From: Catenulispora acidiphila DSM 44928
GTDB lineage: Bacteria > Actinomycetota > Actinomycetes > Streptomycetales > Catenulisporaceae
Assembly: GCF_000024025.1 (NCBI RefSeq)
Contig: NC_013131.1
Location: forward strand, 7,192,001-7,256,000
DNA length: 64,000 nucleotides
Reading direction: 5' to 3'
The number at the start of each line of letters is the position of its first letter. The stretch's first letter is position 1. The translations under genes were made by a program, and so were the position numbers. Positions 1-64,000 of the stretch are shown one piece after another. Under the pieces are notes generated by a model. That model searched no databases and had not been told where the DNA came from. It worked only from the letters and a program-made list of their open reading frames with translations.

Positions 1-581
1 TTCAGGAACGCCTGCGCGGCGGCGGGGTTCTTGGCGTAGTCGATGTTGTACATCGCGCCGTTGCCGAAGTTGTAGTTCGTCGCGTAGCTGCTGGTGTTGG
101 ACACGATGTCCTGGGCGTGGAACGAGGTCCCCTGGATCGGCGTGTTCTGCTTGTACGCCGCGACCGGGATGCCCGGGGTCAGGTACATCCCGAACTTCTC
201 ACCGAGGGAGTGGATGTACGAGCCCAGATTCGCCATGCCGTCGGGGAACTTGCCGGTGTCGATGACCCAGCGGCCGTAGGAGTCGACGGTGGTCCCGGGG
301 TTCAGGTAGTAGAAGTCGTCGAGGTTGACGTACTTGTAGCCCGCGGCGACCAGCCCGGAGCTGGACATGGATTGGGCTTGGGCCTTCATCTTCGCCTCGG
401 TCGGCGCGCTGCGCAGGAAGGACCAGCTGCTCCAGCCCATGAGCGGCGTGAGCGCCGCGCCGTTGCTCTGCGCGTACGCCTTCGGCTGGCTGCCGTTGGC
501 ACAGAACAGGGCGAGCAGCGCCGCCAAGAAGACGGCGAAGACGCGGCGTGGACCGGGACGTACCAGTGGTGCGGTGTGCAT
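1..581 (-). CDS. GH27-type alpha-galactosidase, secreted, 3' end outside window
   Basis: Reading the reverse strand from the ATG at 581 gives an open frame of about 193 residues that runs off the left edge, so the C-terminal part of the enzyme is missing. The first ~35 residues are an Arg-containing n-region, a hydrophobic stretch (VFAVFLAALLALF) and a small-residue region, consistent with Sec export. The mature part begins TPLMGWSSWSF, followed by GYKYVNLDDFYY and GMYLTPGIP, the arrangement of family GH27 alpha-galactosidases and related enzymes. The catalytic Asp pair of the family lies beyond the edge and cannot be checked. It would act outside the cell on galactosides, but GH27 also contains other specificities. 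No obvious partner gene is visible; the next gene is divergent. Confidence 0.8.
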   Translation of the reverse strand, partial: MHTAPLVRPGPRRVFAVFLAALLALFCANGSQPKAYAQSNGAALTPLMGWSSWSFLRSAPTEAKMKAQAQSMSSSGLVAAGYKYVNLDDFYYLNPGTTVDSYGRWVIDTGKFPDGMANLGSYIHSLGEKFGMYLTPGIPVAAYKQNTPIQGTSFHAQDIVSNTSSYATNYNFGNGAMYNIDYAKNPAAAQAFL

Positions 582-735
582 GTCGTGCTCCCTGATGGCG
601 GTCGATGGAGCCAGAAATCAAACAGGAAGGCAACCAAATTCACAGAATGAATCAGGCTTGTACGACTGGAGTAAACGGATCCGACCGTTACTCGTCAAGG
701 GGCGGCTGTCACCGGCTTCCTCTACGGTCGGGGAC

Positions 736-1917
736 GTGATCACCACGCTGGCCGTCGAGAACTACCGCTCGCTGCGAAACCTGTGCATTCCTGTCGGCCG
801 GCTGACCGTGGTCACCGGTGCCAACGGCAGCGGCAAATCCAGCCTCTACCGGGCCGTACGCCTGCTCGCCGACGTCTCGCGCAACGGCGCGGTGGCGGCG
901 CTGGCGCGCGAGGGCGGGCTGAGCTCCACGCTCTGGGCCGGACCGGAGCAGGGCACGAAGGCGGGTCGCAGGACGCAGGGCACGGTGCGCAGCGCGCCGG
1001 TCGGGCTGCGCCTGGGCTTCGGCGGCGAGGAATTCGGCTACGCGATCGACCTCGGGCTGCCGGTCCCCAGCGGGGATCCGGAGGCCGCGAAATTCAACCT
1101 GGACCCGGCGATCAAGACCGAGGCGGTCTGGAGCGGCCCGGTGCTGCGTCCGGCGACCTCGCTGATCGAGCGGCACAACGACAGCGTCAAGATCCGCGGC
1201 GCCGACGGGAAGTGGGCCGCCAAGCCGTATCCGATCCAGCAGTTCGACAGCATGCTCAGCGAGTTCGCCGACCCCGAGGCCGCCCCGGAACTGTTCCGCA
1301 TCCGCGACCGGATCCGCTCATGGCGCTTCTACGACCACTTCCGCACCGACTTCGACGCCCCGGCGCGCGCCCCGCAGATCGGCACGCGCACCCCGGTCCT
1401 GGCGCACGACGGCGCCGATCTGGCCGCCGCGCTCCAGACCATCGTGGCCACCGGACGCCGCGCGGAGCTCGACGAGGCGATCGACAGCGCCTTCCCCGGC
1501 AGCCGCCTGGAGATCCAGGTCGGGCCGGACAGCCGCTTCTCCCTCCATCTGTGGCAGCACGGTCTGCTGCGTCCGCTCGGCGCCGCCGAACTCTCCGACG
1601 GCACGCTGCGCTACCTGCTGCTGGCCGCCGCGCTGCTGACCCCGCGCCCGGCCGACCTGATGGTCTTCAACGAGCCGGAGACCAGCTTGCACCCGGACCT
1701 GCTGCGGCCGCTGGGCGCGCTCGTCGCGGCGGTGTCGGAGCGCAGCCAGATCATCGTGGTCTCGCACTCCGCCGGGCTGATCGAGGCCATCGGACGCGCG
1801 GCGGCGAAGCTGCGGCGCGATGTCGGGATGGTCGAGTTGGAGAAGGTGAACGGCGAGACCGTGCTGCCCGGGCAGGGGTTGCTCGACGCGCCGTTGTGGT
1901 TCTGGCCGAAGCGGTGA
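736..1917 (+). CDS. AAA-family ATPase (OLD/RecF-like, AAA_21)
   Basis: A 393-residue cytoplasmic ATPase. Near the N-terminus it has AVENYRSLRNL followed by a Walker A (GANGSGKSSL, about residues 30-39), the usual opening of OLD/RecF/SMC-like ATPases that bind a ligand or DNA near the nucleotide. The C-terminal third holds the ABC-like signature (LSDGTLRYLL), Walker B (LMVFNEPETSLHP) and the switch IIVVSHS. The frame stays open far upstream, but the GTG at 736 places the conserved LAVENYRSL four residues in, so it is preferred. No TOPRIM nuclease domain follows, unlike true OLD nucleases. The gene stands alone with no neighbouring UvrD/HNH partner, so an anti-phage role cannot be argued. The cellular substrate is unknown. 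Confidence 0.85.
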   Translation: MITTLAVENYRSLRNLCIPVGRLTVVTGANGSGKSSLYRAVRLLADVSRNGAVAALAREGGLSSTLWAGPEQGTKAGRRTQGTVRSAPVGLRLGFGGEEFGYAIDLGLPVPSGDPEAAKFNLDPAIKTEAVWSGPVLRPATSLIERHNDSVKIRGADGKWAAKPYPIQQFDSMLSEFADPEAAPELFRIRDRIRSWRFYDHFRTDFDAPARAPQIGTRTPVLAHDGADLAAALQTIVATGRRAELDEAIDSAFPGSRLEIQVGPDSRFSLHLWQHGLLRPLGAAELSDGTLRYLLLAAALLTPRPADLMVFNEPETSLHPDLLRPLGALVAAVSERSQIIVVSHSAGLIEAIGRAAAKLRRDVGMVELEKVNGETVLPGQGLLDAPLWFWPKR

Positions 1918-2018
1918 GGGCAGCTCTCGTACACCGAATGACGCACCCGCCGCGTGCGCCCCACGAAGCGCGCCTAGCGTCGGATCCGACGCGCAATCGA
2001 GGCGCAAAGGAGCGGTCC

Positions 2019-2411
2019 ATGTCCCATCCCCTGCTGAACGCCTTCTGGATGATCTTCTGGTTCTTCCTCTGGGTCATGTGGCTCATGCTGCTGTTCCGGG
2101 TGGTCGCGGATGTGTTCGGCGACAAGGGCCTCAGCGGCTGGGGCAAGACGGCGTGGCTGCTGTTCGTCTTGGTCCTGCCGTTCATCGGCGTGTTCGTCTA
2201 CCTCATCACCCGGGGGCGCAGCATGGCCGAGCGCACCGAGGCGCACGTCCGGCAGCGCCAGCAGGCGTTCGACGACCACATCCGCGAGACCGCCGGCACC
2301 GGTCCGGGGTCGACCACGGTCGAGGAGCTGTCGAAGCTCGCCGACCTGAAGTCCTCCGGCGCGATCAGCGACGCGGAGTTCGAGCGGGCCAAGGACAAGC
2401 TGCTCGCCTGA
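2019..2411 (+). CDS. Small membrane protein with PLDc_N-like and SHOCT domains
   Basis: A 130-residue protein with two membrane segments near the N-terminus (WMIFWFFLWVMWLMLLF and TAWLLFVLVLPFIGVFVYLI) in the pattern of the phospholipase D nuclease N-terminal (PLDc_N) domain. A charged region follows, and then a C-terminal SHOCT module (EELSKLADLKSSGAISDAEF) that often ends small actinobacterial membrane proteins. The ATG at 2019 has an AAAGGA ribosome site about 8 bases upstream; a longer frame begins far upstream but overlaps the ATPase gene. Function is unknown; SHOCT domains are thought to mediate oligomerisation. A 9-bp tandem repeat begins at its stop codon. Confidence 0.8.
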   Translation: MSHPLLNAFWMIFWFFLWVMWLMLLFRVVADVFGDKGLSGWGKTAWLLFVLVLPFIGVFVYLITRGRSMAERTEAHVRQRQQAFDDHIRETAGTGPGSTTVEELSKLADLKSSGAISDAEFERAKDKLLA

Positions 2412-2469
2412 GCGGTTCGCGCGTTTCAAGCGTTTCAAGCGGTTCGAGCGGTTCGAGCGGTTCGAGCGG
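2411..2469 (+). repeat. 9-bp tandem repeat (AGCGGTTCG)
   Basis: About six degenerate copies of AGCGGTTCG/AGCGTTTCA occupy the start of the gap between the SHOCT protein and the BrkB-type gene. It is noncoding in the chosen gene models. The copies at the right end are identical, which suggests recent slippage. Confidence 0.85.
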
Positions 2470-2499
2470 CCCTGCGCCGGCGCCACCGAGACGGGACCC

Positions 2500-3411
2500 A
2501 TGACGGCCGAGGACGACGCCCCGAGCCCGACCCCGAGCCCTGAGGGCGGTGGCGGGCGCGGTCTGCGATCACGCCTGACGCGGCTGATCGCGGCGGCTCG
2601 GGCCCGCCGCGGCGAGCTGGAGGAGCGGTCCCCGAAGCTGGCCGAGGTCCTTCGGGTCGCGCTGGCTCCGGAGACCATCGACCGGTGTTTCGCGGTGGCC
2701 GCGCAGATCTTCATCACCGCCGTGCCGATGGCGCTGGCGGTCTTGGCGTTCCTGCCGCACCAGCTGCGGGACCGCGTGCGGGAGAGCCTCAGCGCGCAGC
2801 TGGGCATCGAGGGCTCGGCGGCACAGAGCGTGAACGCGTTCTTCAACGGCCAGGACGAGTTGCGCGACGCGATCGGCGTGGCCGGGCTGGTGCTGGCGCT
2901 GTTCTCGGCGACCAGCCTGACCCGGCGGCTGCAGCGCGTCTACGAGCGCTCCTGGATGCTGCCGCCGGGACGGATGAAGTCCTCGGCGGTGCGGTGGCTG
3001 GCGTGGATCCTGGTGTGGATCGCGGTGCTGTCGGCGCAGGGTCCGCTGCGCGCGGGCAGCGGCTGGTGGCGGTTCTGGGGCTGGACCGCGTCGGCGGCGA
3101 TGAGCGTCGCGCTGTGGTGGTGGACGCCGCACCTGCTGCTCCTGCGCCGGGTCGGATGGCGGACGCTGCTGCCGACCGCGTTGCTGACCGGGCTCGCGCA
3201 GACCGCGATCGGCATCGGGTCGCGCTTCGTCATGCCGCGGGTGACCGGGCGCAGCGTCGCGGAGTACGGGCCGTTCGGGCTCGTGCTCAGCCTCATGAGC
3301 TGGCTGCTCGTGGTCGCCGGCGTGATCGTTCTGGGCGCCGGGATCGGCCGGGTCCTGGCAGGCGACGCGGCGGATCCACCAAAACAGGCCGTTTCACCAC
3401 CGGACAATTAG
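2500..3411 (+). CDS. YihY/BrkB-family integral membrane protein
   Basis: A 303-residue protein with a charged, Pro/Gly-rich N-terminal tail of about 70 residues, then around six hydrophobic segments, for example IFITAVPMALAVLAFL, AIGVAGLVLALFSATSL, WLAWILVWIAVLSA and LMSWLLVVAGVIVLGAGI. The pattern LTRRLQRVYERSW after the second helix pair and the FGLVLSLMSWL segment near the end are typical of the YihY/BrkB family. The family was once thought to include RNase BN, but that link is wrong and the molecular role is unsettled. It is followed after 36 bases by a holin-family membrane protein and then a permease, so the three may be cotranscribed envelope genes. Confidence 0.8.
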   Translation: MTAEDDAPSPTPSPEGGGGRGLRSRLTRLIAAARARRGELEERSPKLAEVLRVALAPETIDRCFAVAAQIFITAVPMALAVLAFLPHQLRDRVRESLSAQLGIEGSAAQSVNAFFNGQDELRDAIGVAGLVLALFSATSLTRRLQRVYERSWMLPPGRMKSSAVRWLAWILVWIAVLSAQGPLRAGSGWWRFWGWTASAAMSVALWWWTPHLLLLRRVGWRTLLPTALLTGLAQTAIGIGSRFVMPRVTGRSVAEYGPFGLVLSLMSWLLVVAGVIVLGAGIGRVLAGDAADPPKQAVSPPDN

Positions 3412-3447
3412 CCTGAATCCGATGTATCCACCAGCGAGAGGACGGCG

Positions 3448-3825
3448 ATGCTGAAGCGGCTTCTCACTGCCTGGATCATCCTGGCACTGGCGTTCGTCCT
3501 GGCCGCGTGGGTCGCACCGGGCATGAGCATCCACGGCGGACCGGTCTCCTGGCTGTTGCTCGCGGCGGCCTTCGCCGCGCTGAACCTGGTCCTCGGCACC
3601 GTTCTGCGGCTGGTCACAGCGCCGCTGATGCTGCTGACGCTGGGCTTGTTCGGCATCATCATCAACGCCGTGCTGATCCGGCTGGTCGCGGCCTGGACCG
3701 ACCGGCTCCAGCTGGACGGGTTCGGATCGGCCGTCTGGGGCGCCGTGTTCGTCATGATCTTCACCTGGCTGCTCCGGCTGACACCGCTCGGCAGGCCCAG
3801 ACACACCCACAAGAAAAAGCACTGA
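3448..3825 (+). CDS. Phage_holin_4_2-family membrane protein
   Basis: A 125-residue protein with four predicted membrane helices (AWIILALAFVLAAWVAPG, WLLLAAAFAALNLVLGTVLRLV, LLTLGLFGIIINAVLIRLVAAW, AVWGAVFVMIFTWLLRL) and a short Lys/His-rich tail. Size and helix pattern match the Phage_holin_4_2 family (the YvlD group), which is common in bacterial chromosomes outside prophages. No phage genes surround it, so a holin function is not implied. The ATG at 3448 is preceded by GAGAGGACGGCG. Its stop is 9 bases before the next gene, consistent with one transcript. Confidence 0.8.
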   Translation: MLKRLLTAWIILALAFVLAAWVAPGMSIHGGPVSWLLLAAAFAALNLVLGTVLRLVTAPLMLLTLGLFGIIINAVLIRLVAAWTDRLQLDGFGSAVWGAVFVMIFTWLLRLTPLGRPRHTHKKKH

Positions 3826-3834
3826 GGCGGCGCC

Positions 3835-5004
3835 GTGTCAGTGCCCGGATTCCCCGAGGCGGGGTCCTCTGACGCGCGTCCCGATCCGCCTCGTGCTTCG
3901 CGTCCCGATCCGCCTTCCGATCGACCTTCCGATCGGCATTCCGATCCACGCGGGCTCCTGCCGCGCTGGGCGCTCCGGGCGACGGCGTGGAACCTCGCGC
4001 TGATCGTCGCGGTGGTCGTGGCCGCCGGGCTGGTCTGGGTCTGCGTCCAGCTGCGCGCCGCCGTCGTCCCGCTGCTGCTGGCGCTGCTGGCGGCCTCGCT
4101 GTTGGAGCCGGCGGGGCGGCGGCTGACCGGACGGATCCGCAGCCGGTCGCTGGCCGCCGGGGTGGCGTGCGCGCTGCTGGCGGGCGTGGTCGGCGGAACC
4201 GTCTGGCTGGTCGCGCGCGCCGTCGTCGACGCCGCGCCGGGCATCGGGCGGGCGCTGGGCAGGATCAGCCGGCGGGTCGGGGCGGGATCGGAGGAGGATC
4301 TGCTGCAGTCCGCGGCGAACGGCCTGCGGTCGCTGGGGTCGGAGGCGAACTCGGCGCTGATCGCCGGGGTCGTGCACGGGGTGTCCACGGCGGTGCAGAT
4401 CCTGGCCGGGTCGGTGCTGAGCGTAGTGCTGATCTACTTCCTGATCCGCGACGGCGGCCGGTTCGAGGCGTTCGCCTCCCGGTCGCTGCCGGAGGGCACG
4501 GCGGACGTCGCCGTCCGGATGGCACGCCGCGCGTGGGATGCGCTGTCCGGGTTCATGCGCGGTACCACCTTCATCGCGCTCATCGACACGGTGCTGATCC
4601 TGATCGGGCTGCTCGTCCTGGGGGTTCCGGGCGCGCCCGGGCTGGCCGCCCTGGTGTTCGTCGGCGCCTACATCCCGTTCATCGGCGCCTTCCTGTCCGG
4701 CGCGGTCGCGGTGCTGGTGGCGCTCGGCGACGGCGGCGTCGGCAAGGCCCTGTGGGTGCTCGGCGTGGTGGTCGCGGTGCAGGTGGTCGAGGGCAACGTC
4801 CTGCAGCCGGTGATCCAGTCCCGGACCGTGTCGCTGCATCCGGCGGTGGTGATGCTGGCGGTGACCGGCGGCACGGCGGTCGCCGGGATCCTCGGCGCGC
4901 TGTTGGCGGTTCCGCTGACGGCGGCCGCCTCGGGGGTCCTCGCCGAGTTGCGGGAGATGGCGGGCCGGTCCGGGGAGTCGTCGGAAGCTGACGTCGAACC
5001 CTGA
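3835..5004 (+). CDS. AI-2E/TqsA-family permease
   Basis: A 389-residue multi-spanning protein. After a ~45-residue polar tail containing a repeated DPPRASRPDPP/SDRPSDRHSDP sequence come paired helices (LALIVAVVVAAGLVWVCVQL, VVPLLLALLAASLLEPAGRRL), a long soluble region, and the family-typical C-terminal block GAYIPFIGAFLSGAVAVLVAL and VVQVVEGNVLQPVIQSRTVSLHP. Members were named for autoinducer-2 export in E. coli but include Na+/H+ antiporters and other exporters, so the substrate is not known. GTG at 3835 is used because it follows the previous stop closely; an internal start after the polar tail is possible. It converges with the GAP-family gene with a 12-base gap. Confidence 0.85.
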   Translation: MSVPGFPEAGSSDARPDPPRASRPDPPSDRPSDRHSDPRGLLPRWALRATAWNLALIVAVVVAAGLVWVCVQLRAAVVPLLLALLAASLLEPAGRRLTGRIRSRSLAAGVACALLAGVVGGTVWLVARAVVDAAPGIGRALGRISRRVGAGSEEDLLQSAANGLRSLGSEANSALIAGVVHGVSTAVQILAGSVLSVVLIYFLIRDGGRFEAFASRSLPEGTADVAVRMARRAWDALSGFMRGTTFIALIDTVLILIGLLVLGVPGAPGLAALVFVGAYIPFIGAFLSGAVAVLVALGDGGVGKALWVLGVVVAVQVVEGNVLQPVIQSRTVSLHPAVVMLAVTGGTAVAGILGALLAVPLTAAASGVLAELREMAGRSGESSEADVEP

Positions 5005-5016
5005 GAGGGTCGGTGA

Positions 5017-5658
5017 TCAGAGCAGTCCGACAATGCCTTTGATCATGAAGTAGCACCCGACGCCGGCCGCGGCGGCGGCGGCGATCACCCGGCCGTTGCG
5101 GGCGAGCCAGATGTTCGCGGCGCGCAGTGTGGAGTGCGTGCGCTCCGGGGCGATCAGGTAGGTCAGGATGGGCACCTCGGCTGCCAGCAGGACGACCGCC
5201 GCGATCAGGATCACGCTGAAGGCACCGACTCCGACGGTGGGCTTTCCCTGGGAGATCGAGTGCAGCGCCAGCAGATACATCGGCGAGGGTGTGCCGACCA
5301 CCAGACCGAGCATGACGGCCGTGGTCAGGCGGGGCTCCCGCAGGCTCGGCTTCTTGTCCTTGCTCTTCACGCGCGGGGTACGGCGCAGGATCACCACCGC
5401 CAGCGCCACGGCCGCCGCGCCGAGCACGATGTCCAGGACCGGCGGCGCGGTCGGATGCCGCTGGCGGTCGTCGAACTCGGTGCCGGCCAGGACGGTGACC
5501 ACGAGGAAGCCGATCAGGAGCGTGAGCGAGGCCGCGGCGGCGAGGAACGTCAGCGACAGCAGGCGGGCGCGTTCCCGGGCCAGGAGCCCCGCGACGATGA
5601 CGAGCGTGGTCGGGGAGAACGAGGCCGCCAGCGCGGTCGGCACTGCTTCCCAGAGCAT
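5017..5658 (-). CDS. GAP/Sap-family transporter-like membrane protein
   Basis: A 213-residue protein starting MLWEAVPTALAASFSPTTLVIVAGLL, with about six hydrophobic segments and a short basic loop (RRTPRVKSKDKKPSLREPRL) in the middle. This is the GAP (sulfolipid-1-addressing protein, Sap) family, whose mycobacterial founder helps export sulfolipid-1. The frame is open 15 codons further upstream, but the ATG at 5658 begins at the conserved N-terminal helix. A sulfolipid link with the sqdB locus 13 kb away is tempting but unsupported, since GAP proteins are numerous in actinomycetes. Confidence 0.75.
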   Translation of the reverse strand: MLWEAVPTALAASFSPTTLVIVAGLLARERARLLSLTFLAAAASLTLLIGFLVVTVLAGTEFDDRQRHPTAPPVLDIVLGAAAVALAVVILRRTPRVKSKDKKPSLREPRLTTAVMLGLVVGTPSPMYLLALHSISQGKPTVGVGAFSVILIAAVVLLAAEVPILTYLIAPERTHSTLRAANIWLARNGRVIAAAAAAGVGCYFMIKGIVGLL

Positions 5659-5941
5659 GGGCACATCCGTTCGGGGCGTTGCGGGTGGGCGGTTCGGTAC
5701 CAATTATCAGGGTTCGGTCCGCCGCTTCTCGTCTACGCCGGGCGTTCGCCCGCCGTGGTCTGCCCCGGCCTTCGGTGGCCCGCCGTGCCGAGCCGACCAC
5801 TGTTACCCGCGCCGCAGCCTTCAGCTTCCTGATGTTCACGATTCTTTCTCTCCTTTCGGTATTCCGATCGTCACGGTCTGTGTCTAGCATCACCGGTGCT
5901 GCCTCTCGCCCTCCCACCCCCACCGCACCTGGAGAGAATCC

Positions 5942-6820
5942 ATGCGCATGTCCCGCAGGGCCCTGACGCTGTCCGCGGCCGTCGGCACGGCCGCCCTGGC
6001 CGCCGCCCTCATCCCGTTCGCCACCGCCTCGGCCGCTCCGGCGGCGTCCCCGGCCACGACCGGCGTGGTGCCGACCCCGGCCCACGTCGTCGTGGTGATG
6101 GAGGAGAACCACTCCTACAACGACATCATCGGCAGCTCCAGCGCGCCGTACATCAACTCCCTGGCTTCCTCCGGCGCGCTGCTGACCGGCTCGTTCGCGG
6201 TCACCCACCCCAGCGAGCCGAACTACATGGCGCTGTTCGGCGGCAGCACCTTCGGGCTGTCCTCGGATGCCTGCCCGGTGAGCGAGGGCAACACGGCGAA
6301 CCTGGGGTCGGAGCTTCTGGGCGCCGGCAAGACCTTCAAGGGCTACTCCGAGGGTCTGCCGAGCACCGGCTCGACGACCTGTTCCTCCGGCAAGTACGCG
6401 CGCAAGCACTCGCCGTGGGTGAACTACAGCAACGTGCCGGGCTCGGACTCCCTGCCGTTCAGTCAGTTCCCGACCAACTACTCGACGCTGCCGACGCTGT
6501 CGTTCGTCATCCCGAACCTCAACGACGACATGCACGACGGCACGGTCAAGACCGGCGACACCTGGCTGAAGACCAACCTGTCGGCGTACGCGACCTGGGC
6601 CAAGGCGAACAACAGCGTGCTGATCGTGACCTGGGACGAGGACGACTACACCGAGAGCAACCAGATCCCGACGATCGTCGTCGGCGCCGGGGTGAAGACC
6701 GGCCACTACAGCGAGCAGGTCACCCACTACAACCTGCTGGCCACCCTGGAGAAGATGTACGGTCTGACCCCGGTCGGCAACAGCTCGGGCGCCGCTGTCA
6801 TCAGCGACATCTGGAGCTGA
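5942..6820 (+). CDS. Secreted phosphoesterase (acid phosphatase/phospholipase C superfamily)
   Basis: A 292-residue exported protein. The N-terminus (MRMSRRALTLSAAVGTAALAAALIPF) is a signal peptide with an arginine pair and an Ala-rich h-region ending near ASA/APA. The mature enzyme begins with HVVVVMEENHSYNDIIG, the diagnostic metal-binding segment of the phosphoesterase family (PF04185), followed by HPSEPNYMALFGG, PNLNDDMHDG and LIVTWDEDD, which supply further metal ligands. At about 290 residues it is short for phospholipase C and closer to AcpA-like or purple-nonrelated acid phosphatases. ATG at 5942 has GGAGAG ten bases upstream. It would release phosphate from external phosphoesters. 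Confidence 0.85.
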   Translation: MRMSRRALTLSAAVGTAALAAALIPFATASAAPAASPATTGVVPTPAHVVVVMEENHSYNDIIGSSSAPYINSLASSGALLTGSFAVTHPSEPNYMALFGGSTFGLSSDACPVSEGNTANLGSELLGAGKTFKGYSEGLPSTGSTTCSSGKYARKHSPWVNYSNVPGSDSLPFSQFPTNYSTLPTLSFVIPNLNDDMHDGTVKTGDTWLKTNLSAYATWAKANNSVLIVTWDEDDYTESNQIPTIVVGAGVKTGHYSEQVTHYNLLATLEKMYGLTPVGNSSGAAVISDIWS

Positions 6821-6918
6821 GCGGCCCGCGGTCCTGACCCCATAGCGCGCAGCGGACGGCCCGGGCCTGCTCGGGTCGTCCGCAGTGTGCTGCGACGACG
6901 AAAGGAACCCCGACCGTC

Positions 6919-8121
6919 ATGCGCCGTGCCTCCTGGCAGGTACGTCTAGCGGTGGTGCCGATCGTGACGGCCGCCGCCGTCGTGGCCGGTGTCGCGCAGT
7001 CCCATCCGGCGAGCGCCGGCGGCCCGATCGCGGTGCGCGCCTCGGGGTGCGGCACGCCTCCCGCCGCCGCCGACGCCGGACGCGTCGATTTCGTGGTCAC
7101 CGACGACACGGACGCCTTCGCGACGGTCTACCTCGTGGACACCGCCGACCTGGTCTACGCGGAGATCCCGTGGCTGACGCCGGGGCGCACGCTGCCGCTG
7201 ACGACGACGCTCGGCGCGGGGCGTTACGCGATCCGGTGTGTCCTGTCGGACGGCACGGTCCACACCACGTCGCAGTTCTCTGTGTCGGGGACGACGTCCG
7301 GCGCGGTCGCCGGTTACAAGCCGCTGCCCGACCTGGACATGACCGCGCCGGTCAACGCCTATCGCGACTGGTTGGGCGGTTCGATACCGAAGCTGCTCGC
7401 GGCTTCGAAGAAGCTCGACGCGGACGTCGCGAGCGGTGATCTGCGGACGGCCAAGGCGGATTGGCTGACCGCGCACTTGGACTATGAGCGGCTGGGCGCC
7501 GCCTACAACTCCTTCGGCGACTTCGACGGCGCGATCGACGGGACGGCGCAGGGTCTGCCGGACGGCACGGCGGACAAGGACTGGGCCGGGCTGCACGCGA
7601 TTGAATACGGGCTCTGGCACGGTGGCTCCGCGGAGAAGATACGCCCTCTGACACAGGCGCTGGTCGGCTCGGTTCAGGGCTTGGTTGAGGACTTCCCGAG
7701 CGAAGAGGTCGATCCCGGCGATTTGCCGTTGCGCGCTCACGAGATCTTGGAGAACACGCTTCAGTTCCAGATCACCGGGGCGGCGGATGCCGGTAGCGGC
7801 ACGAGCTTGGCGACGGCGTATGCGAACACTGAGGGTACGCAGGAAGTGCTGAGCGTTTTGGCGCCGTTGATCGACGATCGGGCTCCTGGACTGCGTGCGA
7901 AGCTGGCCGCGGAGATCGCTGCGGTGCAGGGCGATCTTCAGGCGACTCGTGACGGCTCTGGTGGTTCCGGTGGTTCAGGCGGTTCCGGCGGCTCCGACGG
8001 CTGGACTCCGGCGGGCGCCATCTCCGCCGCACAGCACCGGCGCCTCGACGCCGACATGGATCAGCTGCTCGAAGATCTGGCGACCATCCCCAACCTGCTG
8101 GCACCGAGGACGAACGCATGA
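6919..8121 (+). CDS. efeO: EfeO-type iron uptake protein (cupredoxin + M75 imelysin)
   Basis: A 400-residue exported protein. After a signal peptide, residues ~35-125 form a short cupredoxin-like domain and residues ~140-395 form the M75/imelysin domain with the metal-binding HxxE motif in HAIEYGLW. In the EfeUOB ferrous/ferric uptake system EfeO is the periplasmic or extracellular iron-binding partner of EfeB and the permease EfeU. A Gly-Ser linker ([15 protein letters not shown], about residues 346-360) interrupts the last part of the imelysin domain and is probably a slippage-generated insertion in a surface loop. The stop overlaps the efeB start (ATGA), so the two are translationally coupled. 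No EfeU is encoded next to them. Confidence 0.88.
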
Positions 8122-9368
8122 CCGGCGTGGCACGACGATCCTTCCTGCGCGGCGCTGCTGTCGGCGCGGCCTCGGCAGCGGCGGTCGGCGGTGCGGCGGG
8201 GGCGACCGCGATGGCGGTGACGGGGTCGGGGTCCGCCGGGAGCGGCTCCGGGCCTTCGGGGCGTCGCATCGAGTTCGAGGGTGCGCACCAGGCGGGGATC
8301 GTGACGGCGCCTCAGGATGCGGCGTCGTTCGTGGCTTTCGACGTCACGGCTCAGGATGCCGCTGCGCTGGCAGCCTTGTTCCGGACATTGACCGACCGAA
8401 TCAGGTTTCTGACTTCGGGCGGGCTGCCGGTGGCGACGGATGTCGCGTCTCCGCCGACCGATAGCGAGACGTTGGGTCCGCGGCTGCCGTCGGACGGACT
8501 GACCGTGACGGTCGGGGTCGGGGCGTCGCTGTTCGACGACCGCTTCGGTCTGGCGAGCCGCAAGCCGGCGCGCCTGACACCGATGCCTGTGTTCCCCGAT
8601 GACCATGTCGAGGGCTCGACGGAGTTGCATGGCGACCTGATGTTGCAGATCTGCGCCGATTCGCGGGACACGGTGATGCACGCGTTGCGCGACATCGCCA
8701 AACACACGCGCGCCGGGATGCAGCCGTCGTGGAAGATCGACGGCTTCCACGCGGCGCCGCGACCCACCGGGACCCAACGCAACCAGCTCGGCTTCAAGGA
8801 CGGCATCGCGAACCCGGACGTGTCGAAGGGCTCGGTGACCGACGACCTGATCTGGACGGCACCCGGCGGCGGCGAGCCGGCGTGGACGCAAGGCGGTTCC
8901 TACCAAGTGGTCCGCATCATCAGGATGCTGGTCGAGTTCTGGGACCGGGTATCGCTGCATGAACAGGAGAACATGATCGGCCGACGGCGCGACAGCGGAG
9001 CGCCACTGGACGGGACGGCAGAGCGTGACACGCCGGACTACCAGGCCGATCCGCACGGCTTGGTGATCCCGGCAGACGCGCACATCCGCCTGGCGAACCC
9101 GCGCACCCCAGCGACGTCCAAGCAGCAGATCCTGCGCCGCGGCTACAACTACGAACGAGGTCTGGATGCCAACGGCAACCTCGACATCGGGCTGATCTTC
9201 TGCTGCTACCAGCAGGATGTGCAGCGGCAGTTCCAGGCCGTCCAGGAGCGCCTCGCCGGCGAACCACTCGTGGACTACATCCAGCCGACCGGCGGCGGCT
9301 ACTTCTTCGCGCTGCCCGGCGTGCGCGATGGCAGCGACTTCCTCGGGTCGGGACTGCTGAGGCGCTGA
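8118..9368 (+). CDS. efeB: EfeB-type Dyp peroxidase/deferrochelatase, Tat-exported
   Basis: A 416-residue heme peroxidase of the DyP family. The N-terminus [19 protein letters not shown] carries a twin-arginine motif (RRSFLRG) and hydrophobic region, so it folds with heme in the cytoplasm and is exported by Tat. The GxxDG heme-distal motif is seen as [27 protein letters not shown] supplies the proximal-His region and the conserved Arg. EfeB oxidises ferrous iron or extracts iron from heme and passes it to EfeO. The ATG at 8118 overlaps the efeO stop by four bases. Length is normal for the family. Confidence 0.9.
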
Positions 9369-9430
9369 AGGAGGCGCCTCAGACTGATGGGGGGTGCGGC
9401 TGGGCGAGATCGGTGCGGTTGGTTTGTTGG

Positions 9431-10882
9431 TCAATGCCGCAGCAGGACCAGCGTCAGGGAGTAGGCGGGCAGCGTCTTGGGGATCGACCCGTGCGTCTCG
9501 GTGACGCGGTGCGTCGCCGCGCTGTAGGTGAGGATGGTCGCCTTCGAGCCCGCGTGGAATCCGTTGATCCGCGTGTCGATCGGCGCGGCGTGGTCGGGAT
9601 CGTTGTTCGCCAGCAGTACGCCGAGCCCGGAGTCGGGCAGCAGTGCGGCATGTGCGACCACTGATCCGCCGGCTGTCGCCGTCACGAGCCGCGCGCCGGG
9701 TCGGGCCAGCGCCCCGAGGAGCTGCATGCCGTAGTAGGGGTCGAACTTGGTATCCGCCTTCGGACCCTGCGACGCGCCGTCGCCGCTGACGTTGCCGGAG
9801 GCGAGAAGCCCGAGGTCGCCGTAGCCGGACTCGGCGCTCCCGCCCCATTTGTTGTACAGCGACCACCAGTCGACTTCGCCGGCGCCGTTCTCCAGCATCG
9901 CCAGGACCGACTCGGGCAGGTAGAGCGCGTTGGTCGGGCTGATCTGCTGCGGCGCCTGCTGGTAGTAGGAGTTGGTCTCGCCGATGTCGATCTTCAGTTT
10001 CGGGTTGTAGGAGGCGACGAGCGAGCGCAGCGACGCCATGCCCCGAGGGATCGAGGTCTGCGGCGAGGCGAGCAGCGCGGCGTCGGTCTGAGCGCCGGTG
10101 TAGTAGTGGACGTCGACGAAGTCCGCCGCCGAGCCCGCCACCGAGAGCACCGTCTTGTCCCAGTCCAGCATCGGCGTGCCGGGGATCGGCGCGGCGAGTT
10201 CCAGTCCCACCCGGATGCTGGGATCGGCGGCCTTCATCGCCTTGATGAAGGCGAGCGAGTTCGTCGCGTAAGCCTGCGCGGACTTGTCGGCGTGGCCGTC
10301 GGGTTCGGTGTTCATGCTCGCGCCGAGCGCGCCGTTGAAGTAGGTCTCCTCGCCGATGGCCCAGTCCGTGACGCCGTAGTGGCGGGTCTTGTTGGCATAG
10401 CGGACCCAGTCGGCGGCTTCTTGCGGCGTGCCGGTTCCGTAGTTGACGTGCACCAGCATCGAGCTGTCGGTCGCCCGCGCGGTCGCGGCGAACTGGTCGA
10501 AGCTGAACTGCGGCTTGAGGTCCTCGTAGTCCAAGCCTTGGGCGTCGTGCGCTGCGGCCTGGGGGTCGGGGCTGAGCCGGCCGGTGCGCCAGTGGTAGAG
10601 GTCGCTGACCCCGCCGCCGTCGAAGGCGAGCCTCTGGATTCCGGCGTCGCGGATCAGCCGGTCGGCCGGGCGGTCGAGCAGGTTGGCGCTCCAGATCGGG
10701 GTGTTGACGCCGACCGCGTGGTCGCCCAGCCGGGTGATCACGTCGTTCGCGCTGACGTCCACGTGGACCGCGGACGCGGAGGTCGCGGACGCGGGGGTCG
10801 CTGACGACAGGTTCGTCGCCCCGGACAAGGTCGTTGTCGCGGCCAGCAGGGAGAACATGGTGCCGTAGGCGTTCTTGAACAT
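9431..10882 (-). CDS. Secreted clan GH-A glycoside hydrolase-like protein (GH39/51/79-like)
   Basis: A 483-residue exported protein with a weak signal region (MFKNAYGTMFSLLAATTTLSGA) and a low-complexity Ser/Thr/Ala stretch. The fold looks like a (beta/alpha)8 barrel of clan GH-A: VHVNYGTGT, then WAIGEETYFNG with a candidate acid/base Glu, VDVHYYTGA, and KIDIGETNSYY with a candidate nucleophile Glu, plus a C-terminal beta domain ending LTLVLL. Arabinofuranosidase-like, xylosidase-like or glucuronidase-like specificities all fit this architecture, so the substrate cannot be assigned. It is monocistronic and divergent from a decayed hydrolase fragment. Confidence 0.7.
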   Translation of the reverse strand: MFKNAYGTMFSLLAATTTLSGATNLSSATPASATSASAVHVDVSANDVITRLGDHAVGVNTPIWSANLLDRPADRLIRDAGIQRLAFDGGGVSDLYHWRTGRLSPDPQAAAHDAQGLDYEDLKPQFSFDQFAATARATDSSMLVHVNYGTGTPQEAADWVRYANKTRHYGVTDWAIGEETYFNGALGASMNTEPDGHADKSAQAYATNSLAFIKAMKAADPSIRVGLELAAPIPGTPMLDWDKTVLSVAGSAADFVDVHYYTGAQTDAALLASPQTSIPRGMASLRSLVASYNPKLKIDIGETNSYYQQAPQQISPTNALYLPESVLAMLENGAGEVDWWSLYNKWGGSAESGYGDLGLLASGNVSGDGASQGPKADTKFDPYYGMQLLGALARPGARLVTATAGGSVVAHAALLPDSGLGVLLANNDPDHAAPIDTRINGFHAGSKATILTYSAATHRVTETHGSIPKTLPAYSLTLVLLRH

Positions 10883-10989
10883 GGCTTCACTGTGCTCAGC
10901 GCCGCTGGCAACCGGCTGTCCGCCGGCATCGGGCGCCGCTGCCAGCGCGCTGCCAGCGGCTTGCCAGCGCGGTCCCCGAGAGTCTGATC

Positions 10990-11571
10990 ATGACCAACCG
11001 GCACGGGCTGCGGCACCCGCACTATCGCTACTTCCTCCTCAGCCAGGGCCGCGCCAACACCTACAAGGGAGACGGCGTGCTCAGCGCCTCTCCCCCGGCC
11101 GCGGCGGCGCTCGACCGGTTCGACTACGACCCCTACGCCGCCGTCCCCACGGTCGACGACCTGGACCAGCGCTCGGTCGAGGTCCGGGAAGACGTTCTGT
11201 GCTTCACCAGCGCGCCGCTGACCGAACCGGTCCGCATCGCCGGATCCGTGGGACTGGTCGTCTTCGTGTCCTCCTCGATCCCCGGCGGCGGCATCACCGG
11301 CAAGCTGGTCGACGTCGCGCCCGATGACAGCACGCGCTTCATCACCGACGGGATCGCCCGGGTCCCGCGCGCCCGCGAGGTCCATGAACTCTCCATCGAC
11401 CTCGGAGCGGTCACCGCGGTTTTCGCAGTCGGGCACCGGATCCGGCTGGACGTCAGCGGCGGCAGCGTGCCGAAATACGCCGAGCCCGGCGAGCTCCCGG
11501 CCGTGAACCGGGTGCATCACGGCCCTGAGACGCCCTCCCGGCTACTGCTGCCCGTCGTCGCCGAGGACTGA
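10990..11571 (+). pseudogene. C-terminal remnant of a CocE/NonD family hydrolase
   Basis: The 193 codons match only the C-terminal jelly-roll (PepX_C) domain of CocE/NonD acylases: LLSQGRANTYKGDGVLS, RFDYDPYAAVPTV, EVREDVLCFTSAPLTEPVRIAG, ITGKLVDVAPDD, GHRIRLDVSGGSVPKY and PSRLLLPVV follow family order. The alpha/beta-hydrolase part (about 350 residues with the catalytic Ser-Asp-His) is absent upstream, where only ~100 bases separate it from a divergent gene. A few residues also seem missing in the loop after VPTV. The last 30 bases overlap the convergent regulator gene. I read it as a truncated, non-functional remnant, although the frame is still open. Confidence 0.7.
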
Positions 11572-14500
11572 GCGCATCTCGGCGACCACTTCCTCGTACG
11601 TCATCGCGGCGCCGCGATCGTGAGCCCGCCGGTACGCCTCGTCCCCCAGCGCCGCGACAGTACGCTCGCGCGCGCCAGTGATTTCGGGACCGCGTACCAG
11701 TCCCTGCCCCATCAGCGCGACCTCGGCGCCGAACAGCACCGCCGCCTCCTCGGACCGGCCCGCTGCTTCGAGCGTCACCGCGGCGCCGAGCACCACGACG
11801 GTGAGAATCGGGATGTCCCGCAACGCGCCGAGCGCGGTCACGGCGAGCCGATGCTGGACGATGCCGGCTGCCGGATCCCCCGAAGCGGTGAGCGCACGTC
11901 CGTAACCGGCGCGCGCCCACGCGATGTCCTGCGGAACGGTGAGCCGGCCGCGTTCCATCGCCTCGAGGCCTTCGGCGTAGGCGGGCCAGGCTGCGGCGAA
12001 GTCGCCCTGGCGGCGTGCGATGTCGGCTTCGGCGAGCTGGATCTGTGCGTGCCACTCCGGCGGTACGCCACCGGCGGCGATCTCCTTGGCCCGCGCGGTG
12101 TCCAGGATCGCGCCGTCCACGTCTTCGGCGATCAGCCGCTCGTGGGCCAGGCGCATCAGAGTCGCGACGGCTTCCTCCGGACTCAGCCAGTCGGCGATGA
12201 GCTGACCGGCCTCGGCGATCAACGGTGAGGCGGCGGCGATGCCTTGCGTGATCGCGGCGTGCCGGAAGCGCAGCAGCAACGCCTGACTCAATCCCCACCG
12301 CTCCCCCAGCGCGCGGAACCCGGTGACCGCCGCTTGGAGGTCGGGACCGGCGAGATCGGGGCGGGCGAGCATGATGCGCAGGTTGCCGCGCATCATGCGA
12401 CCGGCGGCTGCCAGCCACGGATCGGGCGCTTCGGCGCAGCGGTCGAGCCATCGCAGGGCGGCGTCCTGATCGCCGGCCATCGCGGTCAGCATCGCGCCGG
12501 AGACCTCGAGCATCGGCGGGACCGGGCCTTCGGCGCGCGCCAGGGCCAGCAGGTGGTCGAATTCCTGCGCCGTCCCGGCCAGCCGGTCGGGTTCGGCAGT
12601 GACCGCGGAGAAGTCGGTCGGGTGGACGAAGTAGGCGATGTGGGTCGCGAACACCGACGCGGCGTAGGCGCGCGCCGCTCCCTGCGGGACGCCTCCGGCG
12701 GCGGACGCGACTGCCTGCCGGGCCCACTGGTACGCCTCCAGCCGATGGCCGCGCAGCCACCAGAACCAGATCAGCGCGCCGCACAGGCGCAGCGCCGTCT
12801 CCACTTCGCCATGGTCGATGGCCCATCGCAGGGCGGTCACCATGTTGTCGTGCTCGGCGCCGAGCAGCTCGATCGCTTCCAGCTGCGCGTTCATGAACAG
12901 CTGCGGGACGGCGCCCTCGGCGACGTCCAGGAAGTAGCGCGCGTGCTCGGCTGCGGCGCTCTGCGTTTCGCCGGCTTCGGCGAGGCGTTCCAGGGCGAAC
13001 GCCCGGATCGTCTCCAGCATGCGGTAGCGGTCCGCGCGGTCGACTTCCAGCAGGGACTTGTCGACGAGGGCGGGCAGGACGTCCAGGACTTCGTCCCCGA
13101 ACATCGCCTCGGCGGCGTCCAGGCTCGCGCCGCCGGAGAACACCGAGAGCCGGCACAGCAGCCGGCGTTCGCGCTCCGAGAGCAGTCCCCAGCTCCAGTC
13201 GACCACGGCGCGCAGTGTCTGGTGACGCGGCAGGGCGGTGCGGCTGCCGCCGGTGAGCAGGCGGAAGCGGTCGTCGAGGCGTTCGGCGATCTTCTGCGGG
13301 GTCAGGGCGCGCGAGCGGGCGGCGGCGAGCTCGATCGCCAGCGGCGCGCCGTCGAGGCGGGAGCAGATGGCGACCACGGCGGCGACGTTGTCGTCGTCCA
13401 CTGCGAAGCCCGGGCGGACCGAGGCGGCGCGGTCGGCGAACAAGCGCACGGAGGCGTACTGGAGCGCCTGCGCCGCGCCGGCGTCGCGGGGCGCGCTGGC
13501 CAGCGGCGGGACCGGGCACAGCGCCTCGCCCTCGATGCCGAGCGGTTCCCGGCTGGTGGCCAGCACGCGCAGGTGCGGGCAGCGGACCAGCAGATCCTCG
13601 ACGAGGCGGGCGGCGGCGTCGATGACGTGCTCGCAGTTGTCCACGACCAGCAGCGTCGGTTCGCGCGAGAGCACTTCGGCGAGGCGGTCGGCGGCGTCCG
13701 GGCCGTCGGTGTCACGGATCGCGAACACCTTCAGGAACGCGAACGGCACGCCGGAGGGGTCGCCGACCGGCGCCAGCTCGACCTGCCACACGCCGCCGGG
13801 CCAGCGCTGAAGGGAGTGCAGCGCGGTCTCGCCGGCCAGCCGGGTCTTGCCCGCGCCGCCGGCGCCGACCACCGTCACCAGGCGGGATTCGGCCAGGCGG
13901 CGGGTCAGGCCGTCGACCTCGGCTTGGCGGCCGACGAAGCTGGTCAGGCGGGCTTGCAGGTTGGTGACCGCGACGACCCGGGGCGGAGGGGGATCGTCGT
14001 CGAGGGATTCCAGGTGGGCTTGGGCGAGGGACGCGGAGGGTCCGACGCCGAGTTGGTCGGCGAGTTCCCGGCGGGTTCGCTCGAACACTGCCAGGGCCTC
14101 CGAGCGGCGGCCGTCGGCACGCAGGGCCCGCATCAGCAGGACGGCGAGGCGTTCGCGCAGGGGATCGGCTGCGAGTTCGGTGGTCAGTTCTTCGATGACG
14201 CGGGTCGGACGGCCGAGGTCCAGGTAGGCCTGGGCGCGGTCCATGACGGCGTCCAGGCGGCGCTCGGTGAGCTGGGTGATGGCTTGCTCGGCGAAGGGCA
14301 TCATCGCCACGTCGGCGAGGGCCGGTCCGCGCCACAGTGCCAGGGCTTCATCAAGGCTCTTCGCCGCGAGGTCCGGGCTCGGCGGGCTCGCCGCGAGCAG
14401 GGCGCTGCCCTCGTCGGCGAGGCGCAGGAAGGTGGCGGCGTCGACCTGGTCGGCGGCGGCGTCGACCTCGCCGTCGATGGCGGCGTCGAGCAGGTAGCCG

Positions 14501-14751
14501 GTCGCGCGGGCGACGACCCGCGTCTGGCCGACGGCCGTGCGCAGCCGCTTGACCAGCGTCTGGAGCGCGTTCGCGGCGTTGCCGGGGAGGTCCTGCCCCC
14601 ACAGGCCGTCGACCAGCCGGTCGACGGGGACCACGCGTCCGGGCTCGAGAGCCAAGAACGCCAGCAGGGCGCGGACCCGCGGTCCGCCGAGACTGATCGG
14701 GTCGCCGTCGTCGGTGACGGCCTCCACCGGCCCGAGAATCATGAAACGCAC
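11542..14751 (-). CDS. AfsR/SARP-type regulator with BTAD, NTPase and TPR-like regions
   Basis: A 1069-residue regulator. Residues ~1-90 are an OmpR-like winged helix (MRFMILGPVEAV, LGGPRVRALLAFLAL), ~95-250 a bacterial transcriptional activation (BTAD) domain, and ~265-600 an NTPase module with FVGRQAEVDGL, Walker A GAGGAGKTRLA (~296-305), Walker B LLVVDNCEHV, and a winged segment. The remainder is an Ala/Leu-rich helical TPR-like region. Such proteins activate secondary-metabolite or developmental genes in response to ATP and an unknown signal. GTG at 14751 begins the canonical first residues; an ATG three codons in is possible. Its 3' end overlaps the hydrolase remnant. It is 19 kb from the biosynthetic cluster, so a direct link is doubtful. 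Confidence 0.88.
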   Translation of the reverse strand: MRFMILGPVEAVTDDGDPISLGGPRVRALLAFLALEPGRVVPVDRLVDGLWGQDLPGNAANALQTLVKRLRTAVGQTRVVARATGYLLDAAIDGEVDAAADQVDAATFLRLADEGSALLAASPPSPDLAAKSLDEALALWRGPALADVAMMPFAEQAITQLTERRLDAVMDRAQAYLDLGRPTRVIEELTTELAADPLRERLAVLLMRALRADGRRSEALAVFERTRRELADQLGVGPSASLAQAHLESLDDDPPPPRVVAVTNLQARLTSFVGRQAEVDGLTRRLAESRLVTVVGAGGAGKTRLAGETALHSLQRWPGGVWQVELAPVGDPSGVPFAFLKVFAIRDTDGPDAADRLAEVLSREPTLLVVDNCEHVIDAAARLVEDLLVRCPHLRVLATSREPLGIEGEALCPVPPLASAPRDAGAAQALQYASVRLFADRAASVRPGFAVDDDNVAAVVAICSRLDGAPLAIELAAARSRALTPQKIAERLDDRFRLLTGGSRTALPRHQTLRAVVDWSWGLLSERERRLLCRLSVFSGGASLDAAEAMFGDEVLDVLPALVDKSLLEVDRADRYRMLETIRAFALERLAEAGETQSAAAEHARYFLDVAEGAVPQLFMNAQLEAIELLGAEHDNMVTALRWAIDHGEVETALRLCGALIWFWWLRGHRLEAYQWARQAVASAAGGVPQGAARAYAASVFATHIAYFVHPTDFSAVTAEPDRLAGTAQEFDHLLALARAEGPVPPMLEVSGAMLTAMAGDQDAALRWLDRCAEAPDPWLAAAGRMMRGNLRIMLARPDLAGPDLQAAVTGFRALGERWGLSQALLLRFRHAAITQGIAAASPLIAEAGQLIADWLSPEEAVATLMRLAHERLIAEDVDGAILDTARAKEIAAGGVPPEWHAQIQLAEADIARRQGDFAAAWPAYAEGLEAMERGRLTVPQDIAWARAGYGRALTASGDPAAGIVQHRLAVTALGALRDIPILTVVVLGAAVTLEAAGRSEEAAVLFGAEVALMGQGLVRGPEITGARERTVAALGDEAYRRAHDRGAAMTYEEVVAEMRSVLGDDGQQ

Positions 14752-14908
14752 GCCCTCATGATGCCTGGTCGCGGCGCCGGCCGACGCCGTCGCGACGATC
14801 CGTGCCAGGAGCGGGCATGGAGCCGAAAGTGCACGGACCGCAGGGCCTTATGGGGGAATTCCTGATCAAGCAGGGTGTCCAGGCCGTGACGGCGGGAATC
14901 CGCTCGAG

Positions 14909-15598
14909 GTGATCATCGGATTTTCCCGCAAAGTCGGGGCACTTCTCGTCGCGGCCGTCTTGGCGCTGCTCGCGATCGGATTCTCCGCGGCACCGGCCGC
15001 CGCGTCGAGCAAGGCGGCGGCCGGCAAAGCTGTGACAAGCAAGGTCGTGTACATCACCTTCGACGACGGGCCCAGTCCCGTCTACACGCCGAAGGTCCTC
15101 AAGGTGCTGGCGCAGTACGGCGTGCACGCCACGTTCTTCGAGGTCGGCCAGAACGTGGCCGCGCACCCGTCGGTGACCACGCGGGTGTACCGCGCGGGCA
15201 ACAGCGTGCAGAACCACTCCTGGTCCCACCCCGACCTGCGCAAGCTGTCGGCATCGCAGTTCGCGTACCAGGTCAACGCCACCGACCGGCAGATCCGCGC
15301 GCACACCGGCTACCGTCCCTGCTGCCTGCGCCCGCCGTACGGCGCGGTCAACGGCGCGGTGCGCTCCCGGACGGCGGCACTCGGCAAGAAGATCGCACTG
15401 TGGACGGTCGACCCGCGCGACTGGTCGCGGCCCGGCGCCTCGGCGATCCAGGCGCGCGTGCTCAGCCACGTACGACCGGGCTCGGTAGTGCTGCTGCACG
15501 ACGGCGGCGGCGACCGCAGCCAGACCGTCGCGGCACTGAGCGGCATTCTCAGGACCCTGAAGGCGCGGGGCTACACGTTCGCGACGTGGGCTCGGTAA
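14909..15598 (+). CDS. Secreted polysaccharide deacetylase (NodB homology, CE4)
   Basis: A 229-residue enzyme with a signal peptide (RKVGALLVAAVLALLAIGF, then AAPAAASS). The NodB motifs are in order: TFDDGPSP (motif 1, catalytic base and metal Asp), NHSWSHPDL (motif 2, HxxxH metal ligands), LRPPYGAVN (motif 3), DPRDWSRPG (motif 4) and VLLHDGGG (motif 5). All catalytic positions are present. It would remove N-acetyl groups from extracellular peptidoglycan, chitin or another glycan using a divalent metal. The start is the GTG at 14909, which puts a basic residue before the h-region; no strong ribosome site is visible. The divergent AfsR-type gene lies 157 bases away. Confidence 0.88.
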   Translation: MIIGFSRKVGALLVAAVLALLAIGFSAAPAAASSKAAAGKAVTSKVVYITFDDGPSPVYTPKVLKVLAQYGVHATFFEVGQNVAAHPSVTTRVYRAGNSVQNHSWSHPDLRKLSASQFAYQVNATDRQIRAHTGYRPCCLRPPYGAVNGAVRSRTAALGKKIALWTVDPRDWSRPGASAIQARVLSHVRPGSVVLLHDGGGDRSQTVAALSGILRTLKARGYTFATWAR

Positions 15599-15622
15599 CG
15601 CCAGGCGAATACTGTGGGACCC

Positions 15623-15976
15623 ATGACCCCGGAGGAACTGAAAGCGGCCTGCCTTGATCACCACGGAGCAGTGGAGGACTTCCCCTTCGCCCCCGAAGTA
15701 TCGGTGTTCAAGGTGGCCGGCAAGGTCTTCGCCATCACCCGCCTCGACGAGCACCCCCTGGCCGTGAGCCTCAAGAGCGACCCGGACCTCGCCGCGAACC
15801 TCCGCGCGGCACACGCTGCGATCCGTCCCGGCTACCACCTGAACAAGCGGCACTGGAACACGGTCACCATCGACGGCTCCCTCGGCGAGGAGATGGTGCT
15901 GGACATGATCGAGGATTCCTACGACTTGGTAGTGAAGTCGCTGACGCGGGCTCAGCGGGCTGCGCTCGGCGGCTGA
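15623..15976 (+). CDS. MmcQ/YjbR family protein
   Basis: A 117-residue protein starting MTPEELKAACLDHHGAVEDFPF and containing VFKVAGKVFAITRLDE, LKSDPDLAANLRAAHAAIRPGYHLNKRHWNTV and VLDMIEDSYDLVVKSL. This is the compact MmcQ/YjbR fold, a CyaY-like alpha/beta protein suggested to bind DNA; its cellular role is not established. ATG at 15623 is preferred to the in-frame GTG nine bases upstream because family members begin with M-T/S-P-E-E-L. It converges with cysN across a hairpin. Confidence 0.85.
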   Translation: MTPEELKAACLDHHGAVEDFPFAPEVSVFKVAGKVFAITRLDEHPLAVSLKSDPDLAANLRAAHAAIRPGYHLNKRHWNTVTIDGSLGEEMVLDMIEDSYDLVVKSLTRAQRAALGG

Positions 15977-15979
15977 CGC

Positions 15980-16013
15980 GCGGCCGCGCGAACCTGCGAG
16001 TCCGCGCGACCGC
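15980..16013. terminator. Hairpin between convergent mmcQ-like gene and cysN
   Basis: An inverted repeat of 11-base arms (GCGGCCGCGCG at 15980-15990, CGCGCGACCGC at 16003-16013, one mismatch) with a 12-base loop sits in the 55-base gap between the two convergent stops. There is no T-tract, as is common in high-GC actinobacterial terminators, so it may serve both directions. Confidence 0.55.
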
Positions 16014-16031
16014 GCTGCACCAGCCTCAGCC

Positions 16032-17402
16032 TCAGCGCGCCATGCCAGCCACCGGCTTGCGCGCCTCCGCTGGCGCCGACACTGGCGCTGACGCTGACGC
16101 CGACACTGGCGCTGGCGCCGACACCGTCAGCGGCATGCCGATCAGCCCCGCCGCCAGAGTGCCTCCGTCGGACGGCTCGATCAGCAGGAACGAGCCGGTG
16201 CGTCGGCTGGTGCTGTAGTCATCGACCGGTAGCGGCTGCGAGGTGCGCAGGGTGACGCGGCCGATGTGGTTGAGCTGCAAGGATTCCGGCGCCTCCACGG
16301 TCGACAGGTTCTGTTCGTCAAAGCGGGAGTGGAGCGCGGCGACCATCGCGGACACCGTTCGGGTGCCGTGTTTGAGCAGGACCGATGCGCCGGGGCGCAG
16401 CGGTTCGTCTGACAGCCAGCACACGGTGGCGTCCAGTTCGTCGGTGACCGTCGGTGGCGCGCCGGCTGCGACGATCACGTCGCCGCGGCAGATGTCCAGC
16501 TCGTCGGCGAGCAGCAGGGTCACCGAGCGGCCGGCGTGTGCTTGAGCCAGTGGGCCGTCCATGGTGTCGATGCCGCGTACGGTGCTGCGCAGACCGGCCG
16601 GCAGGACCAGGACCTCGTCGCCCACCGCCGCCATGCCGACGGCGATCTGGCCGGCGTAGCCGCGGTAGTCCGGGTGAGCCTGAGTCCGTGGTCTGATCAC
16701 ATACTGCACCGGAAACCGCAGCGGTTTGTCCTGGGGATCCGGCTCCACTGGGACGGTTTCCAAGTGGTCGAGCAGTGTCGGTCCGGTGTACCAGGGGGTT
16801 CGGTCCGAGGGTTCGACCACGTTGTCGCCGACCAGTGCCGACACCGGGATGGCCAGGACATGGCCGTCGGCGTATCCCAGTTCGCCGGCATAGGCGAGGA
16901 ACTCCTTGGCGATCGCGGCGAATACGGGCTCGTCGTAGCCGACCAGGTCGATCTTGTTGACCGCCAGGACGAGTCTTGGCACGCCCAACAACGCCAGCAC
17001 CGCGGCGTGGCGGCGGGTCTGCTCGACCACCCCGCGGCGCGCGTCCACCAGGACCACGGCCAGTTGTGCGGTGGAGGCGCCGGTGACGGTGTTGCGGGTG
17101 TACTGCACGTGCCCGGGGGTGTCGGCGAGCACGAACGAGCGGCGCGGTGTGGCGAAGTAGCGGTACGCCACATCGATGGTGATGCCCTGCTCGCGCTCCG
17201 ACCGTAAGCCGTCCACCAGCAACGACAGGTCGGGGGCGGCCAGTCCGCGCTCGGCGCTGGCCCGGCGCACCGCGTCGAGCTGGTCGGCCAGGACCGACTT
17301 GGTGTCGTGGAGCAGCCGGCCGACGAGCGTGGACTTGCCGTCGTCGACACTGCCGGCGGTCGCCAGCCGCAACAGGTCCTGCCGCGGATCCTCGTGGCCC
17401 AT
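16032..17402 (-). CDS. cysN: Sulfate adenylyltransferase GTPase subunit CysN
   Basis: A 456-residue EF-Tu-like GTPase that drives ATP sulfurylase (ATP + sulfate to APS) together with CysD. Visible G motifs are AGSVDDGKSTLVGRLL (G1, about residues 16-31), DTPGHVQYTRN (G3), NKIDLV (G4), and the switch region SEREQGITIDVAYRYF, all intact. Beta-barrel domains follow from about residue 220. The C-terminus carries an Ala/Pro/Ser tail (SAPAPVSASASAPVSAPAEA) not needed for the fold. No CysC domain is fused. The ATG at 17402 overlaps the cysD stop (TGATG). A longer open frame upstream is only the shadow of cysD. The pair neighbours sqdB, pointing to sulfur supply for sulfoquinovose. Confidence 0.93.
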   Translation of the reverse strand: MGHEDPRQDLLRLATAGSVDDGKSTLVGRLLHDTKSVLADQLDAVRRASAERGLAAPDLSLLVDGLRSEREQGITIDVAYRYFATPRRSFVLADTPGHVQYTRNTVTGASTAQLAVVLVDARRGVVEQTRRHAAVLALLGVPRLVLAVNKIDLVGYDEPVFAAIAKEFLAYAGELGYADGHVLAIPVSALVGDNVVEPSDRTPWYTGPTLLDHLETVPVEPDPQDKPLRFPVQYVIRPRTQAHPDYRGYAGQIAVGMAAVGDEVLVLPAGLRSTVRGIDTMDGPLAQAHAGRSVTLLLADELDICRGDVIVAAGAPPTVTDELDATVCWLSDEPLRPGASVLLKHGTRTVSAMVAALHSRFDEQNLSTVEAPESLQLNHIGRVTLRTSQPLPVDDYSTSRRTGSFLLIEPSDGGTLAAGLIGMPLTVSAPAPVSASASAPVSAPAEARKPVAGMAR

Positions 17403-18319
17403 CAGAAGTACCCCGTCCTTTTCCGGTCCTCCATCGCGGCCTCCGACACCAGGTCGTCGGCCCTGCTCGCGCCACGCTCGGTGAGCCGGCTGGCCGCCAC
17501 CTCGGCGATCACCTCGGCCACGCTCGACGCCTCGGACTCCACCGCGCCGGTGCACGAGCCGTCGCCGACGGTCCGGTAGCGCACGGTCAGCTCGTGGACG
17601 TCCTCCCCCGGGCGTGCTCCGCCCCAGGGACCGGCGGTCAGCCACATCCCGGAGCGCCGGAAGACGGCGCGCCGGTGCGCGAAGTAGATCGAGGGCAGCT
17701 CGATGCCCTCGCGCTCGACGTAGCGCCAGATGTCGCGCTCGGTCCAGTTGGACAGCGGGAACACCCGGACGTGCTCGCCCGCGCGATGCCGGCCGTTGTA
17801 GAGGTTCCACAGCTCGGGCCGCTGCCGACGTGGTTCCCACTGCCCGAATCCGTTGCGCAGGCTGAAGATCCGCTCCTTGGCCCGAGCCCGCTCCTCGTCC
17901 CGGCGCGCGCCGCCGAACGCGGCGTCGTATCGCAGAGAGTTGATGGCGTCCAGCAGCGGCAGCGTCTGCAGCGGGTTGCGCAGACCGTCGGGACGCTCGG
18001 CGAGTCTGCCGTCGTCGATCCATTCCTGGACGCGGGCCACTTCCAGCCGCAGTCCGTAGCGCTCCGCGATCCGGTCGCGGAAGGCGATGACCTCCTCGAA
18101 GTTGTGGCCGGTGTCGACGTGCAACAACGGGAACGGCACCGGCGCCGGCCAGAACGCCTTGACCGCGAGGTGCAGCAGTACGGTCGAGTCCTTGCCTCCG
18201 GAGAAGAGGATCACCGGCCGGTCGAATTCCCCGGCCACCTCCCGGACGATGTGGATGGACTCCGATTCCAACATGTCCAGGTCGTCCGCGAGCAGCGTGC
18301 CGCTCGATATCGATGTCAT
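17402..18319 (-). CDS. cysD: Sulfate adenylyltransferase small subunit CysD
   Basis: A 305-residue subunit that carries the ATP-pyrophosphatase active site making adenosine 5'-phosphosulfate. The PP-motif is VILFSGGKDSTVLLHLA (about residues 36-52), followed by LHVDTGHNFEEV, ARVQEWIDDGRL, and the arginine-rich FGGARRDEERARAKER segment; the C-terminus ends MEDRKRTGYF, as in typical CysD. It is the first gene of a two-gene operon with cysN and is preceded by a long structured leader with two hairpins and a shared regulatory motif. A second, diverged copy begins at 63541, so this genome has at least two ATP sulfurylases. Confidence 0.95.
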   Translation of the reverse strand: MTSISSGTLLADDLDMLESESIHIVREVAGEFDRPVILFSGGKDSTVLLHLAVKAFWPAPVPFPLLHVDTGHNFEEVIAFRDRIAERYGLRLEVARVQEWIDDGRLAERPDGLRNPLQTLPLLDAINSLRYDAAFGGARRDEERARAKERIFSLRNGFGQWEPRRQRPELWNLYNGRHRAGEHVRVFPLSNWTERDIWRYVEREGIELPSIYFAHRRAVFRRSGMWLTAGPWGGARPGEDVHELTVRYRTVGDGSCTGAVESEASSVAEVIAEVAASRLTERGASRADDLVSEAAMEDRKRTGYF

Positions 18320-18411
18320 GGGTTCCAGGCTCCTGCGATCCGCGGCCGATGCCCGGCCGCGACGGCGTGAACGATGCGGAAGCGATGGCCGGCTGGCCGG
18401 TGTTCCGCCGG

Positions 18412-18472
18412 CGCCGCCGACCCGGGCGGTGGCATGCCCCGGGTCGGCGGCGGGGGCACTGCCCAGGTGCCC
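18412..18472 (-). promoter_or_regulatory. Structured leader of cysDN with two hairpins
   Basis: A perfect 15-bp inverted repeat (18412-18426 with 18438-18452, 11-base loop) lies about 93 bases before the cysD start. Directly upstream in the transcript is a second hairpin with 6-bp arms (GGGCAC 18454-18459, GTGCCC 18467-18472). Stacked hairpins between a probable promoter and the first codon suggest an attenuator or a stabilising 5' UTR. I recognise no known riboswitch class. Confidence 0.5.
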
Positions 18473-18486
18473 GGTTTTTAGTTAAG

Positions 18487-18506
18487 GAGGTTTCCTAGCA
18501 ATCCCA
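18487..18506 (+). promoter_or_regulatory. Putative operator copy 1 (GTTTCCTAGCAATCC)
   Basis: GTTTCCTAGCAATCC at 18490-18504, preceded by TTAGTTAAGGAG, gives an imperfect dyad around AGGAGGTTTCCT. The same 15-mer with one change recurs at 18723-18737. The copies lie in the 533-base region between the divergent cysDN and sqdB operons, one nearer each gene set, as expected for a shared regulator. Confidence 0.55.
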
Positions 18507-18717
18507 CCGACCAGTAGTACTCGTCCGTCACACAGACGTCAAGCATCGCTGCGGAGAGCTATCGAACATTCGGCCTTACCAGGCTTTTGCGACCTTCGGC
18601 ACCGGCAGGAGCCGGGGCGCGCACCGCCGCCGCGGCCGCCCCGCGGACGGGAAGATCGTCTTTCGCAGGCTCTTGACGTCCCCGCACGGACGTCTTACGG
18701 TGCCCACGTCCAAGAAA

Positions 18718-18739
18718 GTAAAGTTTCCTAACAATCCAC
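18718..18739 (+). promoter_or_regulatory. Putative operator copy 2 (GTTTCCTAACAATCC)
   Basis: GTTTCCTAACAATCC at 18723-18737, preceded by AAAGTAAA, differs from copy 1 by one base in 15. Together the two resemble a TTAGGAAAG-TTTCCTAAC type dyad. It is 115 bases before the sqdB start, a plausible promoter-proximal position. The rest of the 18320-18852 gap shows no gene. Confidence 0.55.
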
Positions 18740-18852
18740 CCCCTCGGGTCCGGCGGACACCCCGCCCGGCGCCGGGACGAACGACCGCACGGCGAGCGCC
18801 TCGCGTTCCTCGGCGGACTCCCACCGTTCGATCACAAGGAGTGGATACGACC

Positions 18853-20058
18853 ATGGATGTTCTCGTTCTCGGCGGAGACGGATTCTGCGGCTGGCCGACC
18901 GCACTGCACCTGTCCGACCGCGGCCACGACGTCACCGTCGTGGACAACCTCAGCCGGCGCGCCATCGACCTCGAGCTCGAAGTCGACTCGCTCACCCCGA
19001 TCCGCCCGATCGGCGAGCGGATCCGCGCCTGGAAGGCGGTCTCGGGCCGCGACATCGGCTTCGTCCGCCTGGACCTGGCGACCGAGTACGAGCGCCTGAC
19101 CGCGGTGCTGGCCGAGCTGCGCCCGCAGGCGATCGTGCACTTCGCCGAGCAGCGGGCGGCGCCGTACTCGATGCGCTCGCCGCAGGCCAAGTGCTACACC
19201 GTCGACAACAACGTGCGCGCCACCCACAACCTGCTCACCGCGCTGGTCACCACCGGCCTGGACGCGGCGGTGGTGCACCTGGGGACGATGGGCGTCTACG
19301 GCTACGGCTGGTCGGGATCCGCGCCGATCCCGGAGGGCTACCTGACCGTCAAGGTACCGACCCCCGACGGGGACATCCCGCGGGAGATCCTGCACCCGGC
19401 GAACCCCGGCTCGGTGTACCACCTGACCAAGACGCTGGACCAGCTGATGTTCGCCTTCTACGCCAAGAACGACCAGCTGCGCATCACCGATCTGCACCAG
19501 GGGATCGTCTGGGGGACGCAGACCCCGCAGACGATCCGCGACGAGCGGCTGGTCAACCGGTTCGACTACGACGGCGACTACGGCACGGTCCTGAACCGCT
19601 TCCTGATGCAGGCCGCGATCGGGCATCCGCTGACCGTGCACGGCAGCGGCGGGCAGACCCGCGCCTTCATCCACATCCGGGACACCGTGCGCTGTATCGA
19701 GCTGGCGATCCAGAACCCGCCGACCGGCGCCCAGCCGCGGGTGTTCAACCAGGTCACCGAGACCTACCGCGTGTCCGATCTGGCGAAGCTGGTCAGCGAG
19801 ATGACCGGGGTCGAGGTCGCGCATCTGCCCAACCCGCGGCAGGAGGCCGACCGCAACGAGCTGAACGTGTGCAACGACCAGTTCCTGGCGCTGGGTCTAC
19901 AGCCCACGACGCTGTCCGAGGGTCTGCTCGAGGAGTGCACCGACATCGCGGCGCGGTACCGGCACCGCGTGGACCCGAGCAAGATCGTCGCCCGCTCGGT
20001 GTGGCGGGCCGGGATGCCCACGTCGGAGGACTTGATGCCCGAGCCTGCGGACCGCTGA
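18853..20058 (+). CDS. sqdB: UDP-sulfoquinovose synthase (SQD1/SqdB family)
   Basis: A 401-residue extended SDR enzyme that converts UDP-glucose and sulfite to UDP-sulfoquinovose with bound NAD. The glycine motif is VLVLGGDGFCGWPTA (about residues 4-18), followed by VVDNLSRR, HFAEQRAAPYSM, TMGVYGYG, the YxxxK pair in YHLTKTLDQ, and HQGIVWGTQT, a run characteristic of SQD1 rather than general epimerases. The ATG at 18853 has AAGGAG 12 bases upstream; the frame is open for 60 codons before it but that part lies in the regulatory region. UDP-sulfoquinovose normally serves sulfolipid synthesis. Here no SqdX/SQD2-type glycosyltransferase follows; instead an HlyD-like protein and a processive glycosyltransferase do. 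Confidence 0.93.
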   Translation: MDVLVLGGDGFCGWPTALHLSDRGHDVTVVDNLSRRAIDLELEVDSLTPIRPIGERIRAWKAVSGRDIGFVRLDLATEYERLTAVLAELRPQAIVHFAEQRAAPYSMRSPQAKCYTVDNNVRATHNLLTALVTTGLDAAVVHLGTMGVYGYGWSGSAPIPEGYLTVKVPTPDGDIPREILHPANPGSVYHLTKTLDQLMFAFYAKNDQLRITDLHQGIVWGTQTPQTIRDERLVNRFDYDGDYGTVLNRFLMQAAIGHPLTVHGSGGQTRAFIHIRDTVRCIELAIQNPPTGAQPRVFNQVTETYRVSDLAKLVSEMTGVEVAHLPNPRQEADRNELNVCNDQFLALGLQPTTLSEGLLEECTDIAARYRHRVDPSKIVARSVWRAGMPTSEDLMPEPADR

Positions 20059-20134
20059 GGCAGACCGCTGAGGCAGCCCGCTGAGGCAGGGCACAGACAC
20101 AGACCGCCGCCGGGAGCTACACAGGGGACGAGAA

Positions 20135-21700
20135 ATGGTTGCCAGAGAACGGGTCCGCGGGATGAACGCGGCCTTCACCACCGGCGAGGCCGGCGTCGGC
20201 GAGATGCGGCCGGCCAAACCCCCGCTGCGGCCCAAGCAGCTGATCGCGGCGGTCGTGGCCGTCGCGGTCGGCGGCACCGCCGCCGTGGTCACCTACAAGG
20301 TGATGGCCGACCCGGCGCCGACCATCACCGGCCAGGTCACACCCGCGCACGCCTACTACCTGAACTTCGGGGACAACGGCACGCTGAGCGCCTTGAACGT
20401 GGCACCCGGCCAGCAGGTCAAGGCCGGGCAGCTGCTCGCCACCGAGGACACCGCGGTGGACCAGTCGGACCTGCGGGCGGCGCAGGCGCAGGTGAGCGCC
20501 GCCGACGCCGCGCTGACCGCCGCCGAGCATCCGCAGACCAGCACCGCCGCGCAGAACCAGCTCCAGGTCACCACGACCAAGGCGCAGGCGGCCGTCACCA
20601 GCGCGCAGAGTGCGCTGACGCTGGCTCAGGGCAAGGCGAAGAGCAGCGTCGACATGCAGGCCGCCGTCGTCGCGAGTCGGCAGCGGATGTTGAACGACGA
20701 CCAGGCGCGTTACGCGCAAACCTGCACCGGGGCGGCGCGACCGGCAGTCGCGCCCGCCGCGCTGCTGGTCGGGCCCACCGGCTCGCCGTCGGAAACGGAT
20801 CCCACGCCGACGCCGACGCCGACGTCCACTCCGAAAGCCACACCCCCACCGACGTCCACGCATTCTTCCCCACCGTCCCCGAAGTCGACGCCTCCGGCTC
20901 GGCTGACGCCGTCGAAACCGCCGTCGAAACCGTCGACGGCGCCGACCGACCCCGCGTCGCTGTGTCAGAACCTTGAGACGCAGATCGCGAAGGACGCCGA
21001 CGCGGTGTCGGAGGCGAACGCGCAGCTCACCGCCACCCAATCCGCCGCGTCGGACGAGCAGCAGCGCGCCGCCGATCAAGTGACTCAGGCCCAGGCTTTG
21101 CTGCAGACGGTCCAGAACCAGCCGAACCCGGGATCCGTCCCGGACGCGGCGACCATCGCACAAGCCAAGTCGAACCTCGCCACCGCGCAAGCCCTGGTCG
21201 CCAAGGACCAGCAGGCGCTGGCCACCGCCTCGATCGTCGCGCCGGCCGACGGTGTGGTCGCCGACACCGCCGGCGCGGTCGGCGACCGCGTGGACCCCGC
21301 CGGGATCCACCTCTACGGCGGGCCCGCCGGGCAGACCGACACGTCGGGCAATCAGCAGCAGGGCTTCCAGCTGTTCGCCGGACAGCCCACGGCGAACGGC
21401 AACGGGAACAACGCCGGCACCCAGCCGGGCGGCTACGTCCCGCTCATCACGCTGTACTCCGAACCCATGACCGTGACGGCGCAGGTCCCCGAGGCGCAGA
21501 TCGGCCAGGTCCACGCCGGGCAGCCGGTGACGTTGTCCGTGGTCGCGGTCAATCAGAACCTGCACGGCACCGTCGACAAGGTCCTGCTCGACCCCGCGCG
21601 CGTGCCCGGCGCCGTCTACTACGACGTCGTGATCTCGATGGCCGCCACTCCGCCGGGCGTGCTGTGCGGCATGACCGTGAACGTCGCGCTGTCCTCGTGA
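20135..21700 (+). CDS. HlyD-like membrane adaptor protein
   Basis: A 521-residue protein with a ~35-residue cytoplasmic tail, one membrane helix (KQLIAAVVAVAVGGTAAVVTY, about residues 28-48) and a large external part. It has biotinyl-lipoyl-like half motifs: ALNVAPGQQVKAGQLLATED near residue 95 and IVAPADGVVADTAGAVGDRV near residue 375. These flank a long Ala/Gln-rich coiled coil that is interrupted by a Pro/Thr/Ser/Lys linker (about residues 220-270). This is the membrane-fusion-protein layout of HlyD/EmrA adaptors, which in Gram-positives often pair with transporters or polysaccharide synthases. No ABC or RND pump is adjacent; the next gene is a membrane glycosyltransferase, suggesting a role in glycan export. 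Confidence 0.8.
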   Translation: MVARERVRGMNAAFTTGEAGVGEMRPAKPPLRPKQLIAAVVAVAVGGTAAVVTYKVMADPAPTITGQVTPAHAYYLNFGDNGTLSALNVAPGQQVKAGQLLATEDTAVDQSDLRAAQAQVSAADAALTAAEHPQTSTAAQNQLQVTTTKAQAAVTSAQSALTLAQGKAKSSVDMQAAVVASRQRMLNDDQARYAQTCTGAARPAVAPAALLVGPTGSPSETDPTPTPTPTSTPKATPPPTSTHSSPPSPKSTPPARLTPSKPPSKPSTAPTDPASLCQNLETQIAKDADAVSEANAQLTATQSAASDEQQRAADQVTQAQALLQTVQNQPNPGSVPDAATIAQAKSNLATAQALVAKDQQALATASIVAPADGVVADTAGAVGDRVDPAGIHLYGGPAGQTDTSGNQQQGFQLFAGQPTANGNGNNAGTQPGGYVPLITLYSEPMTVTAQVPEAQIGQVHAGQPVTLSVVAVNQNLHGTVDKVLLDPARVPGAVYYDVVISMAATPPGVLCGMTVNVALSS

Positions 21701-21758
21701 ACCGCCGAACCGGTTCCTGCGCCGGAGAAGGGATGAGTTCGCAGCTCATGACGCACAC

Positions 21759-23735
21759 ATGACGCACCCGACCGGTCTGGTGCTGGTGGGCTTGGACATC
21801 ACGGTCCTGATAGCCCTCACCCTGCAGCCGCTCGGCCGGCACTTCGACGACTCCGACCAGGGGGCGGACGCCGTGGTCCGCCTCCCGCCCTTCCGCCGCC
21901 CCTCGGTGCCCAGGGTGGTGGTGTTCCTCGCTCTGATCACGGCCGCGAACCTGGTCATCGTGGCGATGCGGCCCTCGCCGTTCGTCCAGGTGTACCGGTC
22001 GCTGGTCGCGCGCATGGTGGACTCGGTGGTCCACGATCCGGGGTTCAGCACGTATTACGCGGCCAAGCTGGTGCCTCTGGTACCGACCACCGTGCTCGCC
22101 TTCATGGTGATCGCGGCGATCGTCCTGCCGGCCACGCCGGGCCGGCGCTTGATGATCGCCGCGCACGGTGTGCTGTTCCTGGCCGTCTCGGTTGTGACCA
22201 GCACGATGCTGGCGCTGGTCGCCTATGCGGTGAACTCCCCGACTTTCGGTCCGCTTCCGCTGATCGACCTGGTGTTGCAGGAGTCGGTCGCCTTCTTCGT
22301 CGTCTTTCGCTTCGCGTTCACCAGTTTCCAGTTCCCGAGGGTGACGCAGGTTCCTGCGACGAAGCCGGGCCGCCGGTGGGAGACGTTCCTGCTGCTCATG
22401 TGCCTGGTCGCGGCGCTGTGCATGATGGGCAGCTTGGCGGTCGTGCTGATCGCGCGGGCCGGCGCCGAGTTGTTCGTCGCGTTCCTGGTGATCCGCGCGC
22501 TGCGAGCCGGGGTCATGGACTGCATCTATGTCCTGCTCGGCTTGGTGCGGATGGCAGGTCCCGGGTCGCCGCGCCCGGACGAACGGCGGCCGCCGCTGGA
22601 GGTCATCATTCCGGCGTTCAACGAGGCGGTGGTGATCGAGCGGACGCTGCGGTCGATCGACCGGGCGGCTCGCGCGTACGGCGGTCCGGTGCGGGTGATC
22701 CTGTGCGACGACGGGTCGATGGACGACACGCGCGCGCTCGCCGAAGCCACCATCGCAGAGTTCGGATACGCGACCGGGGAGGTGATCCAGGGGCGGCACG
22801 CCGGTAAGTCGGTCGCGCTCAACCTCGCGCTGGCCGAGTGCGAGGCGGACTACGTCTACCGGATCGACGCGGACTGCGCGCTGGACGCGAACGCCTTCGT
22901 GTACTCGGTGCCGCACTTCCTGAAGCATCCAGATGTGGGGCTGGTCGGGGCGTTCGTGCTGCCCAAGGAGCCCTACACCACCTGGATCGACCGGATGCGC
23001 GCACTGGAGATGATCTTCAGCTTCGGCTTCGCGCGGGTGATGCTGGCCGAGGTCGACGCCGTGCCGTGCGTGCCGGGCACGTTCTGTGCGTTCCGCCGGC
23101 TGCCGGCGCTGGCCATCGGCGGGTTCGTGCACGGGACGCTGGGCGAGGACGTGTTCTTCACGTGCTCGATGGCACGGCTGGGCTACCGGGCTGCCATCGA
23201 TCCGCGCGTGATCTCCTACGAGGACGTGCCGACCACGGTCCGCCAGCTGCGGGTGCAGCGGTTCCGGTGGTGCAAGGGCGGGATCATGAGCTTCGCGGCG
23301 TATACGCCGTTCGGCTGCGGCGCTCCTGGTCCGCGGAACTGGTTCAAGATGCCGCTCGGCGCGGGCAAAGGGCTGCTCAAGCCGTTCAGCTCGGCGATGT
23401 TCCTGCTGACGATCGAGTTGTCGATCCTGGATCCGACGGTACGTCACAACGTTCTGCGATTCGTTCTGCTGCTGCTGGCGAGTCAGATCACTTCGATCGT
23501 GCCGCGGCTGATCGTCATGGGGTACTACCGGCGGCTGCGGCTGCTGCCGTGGATGGTGCTCTGGATTCCGTTCTCGTTCCTCAAGAGGTTCTTCATGATC
23601 GAGGCGTTCCTGTCCTTCGGGATGCGGCCGGTCAAGCCTCCGTTGCGAGTGCGGTCGCGGTTTCCGACGTGGTCGTCGGTGTTCCGAGCCCGTCCGGCCT
23701 CGGCGCTCGATCCGGCGGGAGGTGCGGCCGAATGA
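21759..23735 (+). CDS. Processive membrane glycosyltransferase, GT2 family
   Basis: A 658-residue protein. About 270 N-terminal residues carry multiple membrane helices. The GT2 catalytic domain follows from ~280: VIIPAFNEAVVIERTL, DDGSMDD (UDP-binding Asp), RIDADCALD (DxD metal site), LGEDVFF (catalytic ED), and QRFRWCKGG (the Q-x-x-R-W acceptor/processivity motif). Three more hydrophobic segments lie at the C-terminus. This resembles cellulose, hyaluronan and chitin synthases, which polymerise and translocate a chain. With sqdB upstream, UDP-sulfoquinovose or a mixed donor set is the inferred substrate. The ATG overlaps nothing upstream; its stop overlaps the start of the next gene (ATGA). 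Confidence 0.87.
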   Translation: MTHPTGLVLVGLDITVLIALTLQPLGRHFDDSDQGADAVVRLPPFRRPSVPRVVVFLALITAANLVIVAMRPSPFVQVYRSLVARMVDSVVHDPGFSTYYAAKLVPLVPTTVLAFMVIAAIVLPATPGRRLMIAAHGVLFLAVSVVTSTMLALVAYAVNSPTFGPLPLIDLVLQESVAFFVVFRFAFTSFQFPRVTQVPATKPGRRWETFLLLMCLVAALCMMGSLAVVLIARAGAELFVAFLVIRALRAGVMDCIYVLLGLVRMAGPGSPRPDERRPPLEVIIPAFNEAVVIERTLRSIDRAARAYGGPVRVILCDDGSMDDTRALAEATIAEFGYATGEVIQGRHAGKSVALNLALAECEADYVYRIDADCALDANAFVYSVPHFLKHPDVGLVGAFVLPKEPYTTWIDRMRALEMIFSFGFARVMLAEVDAVPCVPGTFCAFRRLPALAIGGFVHGTLGEDVFFTCSMARLGYRAAIDPRVISYEDVPTTVRQLRVQRFRWCKGGIMSFAAYTPFGCGAPGPRNWFKMPLGAGKGLLKPFSSAMFLLTIELSILDPTVRHNVLRFVLLLLASQITSIVPRLIVMGYYRRLRLLPWMVLWIPFSFLKRFFMIEAFLSFGMRPVKPPLRVRSRFPTWSSVFRARPASALDPAGGAAE

Positions 23736-24649
23736 GGTCGGTTGTCGCGGCGGCGGTCTTATCCGGCTTGCTCGCCCTCGCCGGATGTTCCTCTGGCGCG
23801 CACGCGGCGCATCAGAGGGCTGCTAGGGCTGCTACTCCGGATTCCATTGGCGCGAGCCGGCCCAGCTGGATTCTGACCAAGGTGGCGCTGAACGCCCTAG
23901 CTTCGAATCCGAATGTGCGAGCGCGCCTGTCGGGTGCGCAGATCTTCGAGATTCTTAGCGGAGCGGAACGACCTGCGACGGCGTTGCCGGTCGTGCCCAC
24001 GATGTCGTTCAAGAGTTTCGCGACGCTCCAGGACACGCTGAGCCGAGGTTCGCTCCCGCCGGACATCCGTGCGGTCATCTACGACGCGGAGCACTGGTCG
24101 CAGACGCCGTCCAAGGAGCAGCGTGATCCGGCGAGTTTCTATCAGCGGGCTGCCGATCTCGTCCATGCGCACGGTCTGATCTTCATCGCGACGCCGGCTA
24201 TGGACCTGGTGAACGCCGATGGCGGGAAGGCGGCGGATCCCGCTGCGGCGTTCGTGGATCGTCACATCGGCTCCGATGCGGCTCGGGACGCCGATGTGGT
24301 CGACATCCAGGCGCAGAGCCTGGAACGTGACGCCGCCAAGTACGGCGGTTTCGTCGAGCAGGTCACCAGTCAGATCCGGGCGGTCAATCCGAAGGCGGTC
24401 GTGGTCGCCGGGCTGTCGACCAATCCGCCGGGAACCGGGATCACGCCCGAGATGCTGGTCGCCGCGATGTTGGCGACCGGGGACCGGACGACGGGGTTCT
24501 GGATGAACGTCCCGGGCAAGGGCGACGACTGCCCGACCTGCAACCAGCCGCGACCCGACATCGCGGTCGCAGCACTCGAAGACGGCCGCCTCGCCCGGCT
24601 GCCGCGCGTCTTCGGATCCGTCAACGCACTGCCGAATCCCCCTTCCTGA
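23732..24649 (+). CDS. Lipoprotein, paralogue of the following secreted protein
   Basis: A 305-residue protein starting MRSVVAAAVLSGLLALAGCSSG; the lipobox LAGC predicts a lipid-anchored surface protein. It is translationally coupled to the glycosyltransferase gene (ATGA). The body has RAVIYDAEHWSQTP, IFIATPAMDLVN, VVDIQAQSLERD, AVVVAGLSTNPPG and TGFWMNVPG, which recur in the same order in the next protein. Alternating beta-strand-like and helix segments with conserved Asp/Glu after strands suggest a TIM barrel. I do not recognise the family; a glycan hydrolase or transglycosylase acting on the glycosyltransferase product is the inference. Confidence 0.7.
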   Translation: MRSVVAAAVLSGLLALAGCSSGAHAAHQRAARAATPDSIGASRPSWILTKVALNALASNPNVRARLSGAQIFEILSGAERPATALPVVPTMSFKSFATLQDTLSRGSLPPDIRAVIYDAEHWSQTPSKEQRDPASFYQRAADLVHAHGLIFIATPAMDLVNADGGKAADPAAAFVDRHIGSDAARDADVVDIQAQSLERDAAKYGGFVEQVTSQIRAVNPKAVVVAGLSTNPPGTGITPEMLVAAMLATGDRTTGFWMNVPGKGDDCPTCNQPRPDIAVAALEDGRLARLPRVFGSVNALPNPPS

Positions 24650-24670
24650 CCCCACGCAGAAAGGCACAGC

Positions 24671-25627
24671 ATGTCTGTCACTCGTCGACAGTTCATCACG
24701 ACGGGCGGTGCGGCGGCCGGCATCGCCGTCACCGCGCTGACCGCCACCGCGCTCGGCGCCTCCAGCGCCACCGCGCGGAGCCGAGTACTCACCACACCGA
24801 CGTGGATGCTGGCGGGCGCCGGTTTCGCCAACCTCGCCGCCAAGTCCCTCGGCGGCGACCCGGCAGTCTGCCGCCGCGCCTTCAACACCGGGCGCACCTG
24901 GTTCATCACCACGTACACCGGCGACACGACCATCCCGTCGCCGGTCCCCGCCGGGTACACCGGAGTCGCGGTCCTGAAGTTCAAGTGCTACCAGGACGGC
25001 TCGACAGGGCTCGTCGATGCCCTGGCCGCAGGGCTGCCCTCGTGGGTTACGGCGGTGCAATACGACGCCGAGTCGTGGGCCCAGACACCGGACCTGGAGC
25101 AGGGCGCCTGGCTCCTCAACCCCCACACGCAGACCAGCTACGCACAGCTGTTCTGCGCGACGGCTCACAGCCACGGCCTGAAGGTCGTTCTCACCCCCGG
25201 CAACGACCTGTGCAACAACTCACCGAACCCGGCCTACCCCCAGAGAAAGCCGCAATATCCAGTGACATCCAAGGACGCGGGACAGAACTACAACGCCTTC
25301 ATCCGCCACAACATGGCCGCCGCGGCCCAGTACCTCCAGCCCGGGGACATCTTCGAATACCAAGCCCAGCAACTCGAACTCGACACCGAGGCCTACACCA
25401 CCGTCACCACGAAGGTGGCCGAGCAGGTCGAAGCAGCCAACCCGGCAACCCTCTTCCTCGCCGGCCTGGGCCGCAGCAAACCCCCCTCCGACGGCGCCAA
25501 CTGCGCCGACCTCGCCGCCGCCGCGACCGGCGTCGCCGACACCGCGGCCGGCTTCTGGCTGAACGTCGGCGCGTACAGCAGCCAGGTCAGGCCGATGATC
25601 TGCGCGCTGCGGAAGTTGGGGTACTGA
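24671..25627 (+). CDS. Secreted protein (Tat-like signal), paralogue of the preceding lipoprotein
   Basis: A 318-residue protein whose N-terminus MSVTRRQFITTGGAAAGIAVTALT contains a twin-arginine motif (TRRQFIT) and hydrophobic region. It shares with the upstream lipoprotein TAVQYDAESWAQTP, VVLTPGNDLC, FEYQAQQLELDTEAY, LFLAGLGRSKPP and AGFWLNVGAYSS. Extra cysteines (VCRRAF, FKCYQD, LFCATA, NDLCNN, GANCADL, MICAL) could form disulfides. AGGCACAGC precedes the start, 21 bases after the previous stop. Probably a folded extracellular enzyme on the same glycan; function not recognised. Confidence 0.7.
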   Translation: MSVTRRQFITTGGAAAGIAVTALTATALGASSATARSRVLTTPTWMLAGAGFANLAAKSLGGDPAVCRRAFNTGRTWFITTYTGDTTIPSPVPAGYTGVAVLKFKCYQDGSTGLVDALAAGLPSWVTAVQYDAESWAQTPDLEQGAWLLNPHTQTSYAQLFCATAHSHGLKVVLTPGNDLCNNSPNPAYPQRKPQYPVTSKDAGQNYNAFIRHNMAAAAQYLQPGDIFEYQAQQLELDTEAYTTVTTKVAEQVEAANPATLFLAGLGRSKPPSDGANCADLAAAATGVADTAAGFWLNVGAYSSQVRPMICALRKLGY

Positions 25628-25731
25628 GGTGGGGTTCTGCGACGGGGCGCGATGTCCGGCGCTCGACCGGACTGCGCCACGCGACCGGACCGCGCCCCAC
25701 ACAAGCGCCGAAGCGTTATCTTTCGACGCCT

Positions 25732-26442
25732 CTACTGGTCGCCGGCCTTGATCCCGGTCCAGTGCTGCTCCATCGCGCCCGGGCCGCCGGTCCCGTTCTG
25801 GAACGAGGTCCAGATGCGCCCGTTGGCGAAGAAGCCGGCGGGGGACGTCGCACCGACGAGCTTGCCGTAGGCGGTCTCATCGGCGGTGTGGAAGGCGGTG
25901 TCAGGCTTGAAGAGCACGAAGTCCGGCAGGACGGTTCCCTCTCCCATCGGGGCCTTCTCGATCAGAGACGTGAGCTGGTCCAGGACGCCGGGCTTCGCCC
26001 AGATGGCGGCCTGCTGCTTCGCGTCGCAGTCCTTGGTGCACAGGCGGGCCAGGGACGCCGTGTCCTTCTCGCGCGCCGCTTCATCGACCAGGGCCATCAG
26101 GTTGAGCACCTTGGGGTCGGTGGCTTGGGGGACCTTTTGCTGCTGGTTCTCGGTCTGCACGCGGGCCACCCAGGCCGGGTCGGCGGTCGGCATGTGCTTG
26201 ACCGTGATGTCGCCGGTTCCGAAGGCGGCGAGCAGGCCGGCGATCGTGGCCGTGCCCTGCGACGCGGTCGAGGAGGCAGTGGCCGTCGCCGTGGTGCTCG
26301 GGGCGGCGGCGCCGCCGGTCGCGGATGTCGACGGCGCTCCGGTCGCGGACTTTCCCGTGGACGTGCTGCTGCTGCTGCATGCGGCAAGGCCGCCGACCAG
26401 TGCCGTGACCGCGACGATCTCGACGAAACGCACCCGCGCCAT
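25732..26442 (-). CDS. Lipoprotein of unknown function
   Basis: A 236-residue protein with signal peptide MARVRFVEIVAVTALVGGLAAC, lipobox GLAAC, then about 55 residues of Ser/Thr/Ala/Gly linker, typical of actinobacterial lipoproteins that need reach across the wall. The folded part (from ~75) includes DPAWVARVQTENQQQ, LCTKDCDAKQQAAIW with a likely disulfide, and PAGFFANGRIWTSFQNGTGGPGAMEQHW. I recognise no enzyme or transporter family. It is monocistronic, convergent with the previous operon and 196 bases from the next gene. Confidence 0.65.
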   Translation of the reverse strand: MARVRFVEIVAVTALVGGLAACSSSSTSTGKSATGAPSTSATGGAAAPSTTATATASSTASQGTATIAGLLAAFGTGDITVKHMPTADPAWVARVQTENQQQKVPQATDPKVLNLMALVDEAAREKDTASLARLCTKDCDAKQQAAIWAKPGVLDQLTSLIEKAPMGEGTVLPDFVLFKPDTAFHTADETAYGKLVGATSPAGFFANGRIWTSFQNGTGGPGAMEQHWTGIKAGDQ

Positions 26443-26566
26443 GATGTTCCCCTTGAATGGATTGTGCTCTCACTGGTCATGACGGGTGAGAACACGTCCG
26501 GTTGCCGCCGCGGAGATCACGGATCGATAACCCCGATCCTGCGGCGTCATCGTGTCCTGAGACGTG

Positions 26567-26622
26567 CGCGAGCCCGGTACCAGACAGCTGCCGGATGCCA
26601 GCCGCCCGGTGCCGGGCTCGCG
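26567..26622 (-). terminator. Hairpin terminator of the ECF-linked operon
   Basis: Inverted repeat CGCGAGCCCGGTACC (26567-26581) and GGTGCCGGGCTCGCG (26608-26622), 14 of 15 paired, 26-base loop, located 17 bases beyond the stop of the minus-strand membrane protein gene. No T-tract follows, so termination is inferred from position and stability. Confidence 0.55.
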
Positions 26623-26638
26623 CAGGAGCCGGCCGGGC

Positions 26639-27532
26639 TCAGCGCTTGGTGTACGGCGGGGGCGTGGGGGTCACGCCGGGGAAGGGGGTGCCGAGCGGGA
26701 TGTTGGTGATCGGCGGGGTTCGCGCTTTGTCCGGCGAGCTGGACGACGGGGGCGGGCCGCTCATCGGGCCGCTGTAGGAGGAGGCGACGTCTTTGCCGGT
26801 GGCGTCGAAGACGTCGACCTGGATGGATTTCATCGGTGGCTGGCCTGGCGGCTCCAGGTAGTACAGACCGCACCAGCCGTGCGTTCCGTTCACCTTGACC
26901 ACTGTGGCTGCGTGCTGCGTGCCGTTGATGGTCACGGTCGCCGCTGCGACGTCGGCGTCGCCGACGTAGAACCCGCCTTGGAGGCGGTCGCCGGCGCCGA
27001 TGGAGACAAAGTCCGAGCCCCAGGTGTTGGAGCCGTTGTACTGCGTCGTCAGGCCGCCCTCGTACTCCCACCAGGACATGGAGTCCTTGGTGAAGTTGAC
27101 GTAAATGCCCTTCTCCAGGCGGAGGGTGCCGGGGTTGACCTGCTTGACGATCGGTGTGGTCGTCAGCTTCGTGCCGGCTTCGGTCGTGGTCGTGGTCGAC
27201 GGCGGGGTCGAAGGGCTCGAGGGGGTCGAGGTCGGCGCTGTCGGCTTGGCGGGCGGTGTCCGGGAGGGCGCCGAGGTCGGTGCCGGGTGGGTGGTGGTCG
27301 GGCCGGTGCCGGTGCCCTGCGAGATCGTCGCTGTGCCGGTCGGTGTCAGCCGCACCACGGCGCCGGCGACGGCGAGCACGGCGACGGCGCTCACCGCGCC
27401 GGCGGCGTAGCGGGTCCGGCGCTTGCGGCGCCTTCCTTCGGCGGCGGCGGCGGCGACCAGGTCGCCCAGGGGCGGGCGCCCCGCTGCCAGTTCCGCGGCG
27501 ATGCGATCGCGGATCGCGTCTTCCGGAGTCAT
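26639..27532 (-). CDS. Single-pass membrane protein encoded with an ECF sigma factor
   Basis: A 297-residue protein. The N-terminal ~45 residues (MTPEDAIRDRIAAELAAGRPPLGDLVAAAAAEGRRRKRR) are cytoplasmic and are followed by one helix (YAAGAVSAVAVLAVAGAVV), a ~70-residue Pro/Thr/Ser linker and an external beta-rich domain with WGSDFVSIGAGDRLQGGFYVGDADV and HGWCGLYYLEPPG. It lies 42 bases downstream of a SigE-type sigma gene in the same orientation, the usual place for a membrane partner of such factors. It lacks the HxxxCxxC zinc motif of ZAS anti-sigma factors, so an anti-sigma role is only possible, not shown. Confidence 0.65.
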   Translation of the reverse strand: MTPEDAIRDRIAAELAAGRPPLGDLVAAAAAEGRRRKRRTRYAAGAVSAVAVLAVAGAVVRLTPTGTATISQGTGTGPTTTHPAPTSAPSRTPPAKPTAPTSTPSSPSTPPSTTTTTEAGTKLTTTPIVKQVNPGTLRLEKGIYVNFTKDSMSWWEYEGGLTTQYNGSNTWGSDFVSIGAGDRLQGGFYVGDADVAAATVTINGTQHAATVVKVNGTHGWCGLYYLEPPGQPPMKSIQVDVFDATGKDVASSYSGPMSGPPPSSSSPDKARTPPITNIPLGTPFPGVTPTPPPYTKR

Positions 27533-27574
27533 GATCCTCGTTCCCTGAGGTGGTTTCAGTCCCGTGAAGTGGTC

Positions 27575-28087
27575 TCAGACCGACAGGAAGTCGAGCTCGG
27601 CCGTCGCGGAGTCGTCGTGCAGCACCGTCCGCAACTCGGCCAGCGCGCGCTGGGTCAGCGACTTGACGGCGCTGACCGATAGACCCATCGCCGCCCCCGT
27701 CGCCTCGACGCTCTGGTCCTCCCAGAACCGCAGGACCAGCACAGCCCGCCGATTGAGCGGCAGTTGCGCCAGGCCCGCCAAGAGCGTCAGCCGCAGTGTC
27801 GGATCGCCGCCCGCCGGAGCGGGGGCGTCGGGCAGCGCGGCGCTGGGCCGCTCGGTCGAGCGCTTCGGCCGCCGGGAGTCCAGGAACGTGCGCAGCATGA
27901 CCTGACGCGCGTAAGCGTCGACGTTGTCGCGCCGCTCTATCCGCTTCCAGGCGGTGTAGAGCTTCACGAGCGTCGTCTGTGTCAGGTCCTGCGCGCCGTG
28001 CCAGTCTCCGCACAGCAGATAAGCGGTGTCGCGAAGGCGCTGGGCCCGAGCGGCCGCGTACGCCGTGAACTCCGTGTCGACGCTCAA
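27575..28087 (-). CDS. SigE-family ECF RNA polymerase sigma factor
   Basis: A 170-residue sigma-70 family protein. Region 2 includes FTAYAAARAQRLRDTAYLLCGDWHGAQDLTQTTLVKLYTAW, and region 4 includes LNRRAVLVLRFWEDQSVEATGAAMGLSVSAVKSLTQRAL, a helix-turn-helix. The size and the start SVDTEFTAYAAARAQRL match the large actinobacterial SigE-like (ECF41-unrelated) group that is often followed by a membrane protein gene, as here. It would redirect RNA polymerase to a small regulon, possibly its own operon. Target promoters are not identified. Confidence 0.9.
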   Translation of the reverse strand: MSVDTEFTAYAAARAQRLRDTAYLLCGDWHGAQDLTQTTLVKLYTAWKRIERRDNVDAYARQVMLRTFLDSRRPKRSTERPSAALPDAPAPAGGDPTLRLTLLAGLAQLPLNRRAVLVLRFWEDQSVEATGAAMGLSVSAVKSLTQRALAELRTVLHDDSATAELDFLSV

Positions 28088-28303
28088 CCTCGTCCTCTTC
28101 CAACCGGTCTGTCGAGGACGCCTGCCGCGGACCGGCGTCCCCCTCGCCTATGAGACGACTCCTGACAGCCCGAAGGTCTCACCCGGAATTCTTCGGCCTA
28201 TATCAGACTTATAAGACGCTCCCGAGCGCCTTCCGGAATCAGGGCGAATCCTGCCCTAACCTCCCTAAAGCCGATGCCCGCATCACCCCCAGGAGGATCT
28301 CCC

Positions 28304-29452
28304 ATGCTGACAGCCCTGCGTTTCGGGACCGCGACCGCGGCGGTCTTCGCCGCCGCCACCCTCTCAGCCGGGACCGCTTCGGCCGCGGACCACGGCCGTC
28401 CCGGCCACGACATGGGCGGCAACGGCGTCGTGTTCGCCCAGACCGACGCCACGACGGGCAACCAGGTCGTCGTCTACCACCGCGACGACGCCGGCCACCT
28501 CATCCGGCTCGCCGCCTACGACACCGGCGGGCTCGGCGGCGTCCTGGACGGTTCGGTGGTCGACCACCTCGCCTCGCAGGGCTCGCTGACCTACGACCGC
28601 GAGCACCACCTGCTGTACGCGGTGAACGCCGGCAGCGACACGGTCTCGGTGTTCGCCGTCTTCGGGAACCTGCTGCTGCTGCGGCAAGTCGTCTCCTCCG
28701 GCGGCACGTTCCCGGTCAGCGTCGCCGTCCACGACGACGCGGTCTACGTGCTCAACGCCCTGAACGGCGGCGCGGTCCAGGGCTATACCGTCAGCGACGG
28801 ACGCCTGCGCATCCACCGGAACTGGAACCGCAAGCTCGGGCTGGACCCCACCGCCACGCCGCAGTTCACCAACACCCCCGGGCAGGTCGGGTTCGCCGAC
28901 CGGGGACGCGAGCTGGTCGTGACGACCAAGGCCAACGGCAACAACGTCGACGTCTTCGCCCTCGACGACGACGGCGCCATCGCCCCGGCGCCGGTCGTGA
29001 CCAACCTTCCCAGCGCGGTGCCGTTCGCGTTCACCACCGACGCGCGCACCGGAACGCTCTACGTCACCGAGGCCGGACCGAACGCTGTGGCGTCGTTCCG
29101 CGTCAACGGCGACGGAACCCTCACGCCGCTGCACACCGCCGCGACCGGCCAGTCGGCGACCTGCTGGATCACCGCGGTCGGCGACCTGCTGTACGTGTCC
29201 AACGCCGGCAGCTCGAACGTCAGCGTCTACCGCGCCGGCGCGGACGGCTCGCTGCAGCCGGTCGGCACCACGCCCACCGACCCGGGCACGGTGGACTCCG
29301 CCGCCTCGCGCGACGGACGGTTCCTGTACGTGCAGACCGGAGCGAACGGCATCCTGGACGCGTTCGCGATCAACCACGACGGCACGCTCAGCCCGATCGG
29401 CGCGGTCACCGTGCCGAACGCCGTCGGCGGCGAGGGCATCGTCGCCTCCTGA
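28304..29452 (+). CDS. Secreted lactonase-like beta-propeller protein
   Basis: A 382-residue exported protein. ATG at 28304 follows AGGAGG at the right spacing; an in-frame ATG 30 bases upstream lacks one. Signal peptide: MLTALRFGTATAAVFAAATLSAGTASAA. The body contains repeated propeller blades: LLYAVNAGSDTVSVFAV, VYVLNALNGGAVQGY, LVVTTKANGNNVDVFAL, LYVTEAGPNAVASFRV, LYVSNAGSSNVSVYRA and LYVQTGANGILDAFAI. This is the seven-bladed lactonase (PF10282)/YVTN type. True 6-phosphogluconolactonase activity is unlikely outside the cell; a structural or binding role is as plausible. Confidence 0.8.
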   Translation: MLTALRFGTATAAVFAAATLSAGTASAADHGRPGHDMGGNGVVFAQTDATTGNQVVVYHRDDAGHLIRLAAYDTGGLGGVLDGSVVDHLASQGSLTYDREHHLLYAVNAGSDTVSVFAVFGNLLLLRQVVSSGGTFPVSVAVHDDAVYVLNALNGGAVQGYTVSDGRLRIHRNWNRKLGLDPTATPQFTNTPGQVGFADRGRELVVTTKANGNNVDVFALDDDGAIAPAPVVTNLPSAVPFAFTTDARTGTLYVTEAGPNAVASFRVNGDGTLTPLHTAATGQSATCWITAVGDLLYVSNAGSSNVSVYRAGADGSLQPVGTTPTDPGTVDSAASRDGRFLYVQTGANGILDAFAINHDGTLSPIGAVTVPNAVGGEGIVAS

Positions 29453-29459
29453 GTCCCGG

Positions 29460-30641
29460 TCACCGCAGGTCGTAGGCGGGAAGGGCGTCGTCGGTGGCGA
29501 ACTTGTCGGCCATCCACATCATGGTCCGCAAGACCGGCCGACTGGCGAAAGACCAGTCGCGCAGCTGGATGCGCCGGCGCGTCGGCGGCGCCAAGAACGG
29601 ACCCGCGTTCCCGGAGCGCGCGATCTTGGTGGGCTTGCGCATCCTGGCGTCGTACGCGGTGAGGGCGGCGCCGTGGTCGCCCCGCGCCGCGACGAGTTCG
29701 CCGGCGAGGACGTAGGCGCCGATCAGCGCGAGTCCGGTACCGAAGCCGCCGAGGGTGTTCGCGTAGCCGGCGTCGCCGACCAGGGCGACGCGGCCGCGCG
29801 TGAACGACGACATGCGGGTGCGCACCAGGGCGTCGAGGTAGAAGTCCGATGCCTCGCGGCAAGCTTGCAGCATCTGGTCGACGCGCCAGCCGGCGTCGGC
29901 CAGGTGCGACTCGAGGAACCGCAGCTGGGACTCGGTGTCGTGCCGGTCGTAGTCGGGCCGGTCGGCCTTGAAGACGAACAGGCTCGGCGCCTTCTGTCCC
30001 CCGAGCACGGCGAGTCGGCCCGGAGCGTTGTAGGCGTAGGCGATCGCGCGTCCGTCGGGCAGCCGTGTCTCCAGGTCCGCAATGGACGGAGATCCGCCAG
30101 CCAGCGCGTAGTAATAGCCGAGCGGCCGCATGTAGTCCGCTTCCGGGCCGAACGCCAGTCGGCGCACGGCCGAGTGCGCGCCGTCCGCCCCGATCACGAG
30201 ATCGAAGCGTTTGGCGTTCCGGCGCGCGAATTCGACGTCGACTCCGGCGGCGCCGTCCCGGATCGCGGTGACCTCGTCGCCGAACACGTACTCGGCGACA
30301 TCGGCGCTGCTGCGATGCAGGATGTCGGCCAGGTCCCCGCGCAGGATCTCCACGTCGCCACCGAGGAATTCCCCCGGGATCACCGCCTTCACCCGCTCGG
30401 TTTCGTCGATCAGCCGCCAGTCCGTCTTGGAGGTCTGCCGGGCGTGGATCTCGTCGAGGACGCCCATGCGGGTCAGCACTTCCCGGTGGGTGCGTCCCTT
30501 GAAATCGACGGCTTGCCCGCCGGGGCGGATCCCGGGCGCCTTCTCCACGACGGTGACCTCGAAGCCGTTGCGGCCCAGCCACCCCGCGAGCGCCGGTCCC
30601 CCGATACCTGCGCCGGATATCAGGACTTTGGTTCCTGGCAT
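29460..30641 (-). CDS. FAD-dependent monooxygenase (PHBH/TetX-like)
   Basis: A 393-residue class A flavoprotein. The N-terminal GxGxxG motif is VLISGAGIGGPALAGWLG (about residues 5-22), followed by VVEKAPGIRPGGQAVDF, the DG motif VIGADGAHSAVRRL (about residue 155) and the second FAD motif RVALVGDAGYANTLGGFGTGLALIGAYVLA (about residues 270-300). It would hydroxylate an aromatic or drug-like substrate with NAD(P)H and O2. An AAGGGGGAG ribosome site precedes the ATG. It is divergent from a TetR gene across a 117-base gap with paired inverted operators, so it is most likely the repressor target and may detoxify an inducer. Confidence 0.85.
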   Translation of the reverse strand: MPGTKVLISGAGIGGPALAGWLGRNGFEVTVVEKAPGIRPGGQAVDFKGRTHREVLTRMGVLDEIHARQTSKTDWRLIDETERVKAVIPGEFLGGDVEILRGDLADILHRSSADVAEYVFGDEVTAIRDGAAGVDVEFARRNAKRFDLVIGADGAHSAVRRLAFGPEADYMRPLGYYYALAGGSPSIADLETRLPDGRAIAYAYNAPGRLAVLGGQKAPSLFVFKADRPDYDRHDTESQLRFLESHLADAGWRVDQMLQACREASDFYLDALVRTRMSSFTRGRVALVGDAGYANTLGGFGTGLALIGAYVLAGELVAARGDHGAALTAYDARMRKPTKIARSGNAGPFLAPPTRRRIQLRDWSFASRPVLRTMMWMADKFATDDALPAYDLR

Positions 30642-30670
30642 GCTGCTCCCCCTTGTGATCGGTCGCGCTT

Positions 30671-30719
30671 AATTGCGTCCTGCGGACACAGTAGCAATCA
30701 GTGTACCCTGGACGCAATT
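30671..30719. promoter_or_regulatory. Paired inverted operators between monooxygenase and TetR gene
   Basis: AATTGCGTCC at 30671-30680 and GGACGCAATT at 30710-30719 are exact inverted copies. Extending them gives two sites in opposite orientation, TTGCGTCCTGCGGACACA and (reverse strand) TTGCGTCCAGGGTACACT, which agree at about 13 of 18 positions. Each is itself an imperfect dyad (TGCGTCC-n-GGACACA), the form expected of a TetR dimer site. The arrangement covers both divergent promoters. Confidence 0.7.
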
Positions 30720-30758
30720 CAATGGCGGCTGACGAACCGACGGCAGAGGCAGGACGCG

Positions 30759-31466
30759 GTGAGCACAGGGGAATCGCACGAAGCCGTGGCGGCACTGCTG
30801 TGGGGCGCGCCGGCGCAGCAATCCGGCGGCAAGCGCGGACCGAAACCCAAGCTCACCGTCGAGCAGATCGCTGAGGCGGGCATCGCGATCGCCGACGAGC
30901 ACGGCCTCGACGCCGTGACGATGCAGCATGTCGCCGAGCGGCTGAGCGCGACCAAGATGGCGCTCTATCGCTACGTGTCCGCTCGCACCGAGTTGGAAGC
31001 GCTCATGCTCGACCGCGCGCTCGGCACGCCGGGCGAACCCGGTGACGGCGACTGGCAGCACGCGCTGACGCGGTGGGCGCTGAACCTGCACGAACGCACG
31101 AGCGCACATCGGTGGTCCGTCGAGCTCGTGCAGCGTCCACACCTGCCCGGACCGAGCGAGCTCGCCTGGTACGAGGTGGGTCTGGCGACGCTGGAAGGAC
31201 TCGCCCTAGAGCCCGGCGAGAAGCTGGACGTGCTGGCGCTGCTGTCCGGTCACGTGATCTCGATCGTGCGCCACGAAGCCGGAAGCGGCACGCCCGAAGC
31301 CGATCTGGCGGGGGCGCTTGTTCCCGTTCTGACGGCTCGGGCGCAGGACTACCCGCTGACCATGGCGGCGTTCGCCCAGACCGGCAAGCAGGCGCGCGAC
31401 GGCGCGCTGCGCTTCGGCATCGAGCGCGTGATCGCCGGTGTCGAGGCTCTGATATCCGAACACTAA
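30759..31466 (+). CDS. TetR-family transcriptional regulator
   Basis: A 235-residue regulator. The DNA-binding region is KLTVEQIAEAGIAIADEHGLDAVTMQHVAERLSATKMALYRYVSAR (about residues 25-72), where the helix-turn-helix ends in KMALYRYV as usual. The C-terminal domain resembles TetR_C of the TetR/AcrR tetracycline-repressor type, with a helix HERTSAHRWSVELVQRP. GTG at 30759 is chosen because it is the first start after the operator region; the open frame upstream passes through the operators and the divergent gene. It very likely represses itself and the flavin monooxygenase. Confidence 0.88.
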   Translation: MSTGESHEAVAALLWGAPAQQSGGKRGPKPKLTVEQIAEAGIAIADEHGLDAVTMQHVAERLSATKMALYRYVSARTELEALMLDRALGTPGEPGDGDWQHALTRWALNLHERTSAHRWSVELVQRPHLPGPSELAWYEVGLATLEGLALEPGEKLDVLALLSGHVISIVRHEAGSGTPEADLAGALVPVLTARAQDYPLTMAAFAQTGKQARDGALRFGIERVIAGVEALISEH

Positions 31467-31467
31467 T

Positions 31468-31857
31468 TCAGTCCAGACAGAACTCGTTGCCCTCGACGTC
31501 CTGCATGACCAGGCAGGCCTCGTCCTCACCGTCGGCGGGCAGCAGCCGCACGCGCGTCGCGCCGAGGGCGATCAGGCGTGCGCATTCGGCTTCGAGGACC
31601 TTCACGCGCTCCTCGCCGACCAGTCCCGTGGCGGTCCGCACGTCGAGATGCAGCCGGTTCTTGACGGTCTTGCCCTCGGGGACGCGCTGAAAGAACAGCC
31701 GCGGACCCACGCCCGCGGGATCGACGCATGCCGCCCACGCACCTTGCGGGTCAGGCGGCGACGGGACGACGTATCCCAACACCTGGCACCAGAAGAGAGC
31801 GACGCGCTCGGGCTGCGCGCAGTCGAAGGTGACCTGGAACTTCTTGACCGATGCCAT
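31468..31857 (-). CDS. VOC (glyoxalase-like) family protein
   Basis: A 129-residue protein beginning MASVKKFQVTFDCAQPERVALFWCQVLGYVV and containing DPAGVGPRLFFQRVPEGKTVKNRLHLDV and VMQDVEGNEFCLD. This is the glyoxalase_6-type VOC subgroup common in actinobacteria, in which His and Glu (HLDV, NEFCLD) could bind a metal. Substrate unknown. An in-frame GTG six bases upstream is possible; ATG at 31857 fits the family start. It converges with the TetR gene with one base between stops. A perfect hairpin (GACCCG-AAAA-CGGGTC, 31871-31886) lies just before the start. Confidence 0.8.
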   Translation of the reverse strand: MASVKKFQVTFDCAQPERVALFWCQVLGYVVPSPPDPQGAWAACVDPAGVGPRLFFQRVPEGKTVKNRLHLDVRTATGLVGEERVKVLEAECARLIALGATRVRLLPADGEDEACLVMQDVEGNEFCLD

Positions 31858-32096
31858 GCGCACACCATAAGACCCGAAAACGGGTCAGAACGGGAGGCGC
31901 GCCACGGCGTCAAGAAGCGGTGTGAGACGGCCGAGTCAGTGTCCTGACGATGCCGGGTAAGTCAGGGTAATGCGAGGGGATCGGGACGGTAATGGTGCCC
32001 GGGAGCATCGGTGATGTCGCAGAGCAACAAGCCCGCTACGGGCCGGACGCCGCGACGCAACGCAGGTCCAGACGCCGATTGCTGGAGGGGATTGCG

Positions 32097-32288
32097 ATGT
32101 CGAACATCACCGGAAAGATCGCTAAGAAGGCCGCCCTGGGGGTTCTGGTCATGGGGGCGGTCGCCGTCGCCGGCGGCACCACGGCGCACGCCGCGACGCA
32201 CCACGCTTCCGCGGTGGGCCACTCCGTGGCCTCCGCCGACAACAACAACCCGGGTCCCGACGGCACGCACCCCGCGCCCGTCGCCTGA
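32097..32288 (+). CDS. Small secreted peptide precursor of unknown function
   Basis: A 63-residue protein starting at ATG 32097 after a strong GGAGGGG ribosome site. It has a charged n-region (MSNITGKIAKK), a hydrophobic core (AALGVLVMGAVAVAGG) and a cleavage site near AHA-ATHH, leaving a mature peptide of about 30 residues rich in His, Asn, Pro and Gly (ADNNNPGPDGTHPAPVA). It has no cysteine, so disulfide-bonded antimicrobial types are excluded. Small exported peptides of this kind are frequent in actinomycetes and mostly uncharacterised. The ~230 bases upstream show no other gene. Confidence 0.6.
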   Translation: MSNITGKIAKKAALGVLVMGAVAVAGGTTAHAATHHASAVGHSVASADNNNPGPDGTHPAPVA

Positions 32289-32389
32289 TCGGACACCCGA
32301 GTGAATCAGGCATCGACGACCGGGAAACCGGTCCGTTGACTGGCGCTGATTCACCACCACCGCACCACCGGCCCGCAAAGGAGGAGGCG

Positions 32390-33406
32390 ATGATCGTGCC
32401 GGAACACGGCTTGGCCGTTCAGTTGGTCTCCCGGCCGGAAGGACCGCTGGCGCGCGAACACCTCGCCGTCGTCGAGACGCCGGTGCCGCGCCTGGCACCG
32501 GGCTGGGTCCTGGTGCGCAACCTGTTCGTGACCCTGGATCCGCACCCGGCGGCCTCCCCCGCCCGGCGCTGGCCGCTCTACACGGCCGTCGGCGCCGGCT
32601 CGCTGGTCGGCGAGGTGGTCGCCTCGCGCAGCGCCGACGTTCCGCACGGCTCCCTGATCGCTCATCGCGGAGGGTGGAGTACGTACTCTGCGCTCCCCCG
32701 AGGCGGCTACGCCACGCGGGTGCTCGAACCCGCCGCGGGCGTGCCGATCGATGCCTATCTCACCGTCCTGGGCCTGCCGGGACTCGCCGCTCATGTGGCC
32801 CTCACCAGGGTTCTCCAGGTCGGACGCGGCGAGTCCTTGTTCATCGCCGGCGCAGCCGATCCCGTCGGCAGCGCCACGGCACGCATCGCCAGGATGCTCG
32901 GCGCGTCCCGCATCGTCGGCGGGGTCTCCTCGCCGGGCGGCGCGCGCCGCGCGGCTCAGGATCCTTATTTCGACGCGGTGTTCGAGCGCGGCACGGACCG
33001 GTTCGGCGCATCAGAGGCCTTCGATGCTTACGCCGGGGTCGACGCCGCATTCGTCGGGACCGCGCAGCCCGACCTTTCCGACGCCCTCACCTGGGTTCGC
33101 GACCTCGGCCGGGTCGCCTGGCTGCACGACACGCCTCAGGGTTCTGTCGAAGCCACGGTCTCGGTCGACCTGTCGATGGTGCACCGGCGCGGCATCCGGA
33201 TCGAGGGGTTCGGGCTGCAGCACCATCTGCACCGGTTCAAGGAGATCGAGGCCCAGTACGCCGACGAGCTGCGCACCGGCGTCCTGGATCCGGGCCGGAT
33301 CGCCGACGTCGACTTCCACGGCTTGATCGATGTGCTCGTGGCCGCGGCGCGTTCGGACTTCCAGCCGGCCGACGCCTACCGCCTCACTGGTGAGTCAGCA
33401 AGCTGA
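32390..33406 (+). CDS. Zinc-independent MDR oxidoreductase (alkenal/prostaglandin reductase type)
   Basis: A 338-residue NADPH-dependent dehydrogenase of the leukotriene B4 dehydrogenase/curcumin reductase group. The N-terminal catalytic domain shows VLVRNLFVTLDPH, and the Rossmann part shows TVLGLPGLAAHVALTRVLQVGRGESLFIAGAADPVGSATARIARMLGA, in which the usual GA.G.VG is present as GAADPVG. HRRGIRIEGF near the end is typical. No zinc-binding Cys residues are visible. It would reduce alpha,beta-unsaturated carbonyls. ATG at 32390 has AAAGGAGGAGG just upstream; an earlier in-frame ATG at 32336 lacks one. It lies at the edge of the cluster and may not belong to it. Confidence 0.8.
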   Translation: MIVPEHGLAVQLVSRPEGPLAREHLAVVETPVPRLAPGWVLVRNLFVTLDPHPAASPARRWPLYTAVGAGSLVGEVVASRSADVPHGSLIAHRGGWSTYSALPRGGYATRVLEPAAGVPIDAYLTVLGLPGLAAHVALTRVLQVGRGESLFIAGAADPVGSATARIARMLGASRIVGGVSSPGGARRAAQDPYFDAVFERGTDRFGASEAFDAYAGVDAAFVGTAQPDLSDALTWVRDLGRVAWLHDTPQGSVEATVSVDLSMVHRRGIRIEGFGLQHHLHRFKEIEAQYADELRTGVLDPGRIADVDFHGLIDVLVAAARSDFQPADAYRLTGESAS

Positions 33407-33602
33407 GACACCTGTGCCAGGCAGTCCGAGGTGCGACGATAGACATAGCCCTACCTGCTCGTGTATATAAATCCGTACTGATCAGGTGCCACCTGGGGCT
33501 GGATCGGGAAGACATCCACGGGGGAATTGGACCAGGGCTGACACCGAGGTCATTCTTGATGGCTTGCCTGGTCCTTCGGGGGACGCGACCAGGAGGACGC
33601 AC

Positions 33603-36600
33603 GTGGACCACGGGGCCACAGAAAAAGGTACCCGACCAGACCTCCGCTTCGCCATCCTCGGCTCGTTCGAATGCTGGGCCGACGGCAGCATCATCGCTTT
33701 GCGCGGTCCGCTTCAGGAACGCCTCGCCGTCTCCTTGTTATTGAACCGGAACCGCGTGGTGCCCGTCTCCCGTCTTGTGGAGACGATCTGGGAGGACGGC
33801 GGTCCCGAGACCGCCGCGCACCAGGTCCGCAAGATGACCTCGGACCTGCGAAAACGCGTGCCGGGCATGGCTTCTCTGCTGACGACCTCCGGTGTGGGCT
33901 ACCGCATCAGGGTCCCGGAGGAGACGCTGGACCTCGGGATCTTCACCGCGGCGTTGAGCGACGCGCGCCGCGCGACCGAAGAGGGCGATCTGCGCTCCGC
34001 CGCGGCCAAGTTACGCCTGGCACTGGACCAATGGCGCGGTCCGGTGCTCGGAGGCGAGGGCGGGCCGGTGATCCAGGCGATGAGCACCGCCTTGGAGGAA
34101 CGCCGGCTGACCGCTCTGGAGCAGTTGTTCGCGATCCGGCTGGACCTCGGCGAGGCCAGCCGCCTGGTCGGCGACCTGCGGGAGGCGGTGGGTGCGAACC
34201 CGGTCCGGGAGCACTTGCGCGGGCAGTTGATGCGAGCCTTGTATCTGTCCGGACGCCAGACCGACGCGCTGGCCGAATACCAGAGCCTGCGGCAGTATCT
34301 CGACGAGGAACACGGGGTCGAGCCTGGCGCGGAGCTGGCCGAGTTGCAGCAACGCATTCTGCGCAACGACGCGAGCTTGGGCAGCCATGGGGAGGCTCGC
34401 AGGGAGACGCAGGTCGCGGTCCCGGCGCCGGCTTCCACGGCTGCGGCTGGCGGCTTTCCCACGACTCTGCCTTATGACCTGCCCGATTTCACGGGGCGCC
34501 AGGAGGCGCTGGACGCCGTGTGCGCGGCGGGGCAGCCGTCCGGGTCCGGAGCGCACCGGCTGCGGATCGTGCTGATCGACGGGATGGCGGGCAGCGGCAA
34601 GACGGCGTTGGCTGTTCATGCCGCGCACTTTCTGCAGGAGTCGCATCCCGACGGTCAGCTGTATCTGGACCTGCATGGGTTCACTCCCGAGCGCGATTCC
34701 GTGGACACCCATGAGGCGCTGGGCATTCTGCTCGGCGCGCTGGGCATCTCAGGGTCCGATGTTCCGGTCGATCCGGAGGCGCGGATCGCGCGCTGGCGTA
34801 CGGCGACCGTCAATCGGCGCATGCTGCTGGTGTTCGACGACGCGGAGAGCGCCGCGCAGATCCGCGGGCTGCTGCCGAGTTCTTCCGAGAGCACGGTGCT
34901 GATCACCAGCCGCGTGCGCATCAAGGGGATCGACGGCGCGCGGGCTGTTTCGCTGGGCGTGCTGTCTCCGGCGGAGAGCTTGTCCCTGCTGGAAAGGGTG
35001 CTCGGACGGGAGCGCGTGGCCAACGAGTCCGAGGCCGCGATGCGGCTGGCGGACTTGTGCGGGCATCTGCCTTTGGCGCTGCGAATCAGTGCGGCGCGTC
35101 TGGCGAGCCGGGACCACTGGACCATCGCGCGGTTGGCGAGCCGGCTGTCGAACGAGTCGCGCAAGCTGGTCGAGCTGGCGGTGGAGGATCGCAGCATCAG
35201 GGCTTGCATCAAGTCCTCCCTCGAGGCGCTCGATCAGGAGCATCTGGAGTACCTGCGGTATTTCTGCCTGCATCCCGGCGACGATGTGGAGATCCACGCG
35301 GCGGCGGCGCTCACCGGTCTGGACGTGTACGGCGCCGAGGACATCGTCGAGCTCTTGCTCGATCGGCATCTGATGGAGCCGCGGTTGGCGGAGCGGTACA
35401 CGGTGCACAGTTTGGTGCGTGCCTATGTGCTGGAGCAGTACACCGACCCGGAGGGCGAGGGTCCCGCGTTCGAGCGGCTGACCAACTACTACCGGACGGC
35501 GATCTGCCGGGCTACCGACGCCGCCTTCCCGGGGCGGAGCCCGTTCTCGGCTGGGCTGCCCGCTTACGAGGGCGACGTCCCGGAGCTGGAGGACCGGAGC
35601 CTGGCTCTGGCGTGGGTCGACGCCGAGTATCGCAATATTCTGCCTTCGCTGGCCGAGGCGGTGCGGCGCGGCAGCTATCCGCCGGTCGTGGAGAGTGCTC
35701 GCAACCTGATTTACCACCTGCACTTGCGCGGGCGCAGCGATGCGTTCCTTGAGGCGGCCACGCTTGGTGTCGCCTCGTCGCGTCAGACCGGGGATCCGGC
35801 GTCGATCCGGATGAGTCTGGTGAACCTCGCGGTGGCTTATTGGCATCGGGGGGATCTGCCGGCGGGTCTGGTTCAGTTGCGCGAGGCGCTGGAGGTCGCG
35901 ACCGCATCCGGGGATCGGGCGGGGCAGGCTGTGTGCCTGGGCCGTCTCGGGACGTTCTACTCCACGCTGGGCGATCTGCGGGCGGCTGTGGAGCACCTTG
36001 AGCGCAGCATCCCGATGCATCTTGAGACCGGGAATCTCAAGGAGGTGGCCGAGGCTCGGTTCCATCTCAGCTCGGCGTTCAACACCCTCGGCCGCTACGA
36101 GGACGCCGCCGCGCAGGCCGAGGCGGCCGTCGCGGTGAATCAGGAGCTGAGCAGTCCCAGCACGCTGATCATGGCGCTGGTGAACCTCGGGACCGCGCAG
36201 ACCGGGCTGGGCTTGCACCATGAGGCGCTCGGGACGTTGAGCGAGGCGTTGGAGTGGGAGGGCCGGCTCGGCGGGTCGATGTCGAAGGCGCTCATCCTGG
36301 CGCGGATGGTTCCGGCGTGCCGGTCAACTGGCGCTCGGGACGCGGCGGCGCAGTTCGCGCGTCAGGCCGCCGAGGCGGTGCGCGCTCCGCATACCTCGCC
36401 GATGCACCGGGTCGCCGTGCTCGATCTGCTCGGAGAGCACGCGCTGAAGGAGAACAAGCTCAGCGCGGCGCGGGAGCTGTTCACCGAGGCGATCGAGCTG
36501 AGCGAGGATCTCGGGCTGCGCCTGGACGCGGCGTGGGCGACCGCTGGGCTGGCCGGGGCGTTGGCGGCGGCCGGCGAGGACGGCGACGCGCAGGTGCTGC

Positions 36601-36671
36601 TGCACCGCAGCGATCCGATCCTGGCCGACATCGGGCTTCCGGAGAAGCTGCGGCGGCGCTCCCGGGGCTGA
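33603..36671 (+). CDS. SARP-type regulator with NB-ARC and TPR regions (probable cluster activator)
   Basis: A 1022-residue regulator: winged helix (about residues 10-105, RFAILGSFECWADGSIIAL, GVGYRI), BTAD (about 110-260), an NB-ARC-type NTPase beginning FTGRQEALDAV with Walker A IDGMAGSGKTALA (about 325-336) and Walker B MLLVFDDAES, and a C-terminal TPR domain (GDLRAAVEHLERSIPMHLETGN, LGLHHEALGTLSEALEW). GTG at 33603 has AGGAGG six bases upstream and is chosen over the earlier GTG at 33486. Two rare TTA leucine codons (33738-33740, 34011-34013) make translation dependent on the bldA tRNA in Streptomyces-like hosts. It borders the biosynthetic cluster and is the best candidate activator. Confidence 0.9.
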   Translation: MDHGATEKGTRPDLRFAILGSFECWADGSIIALRGPLQERLAVSLLLNRNRVVPVSRLVETIWEDGGPETAAHQVRKMTSDLRKRVPGMASLLTTSGVGYRIRVPEETLDLGIFTAALSDARRATEEGDLRSAAAKLRLALDQWRGPVLGGEGGPVIQAMSTALEERRLTALEQLFAIRLDLGEASRLVGDLREAVGANPVREHLRGQLMRALYLSGRQTDALAEYQSLRQYLDEEHGVEPGAELAELQQRILRNDASLGSHGEARRETQVAVPAPASTAAAGGFPTTLPYDLPDFTGRQEALDAVCAAGQPSGSGAHRLRIVLIDGMAGSGKTALAVHAAHFLQESHPDGQLYLDLHGFTPERDSVDTHEALGILLGALGISGSDVPVDPEARIARWRTATVNRRMLLVFDDAESAAQIRGLLPSSSESTVLITSRVRIKGIDGARAVSLGVLSPAESLSLLERVLGRERVANESEAAMRLADLCGHLPLALRISAARLASRDHWTIARLASRLSNESRKLVELAVEDRSIRACIKSSLEALDQEHLEYLRYFCLHPGDDVEIHAAAALTGLDVYGAEDIVELLLDRHLMEPRLAERYTVHSLVRAYVLEQYTDPEGEGPAFERLTNYYRTAICRATDAAFPGRSPFSAGLPAYEGDVPELEDRSLALAWVDAEYRNILPSLAEAVRRGSYPPVVESARNLIYHLHLRGRSDAFLEAATLGVASSRQTGDPASIRMSLVNLAVAYWHRGDLPAGLVQLREALEVATASGDRAGQAVCLGRLGTFYSTLGDLRAAVEHLERSIPMHLETGNLKEVAEARFHLSSAFNTLGRYEDAAAQAEAAVAVNQELSSPSTLIMALVNLGTAQTGLGLHHEALGTLSEALEWEGRLGGSMSKALILARMVPACRSTGARDAAAQFARQAAEAVRAPHTSPMHRVAVLDLLGEHALKENKLSAARELFTEAIELSEDLGLRLDAAWATAGLAGALAAAGEDGDAQVLLHRSDPILADIGLPEKLRRRSRG

Positions 36672-36684
36672 GGCCGGGAGGCAG

Positions 36685-36743
36685 GGTTCTGCGTTCTGGG
36701 TTCTGGGTTCTGGGTTCTGGGTTCTGGGTTCTGGGTTCTGGGT
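36685..36743 (+). repeat. 7-bp tandem repeat (GGTTCTG)
   Basis: About eight copies of GGTTCTG (one copy is GCGTTCTG) occupy the gap between the SARP regulator and the NarL-type regulator. It is noncoding. Period 7 suggests slippage; SARP heptamer repeats are usually spaced at 11 bp, so it is not an obvious SARP site. Confidence 0.85.
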
Positions 36744-36901
36744 TACTGCCACCCGTCACGATGCCGCTGACGTGCGGATACCTCCGGGGGATCGTCAGGG
36801 GAACGGACCGGGAAGCCGATTCGCGAGCATCGGTGACGTCACGACGGCCGTCCACGACATGCGGGGCTTCTACCCAAAATCCTCATCGAGGGAGAAGGAC
36901 T

Positions 36902-37555
36902 ATGACCATCCGGGTCCTCATCTGTGACGAACTGCCGATCATCGGGGACGGCCTTCGGACCCTGCTCGACGCGGTGCCGGACATCGAGGTGATCGGCACG
37001 ACCGACAACGGCATGGAGGCCATCGTCCTGGTGCGCACCGCGCGGCCCGAGGTCGTGGTCACCGACCTGAACCTGCGCACCATCTCCGGCCTGGAGATGA
37101 TCCGCAGACTCGCCAAGGAGGACACCCCACCGAGCATCGTGGTGTTCACCGAAGCCGACGCCGACAAGACCGTCAGCGACGTCCTGCACGCCGGCGTCAG
37201 CTGCCTGCTCGGCAAGGACGCCCGCCCCCAGGAACTGATCGCCGCGATCCAGGCAGCCGCCACCGGCCAGACCGTCCTGGCGCCCAGCATCGCCCAACGC
37301 CTCGTCGGCTGGTTCCGCGCCCAACCCGAACCCCAGGAAGCCGCCATGTGCCCCGGCGCCTCCGAGCTGACCTCCCGCGAGCGCGAAGTGGTCCGCATGG
37401 TCGCCCGCGGCATGTCCACCGAGGAGGTGGCCCGCGAGCTGATCATCGGCGAGGCGACGGTCCGCACACACGTGTACCGAGTGCGGACGAAGCTCGGCGT
37501 ACGGGACCGCGCGGAGCTGGTGTCACTGGCCTACCGCTCAGGACTCATCAACTAG
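36902..37555 (+). CDS. NarL/FixJ-family response regulator
   Basis: A 217-residue two-domain regulator. The receiver domain (residues 1-120) has RVLICDELPIIGDGL with the acidic residue pair reduced to DE, the phosphoacceptor Asp in VVVTDLNLRTISGLEM (about residue 55), Thr in VVFTEAD and Lys in LLGKDA. The C-terminal LuxR helix-turn-helix is LTSREREVVRMVARGMSTEEVARELIIGEATVRTHVYRVRTKLG. No histidine kinase is encoded nearby, so it may be an orphan. GGGAGAAGG precedes the ATG. Its place between the SARP gene and the biosynthetic operons suggests cluster control. Confidence 0.88.
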   Translation: MTIRVLICDELPIIGDGLRTLLDAVPDIEVIGTTDNGMEAIVLVRTARPEVVVTDLNLRTISGLEMIRRLAKEDTPPSIVVFTEADADKTVSDVLHAGVSCLLGKDARPQELIAAIQAAATGQTVLAPSIAQRLVGWFRAQPEPQEAAMCPGASELTSREREVVRMVARGMSTEEVARELIIGEATVRTHVYRVRTKLGVRDRAELVSLAYRSGLIN

Positions 37556-37625
37556 GCACGCACGAGCCGGTCGGATCAGCGTCATGCGATTCCGGCCGGC
37601 GCGACCTCCGAAACACGGCCTCCCC

Positions 37626-39116
37626 CTAGTACCCGACCGGCGCCGCGAGCGCGAACTCCCGCCCAGCAGCAGCCCGCGCCTCCCGCAGACGAGCAGCGCC
37701 GACGATACGCCACAGGGCAGCGGGCTCGCCGTAGCGCGAGGACTCGGCAGCAGCGAGACGGAAGTAGCGATGCAGACCCAGCTCCGCGGTCATCGCCCGC
37801 ACCCCGCAGCTCTGCATGCACAGGCGCAGCACCTCCCGCGCGGTCTCGGCCGCCATCGCAAGGGCGATGACCGGCTCGGTGCTGATGGAGTCGGGCTCGG
37901 CGTCCACCAACCAGGCCGCACGATAGACCGCCGCCCGCGTCGCCCGCAGCGCCACCAGAGCCCGAGCCAGCGGAAACGAGACGGCAGGCAGATCGCGCAG
38001 CCGACTACCGAACTGATGCCGGAAGCCAGTGTGATCCAGCGCAACGCGATGCGCACCCTCGGCAATACCCAGCAGGTACGCCGCCTGCCGCACCCGCGCA
38101 CGAGCCAGCGGATCAGCGAGCGCCTCGGCAGTGGGGGCGACCACATCCGCCGCCGAGACCGGTGTGGCCGCGAAGCGCACGACCGGCGGCCAACACGCGG
38201 TCAGGACACTGACGCCAGGGGCATCGCGGGGCACCGCGACCAGAGCCGGCGCATCAGGATCAGGAAGCGCCACCAGGAACAAGGCGGCTTGGGCATCATC
38301 AACGATCGCGGTACCGGTCAGCTCCCAGCCATCGCCGCGCGGAGCTGCGATGACGCCGCGCGCACCGGGGAGAGCTTCCGTGCCCGCCAGCGCCACGCCT
38401 GCCACGACAGCACCCTGCGACTGCGCAACGCCCGAGCCGCCAGCAGCGCCCGCAGCCCTTGCGACATCTGAGCCGCCCTCGACGCCCGCCGACTTGGCAG
38501 AGCCCGAACCTTCCGCGATCCCCGCCGCAACCGCAGCGCCCGAGCCACCCGCAACGCCCGCCGCGCTCGCAACGCCTGCGCCGCCCCCGATTTTCGCCGC
38601 GCTCGCAATGGCCGAGCCGCCTGCGATCTCCGCCGCACTCGCAACGCCTGCGCCGCCCACGACCTTCCCAGCCCTCGCAACGACCGAGCCGCTCTCTACC
38701 TCCACCGCCCTTGCAATGTTTGCGGCGCCCGCGGTCCCCGTCGTGCTCGCAACGCCTGTGCCGCCCGCGATTCCCACCGCGCTCGCAACGCCTGCGCCGC
38801 TCGCGACCCTCGCCGCATCCTCCGAGGCGGCCGTCCAGCCGAGGTCGGCGGCCATGGCACCTGCGCGGTAGGGGTTGCCGCACGCGGCGCGGCCGAGTTC
38901 CTCGCTGACCAGCGTGCCAGCCGTCAGGCCCAGGTCTAGGCCGCCGGCGAAGGCGGGGCGTTCTAGGTCGGGGGCTTGGAGGGCTTGGAGGGTGGGGTGG
39001 GCGGCGGTTTCTGTTACGGGGGCGCCGTGGAGGTGGGGGTGGGGTGGGATTGCGGTGAGGGCTGTGCGGAGGGTTGTGCGGAGTTGGTGGGAGAGGGGGT
39101 CGGGGGTCGGGTCCAT
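37626..39116 (-). CDS. Acyl-CoA dehydrogenase-like protein with large Ala/Gly repeat insertion
   Basis: A 496-residue acyl-CoA dehydrogenase relative. Residues 1-100 resemble the N-terminal helical domain, about 240-330 the middle beta-domain (GVIAAPRGDGWELTGTAIV, ALFLVALPDPDAPALVAVP), and 335-496 the C-terminal helices (AYLLGIAEGAHRVALDH, HRYFRLAAAESSRYGEPAALWRIV). Residues ~104-237 are an insertion of about eleven imperfect 12-residue repeats (xGVASAAxIAGG) absent from normal family members, which are about 350-380 residues. No catalytic Glu in the usual G-G-x-G/T-S-E context is visible, so it may be the non-catalytic half of a heteromer with the next gene upstream. The gene is last in the lysX-lysK-NRPS-ACAD-ACAD operon. 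Confidence 0.75.
   Translation of the reverse strand: MDPTPDPLSHQLRTTLRTALTAIPPHPHLHGAPVTETAAHPTLQALQAPDLERPAFAGGLDLGLTAGTLVSEELGRAACGNPYRAGAMAADLGWTAASEDAARVASGAGVASAVGIAGGTGVASTTGTAGAANIARAVEVESGSVVARAGKVVGGAGVASAAEIAGGSAIASAAKIGGGAGVASAAGVAGGSGAAVAAGIAEGSGSAKSAGVEGGSDVARAAGAAGGSGVAQSQGAVVAGVALAGTEALPGARGVIAAPRGDGWELTGTAIVDDAQAALFLVALPDPDAPALVAVPRDAPGVSVLTACWPPVVRFAATPVSAADVVAPTAEALADPLARARVRQAAYLLGIAEGAHRVALDHTGFRHQFGSRLRDLPAVSFPLARALVALRATRAAVYRAAWLVDAEPDSISTEPVIALAMAAETAREVLRLCMQSCGVRAMTAELGLHRYFRLAAAESSRYGEPAALWRIVGAARLREARAAAGREFALAAPVGY
38406..38807 (-). repeat. 36-bp in-frame repeat array inside the acyl-CoA dehydrogenase-like gene
   Basis: About eleven diverged copies of a 36-bp unit encode xGVASAAxIAGG-type 12-residue repeats (for example AGVASAAEIAGG, SAIASAAKIGGG, AGVASAAGVAGG). 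Copies differ mainly at silent and conservative positions, and none breaks the frame, so selection has kept the reading frame or the expansion is young. Confidence 0.8.
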
Positions 39117-39126
39117 GGTGTGGTCC

Positions 39127-40272
39127 TTAGGGGAGGGAGTCGAAGGCGGCGGCGACGATGTGGAGCATCACCTCGGAGGTGCCTGCTGAGAGGGTCAGGC
39201 CGGGTGCTTCGCGGTGGGCGGAGTCGAGGATCTTGGCGGGGCGGGTGCGGTTCGCTCGCTGGTCGGGGCTGGGGATGTCGGCGGCCCAGGCGGCGATGCC
39301 CTGCGCGAGTTCGCTGCTGTGGTACTTGGCGACGGCGGCGGCGAGCTGGTCGATGCGGCCTGCTTCGAGGCCGGTGAGTACTTCCCAGGCCAGGGAGTGG
39401 TCGGCGGTGAGTGCGCCGTGCCAGCGCCCGATCTGCTCCAGGTGTGCCGCGTGCGCGGAGTCCGGGTCGCGGTCGACCAGGGCTTCCAGTGCGGTGTCGA
39501 GCCAGCGCTCCGCTTTCAGGTAGTAGTCGAGACCGGTGCGTTCCACCGCGAGCGCCTCGTTCAGCAGTGGCCATCCCTCGTCGCGCGGGCCGATCAGGTC
39601 CGCCGCCGACACCGCCACGCCGTCCAGCTCGACCCGGTGGAAGTGCTCGTCCCCGATGCCGGGGATCATCGACACCGTCACGCCGGGCGCGCGCATGTCG
39701 ACCAGGAACAGGCTGATCCCCTGGTACTTCCCGGCGGTCGGCGTCGTACGGGCCGCGCACAGGCCGAGGTCGACGAAGCGCGTCTTGAGGCTGAAGACCT
39801 TCGTGCCGGTGATGCGGTAGCCGCCGTCACCGTCCGGCTCGGCGACCGTCCGCAGCGCACCGAGATCCGACCCGGCGTCGGGCTCGGTGTAGAGCACTGA
39901 TGCGAAGCTCTCGCCGCGCGCCAAAGCCGGCAGATGCCTGCGCTTCTGCTCCGCGTCGCCGGCCATCAGCAGGAACTGCCCGACGATCTGGATCGTGTTG
40001 ACGTGAAAGGTGTCCGGCACTCCGGCACGCACCAGCTCCTCGGCGAGGATCGCGGCGTCGGTCAGCGGACGTCCCGCCCCGCCGAACTCGACGGGCCAGT
40101 GCACGGCGAGCAATCCCAGCCCGCCGAGCATCCGATACAGCGGACGCGCGTCCGGCTCGACGCCCGCCGCGCCGGTGGCCTGCTCCGCGGCGGCGCGCAC
40201 CTCGGCAGAGCGCAGCGTCCTTCGCACATCCGCCCGGAACCGCTGTTGATCCTCAGTGAATCCGAACCGCAT
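39127..40272 (-). CDS. Acyl-CoA dehydrogenase
   Basis: A 381-residue flavoenzyme of normal family length. It shows HWPVEFGGAGRPLTDAAILAEELVRAG (N-terminal domain), SVLYTEPDAGSDLGALRTVAEPDGDGGYRITGTKVFSLKTRFVDLGLCAART (FAD-contacting middle domain), HRVELDGVAV, and the C-terminal ILDSAHREAPGLTLSAGTSEVMLHIVAAAF, where the AGTSEV segment sits at the flavin. It would introduce an alpha,beta double bond in an acyl-CoA or acyl-carrier substrate. The start is 10 bases from the NRPS stop, and the following dehydrogenase-like gene is 10 bases away, so the three are one operon. In this setting it may make an unsaturated acyl cap for the peptide. Confidence 0.88.
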   Translation of the reverse strand: MRFGFTEDQQRFRADVRRTLRSAEVRAAAEQATGAAGVEPDARPLYRMLGGLGLLAVHWPVEFGGAGRPLTDAAILAEELVRAGVPDTFHVNTIQIVGQFLLMAGDAEQKRRHLPALARGESFASVLYTEPDAGSDLGALRTVAEPDGDGGYRITGTKVFSLKTRFVDLGLCAARTTPTAGKYQGISLFLVDMRAPGVTVSMIPGIGDEHFHRVELDGVAVSAADLIGPRDEGWPLLNEALAVERTGLDYYLKAERWLDTALEALVDRDPDSAHAAHLEQIGRWHGALTADHSLAWEVLTGLEAGRIDQLAAAVAKYHSSELAQGIAAWAADIPSPDQRANRTRPAKILDSAHREAPGLTLSAGTSEVMLHIVAAAFDSLP

Positions 40273-40282
40273 GAAGTACTCC

Positions 40283-43200
40283 TCAACGCGCGAGCGTCTC
40301 TTCGATCGCCGCGACGACCCGGCTCAAAGCCAGCTTCGTGAAAAGGGTGTAGTGGTCACCGGGCACGCGCTCGGCACAGAACCGCCCGGTGCACACCGAC
40401 CGCCACTGTTCGTGCACTGCGACACGCGGCGAGGCGGCGAGCGCCGTGACCGGTCCGCCGTAGGAACCGGGCGGGCTGTACGCCTGCATCGACAGCGCGC
40501 AGGCCCGGAAGGTCTGGAAGCGCGAGTCCAGTTCCTCGTCAGTGAGCTCCAGCCGGACGCCGAGCCCGGTCAGCGTCTCCCTGATGTCGTCCCCGCCGAT
40601 GTCCGGACGCTCCAGCACCGCGCGCACCGCCAACCCGTCACGCCCCGCCAACCGGGCGACGTCGTGCACGAACCGCTGCCGCACCGTCGCCTCGTCCAGC
40701 GGCTCGGTGTCCTCGTCATAGGCGGCATCGAGCAGCACCAACGGCACGCGCCGTCCGATCCGCTCCTCGATCTGCCGCGCGACCTCGAAGGCGAGCACGC
40801 CGCCATAGGACCAGCCGGCCAGGCAGCACGACTCCGGCAACCCGCCGGCGATCAGCGTCTGAGCGATCCGCGCGGCGCTCACCGCCAAGCCCTCGCCCGG
40901 ATCCACAGCGGCGTCCTGGGGATCGGCGGCGAAGCCGACCACCCCGATGTCCTGACGCAGAGCCCTGACCAACGGCATGTAGCAGAAAAGCTCGCCGCCC
41001 GACGGATGCATCAGAATTACCTGCGCCGGACCGGCGGCCCGCATCACCACCGATGCCCGACTGCCTTCTTCGTCCTTCGCGACACTCTGCTCGGCACGAG
41101 CGCGGTCGATGGTCGCAGCCAGGTGCGCGACGGTCGGCGAGACGAAGAAGTCGCCGAGCGAGACCTCCACCCGGAACCGGCGATTGATCGCCGACATCAG
41201 CTGAACCGCCTGCAGGCTGTTGCCGCCCGCGAGGAAGAAGTCGTCGTTCACCCCGAGCCGGGTGGTGCGCAGCAGCGGCGCGAGCACGTCATGCAGCAGC
41301 ACCCGCTCGGTCGCGGTCCGCGCCTCGGCGACCGGCGCACCGACCTCGGCCTGCCCCACCTCGGGCGCGGGCAGGCGACGCCAGTCGACTTTGCCGCTGC
41401 TGGTCAGCGGCATCTCCCCCAGCACTACGAAATACGACGGGATCATGTACGACGGCAGCAGAGTACTGAGATGCTCGCGCAGCGCCGGCACCTGCCCCTC
41501 GGCAATACCGGTCGCGTAGCAGACCAGATGCTTGTCCCCGGCGTCGTCAGCCCACGGCCGCACACTGACCTGCTCGATCCCCGCGAAGCCGGTCACCGCC
41601 GACTCCACCTCGCCCAGCTCGATCCGCAAACCGCGGATCTTGACCTGCTGGTCGATCCGGCCCTGGAACACCAACCGGCCGTCCGCCAGCCGCTTCACCA
41701 GATCCCCGGTGCGGTACAGCCGACCACCGGGAGCAGTACCGAAGGGGTCTGCGATGAACTTCTCCGCGGTCAGCTCGTCGCGATCCAGGTAGCCGCGCGC
41801 TAACCCAGCGCCGCCGATCACCAACTCCCCCGGCACGCCGATCGGCACCGGACGCAGGTCGCGATCGAGCACGTGCGCGACGTGGTTCGCCATGGGCAAC
41901 CCGATCGGCGGCGAGGCGTCCCACGTACCCGCGCACTCCTCGACGATCATCGTCACCGTGCACTCGGTCGGCCCGTAGCCGTTGAACAGCCGCCGCCCCG
42001 GATTCCACCGGTTCACCAGCTCGCCGCTGAACGCCTCGCCGCCGACGAAGGCGATCCGCAGCTCGGTGAACCGCTCCGGCGCCAGCAGCGGCATGACGGT
42101 CGGGGGCAGGTCGATGACCGTGATGCCCGCTCGCTCCATGAGCGCCTGGAGCCGGTCGATGGACAGCCGCTCGTCCTCGGTGGCGATGCACAGGCGCGCG
42201 CCGGTCAGCAACGCGGAAAAGGTCTCGAAGACGGAGACGTCGAAGGTCACCGAGGCGAACCCGAGCATCCGATCAGCGGGCGTCAGCTCGAACAGCTCGC
42301 GCACGGAGTCGATGAAGGCGACCACGCCGCGGTGCTCCAGCAGCACGCCCTTCGGCTTGCCGGTGCTGCCGGAGGTGTAGATGACGTAGGCGACGTCGCA
42401 GGGTTCTGCGGCGAGCGGCACATCGTGCGCGGGCATGACGGCCAGCTCCGCGCGCACCTCGTCCAGCGTCACCACCGGCGCCTCGACCTCGCTGAGGACG
42501 TCGGCGACCGCAGCATGCGTGATGACCGCGCACACCCCGGCGTCTGCGGCGATCTCGGCGACTCGAGCGGAAGGATGCGTGGTGTCGAGCGGCACATAAG
42601 CGGCGCCGGTCTTGAGAACCGCGAGCATCGCCGTCGTCAGGTCCACATTCCGCCGCAGACAGATGCCGACCCTGGCGCCCGGCTCGACACCGCGCTCGCG
42701 CAGCAACGCAGCAAGCCGGTTCGCGCCGGCGTTGAGCTTGGCATAGCTGGTCTCGACACCACCGACGACGACCGCCACAGCGTCGGGAGCTTCCTGGACG
42801 CGCGCCTGGAACTCCTCCACGATCGTCGTCTCGCGGATCGTCCGCACCGGTCCGACGGCGATGTCCGCCAGGAACTCCTGGTCCTCCGGGCTCAGCATCG
42901 CAGCGTCGGACAAGGGAGCGTCGGGAGCGGATGTCAGAGTACTGAGCATGCCGTCGTAGTGGCGCGCGAACCTGGCGATGCTGTCGGCGTCGAACAGTTC
43001 GGTGTTGAACTCGATGCCCAGTGACGCGTCGGCGCCGGGAGCCGTCTGCTCCGTCAGCTGCCAGCTCATGTCGAATCGAGCGGTACCGGGCCGGACAGCT
43101 TCTCGAGAAGTGTCGATGCCGGGCAGGGCAGGTGTGGTCACCGCGTTCTGCACGTCGAAAACGATCTGGAAGATCGGCGAGCGGGACGGATCGCGAGCCG

Positions 43201-44326
43201 GCTCAACGGCGTCGAGCAGCTTGCCGAACGGCAGTCCGCCGTCCCCGTCCACGTCCGCGAGGTCTGAAGCGCGCTTGACCCGATGGACCAACTCGCGAAA
43301 GGTCGGATCGCCGGAGACATCCAGTCGCAGAACCCGCATATCAGTGAACTGTCCGACCGCCGAGGACAGCGCCTCGTGCCGCCGCCGCTCCTGCGGCGCG
43401 CCGATCACCAGATCAGTCAGCCCGGAGTAGCGGTGCAGCACCGTGAAGAACGCGGCGGCGAGCACGTCGAACCGGCTCACACCCTCTTCTCGAGCCAGCT
43501 TCCACGCCTTTTCCCAGCCCTGGTGACCGACCGCGAAATCAGCGGTCGCGCCGACATGAGTCTGGGTATCGCCGCGCGGCCGATCGGTCGGGAACTCCAG
43601 GACTTCGGCGCCCGCCAACGCGCTGCGCCAGTGCGCGACCAGCGTGTCCAGCTCGCCGGCATCGAGCCGATCGCGTTGCCAGAGCGCGTAATCCGGATAC
43701 TGCACGGGAAGATCAGGGACCTGTGGTGCCTCGCCGTCGCGCGAAGCCCGGTAGAACTCGCCGAGTTCGCGGATCAGGACGCCGTGCGACCAGGTGTCGC
43801 ACACCATGCGGGACACGTCGAAGGCGAACAAGTGGTCGTCCGCGGCGACCCTGACCAACGTCGCGCGCCACGGCGGCGTCCGGCTCAGGTCGAACGGCGT
43901 CCCCGCCTCCCGGTCGATCAGGGCGCGCGCGTCCAGAAGCCGCCGCTCGTGGTCCTGCCCGTCAGCCTCGATCACCGCGAGCCTGACCGGGACGTCGCCG
44001 GCGATCACCTGGACGAAGCCGCCCTCGCGTTCCACGATCGCCGTCCGCAGCGCGTCGTGCCGGGCCACGAGCGCGGCCAGCGCCAAGCGCAGCGCGTCCA
44101 CATCGAGGTCGCCGCGCAGCCGCAGGCACAGCGGAGTGCCCGGGGCAGAACTCTGCGAAGCGGACCGAAGCGTCTGTTGTTCCTGGGTCAGCGGCACGGG
44201 ACCGGCGTCCCGGCGCGGCACGGGTCCGCGCGCGGCGGCGACCCGCGCCTGCTCTTCCAGCCGTGCCAGGAACCGCGCGCGGCGCTGCGCGGGCAGCGCG
44301 GCGAACCGCCGGCTCATGTCCGTCAC
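40283..44326 (-). CDS. Single-module NRPS (C-A-T-TE) with degenerate condensation motif
   Basis: A ~1347-residue synthetase: condensation-like domain (~45-470), adenylation (~505-1010; YTSGSTGKPKG, FDVSVFETF, NGYGPTE, YRTGD, and Lys in TSSGKVDWR), carrier domain (FFLAGGNSLQAVQL, Ser phosphopantetheinylation) and type I thioesterase (GWSYGG Ser). The C-domain HHxxxDG is replaced by SRMVCDT, losing both His (about residue 172). Hand alignment to GrsA gives the A-domain code D-V-F-D-F-G-G-V-T-K, which I cannot match to a standard amino acid. GTG at 44326 is preferred because AAAGGGGAG lies 7 bases upstream; a GTG at 44362 overlapping the lysK stop is the alternative. It probably joins the carrier-derived amino acid to a partner and releases it. 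Confidence 0.9.
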   Translation of the reverse strand: MTDMSRRFAALPAQRRARFLARLEEQARVAAARGPVPRRDAGPVPLTQEQQTLRSASQSSAPGTPLCLRLRGDLDVDALRLALAALVARHDALRTAIVEREGGFVQVIAGDVPVRLAVIEADGQDHERRLLDARALIDREAGTPFDLSRTPPWRATLVRVAADDHLFAFDVSRMVCDTWSHGVLIRELGEFYRASRDGEAPQVPDLPVQYPDYALWQRDRLDAGELDTLVAHWRSALAGAEVLEFPTDRPRGDTQTHVGATADFAVGHQGWEKAWKLAREEGVSRFDVLAAAFFTVLHRYSGLTDLVIGAPQERRRHEALSSAVGQFTDMRVLRLDVSGDPTFRELVHRVKRASDLADVDGDGGLPFGKLLDAVEPARDPSRSPIFQIVFDVQNAVTTPALPGIDTSREAVRPGTARFDMSWQLTEQTAPGADASLGIEFNTELFDADSIARFARHYDGMLSTLTSAPDAPLSDAAMLSPEDQEFLADIAVGPVRTIRETTIVEEFQARVQEAPDAVAVVVGGVETSYAKLNAGANRLAALLRERGVEPGARVGICLRRNVDLTTAMLAVLKTGAAYVPLDTTHPSARVAEIAADAGVCAVITHAAVADVLSEVEAPVVTLDEVRAELAVMPAHDVPLAAEPCDVAYVIYTSGSTGKPKGVLLEHRGVVAFIDSVRELFELTPADRMLGFASVTFDVSVFETFSALLTGARLCIATEDERLSIDRLQALMERAGITVIDLPPTVMPLLAPERFTELRIAFVGGEAFSGELVNRWNPGRRLFNGYGPTECTVTMIVEECAGTWDASPPIGLPMANHVAHVLDRDLRPVPIGVPGELVIGGAGLARGYLDRDELTAEKFIADPFGTAPGGRLYRTGDLVKRLADGRLVFQGRIDQQVKIRGLRIELGEVESAVTGFAGIEQVSVRPWADDAGDKHLVCYATGIAEGQVPALREHLSTLLPSYMIPSYFVVLGEMPLTSSGKVDWRRLPAPEVGQAEVGAPVAEARTATERVLLHDVLAPLLRTTRLGVNDDFFLAGGNSLQAVQLMSAINRRFRVEVSLGDFFVSPTVAHLAATIDRARAEQSVAKDEEGSRASVVMRAAGPAQVILMHPSGGELFCYMPLVRALRQDIGVVGFAADPQDAAVDPGEGLAVSAARIAQTLIAGGLPESCCLAGWSYGGVLAFEVARQIEERIGRRVPLVLLDAAYDEDTEPLDEATVRQRFVHDVARLAGRDGLAVRAVLERPDIGGDDIRETLTGLGVRLELTDEELDSRFQTFRACALSMQAYSPPGSYGGPVTALAASPRVAVHEQWRSVCTGRFCAERVPGDHYTLFTKLALSRVVAAIEETLAR

Positions 44327-44358
44327 CTTCGAGCTCCCCTTTCGATTGCGGTGAGCCG

Positions 44359-45444
44359 TCACCGGACGCCCGAGCGGGCGGGCAGCTGGGCCAGCTCCGA
44401 GATGGCGATCGTCAGCACGTCGATGCCGCGCCGGAAGTCCGAGAGCATGATGTGTTCGTCGTCGGCGTGGTCCAGGGCGCTGTCGCCGGGCCCGTAGGTG
44501 GCCATCGGGATGTCCCAGACCTCGGCGAGGGTGTTCATGTCCGAGGTGGCGGTCTTGACCACCAGCCGCGGCTGCGCGTGCAGCCGGCGGATGCCGGAGA
44601 CCAGGGCGCGGACCGCCGGGTCGGCGCGGCCCACACGGCAGGCGGCGACCGAGTTCAGCACTTCCAGCTCGCCGATCGGCAGCCGGTCCCGCAGACCGCG
44701 CACCAGTTCCTCGACGTCGAATCCGGGCGGAGTACGGACACTGAGATCCGCTGTGGCGAGCGCCTGATCGCCGCTGATCCGCACGAGTGAGGCGCCCGGC
44801 TGACCGAAGACGTCGTGCCCGGCTTCCGGACCGAGCAGCTCGACCAGCGCGTCCCAGCAGGCGACCGCCAGCTCGGAAGCCTTCGGCGCGGGGTTGCTCG
44901 GGTGGGTGGCCGGGCAGCGGACGGTGTAGCGCAGATCCAGCTTGCCCTTGTAGCCGAGCACCACGCTGGACCAGCCGCTGGGCTCGCCGACGATGAGCGC
45001 GTCGGGCCGCTCGTGGGTGGCGCGGATCGCCATCGCGCCGCGCGAGCGCGGGGTCTCCTCCTCCACGACGCCGATCACGACCAGGCGGCCACGGAAGTCC
45101 GCCGCGCCGGCTGCGGCGCAGATCATCGCTGCGAGCGGACCCTTGGCGTCGACCGCACCGCGGCCGTACAGGCGGCCGTCCAGGGGGCGGACCGGCAGCA
45201 CGCCGGAGACGGTGTCCAGGTGGCCCAACAGCATCACGGTCGGACCCGCGCCGCGGTCGATGACCCCGACGGTGTTGCCGACCTCGTCGATGTGCGCCTG
45301 GAAGCCCAGGTCGGTCATGGCGCCGATCAGGAAGTCGGCCAGCGCGCGCTCGTGGTAGGAGACCGAGGGGATCTCCAGCATGTTCCGCAGCAGTCCCAGC
45401 GCGTAGGTCTCGGTGACGGCGCCGGAGGAGGTGAACGGCTTCAT
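44359..45444 (-). CDS. lysK: LysK-type M20 hydrolase, releases product from amino-group carrier
   Basis: A 361-residue zinc hydrolase of the [LysW]-lysine/ornithine hydrolase (ArgE/DapE, M20) group. Metal-site segments are VMLLGHLDTVSG (His/Asp), GRGAVDAKGPLAAM (bridging Asp), VVEEETPRSRG (Glu base and ligand), IVGEPSGW and, near the end, the His of ALDHADDEHIMLSDF. LysK cleaves the isopeptide bond between the carrier's C-terminal Glu and the alpha-amino group of the finished amino acid. ATG at 45444 overlaps the lysX-like stop (ATGA); the long open frame upstream is a lysX shadow. Together with lysX and the carrier at 52273 it completes the carrier cycle. Confidence 0.88.
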   Translation of the reverse strand: MKPFTSSGAVTETYALGLLRNMLEIPSVSYHERALADFLIGAMTDLGFQAHIDEVGNTVGVIDRGAGPTVMLLGHLDTVSGVLPVRPLDGRLYGRGAVDAKGPLAAMICAAAGAADFRGRLVVIGVVEEETPRSRGAMAIRATHERPDALIVGEPSGWSSVVLGYKGKLDLRYTVRCPATHPSNPAPKASELAVACWDALVELLGPEAGHDVFGQPGASLVRISGDQALATADLSVRTPPGFDVEELVRGLRDRLPIGELEVLNSVAACRVGRADPAVRALVSGIRRLHAQPRLVVKTATSDMNTLAEVWDIPMATYGPGDSALDHADDEHIMLSDFRRGIDVLTIAISELAQLPARSGVR

Positions 45445-46322
45445 CGGTGCGCTCGTTCCAGTAGATGCTCGACGATGTGGTCCGCGACGTTCACCTGCTC
45501 GGCGAGCGCGGACTGGAAGCCGGTGAACTCGACCCGGTGGTTGACCTCCAGGACCAGCAACCGGCCGTCCCGGTCCTCGATCAGGTCCACCCCGGCGATG
45601 TCGGCGCCGACGGCGTCCGCGGCGCCGACGGAGAACTTCGCGATCTCCGGCGTGACCTCGCACGGCCGCGTCTGCCCGCCGAGCGCCACGTTGGTCCGCA
45701 GGGATTCGCCGCTGCGGTAGACGGCGCCCAGCACCTCGCCGCCGACCACGATCGCCCTGATGTCCCGGCCGGGCTTGTCGATCAGCTCCTGGACGTAGGC
45801 CAGGTGCGACTGCGGACCGGGCAGCGCTGCGACGTATTCGAGCACTGCTTCGGCGCCGGCGCGGTCGCGCAGCGGGACCACCAGCCGTCCCCACGAGCCG
45901 ACCAGCGGCTTGATCAGGGCGGGATAGCCGATGACCTCCAGGGCTTCCAGGGCGGATGTCGAGGTCAGAGCCAGGGCGGTACGCGGTGTGGGCAGCCCGG
46001 CCTCCTCCAACGCTTGCGTGGTGCGCCACTTGTCGCCGCACACCTCGGTCGCCTCGGCGCTATTGACCACGGTGACTCCGGCGGCGCTCAGAGAGCGAGC
46101 CGCGTAAGCCGCGCGGACCTGGCCGATCTCCCGGTTCAGGGCGAGATCGAAGGACCGGCCGCCACTGTGCCCGGCCACGTACCACTGCCGGCGGGTATCG
46201 ACGTGCTCGAAGGGGACGCCGCGTCGGTCGAAGGCGTCGAACAGTCGCTTCTCGTCTGCGCCGACCCTGCTGGCGAGCACCGCGATCCTGCTCTCGCCCG
46301 GGCGCTGTGGTGTCGCTGACAC
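45441..46322 (-). CDS. lysX: LysX/ArgX-type ATP-grasp ligase, loads amino acid on carrier
   Basis: A 293-residue RimK-like ATP-grasp ligase. Features are RIAVLASRVGADEKRLFDAF at the N-terminus, GDKWRTTQALEEAGLPTPRTAL, YPALIKPLVGSWGRLVVPL (ATP-binding Lys), AYVQELIDKPGRDIRAIVVG, and the Mg site VDLIEDRDGRLLVLEVNHRVEFTGF, with the EVNH..EF block characteristic of LysX. It forms an amide between the C-terminal Glu of the LysW-like carrier and the amino group of glutamate (or 2-aminoadipate) using ATP. As the first gene of the minus-strand operon it starts at 46322, facing the sulfotransferase gene across a shared 250-base promoter region. Confidence 0.9.
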   Translation of the reverse strand: MSATPQRPGESRIAVLASRVGADEKRLFDAFDRRGVPFEHVDTRRQWYVAGHSGGRSFDLALNREIGQVRAAYAARSLSAAGVTVVNSAEATEVCGDKWRTTQALEEAGLPTPRTALALTSTSALEALEVIGYPALIKPLVGSWGRLVVPLRDRAGAEAVLEYVAALPGPQSHLAYVQELIDKPGRDIRAIVVGGEVLGAVYRSGESLRTNVALGGQTRPCEVTPEIAKFSVGAADAVGADIAGVDLIEDRDGRLLVLEVNHRVEFTGFQSALAEQVNVADHIVEHLLERAHR

Positions 46323-46378
46323 GTGACCTCCGTTGCTAGAGCACCGATCGGCGGACGGCCCGACCGCCTGCCGCGCGT

Positions 46379-46517
46379 AGATAAGAAGTTACGAGCGAGC
46401 CGGCCCGATCTGCGTCCACGGCAGGTTCATTCGCGAGGACACGCCGCGTTGACTTCTCCGCTGGGCGGCAGCGGTTTTGATTACTGCCCCGCGGTGGCCC
46501 GCGTGTCACTCTTATCT
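46379..46517. promoter_or_regulatory. Divergent promoter region with mirrored TCTTATCT motifs
   Basis: AGATAAGA (46379-46386) and its exact complement TCTTATCT (46510-46517) lie in the gap between the lysX-like and sulfotransferase genes. Read in the direction of each gene, both are TCTTATCT and both end 55-56 bases before the start codon (46322 minus, 46573 plus). The symmetry suggests matching promoter or activator elements that switch on both arms of the cluster together. The 46323-46572 gap holds no gene. Confidence 0.55.
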
Positions 46518-46572
46518 GGATTCGAACACTCGCCGCAATTGTCCATTGCAGGTAATGAGAAAGGGGGAAACC

Positions 46573-47328
46573 GTGGGACACACACCGGAGCCGATACCGG
46601 TGCTCGCATTGTGGAGCGCGCCTCGTTCGCGCTCCACGGCCTTCGCCCGGATGATGGCTGAGCGCGACGACCGCGTCGTCGTGCACGAACCGTTCTCGCA
46701 GGTGGTCGACTTCGGTGAGGTGAAGGTCGGCGGGCAGCTCGCGCACAGCGAGGCCGGGGTGCTGGAGGTGTTGCGCGCCATCGCGGCGGAATCGCCGGTG
46801 TTCTTTAAGGACACCACGGACTTCCACTATCCGACGGTGCTCGCCGACCGGGACTTCCTGGCCTCGGCGACCCACACCTTCATCATCCGGCACCCGGCCG
46901 AGGCCATCGCCTCGCATCGCGCGCTCGCCCCGGAGCTGGGCCGCGACGAGATCGGGTTCGCCCGGCTGTATGAGCTGTTCGCGGCTGTGCAGGCCGCCAC
47001 CGGAGCCACGCCGGTCGTGATCGACTCCGACGACCTGCTCGACCGGCCGGCGCAGACCGTCCGGGCGTACTGCGAGGCGGTCGGCATCCCCTTCCTGCCG
47101 GAGGCGCTGAGCTGGGAGCCGGGCATGCGCTCGGAGTGGCAGGCGACGAGCAGGTGGCACGCCTCGACCAGCCGGACCGCCGGCTTCCAGCGCGCCGGCG
47201 ACGGTGACGCGACCGCGGAGCGCGCGCGGGCCCTGGAGGCGGTCGAGGCGGACCCGGTTCTGCGGGCCCACCACGATCACCACCTGCCCTACTACGAGAA
47301 GCTGCGCGCCGCCGCGCTCCGGCCCTGA
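46573..47328 (+). CDS. Sulfotransferase (PAPS-dependent)
   Basis: A 251-residue cytoplasmic sulfotransferase. The 5'-phosphosulfate loop is LWSAPRSRSTAFARMM (about residues 11-26), a variant of GxPRSGS(T), and the 3'-phosphate motif is TFIIRHPAEAIASHR (about residues 100-114, the conserved R-x-P). It transfers sulfate from PAPS to a hydroxyl. In the vazabitide/azinomycin pathways an O-sulfate next to an amino group is the leaving group for aziridine closure, and the adjacent gene pair fits that enzyme. GTG at 46573 is preferred because AAGGGGG lies 5 bases upstream; ATG at 46555 is an alternative. PAPS would come from the cysC/cysD cassette at 63 kb. Confidence 0.85.
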   Translation: MGHTPEPIPVLALWSAPRSRSTAFARMMAERDDRVVVHEPFSQVVDFGEVKVGGQLAHSEAGVLEVLRAIAAESPVFFKDTTDFHYPTVLADRDFLASATHTFIIRHPAEAIASHRALAPELGRDEIGFARLYELFAAVQAATGATPVVIDSDDLLDRPAQTVRAYCEAVGIPFLPEALSWEPGMRSEWQATSRWHASTSRTAGFQRAGDGDATAERARALEAVEADPVLRAHHDHHLPYYEKLRAAALRP

Positions 47329-47431
47329 ACGTCTCAGTTCGCTGATGCGAGGTAACCACGGTGCTGACGAAAGCATCCGAGACCGCCGCTAGGTTGGCGA
47401 CGCGGAACGGAATTCAAATGAGGTGGGACAC

Positions 47432-48019
47432 GTGACGGACATTTCGGTGTCCTCCGCCAAAGCAGGGCTTTGCGATCCGGTCGACATCTCCGGCCATCAC
47501 AACAACAAAGCCATCTCCGCGGCGACGGAGACCAAAGCGGGGGCTTTCAACGTATGGGGAAACTCGTTCGCGGCGGAATATCTGCCCGCGGGCGGGAGCA
47601 TCGTGGAGGTGGACGGCGTCCCCTTCCGGTTCCCCCAGGCCGGCGACGGACCGGACAACATCCGCACGGCCGGGCAGTTCATCACCGTCCCGGAGGGCCG
47701 CTACGACTGGATCCACCTGCTGGCCGCCTCCGAGCGGCGCACGGAGGACTGCATGGATCTGAGCTTCGCCGACGGCTCGGTGGACGCCGAGAAGGTGCGC
47801 GTCTCCGACTTCTGGGGCGCGCCGGCGTGGTTCGGCGAGGTCAAGGCCTTCGAGAGCCTGACCATGCACTACCCGCACCACGTGCAGCGAGGCGTGCCGG
47901 CGATGATGTGGGCGCAGCGCGTGCCGGTGACCCGGCGCGCCGTCCTGTCCGGCATCCTGCTGCCCCGCAACGTCGCGCTGCACATCTTCGCGGTCACCCT
48001 CCAGCGGACGGAAGGCTGA
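47432..48019 (+). CDS. Candidate small subunit of aziridine-forming enzyme (Vzb/AziU2-like)
   Basis: A 195-residue soluble protein without a recognisable conserved-domain signature. It is rich in beta-like segments: AAEYLPAGGSIVEVDGVPFRFP, GQFITVPEGRYDWIHLLAASERRTEDCMDLSFADGS and LPRNVALHIFAVTLQ, suggesting a jelly-roll or sandwich. It precedes a 350-residue protein by one base and follows the sulfotransferase. In vazabitide and azinomycin biosynthesis a two-protein enzyme of new fold (Vzb10/11, AziU3/U2) closes the aziridine by displacing sulfate; gene size, pairing and context match, but I cannot align the sequences here. GTG at 47432 has GAGGTGGG upstream. Confidence 0.6.
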   Translation: MTDISVSSAKAGLCDPVDISGHHNNKAISAATETKAGAFNVWGNSFAAEYLPAGGSIVEVDGVPFRFPQAGDGPDNIRTAGQFITVPEGRYDWIHLLAASERRTEDCMDLSFADGSVDAEKVRVSDFWGAPAWFGEVKAFESLTMHYPHHVQRGVPAMMWAQRVPVTRRAVLSGILLPRNVALHIFAVTLQRTEG

Positions 48020-48020
48020 G

Positions 48021-49073
48021 ATGACCGTCACGACGACGACCCGGACCTCGATGATCAGGGGTCCGGAGCCCGACTGGTGGTACCGCGACCTGATCAGCTG
48101 CCTGCAGGCCACGTTCGGCACGGTGCTGAGCCGGGCCGGCGTCGATCCGCTGAGCGTGCTCGGCGCGGGCTGGCGCTTCCTGCACCTGCCCGGCGACGTC
48201 CGGTCCGAGGAGTTCTACTACCCGTGCCTGCCGGACGCCTCCGGAGAAGTGGACCTCGGCGCCGCGCTGGCGCCGCACCACGATCTGCACGCGCGCTGGT
48301 GGCAGCCCGCCGACGAGGACGACCTGTGGCACGAGGTGCGGCAGACGCTGGTCGAGGACCGGCTGGTCATCGCCGCCGTGGACAACTTCCATCTGCCCTT
48401 CCGCCCCGCCTTCGGCGATGTGCACGCCGCGCACCTGGTCGTGGTCTACGGCCTGGACGAGACGCGCGGGGTCGTCTATGTCTGCGACGCTATGCCGCCG
48501 GCGTTCCGCGGCGCCGTCCCGATCCGGGACTTCCTGCGCAGCTGGGGCTCGGCCAACCCGAACGACGTCCAGGACGCGTTCTTCAGCAACTCCCAGATCG
48601 GCCGGCGCTGCCTGGACGTCCGGCTCGGCGCCAAGCCCGAGCCGCTGACGCCCGAGCTGCTCGGCAGCTTCCTGCGCACCGACATCGAAGCCAACACCGC
48701 CGATGCCTCCATCCGCACCGGGCTGGCCGGATTCGACGCGTTCGCCGCCGAACTGCTGGACCGCTGCCGCGCCGGGGACGCCGAGGCGCTCACCGAGCTG
48801 TATCCGTTCGGCTGGGCGATGCAGGCGCAGGCCTCGCTGCACGGCGAGCTGCTGCGCAGCTGCGGCCGAGCCTGGGACGACCCGGCGCTGGCCGGAGCCG
48901 GGCGGCTGGTCGAGCTGGTCGCGCACCAGTGGACCGGATTGCGGTTCACCGGCGCGCACGGCCTCACCGACCCCCAGTCGGCCGTGGCCGACATCGCCCG
49001 CCACACCACCACGCTGCGCGGGAACTTCGCGCGCGCGCTCGACGCCGTCGGCGCGGCCGCGGCGCGCCTGTGA
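48021..49073 (+). CDS. Candidate large subunit of aziridine-forming enzyme (Vzb/AziU3-like)
   Basis: A 350-residue protein, ATG one base after the preceding stop. The N-terminal half ([73 protein letters not shown]) resembles the BtrH/C39-like fold in which a Cys near the N-terminus and a later His form a papain-like site; SCLQ and HAAHLV are at those places. The C-terminal half (~210-345) is a helical domain ([37 protein letters not shown]). Such cysteine-protease-like folds can act as acyltransferases or be catalytically repurposed. Position beside the sulfotransferase makes it my best candidate for the AziU3-type subunit. Identity is inferred from context. Confidence 0.6.
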
Positions 49074-49134
49074 CCGCCGGCGGTGCGGCCGGTCCCCCCG
49101 GTCCGGCCGCCGCGACCTCGTGAACGGGAGAATG

Positions 49135-50433
49135 ATGAGCAAGCTCGCAGCATTCGGCGGTACCGCGGCCGTGCCGAAACACCGGCGCCGCTCGGAGTGG
49201 CCGCTGGTCGAGGACGACGATCGCAAAGCCGTGATAACCGTGCTGGACGGCGCGCGCCTGGTGTCCGACACCGACGGGGAGAACCCGGTGGCGGCGCTGG
49301 AGCAGGACTGGGCGCGGCAGTTCGGATACGGGCACTGCGTCGCGGTCTCCAACGGCACCGCCGCACTGTCCCTGGCCTTGTCCGCGCTCGGCATCGGGCC
49401 GGGCGACGAGGTGATCGTGCCGGCGCTGAGCTTCATCGCCACCGGGCTGGCGCCGGTCCACCAGATGGCCGTGCCGGTGTTCGCCGACATCGACCCGGTG
49501 ACCTTCAATCTCGACCCGGACGACCTCGAGCGCCGCATCACCGCCCGGACCGCGGCGATCATCCCCGTGCACCTGCACGGCGCCCCGGCCGACATGGACC
49601 GGATCATGGCGATCGCGGCCCGGCACGGCATCCCGGTGCTCGAGGACGCCGCGCAGGCGCCCGGGGCGACGCACCGCGGCCGCCCGGTCGGCTCGATCGG
49701 CGCCGCCGGCGTGTTCAGCCTGCAGGTCAGCAAGAACATCCCGACCTGCGGCGAGGGCGGCCTGCTGGTGACCGGGGATGCGGACCTGGCCGCGGCGATG
49801 CGCCGCGGACGGCAGTTCGGCGAGGTGATCGAGGCCGGGCGCGAACGCGACTACGTGTCCTACGGTCTGGGCTGGAACCACAAGATGAACGGCTTGCAGG
49901 CCGCGTTCACCAGCTCGCAGCTGACCCGGTTCGAGGACTACGAGCGCGCGCGGCAGGCCAACATCGGCGCGTTCCTGGCGCGGTTGGCGAAGCTGCCGGG
50001 CATCCAAGTGCCGACCGCGCTCGCCGACACCACGCACGTCTGGCACATCCTGCGGTTCCGCTTCGACCCGGCCGCGTTCGGCCTGGACGGCGTGCCGCCG
50101 GAGGCACTGCGCTCGACGCTGCGGCGGCTGTTGCGCGCCGAGGGCGTGCCGATGTCGCAGTACCAGCTGATGCCGCTGCCCGATCAGAAGGTGTTCGTCG
50201 ACCGGCTCGGCTTCGGCGTGGGACACCATCCGTGGGCGCTGACCGGTGCCCCGGGAACCGTGGCGGGCGAAGGCTATCCGGTGACCCGCGAGGTCATCGC
50301 CGATTCGCTGACCATCCAGAAGCGGCACCTCCATCCGGAGGCCGGCGATCTGCTGGCGCTGTACGCGGACGCCTTCGAAAAGGTGTGGGCCGCCGGCGAC
50401 ATGGTGGCCACGCTGGCGAAGGCGGCGTCATGA
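49135..50433 (+). CDS. DegT/DnrJ/EryC1 family PLP aminotransferase
   Basis: A 432-residue fold-type I PLP enzyme. It shows [31 protein letters not shown] (PLP phosphate region), [24 protein letters not shown] (Asp to pyridine N) and the PLP lysine in [16 protein letters not shown] (about residue 200), followed by [15 protein letters not shown]. It would aminate the ketone formed when transketolase adds a two-carbon unit to the carrier-bound glutamate semialdehyde. The stop overlaps the transketolase N-terminal gene (ATGA), placing it in the transketolase-AmCP operon. Two ATGs are possible (49132, 49135); the second has GGGAG 4 bases upstream. Confidence 0.9.
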
Positions 50434-51281
50434 CCGTCACGCAGCTCCTGGAGCGGGAGGCGCTGGACACTCTGGAGACGATCGCGACCCGCATCCGCTC
50501 GCACGTCATCGACATGTGCGCCGGACCTGAGGGCGGTCATCTCGGCGGGGCGTTCTCCTGCGCCGATGTGCTCACCGCGCTGTATTTCTCGGTGCTGAAC
50601 GTGGATCCGGACCGGCCGGACGACCCGGATCGCGACCGGTTCCTGCTCAGCAAGGGCCATGCCGCGGTGGGTCTGTACGCGACGCTGGCCGAGCGGGGCT
50701 TCTTCCCGGTGCGCGAGCTGGCCGGATACGGACGTCCCGGCAGCAGGCTGATGGGGCATCCGGTCCGCGCGGTACCCGGCGTGGAGCTGCCGACCGGGTC
50801 GCTCGGGCACGGGCTCGCGCTGGCGTGCGGCTTCGCGCTCGCCAATCGGTACGCCGGACGCACCTCGCGCAGCTTCGTCCTGCTCGGCGACGGCGAGTTG
50901 CAGGAGGGCTCGGTGTGGGAGGCGGTGATCGCGGCCGCTTCACTGAAGCTGGACCGGCTGGTCGCCATCGTGGACCGCAACGGACTTCAGTTGACCGGCG
51001 CGACCGAGGACATCGCTCCGATGGAGCCGCTGGCTGAGCGCTGGCGCAGTTTCGGATGGTCGGTGCGCGACGTGGACGGGCACGACCCGGCGCTGCTGGC
51101 CGAGCTGCTGGACGGCGCGCCGTGGGAGCCGGGCAAGCCGAGCGTGCTGATCGCGCGGACGGTGAAGGGCCATGGGCTTCCGTTCCTGGCCGGACGCAGC
51201 TCCAGTCACTACGTGACGCTCTCGCCGCGCAACCACGCCCGGGCGCACAACGCGCTGCCGAGGACGGAGTCGCTGCGATGA
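50430..51281 (+). CDS. Transketolase N-terminal subunit (TPP-binding)
   Basis: A 283-residue split transketolase subunit holding the pyrophosphate domain. Motifs: [49 protein letters not shown], and the TPP motif [33 protein letters not shown] (GDG to N). With the C-terminal subunit it moves a ketol (C2) unit from a ketose phosphate or similar donor onto an aldehyde. In AmCP-dependent diaminodihydroxyheptanoate synthesis that aldehyde is carrier-bound glutamate semialdehyde. ATGA overlaps couple it to both the aminotransferase before and the C-terminal subunit after. Confidence 0.93.
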
Positions 51282-52276
51282 ACCGCGCGACCCGCGAGGC
51301 GTACCGGGACACGCTGATTCCGTTGCTGAGCCGGCATCCGGAGCTGATGTGTCTGGACTCTGACACCGGTCTGTTCGGCGCCGATCATGTTGCCGAGGCC
51401 GGCGAGCAGTACCTGAACCTCGGCATCGCCGAGCAGAACCTGATGGGTGTGGCCGCCGGGATGGCCGCGTGCGGACGAGTGCCGTTCGTCAACACGATGG
51501 CCGCCTTCGCCGCGTCCCGGGCGCTGGAGTCGATCAAGATCGACATCGCCTACAACCGGTTGCCGGTGCGCATCATGGCCACCCACGGCGGTTTGGCCGC
51601 CGGCCATTTGGGACCGACGCACCAGGCGCTGGAAGACCTCGCTGTACTGCGGGTGCTGCCCGGGATGACCGTGGTGGTCCCGGCGGACGCCGCCGCGACG
51701 GAGGCGTTCGTCGAGCAGAGTGTGACGCTGCCCGGACCGCTGTACGTCCGGCTCGGCCGCAAGCCGACGCCGCCGCTGCCCGAAGGCCCGCCGCCGGTCA
51801 TCGGTCAGGCGCAGTGGCTGCGGCACGGCGAGGACGTCGTGCTGGTCGCCTGCGGTCCCTACCCGGTGCTCGCCTGCCTGGACGCCGCGGATGAGCTGGC
51901 CGGCCACGGCATCGAAGCGAGCGTGCTGAACATGCACACTCTGCGGCCGCTGGACACCGGGACGCTGATCGCCGCGGCCCGTCCGGCGCGGCTGGTGGTG
52001 ACTCTGGAAGAGCACTGGCGCAGCGGCGGCCTGGGCGGCGCGGTGGCCGAGGCGCTGGCGGAGTCCGAGCCCGTCAGGGTGCTGCGACTCGGCGTGCCGG
52101 ACACCTTCGTCAGCGAGGTCGGCAACCAGGAACACCTCGTCAGGCATTACGACCTCACCGCGGAGCGGGTCGTGGGGGCGGTCCGTGCCGCCCTCGACAC
52201 CTCGGCCCGATCCGACAGACCTGCCAGACCCGACAGACCCGCCATACCCGACTACGACAAGGAGCTCGTTTCATGA
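51278..52276 (+). CDS. Transketolase C-terminal subunit
   Basis: A 332-residue partner subunit with the pyrimidine-binding domain (LNLGIAEQNLMGVAAGMAACGRVPFVNTMAAF, catalytic Glu in IAEQN; MATHGGLAAGHLGPTHQALEDLAVLRVLPGMTVVVPAD) and the C-terminal transketolase domain (VVLVACGPYPVLACLDAADELAGHGIEASVLNMHTLRPLD, LVVTLEEHWRSGGLGGAVAEAL). Both halves are needed for activity. The last ~20 residues (SARSDRPARPDRPAIPDYDK) are a repetitive hydrophilic tail. The stop overlaps the start of the carrier-protein gene at 52273 (ATGA), a strong sign that transketolase works on the carrier-bound substrate. Confidence 0.93.
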   Translation: MNRATREAYRDTLIPLLSRHPELMCLDSDTGLFGADHVAEAGEQYLNLGIAEQNLMGVAAGMAACGRVPFVNTMAAFAASRALESIKIDIAYNRLPVRIMATHGGLAAGHLGPTHQALEDLAVLRVLPGMTVVVPADAAATEAFVEQSVTLPGPLYVRLGRKPTPPLPEGPPPVIGQAQWLRHGEDVVLVACGPYPVLACLDAADELAGHGIEASVLNMHTLRPLDTGTLIAAARPARLVVTLEEHWRSGGLGGAVAEALAESEPVRVLRLGVPDTFVSEVGNQEHLVRHYDLTAERVVGAVRAALDTSARSDRPARPDRPAIPDYDKELVS

Positions 52277-52452
52277 TCACGAACGTCGCCCAAGCCTGCC
52301 CCGAATGCGAGGAGCCGGTGGAGCTGGCCGAGGCGGTGCGCCTGAACGAGATCGTCGAGTGCGCCGGCTGCCGCAGCGAGCTGGAGATCGTGGCGCTGGA
52401 CCCGCCGGTGCTGGCGCTGGCGCCGGAGGTCGAAGAGGACTGGGGCGAGTAG
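52273..52452 (+). CDS. lysW: LysW-type amino-group carrier protein (AmCP)
   Basis: A 59-residue acidic zinc protein. Residues 9-12 are CPEC and 30-33 are CAGC, giving the four-Cys zinc knuckle of LysW, and the protein ends EDWGE, the invariant C-terminus whose final Glu side chain is joined to the amino group of the substrate. An acidic tail (EVEEDWGE) is typical and guides the basic surfaces of LysX/Y/Z. It is embedded in the transketolase-aminotransferase operon with an ATGA overlap upstream, and the next gene starts directly at its stop (TAG-ATG). LysX, LysY, LysZ and LysK homologues are all in this window, so the carrier pathway is complete here. Confidence 0.95.
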   Translation: MITNVAQACPECEEPVELAEAVRLNEIVECAGCRSELEIVALDPPVLALAPEVEEDWGE

Positions 52453-53184
52453 ATGACCACCGACAGCGCGATCTTCAGCGTCACCCTTGCCGCCGTCAAG
52501 GATCTGGCCGAGTCCGGCACCCACCTGCTCGGCGCTTCGGAGTTCTCCTCGTTGACGAACTCCACGCCGCAGGACTGGGCGCGCTTCGGCCAGAACTGGG
52601 ACGACCTCAAGCTCGACACCTATATGGCAGACGGTGGGACCTACCGCTACCGGCGGTACGACCAGTTCGTGGTCGACGTCGAGGCCGAGCGCATCATCTT
52701 GCTCCAGCACGGTCCATACCGTCAGGAAGCTGATATCAATAAGCTCAATGGCGGGATCGACCGGGTCTATGAGCCGCTCACCGCGGCGTTCCTGGACGAC
52801 CCGCTGTTCCGCAACATCCTGATGGAGCTGGCGCTCATCTTCAGCGGCGTCGAGGACGTCAAGAAGTGGAACGTCAAGGTGACGCCCATCCGGATCATCG
52901 CCACGCAGGACCAGGCGGGGCAGCCGACGCCGGAGGGCCGGCACAGCGACGGCGCCACCTTCATCACGTCTTTGATGATCGGCCGCACCAACGTGGTCGG
53001 CGCGGACAGCTCGGTCTACAGCCCCGACGGCGAGGCGCTGATCACCACGATGCTCGCCGAGCCCGGCGAGATCCTGCTCAGCGACGACCGGCGCACGCTG
53101 CACGACGTCACGCCGGTGCGCCCGGGCGAGGCCGGGCAGCCGGCCCACCGCGACGTCCTGATCATGGCGTACACCGCGCTCTGA
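52453..53184 (+). CDS. 2-oxoglutarate/Fe(II) dioxygenase (2OG-Fe_Oxy_2, BsmA/IDO-like)
   Basis: A 243-residue non-heme iron oxygenase. The metal triad is H164 and D166 in RHSDGATFI with distal H217 in TLHDVTPV; the 2OG-binding Arg is in HRDVLIM (about R233). The sequence TYRYRRYDQFVVD at the N-terminus and the HxD spacing match the family of free amino acid hydroxylases such as L-isoleucine 4-hydroxylase. Its ATG touches the lysW stop, so it is cotranslated with the carrier and may hydroxylate the carrier-bound or released amino acid. All ligands are intact. Confidence 0.85.
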   Translation: MTTDSAIFSVTLAAVKDLAESGTHLLGASEFSSLTNSTPQDWARFGQNWDDLKLDTYMADGGTYRYRRYDQFVVDVEAERIILLQHGPYRQEADINKLNGGIDRVYEPLTAAFLDDPLFRNILMELALIFSGVEDVKKWNVKVTPIRIIATQDQAGQPTPEGRHSDGATFITSLMIGRTNVVGADSSVYSPDGEALITTMLAEPGEILLSDDRRTLHDVTPVRPGEAGQPAHRDVLIMAYTAL

Positions 53185-53202
53185 GGCGCTCGAGGAGAAC
53201 TC

Positions 53203-54018
53203 ATGTCAGAACTCAGATCCGGCGCGGCCGACCCGGACTTCGGCGACGGCTTCGGCAACGACTTCGCAGGTCTGGCGGCGATCGTCACCGGCGGTTCGGG
53301 GGCGATCGGGCTGGCCGCGGCCGAACTGCTGAAGAGCCGGGGCGCCCGCGTCGCCGTGCTGGCGCGCCGGCCCGGCGAGCTGCCGGACGGGATCGTCGGG
53401 ATCGAGGCGGACGTCACCGACGACGCCTCGGTCAAGACCGCGGTGGACGCCGCGGCCGAGCGGTTCGGGCGGCTGGACGTCGTGGTGAGCAACGTCGGCA
53501 TCTCCGCTTACGGAGACGTCGCCACGAACAGCGACCAGGAATGGTCGCAGGTCTTGGACGTCAACGTGATCGGGATGGTCCGGATCGTCCGGCACGCGCT
53601 GCCGCATCTGCGGCGCTCGCCGGCCGCGGCGATCGTCACCACCGGCTCGATCGTCGGATGGGCCGGCATGGCGCAGCGGGCGCTGTATTCGACCACGAAG
53701 GGCGCGGTGCACGCGCTGACGCTGGCGATGGCGGCGGACTACGTGCGCGAGGGCATCCGGGTCAACTGCGTCTCCCCCGGCGCGGTGGACACACCCTGGG
53801 TGAACCGGCAGCTGAGCGAGGCCGAGGACCCGGAGGCCGCGCGCGCCGAGTACCTCGCCTTCCAGCCGGCCGGGCGCCTGGTGACCACCGCCGAGGTCGC
53901 CGGGGCGATCGCCTACCTGGCCAGTCCGCTGTCCGGCGGCACGACCGGCACGGTGCTGGCCGTCGACGGCGGCATGTACAACCTGCGGCTGCGGCCGCCG
54001 ACCAAGGAGCGAGTGTGA
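53203..54018 (+). CDS. Short-chain dehydrogenase/reductase (first of tandem pair)
   Basis: A 271-residue classical SDR. Cofactor motif: IVTGGSGAIGLAAAE (about residues 27-41), then EADVTDDAS, NVGI in place of NNAG, the catalytic Ser in VTTGSIVGWAGMAQ and YxxxK in YSTTKGA. About 20 extra polar N-terminal residues (SELRSGAADPDFGDGFGND) precede the core and are absent from its tandem copy. By eye roughly three quarters of residues match the next gene. GAGGAGAAC precedes the start, and the stop overlaps the start of the second SDR (GTGA). Probably oxidises or reduces a hydroxyl/keto intermediate of the carrier pathway. Confidence 0.85.
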   Translation: MSELRSGAADPDFGDGFGNDFAGLAAIVTGGSGAIGLAAAELLKSRGARVAVLARRPGELPDGIVGIEADVTDDASVKTAVDAAAERFGRLDVVVSNVGISAYGDVATNSDQEWSQVLDVNVIGMVRIVRHALPHLRRSPAAAIVTTGSIVGWAGMAQRALYSTTKGAVHALTLAMAADYVREGIRVNCVSPGAVDTPWVNRQLSEAEDPEAARAEYLAFQPAGRLVTTAEVAGAIAYLASPLSGGTTGTVLAVDGGMYNLRLRPPTKERV

Positions 54019-54770
54019 ACGACTTCAAGGGATTGACCGCCATCGTCACCGGCGGCGCCTCGGGGATCGGCCTGGCCACGGCGAAGCTGCTGCACAGCCG
54101 CGGCGCCGACGTCGCGGTGTTCGACCTCAAGCCTGACGGGCTGCCCGAGGGCATCGTCGGGATCGAGGTCGACGTCACCGACGACAGCCGGGTGGCGTGG
54201 GCCGTGGAGGCCGTGGTCGAGCGGTTCGGGCAGCTGGATGTCGTGGTGAACAACGCCGGCATCCCGGCGATCGGCGACATCACCGGGAACTCCGACGCGG
54301 AGTGGCTCGGGGTGCTGGACGTCAACGTGGTCGGGATGGTGCGGGTCGCGCGGCACGCGCTGCCGCACCTGCGGCGCTCGCCGGCCGCGGCGATCGTCAA
54401 CACGTGCTCGATCGTCGCCTGGGCCGGGATGGCGCAGCGCGTGCTGTACTCGGCGAGCAAGGGCGCGGTCTACGCGCTGACCCTGGCGATGGCTGCGGAC
54501 CACGTCCGCGAGGGCATCCGGGTCAACTGCGTCGCGCCCGGGACGGCCGACACGCCCTGGGTGGACCGGCAGCTCAACGAGCTCCCTGATCCAGAGGCGG
54601 CGCGGGCGGCGATGAACGCCTTCCAGCCCGCGGGGCGTCTGGTGACCGCCGACGAGGTGGCCGGGGCGATCGCGTATCTGGCGAGCCCGCTGTCCGGCGG
54701 CACCGCCGGCACGGTGCTGGCCGTGGACAACGGTATGCACGGTCTGCGGCTGCGGCCGCCGGCGAAGTAG
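54015..54770 (+). CDS. Short-chain dehydrogenase/reductase (second of tandem pair)
   Basis: A 251-residue classical SDR with IVTGGASGIGLATAKLL (about residues 10-26), EVDVTDDS, NNAGIPAIGD, catalytic Ser in NTCSIVAWAGMAQ, YxxxK in YSASKGA and PGTADTPWV. It has the more canonical motifs of the pair, so the upstream copy is probably the diverged one. GTG start overlaps the previous stop. The pair arose by tandem duplication and could act at two different oxidation states of the same scaffold. Confidence 0.87.
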   Translation: MNDFKGLTAIVTGGASGIGLATAKLLHSRGADVAVFDLKPDGLPEGIVGIEVDVTDDSRVAWAVEAVVERFGQLDVVVNNAGIPAIGDITGNSDAEWLGVLDVNVVGMVRVARHALPHLRRSPAAAIVNTCSIVAWAGMAQRVLYSASKGAVYALTLAMAADHVREGIRVNCVAPGTADTPWVDRQLNELPDPEAARAAMNAFQPAGRLVTADEVAGAIAYLASPLSGGTAGTVLAVDNGMHGLRLRPPAK

Positions 54771-54811
54771 GGCGCCTGGTCGGGGCGCGCGCTTGGTAGC
54801 GCCGCCCGAGG

Positions 54812-54914
54812 CGCGGTGCGCGCGGTGCGCGCGGTAGGCGCGGTAGGCGCGGTAGGCGCGGTAGGCGCGGTAGGCGCGGTAGGCGCGGTAGGCGCGGTAG
54901 GCGCGGTAGGCGCG
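54812..54914 (+). repeat. 9-bp tandem repeat (GCGCGGTAG)
   Basis: About eleven copies of GCGCGGTAG (first copies GCGCGGTGC) fill the gap between the second SDR and the next gene, ending 35 bases before its start. The unit lies in the 5' leader of the downstream gene or between operons. Ten copies are nearly identical, so copy number probably varies between strains. Confidence 0.9.
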
Positions 54915-54949
54915 GAACAGTAAACCCTCTCTCCAAGGAGCCACACCTC

Positions 54950-56845
54950 ATGCAGCCCGAATCCCATGCTCCAGGCGTCGGGACGGCGACCATGGTGCCC
55001 TCGCCGTTCTCAGTCCTGGACGACACAGCCTCCTATGCTGCGGCCGTTGAGGAGTTCCTCAGCGCGCCCTCGTCCGCGACCGTCCCGGTGTGGACCGGCG
55101 GACGGGCTGACCTCGCAGCCTCCGTCGAGCGTTCGGTCTCCCTATACGGGGAGGTCAGTCGGCCGGTGGCGCGCACGTACGGCATCGTGCTCAAGCCCGA
55201 GGCGCTGCCGGCCGGTCTGGTCTCGCTGATCGCGCCGTGCGCGCGCACCTGGCTCGGCGAGGACGAGCTCGGTGCGGCGCTGCTCGACGAGCTTTGGGCG
55301 CGGCAGACCGACGGCGGCGTGTACACGCTGCTGATCGCCGGGCTCTACGAGCACTTCACGGTGGATCTCATCTGGCCGCTGGTGCGGGCCGCGGCGCGGC
55401 GGCCGGAGGTGCGGCTGACGTTCCTCACCGGCCGGGACGCGGCTTCGCTGGCGTGGTTCACGGCGAAGCAGTACGTCCACACCGCCTCCGACGTGCGCGA
55501 GCTCGGGATGTTCACCGGCGTCGACCGGGGGTTCGTCCACAGCGGCGTCCACGTGCGCGACGAGCGCGGGCTCGAGACCGCGGACGTCAAGACCGAGATC
55601 TTGGACACCCGCTGGCGGCGGCTGTTCCTGCAGGGGCATGGCAAGGACGACTCGCTGAACCTCGCCGACTTCACCATCTGCGGGCTGAACGAGGCGGTGG
55701 CGCGCGACAACGCGCTCATCGCGCCGATCTGCGCCACGACAGGGCTCTGTTACAAGCCCATGGACAAGCTGATCCAGCTGCGGGACGTGCGGGCGGCGGA
55801 GGTCGTGCTGAGCTCGTGCAACAACAGCCCGTTCTCCGACGCGGCGGTCTACGACCCGAAGTACCAGCTGATGCTGAACGCGATCGACGGGACCGCGAAG
55901 GACATCGTGGGCGCGATCTCGGTGCACGACTCGGGGCGCGCGGAGAACAGCGCGTGGACGCAGGCCGCCTTGGCGCACGCCTCCTCGGTCAGCGCGCTCA
56001 ACACGAGCATCGGCAAGGCGGAGGCGTTCCCCGCCTACGTGCACTTCGGCATGGGCGACGACACGGGAGTCGCGCCGGAGCCGCCGGACATCGCGCCGGA
56101 ACCACTGCTGCTCACCACCGCCGCGCGCCTCACCGCGTACCTGGCCGGCGGACTGCTGTCCCCCAACAACCCGCTGCGCACCCGCTTCGGCAAGCTCGCG
56201 GCGAAGGTCGAGAACCAGGTCAGCCGCCGCGACCTGGCAGTCCACCAGGACCGCACCGCGACGCTGCGCAGCCTGGTCGACGACCTGCAATCGCTGGACA
56301 TGGCGGTGGCGACGCAGTTCGTGAAGGACCCCGACAACGAACTGAGCAACTGCTTCGCCTACTTCGGCGACCGCAGCCGCATCGACATGGACTCCATCAG
56401 CCACATCCGCTGCCAATGCGGCCGCCCCGCCGAACGCTACATCCGGCGCAGCCTCGTCCCCACCGCCCTGGACACCGAGGGCATCGTCTGCACCCGCTGC
56501 GGCGACGTGGCCTTCCGCCTCCCCAACTCCCCCGCCCTCCTGCTGCACACCGACGAAGTCGCCACCCAGGGCAGCACCCTGCAAGTCCGCGTCGCAGTCC
56601 GCGAAGCCCGCCCCGGCATCCTGCGCGCCGGCCTCTTCTTCGCCGCCTACGGCCGCGAGGAGTGCACCATCACCCCCGACCTGCGCAAGGTCCGCATCGG
56701 CGCGAGCGGCGAAGGCGAGGCGGAGTTCACGCTGACCCTGGCGCCGGACATGGCGTGCCAGGGCTACTACATGACCGCCTACGCGGTGCAGGACCTGGCC
56801 GTGTCGATCGCGCGGCGGAACTTCGGGGTCGTGCCTGCGCGCTGA
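54950..56845 (+). CDS. Unknown protein with caspase-like His/Cys dyad and zinc ribbon
   Basis: A 631-residue soluble protein of no named family that I recognise. The middle third has the clan CD (caspase/gingipain/CHAT) pattern: hydrophobic strand then His-Gly in LFLQGHGKDDSLNL (His230), and hydrophobic strand then Ser-Cys in EVVLSSCNNSPFSDA (Cys290). Upstream, YTLLIAGLYEHFTVDLIWPLV and RLTFLTGRDAASL suit the preceding Rossmann-like strands. A four-Cys site follows, CQC at 488-490 and CTRC at 514-517, then a beta-rich C-terminal domain (~540-631). AAGGAG precedes the ATG at 54950. It may be a protease or an acyl-transfer enzyme acting on the carrier or product; function is inferred only. Confidence 0.65.
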   Translation: MQPESHAPGVGTATMVPSPFSVLDDTASYAAAVEEFLSAPSSATVPVWTGGRADLAASVERSVSLYGEVSRPVARTYGIVLKPEALPAGLVSLIAPCARTWLGEDELGAALLDELWARQTDGGVYTLLIAGLYEHFTVDLIWPLVRAAARRPEVRLTFLTGRDAASLAWFTAKQYVHTASDVRELGMFTGVDRGFVHSGVHVRDERGLETADVKTEILDTRWRRLFLQGHGKDDSLNLADFTICGLNEAVARDNALIAPICATTGLCYKPMDKLIQLRDVRAAEVVLSSCNNSPFSDAAVYDPKYQLMLNAIDGTAKDIVGAISVHDSGRAENSAWTQAALAHASSVSALNTSIGKAEAFPAYVHFGMGDDTGVAPEPPDIAPEPLLLTTAARLTAYLAGGLLSPNNPLRTRFGKLAAKVENQVSRRDLAVHQDRTATLRSLVDDLQSLDMAVATQFVKDPDNELSNCFAYFGDRSRIDMDSISHIRCQCGRPAERYIRRSLVPTALDTEGIVCTRCGDVAFRLPNSPALLLHTDEVATQGSTLQVRVAVREARPGILRAGLFFAAYGREECTITPDLRKVRIGASGEGEAEFTLTLAPDMACQGYYMTAYAVQDLAVSIARRNFGVVPAR

Positions 56846-56904
56846 GTGGCCCGAGTGGGATGGCGGTGGCGGCGTGGGGCGACCTGCGCCGCCACTGGTT
56901 TGTG

Positions 56905-57095
56905 GTGGGGGTGAGTGGCTAGGTGCGGGCTGTTTGTGAGCTTTTAAAAGCTTTTTACGGCTTCGCGCGGGTGTTGATGGCCTCGCAGGGGGCGCAGTTC
57001 GGTGGGTCGTGTCCGGGTTGCGCTGGCGGCCGGCGGTGGAGACCGTGCACAATCGCGCGCCGGTCCGAATCATTGCGCACACGTTATGGTGGGAA
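56905..57095 (-). repeat. Left arm of a ~190-bp imperfect inverted repeat
   Basis: The reverse complement of this stretch aligns with 57305-57500. Shared blocks in order are CCGCCGGCCGCCAGCGC, CCACCGAACTGCG, CCCCTGCGAGGCCATCAA and CGCGAAGCCGTAAA. It lies in the 710-base gap after the caspase-like gene, which contains no convincing gene. It could be one half of a miniature mobile element or a dispersed repeat. Confidence 0.7.
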
Positions 57096-57304
57096 AATTT
57101 CGTTCGACTTGATACCGCCAGGCCGAAATGATTCCGTCTACGGCGACGACGCAACGGGGAATCCGGGACTAGGGCGACCACAAGCAACAACAATCGGCAG
57201 CAGACAGCGCGACCACCCCTCCCCGGAGCGAGTGCCGCTCGCCGCGAAGGCGCCGCGGAGGCCCTGCTTTTGATTTCTGGTGCCCACCAAACACGGCAGA
57301 CACC

Positions 57305-57500
57305 CGCCAGCCCCAATGTATGCGCAGTGACTCGGGCTGGTGCGCGGTCACGGGCACGAAATGCCGCCGGCCGCCAGCGCTATCCAGCACACACCACCGA
57401 ACTGCGTCCCCTGCGAGGCCATCAAACCGTGCGCGAAGCCGTAAAGAATGCCTTTGAAACCACCAACAAACCGCACCAAAAACAACCCACCGCACCCACC
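57305..57500 (+). repeat. Right arm of the imperfect inverted repeat
   Basis: Partner of 56905-57095 in opposite orientation, separated by about 210 bases of lower-GC sequence. Similarity extends over at least 170 bases with small indels. Both arms include CCCTGCGAGGCCATCAA and CGAAGCCGTAAA. No flanking target duplication is obvious by eye. Confidence 0.7.
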
Positions 57501-57502
57501 AC

Positions 57503-57539
57503 AAAAAAGGTCCCCTGCGCATTTGCGGCAGAGGACCTT
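57503..57539 (-). terminator. Rho-independent-type terminator of the desaturase-like gene
   Basis: AAGGTCCCCTGCG and CGGCAGAGGACCTT pair around a CATTTG loop (57507-57539). On the minus strand the hairpin is followed by TTTTTT (57508-57503 complement), the classic layout, 17 bases after the stop at 57556. Confidence 0.8.
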
Positions 57540-57555
57540 GCGGTGCGGAGTACCG

Positions 57556-58692
57556 TCACCCGACGTCGGCGGTCTCGCGCCAGTGCTCGGCGGCGGCCGT
57601 CGGGTCGAGGGTGGGGGCTTCGGCGGCGAGGAGCATCAGGCGGGCGAAGGTGGGGCTGGCGGCTGCGGGGTCGCCGCCGGCTTTGCGCCATTGGCGGTAT
57701 TTGGCGGCGTAGCTGATGACCGTCTCCTTGTCGCGGCGGGAGTGGGGGCGGGTGAAGGCGCCGGCCCAGAGGCCGTCCCAGGCGGCGTAGCCGGGGTCGC
57801 GGAGCATGACGCGGTGGGCTCGGGCGAGGTTCCAGTGGGGGATGCCGGTGTTCAGGTGGTGGACCAGGTGGTAGCGGTCGTTGTGGCGGCTGATCAGGAA
57901 CCATTCGAGGAAGCGGCCGTGGCGGTTGCGGGTCAGCAGGAGCGGTTGCTTCTCGCTTTCGGGCATCGGGTAGTGCTCGGAGAGTTCGGCGAGCCAGCCG
58001 ATGGCGGCGTTGGTGGTCAGGAGGGGGACGAACCAGAACAGGGCCAGTTGCGGGAGCCAGCCGAACCAGGCGCACAGGCCGATGATGGCGGTCCACTGGG
58101 TGAGCAGGACTATGCGTTCGGTGCGCAGGGATATGGGGACTGAGACCGTGTTCTTGGAGCCGTCGTAGAAGATGCGCTCGCGGGCGACGTAGCCGATGTA
58201 GTCGACGGTGCGCAGACCCAGGACCGACAGGATCAGGTCCTTGTAGAAGAAGTGGCGGTCGGAGCGTTCGATGTCGTACAGGCCGCACTCGATGTGGAAG
58301 CTGTAGTCGGGATCGTCCTTGGCATCGCCCAGGTTGCGGTGGTGGTTGCCCACATGCGAACTGCGATAGGGCCCGTACAGGTGCCAGACCAGGTAGCCGG
58401 CGAAGACCGAGCCGCCGATCAGGTTCAGCGTCTTGTTCCGGGCGAGCACCTTGTGCGAGGACTCGTGCAGGAAGTGCGCCATGAAGCGCTGCGTGGAGCC
58501 GATCACGATGAGCGCCACCGGATAGAACCAGTACGAGCCGGCGACGCACAGCGCGACGGAGGCGGCGATCAGCGCGTACTCGAAGAGGATCGCCAGCGGG
58601 CCGTGGTAGTCGTCGAGACGGCACAGTTCCCGGAGTTCCTTTTTCACCCCGGGATCCAGCCGATCGAAATTCAGTTGCTCGATTGCGGACAT
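57556..58692 (-). CDS. Fatty acid desaturase-like membrane di-iron enzyme
   Basis: A 378-residue membrane protein with helix pairs (ALIAASVALCVAGSYWFYPVALIVIG and LLTQWTAIIGLCAWFGWLPQLALFWFVPLLTT) and three histidine boxes: HFLHESSH, HVGNHH and HLVHH. The boxes bind the di-iron centre of PF00487 desaturases and hydroxylases. ATG at 58692 (MSAIEQLNFDRL) is chosen; the frame continues 43 codons upstream into the divergent promoter. Substrates in secondary metabolism can be carrier-bound amino acids as well as lipids, so it may desaturate or hydroxylate a precursor. It is divergent from the ATP-grasp ligase gene and has a strong terminator. Confidence 0.85.
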   Translation of the reverse strand: MSAIEQLNFDRLDPGVKKELRELCRLDDYHGPLAILFEYALIAASVALCVAGSYWFYPVALIVIGSTQRFMAHFLHESSHKVLARNKTLNLIGGSVFAGYLVWHLYGPYRSSHVGNHHRNLGDAKDDPDYSFHIECGLYDIERSDRHFFYKDLILSVLGLRTVDYIGYVARERIFYDGSKNTVSVPISLRTERIVLLTQWTAIIGLCAWFGWLPQLALFWFVPLLTTNAAIGWLAELSEHYPMPESEKQPLLLTRNRHGRFLEWFLISRHNDRYHLVHHLNTGIPHWNLARAHRVMLRDPGYAAWDGLWAGAFTRPHSRRDKETVISYAAKYRQWRKAGGDPAAASPTFARLMLLAAEAPTLDPTAAAEHWRETADVG

Positions 58693-58891
58693 GCCCGTCC
58701 TTCGGTCGGTTCGCGAAATATGATGCGTTCTTTTCGGATGACGGCGTCGTCGCAAGGACGCTACGCGCCCGAAGGCGCTGTATTCGTCCGCGACAGGTTC
58801 ATCCGCAGTGGCGCATCGCATTTACCGCGCTCCGCGAGGCTACTCACCCTGCTTATTCAGTCCGGACTTCTCGCGTGCGAACCTCAATGGC

Positions 58892-60097
58892 ATGAAATCC
58901 GTGCTCATCCTCTCCTGGAAAGCCATAGGCAACGTGGCGCCCGCGGTCAAGGAACTGCGGGCCCGAGATCTGCGGCCGGTCCTGGTCTCCAATCTCCCGG
59001 ACGACCCCAACGCCATCCTGTGCGACGAGCACGTCGTCTTCGACTGGGACCGCGAGCAGCTCCCGGCTCTCCTGGCCCGCCTCGACGAGCGCGCCCTGGA
59101 CCTGGTCGGCGCCGTCAACATGGTCGAGAAGCTGATCGGCTGGCACCACGCGGTCACCGCGCACTACGGCCTGCCCGGCGGCGACGCCGGCCGCCTCGCG
59201 ATCGCGAGCAAGACCGCGGTCCGGGACCGGATGCGGGCCCTGGGCCTGTCGGACATCAAGTACGCCGGCGAGGCGGACGCGCCCGAGACCGTGGACTTCT
59301 TCCCCGCGATCGTCAAACCCGCGCGCGTGTCAGGAGCCTCATACCTGGTCCGCCGCGTCGACGACCTCGCCGAGTTGCTCGCCTATCGGCAGCAGCTGGC
59401 GGACTCCGGAGCCGGCGACATCGAGATGATCGTCGAGGAGTACCTGTCCGGAACCGAGTTCTCCGTGGACGGCCCGGTAGTCCGCGGCCGCTTCCACCCG
59501 GTCCTCGCGGTGGAGAAGCCCGACCACAACGAGGTCACGCACCACGACGCCGGCCTGGAGTTCCACCCGCCGCAGAGCGACCACGTCCGCGAGGGCGTGC
59601 GCGTCTTGTGCGAGACCGTCAGCACCCTGTGTACCGACCTCGGCCTGGACCAGCTCTGGCTGCACTTCGAAGGACGGAGCTCCGCCGACGGCCGCACCGA
59701 GCTCATCGAGATCAACCCCCGGCCCGGCGGCGGCCAGATCCCCAAAGCGGTCCAGGAGATCAGCGGCATCGACGCGATCGAGGCGGTCGTCTCCATGTCC
59801 CTGGGCGTCTACACACCGGAGAACCTGGGACCGCTGCGCGAGCAGCCGATCATCGGCTGGATGGACGTGGAGGCCTACGAGGTCGGCACGGTCGACGTCG
59901 CCAGCAGCGAAGCCGACTTGCTGGCGCTGCCCGGCGTCATCAACATCAAGCTTCTCAACGGCTTCCAGATCAAGAGCCTGGACATCGAGAACTTCTTCTT
60001 CTCCTTCGCGGTGGTCGCCGATTCGGTCGACCAGCTGCGCGCTCACGCCGCGACCGTCTTGGAGACCCTCGACTATCGCGTCGTGCCGGCGGAGTGA
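58892..60097 (+). CDS. ATP-grasp carboxylate-amine ligase
   Basis: A 401-residue ATP-grasp enzyme. N-terminal domain: MKSVLILSWKAIGNVAPAVKEL; ATP-grasp core: ASKTAVRDRMRALGLSDIKYAG, FPAIVKPARVSGASYLVRRV, MIVEEYLSGTEFSVDG, and metal/ATP site LIEINPRPGGGQIP; C-terminal region GVINIKLLNGFQIKSLDIENFFFSFAVVADS. This matches the L-amino acid ligase/dapdiamide-synthetase-like group, which joins an amino acid to another amine through an acyl-phosphate. ATG at 58892 begins the canonical fold; earlier in-frame starts add 28 nonconserved residues. It probably makes a peptide bond outside the NRPS. Confidence 0.88.
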   Translation: MKSVLILSWKAIGNVAPAVKELRARDLRPVLVSNLPDDPNAILCDEHVVFDWDREQLPALLARLDERALDLVGAVNMVEKLIGWHHAVTAHYGLPGGDAGRLAIASKTAVRDRMRALGLSDIKYAGEADAPETVDFFPAIVKPARVSGASYLVRRVDDLAELLAYRQQLADSGAGDIEMIVEEYLSGTEFSVDGPVVRGRFHPVLAVEKPDHNEVTHHDAGLEFHPPQSDHVREGVRVLCETVSTLCTDLGLDQLWLHFEGRSSADGRTELIEINPRPGGGQIPKAVQEISGIDAIEAVVSMSLGVYTPENLGPLREQPIIGWMDVEAYEVGTVDVASSEADLLALPGVINIKLLNGFQIKSLDIENFFFSFAVVADSVDQLRAHAATVLETLDYRVVPAE

Positions 60098-60121
60098 GCG
60101 CGGAGTACATCAGGGCACATA

Positions 60122-60165
60122 CCACGGCTCCGCGACCCGGAGGGGGGTAGGTCGCGGAGCCGTGG
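60122..60165. terminator. Perfect 16-bp hairpin terminator between convergent genes
   Basis: CCACGGCTCCGCGACC (60122-60137) and GGTCGCGGAGCCGTGG (60150-60165) are exact complements with a 12-base loop. It sits 24 bases after the ATP-grasp stop and 43 bases from the convergent DUF1062 stop, so it can serve both. Confidence 0.85.
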
Positions 60166-60208
60166 AGTCTGTAAAGGATCTGTACTGCCCGTAAAAGATC
60201 TGTGCCGC

Positions 60209-60778
60209 TCAGCGCTTGAGAGTAAACGTGAAGTCGCTGGAGAGCTTCCCTCCCAGTTTGGCCGTCGAGACGACCTTCCCGTCGGCGATCAGCCGGTCGA
60301 CCTCGCTGCGCGACAGACCGCAGCCCTCTGCGATCAGCTTCACCGGACGCACGGGGATCTGCGCCGCGAAGCGGACCGTGACGTCCCTGCCCTCGTGGCT
60401 GACGTGCCCCGGCGCGCCGGTGTCCAGGCGCCACGCGTCGCCCCAGTCGAGCGCGACGCGGTTGCGGTGCCGGACGCCGGGATCCTGCAGTAGTTCGGCG
60501 GCCAGGGTGGTGTCGTTGTCGTGCAGCCGCCGCAGCACCTCGGGCTTTATCGCGCGCACGTTGGTCCGCTCCATGACCGTGAGCTTCGTGGTCTCGCCGC
60601 AGCCGATGCACAGCGCCAGGAGCCAGACGTCGAGGAGCTTGTGGTTCGCGTTGACGCGGAATTTGCCGTTCGCCCGGAAGGTTTCCGAGCCGCACACATG
60701 GCAGATCCGGCGAATGAGCGGCAGTCCGACGGGCTCGATCACCCAATTCTCGGGCACGGGAAACACACCCTGTTCCAT
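60209..60778 (-). CDS. DUF1062 family protein
   Basis: A 189-residue protein with two CxxC pairs (CHVCGSETFRANGKFRVNANHKLLDVWLLALCIGCGET, about residues 27-62) forming a zinc ribbon, a central helical region (LRRLHDNDTTLAAELLQDPGVRHRN), and a C-terminal segment LSRSEVDRLIADGKVVS resembling an S4/HTH-like RNA or DNA contact. This is the DUF1062 family, widespread and uncharacterised. Start ATG at 60778; the upstream 200 bases separate it from the LysY-like gene. It may be an unrelated resident within the cluster or a small regulator. Confidence 0.75.
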   Translation of the reverse strand: MEQGVFPVPENWVIEPVGLPLIRRICHVCGSETFRANGKFRVNANHKLLDVWLLALCIGCGETTKLTVMERTNVRAIKPEVLRRLHDNDTTLAAELLQDPGVRHRNRVALDWGDAWRLDTGAPGHVSHEGRDVTVRFAAQIPVRPVKLIAEGCGLSRSEVDRLIADGKVVSTAKLGGKLSSDFTFTLKR

Positions 60779-60880
60779 TGCTAGACGATTACTACCGCAG
60801 GCTACGAAGCACCGTCGTCCAGCACGTCAGCACAAAGATGATCTGCGACTACGCGCGGCGTTGACGTTCCCGCGCCGCGG

Positions 60881-60897
60881 GTAAGCGTCATGCTTAC
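60881..60897. promoter_or_regulatory. Small palindrome upstream of the LysY-like gene
   Basis: GTAAGC (60881-60886) and GCTTAC (60892-60897) form a perfect 6-bp dyad with spacer GTCAT, about 80 bases before the start at 60977 and just after a TTGACG -35-like hexamer (60861-60866). It may be an operator for the lysY-lysZ-cysC-cysD operon. Confidence 0.4.
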
Positions 60898-60976
60898 GAA
60901 CGTCAGTCCGGCATTCCCTTCGAAATGCGTTTGTCGCGGACGCCGACGACGCCGATCGCCCCGTAATTTCCTTGCC

Positions 60977-62008
60977 ATGGTGCGAGTGACGGTGGCCGGT
61001 GCGGCCGGCTATATCGGCGGGGAATTGCTGCGGCTGCTGCTGGGACATCCCGAGATCGAGGTGGTCGGCGCGGTGTCGTCCCGGTTCCCGGGCCGGCGGA
61101 TCGACGGCGTGCATCCGAATCTGCGCTCTGCCACCGATCTGTCCTTCTGCGCGACCGAGGACGTCCCCGAAAGCGACGCGGTGTTCCTGGCGCTGCCGCA
61201 CCGGGTCGCGATGACCCAGATCGAGCAGTGGACGCAGCGCTCGAAGCTCGTCATCGACCTGACCGGGGACTTCCGGCTCGACGACACCGCGGTCTACGAG
61301 CGCTACTACGACGAAGAGCATCAGGCTCCGCATTTGCTGGACGAGTTCACCCCCGGCCTTCCGGAGTTGTATCGCGACCAGCTGCGCACCGCGGACCTGA
61401 TCAGCGTTCCCGGCTGCATGGCCACCGCCGGCGTGCTCGCGCTGTATCCCTTGGTGGCGCACGATCTGATCGATCCGGAGCAGGGCGCGCAGTTCGACGC
61501 CCGCACCGGGTCCAGCGGCTCGGGCGCGACCGCCGGACCGGCCAACCTGCACGCCGAACGCAGCGGCGCGATGCGCGTGTTCGCCCCCACCCGACACCGG
61601 CACGAGGCGGAGATCTCCCGGCATCTGGGCCTGTCCGCGGCGATGACGGCGACCGGAGTCGAGGCGGTGCGCGGCGCTCAGAGCCTGTGCCACGCCACGC
61701 TGCGCGAAGGTGTGGACGAGCAACAAGTCCGGCGCGCGTTCCGCCGGCAGTACTCCGCCGAACCCTTCGTCCGCGTCGTGGCGCACCAGCGCGGCATCCA
61801 CCGCTACCCCGACCCGAAGATCCTGCTCGGCTCCAACTTCTGCGACGTCGGCTTCGCCGTGGACGCCGACACCGGCCGGCTGACCACGATCGCGGCCCTG
61901 GACAACCTCGTCAAAGGCGGCGCCGGCAACGCCCTGCAATGCCTCAACATCCGCCTGGGCCTGCCCGAGACCCTCGGCCTGTCTTTCCCCGGCCTGCACC
62001 CGCTGTAG
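60977..62008 (+). CDS. lysY: LysY/ArgC-type N-acyl-glutamyl-phosphate reductase
   Basis: A 343-residue NADPH-dependent reductase. The Rossmann motif is VTVAGAAGYIGGELLRLLLGHPEIEVVGAVSS (about residues 4-35); the catalytic Cys is in VPGCMATAGVLALYPL (about residue 145), in the GCxATA form of the LysY group rather than the GCNPTA of plain ArgC. It reduces the carrier-bound glutamyl phosphate to the semialdehyde, the transketolase acceptor. ATG at 60977 starts the conserved domain; the frame is open 29 codons upstream without homology. It is followed at 41 bases by the kinase, so the two are an operon out of normal reaction order. Confidence 0.9.
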   Translation: MVRVTVAGAAGYIGGELLRLLLGHPEIEVVGAVSSRFPGRRIDGVHPNLRSATDLSFCATEDVPESDAVFLALPHRVAMTQIEQWTQRSKLVIDLTGDFRLDDTAVYERYYDEEHQAPHLLDEFTPGLPELYRDQLRTADLISVPGCMATAGVLALYPLVAHDLIDPEQGAQFDARTGSSGSGATAGPANLHAERSGAMRVFAPTRHRHEAEISRHLGLSAAMTATGVEAVRGAQSLCHATLREGVDEQQVRRAFRRQYSAEPFVRVVAHQRGIHRYPDPKILLGSNFCDVGFAVDADTGRLTTIAALDNLVKGGAGNALQCLNIRLGLPETLGLSFPGLHPL

Positions 62009-62049
62009 GCCGTGGGCCCAAGGAGCAGGCCCGGCCAACCGGAGAAACC

Positions 62050-62922
62050 GTGACCAGCAAACCGCTCACCGTCGTCAAGTGCGGCGGCAATCCCGCCGTG
62101 GACGCCGCCGGCATCTGTGCCGACATCGCCCGCCTCGTCCGCGAGGACCGCTCCGTCCTGCTCGTCCACGGCGGCTCCGGCGAGATCGGGCGCCTGGCCG
62201 GCCGGCTCGGCGTCCCGCAGCGCACCCTCGTCGCCCCCGACAACGTGTCCACCCGGTACACCGACCCGGACACCCTCGAGGTGGTCATCCTGGCGTTGGC
62301 CGGCGCGGTCAAACCCCGACTCATCGCGGAACTGGCGCGCCACCGGGTGCCCGCCGTCGGCCTCACCGGCATGGACTGCCGCATGCTCCGCGCCCAGCGC
62401 AAGTCCGCCGTGCGCTCCGTCGTCGACGGCCGGACCGTGTTGGTCCGGAACAACCTCAGCGGCCGGATCACCACCGTGGACACCGGGCTTCCCAGAACCC
62501 TGCTTCACGCCGGCTACGTCCCGGTGGTCTCACCGCCCGCCATCGACGAGCACGACCAGGCGGTCAACGTCGACGCCGACCGCGCTGCCGCCGCACTGGC
62601 CGCAGCCCTCGGCGCGGAGGAGCTGCTGCTGCTCACCGGCGCGCCGGGCGTGCTCGCCGATCCCGACGACCCCGGCAGCGTGCAAAGCAGCATCCAGATA
62701 TCCCCCACCGGCGCCCCTGATCCGTCCGCCCGAGGCGGCATGGCGCTCAAACTCATCGCCGCGCGCGAGGCGCTTGCCGGCGGCGTCGGATCCGTCCGCA
62801 TCGCCGACGGGCGCATCCCCGAACCCGTCAGCCGCACACTCGCGGGGGCTGGCACCACAGTGCACATCTCCCGCGCGGAATCGCCGAACCACAGCTCACG
62901 TGAAAGGGAGATCCGCCGATGA
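62050..62922 (+). CDS. lysZ: LysZ/ArgB-type acylglutamate kinase for carrier substrate
   Basis: A 290-residue amino-acid kinase. It has VVKCGGNPAVDAAGICADI (phosphate loop), LLVHGGSGEIGRLAGRLG (Gly-rich acyl-binding loop, in which GP is replaced as in LysZ-type), ALAGAVKPRLIAEL, PAVGLTGMDCRML, PVVSPPAIDEHDQAVNVDADRAAAALAAALGAEELLLLTGAPGV and GGMALKLIAAREAL. It phosphorylates the gamma-carboxyl of glutamate held on the carrier. GTG at 62050 has GGAG 5 bases upstream. A ~15-residue polar C-terminal tail (SPNHSSREREIRR) overlaps the next start (ATGA), linking it directly to the PAPS kinase gene. Confidence 0.9.
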   Translation: MTSKPLTVVKCGGNPAVDAAGICADIARLVREDRSVLLVHGGSGEIGRLAGRLGVPQRTLVAPDNVSTRYTDPDTLEVVILALAGAVKPRLIAELARHRVPAVGLTGMDCRMLRAQRKSAVRSVVDGRTVLVRNNLSGRITTVDTGLPRTLLHAGYVPVVSPPAIDEHDQAVNVDADRAAAALAAALGAEELLLLTGAPGVLADPDDPGSVQSSIQISPTGAPDPSARGGMALKLIAAREALAGGVGSVRIADGRIPEPVSRTLAGAGTTVHISRAESPNHSSREREIRR

Positions 62923-63482
62923 GCGCATCGAATGGCACGCCGGAGAAGCGGCCCGGAGGCACGGTCTGGCTGACCGGGCTGCCCAGCGCCGGCAAGAGCA
63001 CCATCGCGATCGGTCTGGCCGAGCGCCTGCGCGCTGACGGGCACCGGGTCCAGGTGCTCGACGGCGACGAGGTCCGCGCCGCCCTCTCCCCCGACCTGGG
63101 GTTCTCGAAGGAGGACCGGGACACCAGCGTGCGGCGAATCGGCTACGTCGCCGAACTGCTCGCCGAGCACGGCGTGACGGTGGTCGTGCCGGTCATCGCG
63201 CCGTACGCGATGTCGCGCGAGGCGGTCCGGGACCGGCACGCGGCGCGCGACGTCCCGTATCTGGAAGTGCATGTCGCCACGCCGGTGGAGGTCTGCGCCG
63301 ACCGCGATGTGAAGAGCCTCTACGCGCGGCAGGCCGCGGGCGAAATCAGTGGTCTGACAGGCGCGGACGACCCCTACGAAGTGCCGGTCGACCCCGATCT
63401 GCGGATCCACACGCAGCACCAGACGGTCGAGGAGTCGGTGCGCAACGTGCGGGCGCTGCTCACGGCGCGGGGTCTGGCGTGA
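62919..63482 (+). CDS. cysC: Adenylylsulfate kinase CysC
   Basis: A 187-residue kinase that phosphorylates APS at the 3' hydroxyl to give PAPS. P-loop: GLPSAGKSTIA (about residues 21-31), followed by VLDGDEVRAALSPDLGFSKEDRDTSVRRIGYVAELLAEHG, the DGD and RR.G segments that bind APS, and VPVIAPYAMSREAVRDRH. The C-terminus YARQAAGEISGLTGADDPYEVPVDPDL is standard. It is a stand-alone cysC, unlike cysN-cysC fusions. The ATGA overlap with the lysZ-like gene ties PAPS supply to the carrier pathway, as expected if the sulfotransferase at 46573 uses it. Confidence 0.95.
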   Translation: MSASNGTPEKRPGGTVWLTGLPSAGKSTIAIGLAERLRADGHRVQVLDGDEVRAALSPDLGFSKEDRDTSVRRIGYVAELLAEHGVTVVVPVIAPYAMSREAVRDRHAARDVPYLEVHVATPVEVCADRDVKSLYARQAAGEISGLTGADDPYEVPVDPDLRIHTQHQTVEESVRNVRALLTARGLA

Positions 63483-63540
63483 TCCCCCTCGGGTGGACGG
63501 CTGCGTGGGAGTTCGGCGATCAGCGCGAGGGGGTCCGCGG

Positions 63541-64000
63541 ATGACTGTCGTGGATACCGTTCGGACCCGCCGCCCCTCGGGTCCGCTGCGCCTGTCCCAC
63601 CTCGACGCGCTCGAGTCCGAGGCGGTGCACATCTTCCGTGAGGCCGCGGCCGAGTTCGAGCGTCCGGTGCTGCTGTTCTCCGGCGGCAAGGACTCGATCG
63701 TCATGCTGCACCTGGCAGCCAAGGCTTTCTGGCCCGAGCGCGTGCCCTTCGGTCTGCTGCATGTGGACACCGGGCACAACTTCCCGGAGGTGCTGGAGTT
63801 CCGCGACCGCGCCGTCGCCGAGGCCGGTGTGCGGCTTGAGGTCGCTCGGGTCCAGGACTACATCGACGACGGACGGCTGCGCGAGCGCGCGGACGGGACG
63901 CGCAATCCGTTGCAGACCGTGCCGCTGCTGGACGCCATCAACGCGCACCGCTTCGACGCCGTCTTCGGCGGCGGACGGCGCGACGAGGAGAAGGCGCGGG
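63541..64000 (+). CDS. cysD: Second CysD (sulfate adenylyltransferase small subunit), partial
   Basis: The first 153 codons of a CysD run to the right edge. The ATP-pyrophosphatase motif VLLFSGGKDSIVMLHLAAKAFWP and downstream blocks LHVDTGHNFPEV, ARVQDYIDDGRL, NPLQTVPLLDAIN and FGGGRRDEEKAR match the copy at 17402-18319 at most positions but are clearly diverged, so this is a separate paralogue dedicated to the cluster. A cysN partner is expected beyond the window. ATG at 63541 is preceded by GAGGG 5 to 9 bases upstream. Together with cysC it forms a PAPS-producing cassette. Confidence 0.92.
   Translation, partial: MTVVDTVRTRRPSGPLRLSHLDALESEAVHIFREAAAEFERPVLLFSGGKDSIVMLHLAAKAFWPERVPFGLLHVDTGHNFPEVLEFRDRAVAEAGVRLEVARVQDYIDDGRLRERADGTRNPLQTVPLLDAINAHRFDAVFGGGRRDEEKAR

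Follow-up and report, generated by a model that had tools for sequence, protein, structure and literature searches.

The DNA analysed here (the window) is a 64,000-nucleotide stretch of the genome of Catenulispora acidiphila DSM 44928, a soil bacterium (NC_013131.1, positions 7,192,001 to 7,256,000); coordinates are given in window numbering, with strands as + or -. It encodes a LysW-type amino-group carrier protein (AmCP; 52273..52452, +; Pfam PF21344, 45.6 bits), the only copy in the genome, which has two CxxC motifs and ends in EDWGE, the C-terminal motif of LysW-type carriers. Together with it were found a LysX-type ATP-grasp ligase, predicted to load glutamate on LysW (45441..46280, -; Pfam LysX_preATP_grasp), a LysK-type M20 hydrolase predicted to catalyse release from LysW (44359..45444, -), a LysY/ArgC-type phosphate reductase (60977..62008, +), a LysZ-type kinase (62050..62922, +), a DegT-family aminotransferase (49135..50433, +; also matched in NCBIfam) and the N-terminal (50430..51281, +) and C-terminal (51278..52276, +) halves of a split transketolase, all identified by Pfam. 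LysZ exceeded its NCBIfam cut-off (NF010659, [LysW]-aminoadipate kinase, 243.9 bits; cut-off 223), as did LysY (TIGR01850, 352.7 bits), and LysX (TIGR02144, 273.2 bits; cut-off 275.6) and LysK (best model [LysW]-lysine hydrolase, 346.8 bits; cut-off 363) fell slightly short of theirs. In a comparison of 32 loci, the genes for DegT, both transketolase halves and an AziU3 homologue described below recurred together in all 18 close loci from other genomes. Since this grouping is conserved and LysW is single in the genome, the arrangement is not due to chance.

The first-pass annotation had named primary metabolism as the competing source of LysW/X/Y/Z or of the transketolase pair. LysZ and LysY do match LysW-pathway and ArgC models, as enzymes of lysine or arginine biosynthesis would. 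However, the genome has a separate ArgB that scores over its cut-off (at 6306977) and nine other genes with a Transket_pyr domain, LysW is present in just two of ten Catenulispora genomes, C. acidiphila DSM 44928 included, and a sulfotransferase and AziU2/U3 homologues share the block with LysW/X/Y/Z. A role in primary lysine or arginine biosynthesis is therefore highly improbable.

Proposed sulfation and aziridine formation

The sulfotransferase (46600..47328, +; PF19798), for which no convincing relative was found in the PDB, is proposed to sulfate O7 of a diamino-dihydroxyheptanoate (DADH). Genes for PAPS supply lie at the right edge of the window: CysC, an APS kinase (62919..63482, +; Pfam), and CysD, the small subunit of sulfate adenylyltransferase (63541..64000, continuing past the window to 64479, +; TIGR02039, 458.9 bits, cut-off 396.6). 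CysN and a hydrazone cassette follow downstream of CysD, outside the window.

Directly after the sulfotransferase come two genes whose products are, by homology, candidate subunits of an aziridine-forming enzyme. The first is similar to AziU2/Azi28 (47432..48019, +; PDB 8gs1_A, E 4.1e-52; 7wuw_A, E 4.8e-52) and the second, with a BtrH_N domain in Pfam, to AziU3/Azi29 (48021..49073, +; PDB 7wuw_C, E 6.2e-73; 8gs1_B, E 1.1e-72). This adjacent pair had escaped the first reading of the DNA; the known AziU2/AziU3 is a structurally solved pair, which we take to form the aziridine, and Vzb10/11 are presumably its vazabitide counterparts. The ligand in the AziU2/AziU3 complex is given as (5S,6S)-O7-sulfo DADH (PMC11168924). 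For azinomycin, the DADH, sulfation and aziridine steps have been described, where protection by an AmCP instead of an N-acetyl group is given as another option (PMC9570651).

An acyl-CoA dehydrogenase pair, a non-canonical NRPS and accessory genes

Two acyl-CoA dehydrogenases (ACADs) are encoded on the - strand. ACAD1 (37626..38693; PDB 8hk0_C, E 3.4e-80) is a homologue of one chain of the heteromeric Fic32-33 pair; its start was inferred from a 356-aa orthologue in a related cluster (G008), and the open frame itself reaches 39116. ACAD2 (39127..40272; PDB 8hk0_A, E 4.6e-200) is 78% identical to the other chain. The matching entry, 8HK0, is titled 'Fic32-33 complex from Streptomyces ficellus NRRL 8067'. 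Because they are orthologues of a pair from the ficellomycin producer, the two ACADs are not novel. Beside them lies a single-module NRPS with C-A-T-TE architecture (40283..44362, -; Pfam and motif reading). Its A-domain pocket was read as D V F D F G G V T, which is identical in 16 clusters. The condensation domain carries SRMVCDT in place of HHxxxDG, and the catalytic HH pair is lost in 15 of the 16 clusters with the same NRPS. The exception, the L042 cluster, retains HHxxxDG, as do the diverged NRPSs of L051 (38% and 34% identical). This loss suggests that the NRPS, rather than condensing its amino acid, probably keeps it bound while it is dehydrogenated and the ring closes. The peptide bond is probably made by an ATP-grasp ligase (58892..60097, +; Pfam ATP-grasp_4, weak dapdiamide synthase match), homologues of which (58-60%) were found in G030, G026, G018 and G013.

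From orthology we infer that the ACAD pair takes part in closing the azabicycle. The AmCP route to an aziridine or azabicycle, as put forward in the first-pass annotation, is strongly supported by the AziU2/AziU3 homologues and the Fic32-33-type pair, and the azabicycle prediction for this cluster is well supported. Alternatively, the pathway could stop before the bicycle, leaving a product with DADH in open-chain or sulfated form or with no more than a simple aziridine ring. The formula of the related compound s56-p1, given as C16H26N6O9S (PMC13266690), contains sulfur, which in our own reading might stem from a sulfate that was kept or from a thiol adduct. However, homologues of the structurally solved Fic32-33 pair and of AziU2/U3 are all present as full-length open frames, and such an early stop is judged unlikely.

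Several further genes lie in the cluster. Immediately downstream of LysW is a 2OG-Fe dioxygenase (PF10014; 52453..53184, +), a probable amino-acid hydroxylase with a weak match to HilB (24.2 bits). It is followed by two short-chain dehydrogenases identified by Pfam, the first (53203..54018, +) with an orthologue (89%) only in G008 among the clusters compared, and the second (54015..54770, +) with relatives at 73-78% in G030, G026, G018, G013 and G022. An enzyme first described as desaturase-like (57556..58692, -) does belong to the fatty-acid-desaturase family in Pfam, but its nearest model is that of an amino-acid hydroxylase, the arginine gamma-hydroxylase GntB (NF041365, 293.7 bits, below the cut-off of 380). 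A DUF1062 protein (60209..60742, -; Pfam) recurs in linked clusters, with homologues at 68-80% in the G013, G026, G022 and G008 stretches. The label 'caspase-like', attached earlier to a 631-aa orphan protein (54950..56845, +), had its sole basis in a His-Gly/Cys pattern (QGHG at residues 228-231; LSSC, C290). This protein had no Pfam, NCBIfam or PDB match, its fold prediction was unsuccessful (pLDDT 34.4), and it was found in four of 30 related-cluster genomes and, among 396 genomes of the phylum, in its own genome only.

Extent of the cluster and linkage to a hydrazone cassette

The 27 kb assigned to the cluster by the first-pass annotation hold the whole gene set it listed (LysW/X/Y/Z/K, split transketolase, DegT, sulfotransferase, PAPS genes and one-module NRPS; Pfam/NCBIfam), but both ends probably lie further out. 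On the left, a LuxR-family response regulator (36902..37555, +; Pfam) has orthologues (80-84%) adjoining the ACAD genes in G030, G026, G013, L054 and L055. Upstream of it, outside the stretch first assigned, a SARP/AfsR-type regulator (33603..36671, +; BTAD, NB-ARC and TPR domains in Pfam) has homologues (39-41%) close to the response-regulator orthologues of G030, G026 and G013, and the cluster probably begins with this gene at 33603. On the right the cluster is cut by the window edge and runs about 22 kb beyond it, to ~86.6 kb, into a cassette for a hydrazinoacetate/hydrazone (N-N) unit. The six Pfam families reported as a set for finding hydrazone cassettes (PF02770, PF13434, PF01266, PF00501, PF13302 and PF03417; PMC13061610) all occur within 70.0-79.1 kb, and gene functions were assigned after work on azaserine (PMC10445470). 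Catenulispora adds a glutamate-mutase/aspartate-kinase/semialdehyde block, whose MutE match (173.3) is below the NCBIfam cut-off of 390.1; of the 30 genomes searched for MutE, 14 have it, usually at a distance from the core. No AlkZ-like resistance gene was found in the cluster. The combination of genes, at first described as not recognised, proved only partly so: the ACADs belong to the ficellomycin set and the half of the cluster beyond the window is a known hydrazinoacetate cassette.

Whether the two halves belong together was judged from other genomes. In 12 of the 18 close loci the genome has no cupin-MetRS above 65% identity, so the halves are separable; one of these, S. niger (G015), has a 65% cupin-MetRS copy on a contig other than the core's, though the core contig is long enough to show linkage. 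These data would suit two adjacent, independent clusters, one for a ficellomycin/vazabitide-like azabicycle inside the window and one for a hydrazone or diazo compound outside it. However, among eight genomes with a cupin-MetRS of at least 77% identity, five carry it on the contig of AziU3, 17.0-43.1 kb apart; in the other three the cupin-MetRS and the core lie on different, mostly short contigs, and in G008 the arrangement of both parts on their contigs agrees with the gene order of the C. acidiphila genome. The halves are also interleaved, with a KSIII and a hydrolase between LysY and LysW in G030 and the LysYZ-CysCDN genes adjoining the cassette in G018 and G030. Moreover, s56-p1, reportedly found through AmCP genome mining by Matsuda in 2017, is said to contain a hydrazone unit. 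Two independent clusters thus appear quite improbable. Taken together, these findings favour, with a probability of about 0.75, one secondary-metabolite cluster from about 33603 to ~86.6 kb whose product is a small peptide carrying two reactive groups.

Predicted product and relation to known systems

The cluster very probably builds an aziridine-containing, DNA-reactive small peptide. In the pathway we infer, LysX would load glutamate on LysW, and LysZ, LysY, the split transketolase and the DegT aminotransferase would convert it to DADH. The sulfotransferase, with PAPS, would sulfate O7, the AziU2/U3 homologues would expel the sulfate as the aziridine closes, and LysK would release the product from LysW. 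The A domain of the NRPS would load the amino acid on the T domain and the ACAD pair would desaturate it there, which would let the aziridine nitrogen form a 1-azabicyclo[3.1.0]hexane, with release by the TE domain of the non-condensing NRPS. For the second unit, lysine N6-hydroxylase, cupin-MetRS and a DAO-type oxidase may provide hydrazinoacetic acid, which a GNAT, an AMP ligase, a carrier protein, a C45 hydrolase and a third ACAD would turn into a carrier-bound hydrazonoacetyl group for transfer by a KSIII-like enzyme. The ATP-grasp ligase would join the units, and an amino acid derived from 3-methylaspartate, supplied by the Catenulispora-specific block, may also be built in. As a tentative proposal, the final product could be an undescribed dual-warhead dipeptide in which the azabicyclic aziridine, closed by the heteromeric ACAD pair on the NRPS as a non-condensing 'workbench', is linked via that amino acid to a hydrazonoacetyl or, one oxidation further, diazoacetyl group.

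If this is right, a sequenced type strain holds an ordered route to a compound that carries both an aziridine azabicycle and an N-N unit, each a rare reactive group, and the 32-locus comparison sets a portable azabicycle core apart from interchangeable partner modules. Closure of the second ring by a Fic32-33 dehydrogenase pair, on the carrier of an NRPS with a decayed condensation domain, would be testable, and AziU2/U3, the ACAD pair and the A-domain pocket would serve as genome-mining markers for such compounds. No report of a product of C. acidiphila DSM 44928 was found in the open-access papers searched; among the matches listed in a search on the strain or genus and the compounds, PMC7347517 was the only paper naming Catenulispora.

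Among known systems, azinomycin B (azi) shares the AziU2 and AziU3 homologues and the DADH-sulfate-aziridine route, with an AziU3 match of 249 bits against 590-685 bits for eight orthologues. Azinomycin also has naphthoate and epoxide parts, for which there is no counterpart among the annotated cluster genes. Ficellomycin (fic, S. ficellus) has guanidino and valine parts and, to our knowledge, no hydrazone cassette; its likeness rests on the ACAD pair homologous to Fic32-33 (PDB 8HK0; 78% for ACAD2). Its cluster is listed as BGC0001593 (PMC11851569). Vazabitide A (vzb) resembles the C. acidiphila cluster in its described route, which builds an azabicycle from glutamate carried on an AmCP (PMC9570651). 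Azaserine (azs) and triacsin (tri) have in common with C. acidiphila the N-hydroxylase, cupin-MetRS, DAO, GNAT, AMP ligase, CP, ACAD, C45 hydrolase and KSIII; unlike theirs, the C. acidiphila cassette is joined to a LysW core, the genes scanned include neither a Cy-domain serine NRPS nor a polyene PKS acceptor, and its cupin-MetRS (662 aa) has no carrier-domain match, unlike AzsN of azaserine. The s56-p1 cluster (spb, Streptomyces sp. SoC090715LN-17; BGC0001764 in PMC11705231, BGC0001746 in PMC11851569), to which AmCP genome mining led, has the same lysine N-hydroxylase, cupin-MetRS and DAO genes, a likeness known through these listed genes and the published identities of Spb38-40. Spb38 is given as 85% identical to its C. 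acidiphila counterpart, and Spb38-40 are all closest to C. acidiphila genes (PMC7347517), which fits the linkage of AmCP core and hydrazone cassette within one cluster here. The ACAD pair and the hydrazinoacetate cassette together resemble the s56-p1 type, and the known clusters for ficellomycin and s56-p1 thereby have an unstudied relative in C. acidiphila.

Gene content and the azabicycle core

The window (7192001-7256000 of a single 10,467,782-bp contig) and the 34 kb downstream were searched for genes with a codon-usage script, and the calls were scanned with Pfam and NCBIfam. The cluster is real, its reading frames are open and of normal length, and all the enzymes listed in the first-pass annotation, which had predicted an AmCP-dependent azabicyclic (aziridine) peptide, were recovered. 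LysW (52273-52452; 45.6 bits, C-terminal EDWGE) is the only copy found in the Catenulispora acidiphila genome and occurs in two of ten Catenulispora genomes, this one and a congener (G008). A primary-metabolic role, which that annotation had raised against its own prediction, does not fit the gene content elsewhere in the genome: ArgB is encoded separately at 6306977 (over cut-off), and Transket_pyr domains occur nine more times.

The azabicycle prediction is well supported, most strongly by AziU2 and AziU3 homologues that the first-pass evidence did not include. The 195-aa protein at 47432, which no Pfam family matches, is homologous to AziU2/Azi28 (E 4.8e-52 and 4.1e-52, matches to PDB sequences), and the BtrH_N protein at 48021 to AziU3/Azi29 (E 6.2e-73 and 1.1e-72). 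The U3/U2 pair is reportedly the catalyst, as the title of a 2022 AziU3/U2 paper also has it. Excerpts of published work give (5S,6S)-O7-sulfo diamino-dihydroxyheptanoate (DADH) as ligand in the solved AziU3/U2 complex (PMC11168924) and, in a review, describe aziridine formation as sulfation of DADH followed by displacement of the sulfate (PMC9570651). Weak AziU2 matches (22-31% identity, E 3.4e-11 to 8.6e-6), mostly inside long open frames, occur elsewhere in Catenulispora (G000:C1:5047037, 5671586, 5998830 and others; loci L008-L029); this fold may belong to a wider family.

One search of genome contigs with an AziU3 alignment returned 32 loci, 18 at 73-82% identity, three at 54-61% and 11 at 36-42%. 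The 18 close loci, from Streptomyces, Micromonospora, Catellatospora, Herbidospora and one Micromonosporaceae MAG, all carry AziU3, DegT and both transketolase halves; AziU2 and the sulfotransferase were each found in 17 (uncalled in L046 and L041, respectively). LysW was called in 15 within the stretches examined and in a sixteenth (L060) from a wider view, and none was seen within the stretches examined of L045 and L049.

LysW-free clusters with AziU2/U3 homologues were also observed (L062 of C. rubra DSM 44948, 6077-20952; G009:C36, L033-L034; L061; L063-L071), with AziU3 36-42% identical. The acyl-CoA dehydrogenase (ACAD) pair is present in seven of 11 such loci (in L062 only via a wider stretch), a GNAT in both loci scanned for it (L062, L065) and an M20 peptidase in L065. 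Their NRPS modules have intact C domains and, in at least one module, an A pocket that by eye is nearly the same as that of the window. Since neither the C. rubra nor the G009 genome has a LysW match, the carrier's role there may fall to an N-acetyl protecting group. The C. acidiphila genome also has seven AlkZ-like DNA glycosylase genes (G000:C1:7142121 and six other places), none of them inside the cluster.

Linkage of the core to a hydrazone cassette

In window coordinates, continued here past the 64-kb edge, CysD (63541-64479) and CysN (64480-65829), each over its NCBIfam subfamily cut-off, are followed by genes on the reverse strand for an MFS protein (66493-67785), a carrier protein (67853-68122), a KSIII-like enzyme (68142-69089), an alpha/beta hydrolase (69091-70026), a C45 hydrolase (70027-71067), a GNAT (71058-71675), a second small carrier-like protein (71680-71943), an AMP ligase (71933-73462), a cupin-MetRS (73455-75443), a DAO-type oxidase (75440-76546), a lysine N-hydroxylase (76549-77856) and a third ACAD (77945-79096). 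The 87-aa protein at 71680, with a GITSL motif and a weak NCBIfam match to part of PfaA, is read here as a putative carrier. Six Pfam families serve as hydrazone-cluster markers in the available part of a 2026 Nature paper (PMC13061610), and all six are present in this gene set. For such enzymes, the azaserine study, as excerpted, gives roles in succinylation, loading, desuccinylation, dehydrogenation and KSIII transfer (PMC10445470). A 631-aa family with conserved QGHG and LSSC (window copy 54950-56845) was found in the genomes searched solely beside the core or the cassette, in C. acidiphila, G008, Catellatospora paridis, S. alkaliphilus and S. spiramenti.

The cupin-MetRS search took in 30 genomes, to the exclusion of that of L061 and of L066 and L069. 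Eight, including C. acidiphila, hold a copy of at least 77% identity; a ninth copy, in S. niger, is 65% identical, and the remaining genomes reach at most 38%. AziU3 and the close cupin-MetRS share a contig in five of the eight (G000, G030, G018, G013, G026), 17.0 to 43.1 kb apart, with genes of both halves interleaved. They lie on separate contigs in G008, G022 and G023. The G008 core contig stops about 11 kb past AziU3, with the ATP-grasp gene as its last, and the DUF1062 gene, next in order in C. acidiphila, opens the cassette contig; a break in the assembly most likely explains this split. The G022 and G023 core contigs, at 17 and 20 kb, are too short to judge linkage. Two independent clusters would account for the 12 of 18 close loci from genomes without a close cupin-MetRS (the other six being L043, L048, L052, L053, L056 and L060) and for S. 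niger, whose core, on a 638-kb contig, is unlinked to the 65% copy. Shared contigs and interleaving make that explanation improbable, and core and cassette are probably one cluster. Because published work, in the part available, used an azaserine-type homologue from S. niger (PMC10445470), we read the S. niger copy as a separate azaserine-like cluster. The same 12 loci indicate that the azabicycle core can move as a unit of its own.

The NRPS and the Catenulispora-specific block

The A-domain pocket of the single-module NRPS (40283-44362), assigned by motif on GrsA numbering, with two positions by eye, reads D V F D F G G V T (235, 236, 239, 278, 299, 301, 322, 330, 331). The same pocket occurs in 15 distinct clusters with this NRPS, which comprise the window and 14 of 18 close loci, and also in G008; L041, L052 and L053 have no NRPS within the stretch examined, and the L051 NRPSs are diverged (38% and 34% identical). 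The C-domain HHxxxDG motif is degenerate, SRMVCDT in the window. Among the 16 clusters with this NRPS, both histidines are retained only in L042 and the first alone in L044, L046, L054 and L055, and the motif is intact in the diverged L051 NRPSs and in every one of the 14 NRPS proteins called for the LysW-free loci. These sequences suggest that the module performs no condensation but loads a single amino acid, modifies it and releases it; the peptide bond would be made by the ATP-grasp enzyme at 58892 rather than by the NRPS.

Both Catenulispora clusters carry an extra block after the cassette (79444 to about 86648), with methylaspartate-mutase S- and E-like genes (below NCBIfam cut-offs), a solute-binding protein, an EamA exporter, an aspartate-semialdehyde dehydrogenase (383.5 against a cut-off of 324.2), an aspartokinase (matched across its kinase part alone) and a clavaminate-synthase/GntD/VioC-like oxygenase. 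Since synteny of the two species runs beyond it, the block is a candidate, unproved part of the cluster; it could supply a building block derived from 3-methylaspartate. In L041 and L045, too, a MutE homologue (34% identical) is found no more than 10 kb from AziU3, but MutE is present in 14 of the 30 genomes searched. Different genes occupy this place in the linked clusters of G030, G026 and G013 (L073-L074, L077-L078, L084): in G030 they look, by eye, like those for homoserine acetyltransferase, a cystathionine-synthase-like PLP enzyme, a HisC-like aminotransferase and a glutamine amidotransferase, and in G026 and G013 there are genes of similar size in a similar order. The partner amino acid probably differs between the Streptomyces and Catenulispora versions.

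Comparison with ficellomycin and s56-p1

ACAD2 (39127) matches PDB 8hk0_A (E 4.6e-200) and ACAD1 (37626) 8hk0_C (E 3.4e-80). Foldseek with a predicted ACAD2 model of moderate confidence (pLDDT 68.4) returned the same complex, Fic32-33 of Streptomyces ficellus NRRL 8067, at 78% identity. S. ficellus is said, in a 2017 title by Liu, to hold the ficellomycin cluster. The two ACADs, counted earlier as part of an unrecognised combination, thus belong to the established gene set of azabicycle clusters. The first-pass claim that the combination is unrecognisable is not well supported.

The hydrazone-bearing s56-p1, listed with the formula C16H26N6O9S in an excerpt (PMC13266690), was discovered by genome mining for AmCP machinery, according to the title under which PMC13061610 and PMC11705231 cite Matsuda 2017. 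Comparison with its spb genes draws on the published identities for Spb38-40, whose closest homologues are, according to a review, those of C. acidiphila DSM 44928, with Spb38 at 85% (PMC7347517). The cluster belongs with those of ficellomycin and s56-p1 and adds strain-specific tailoring.
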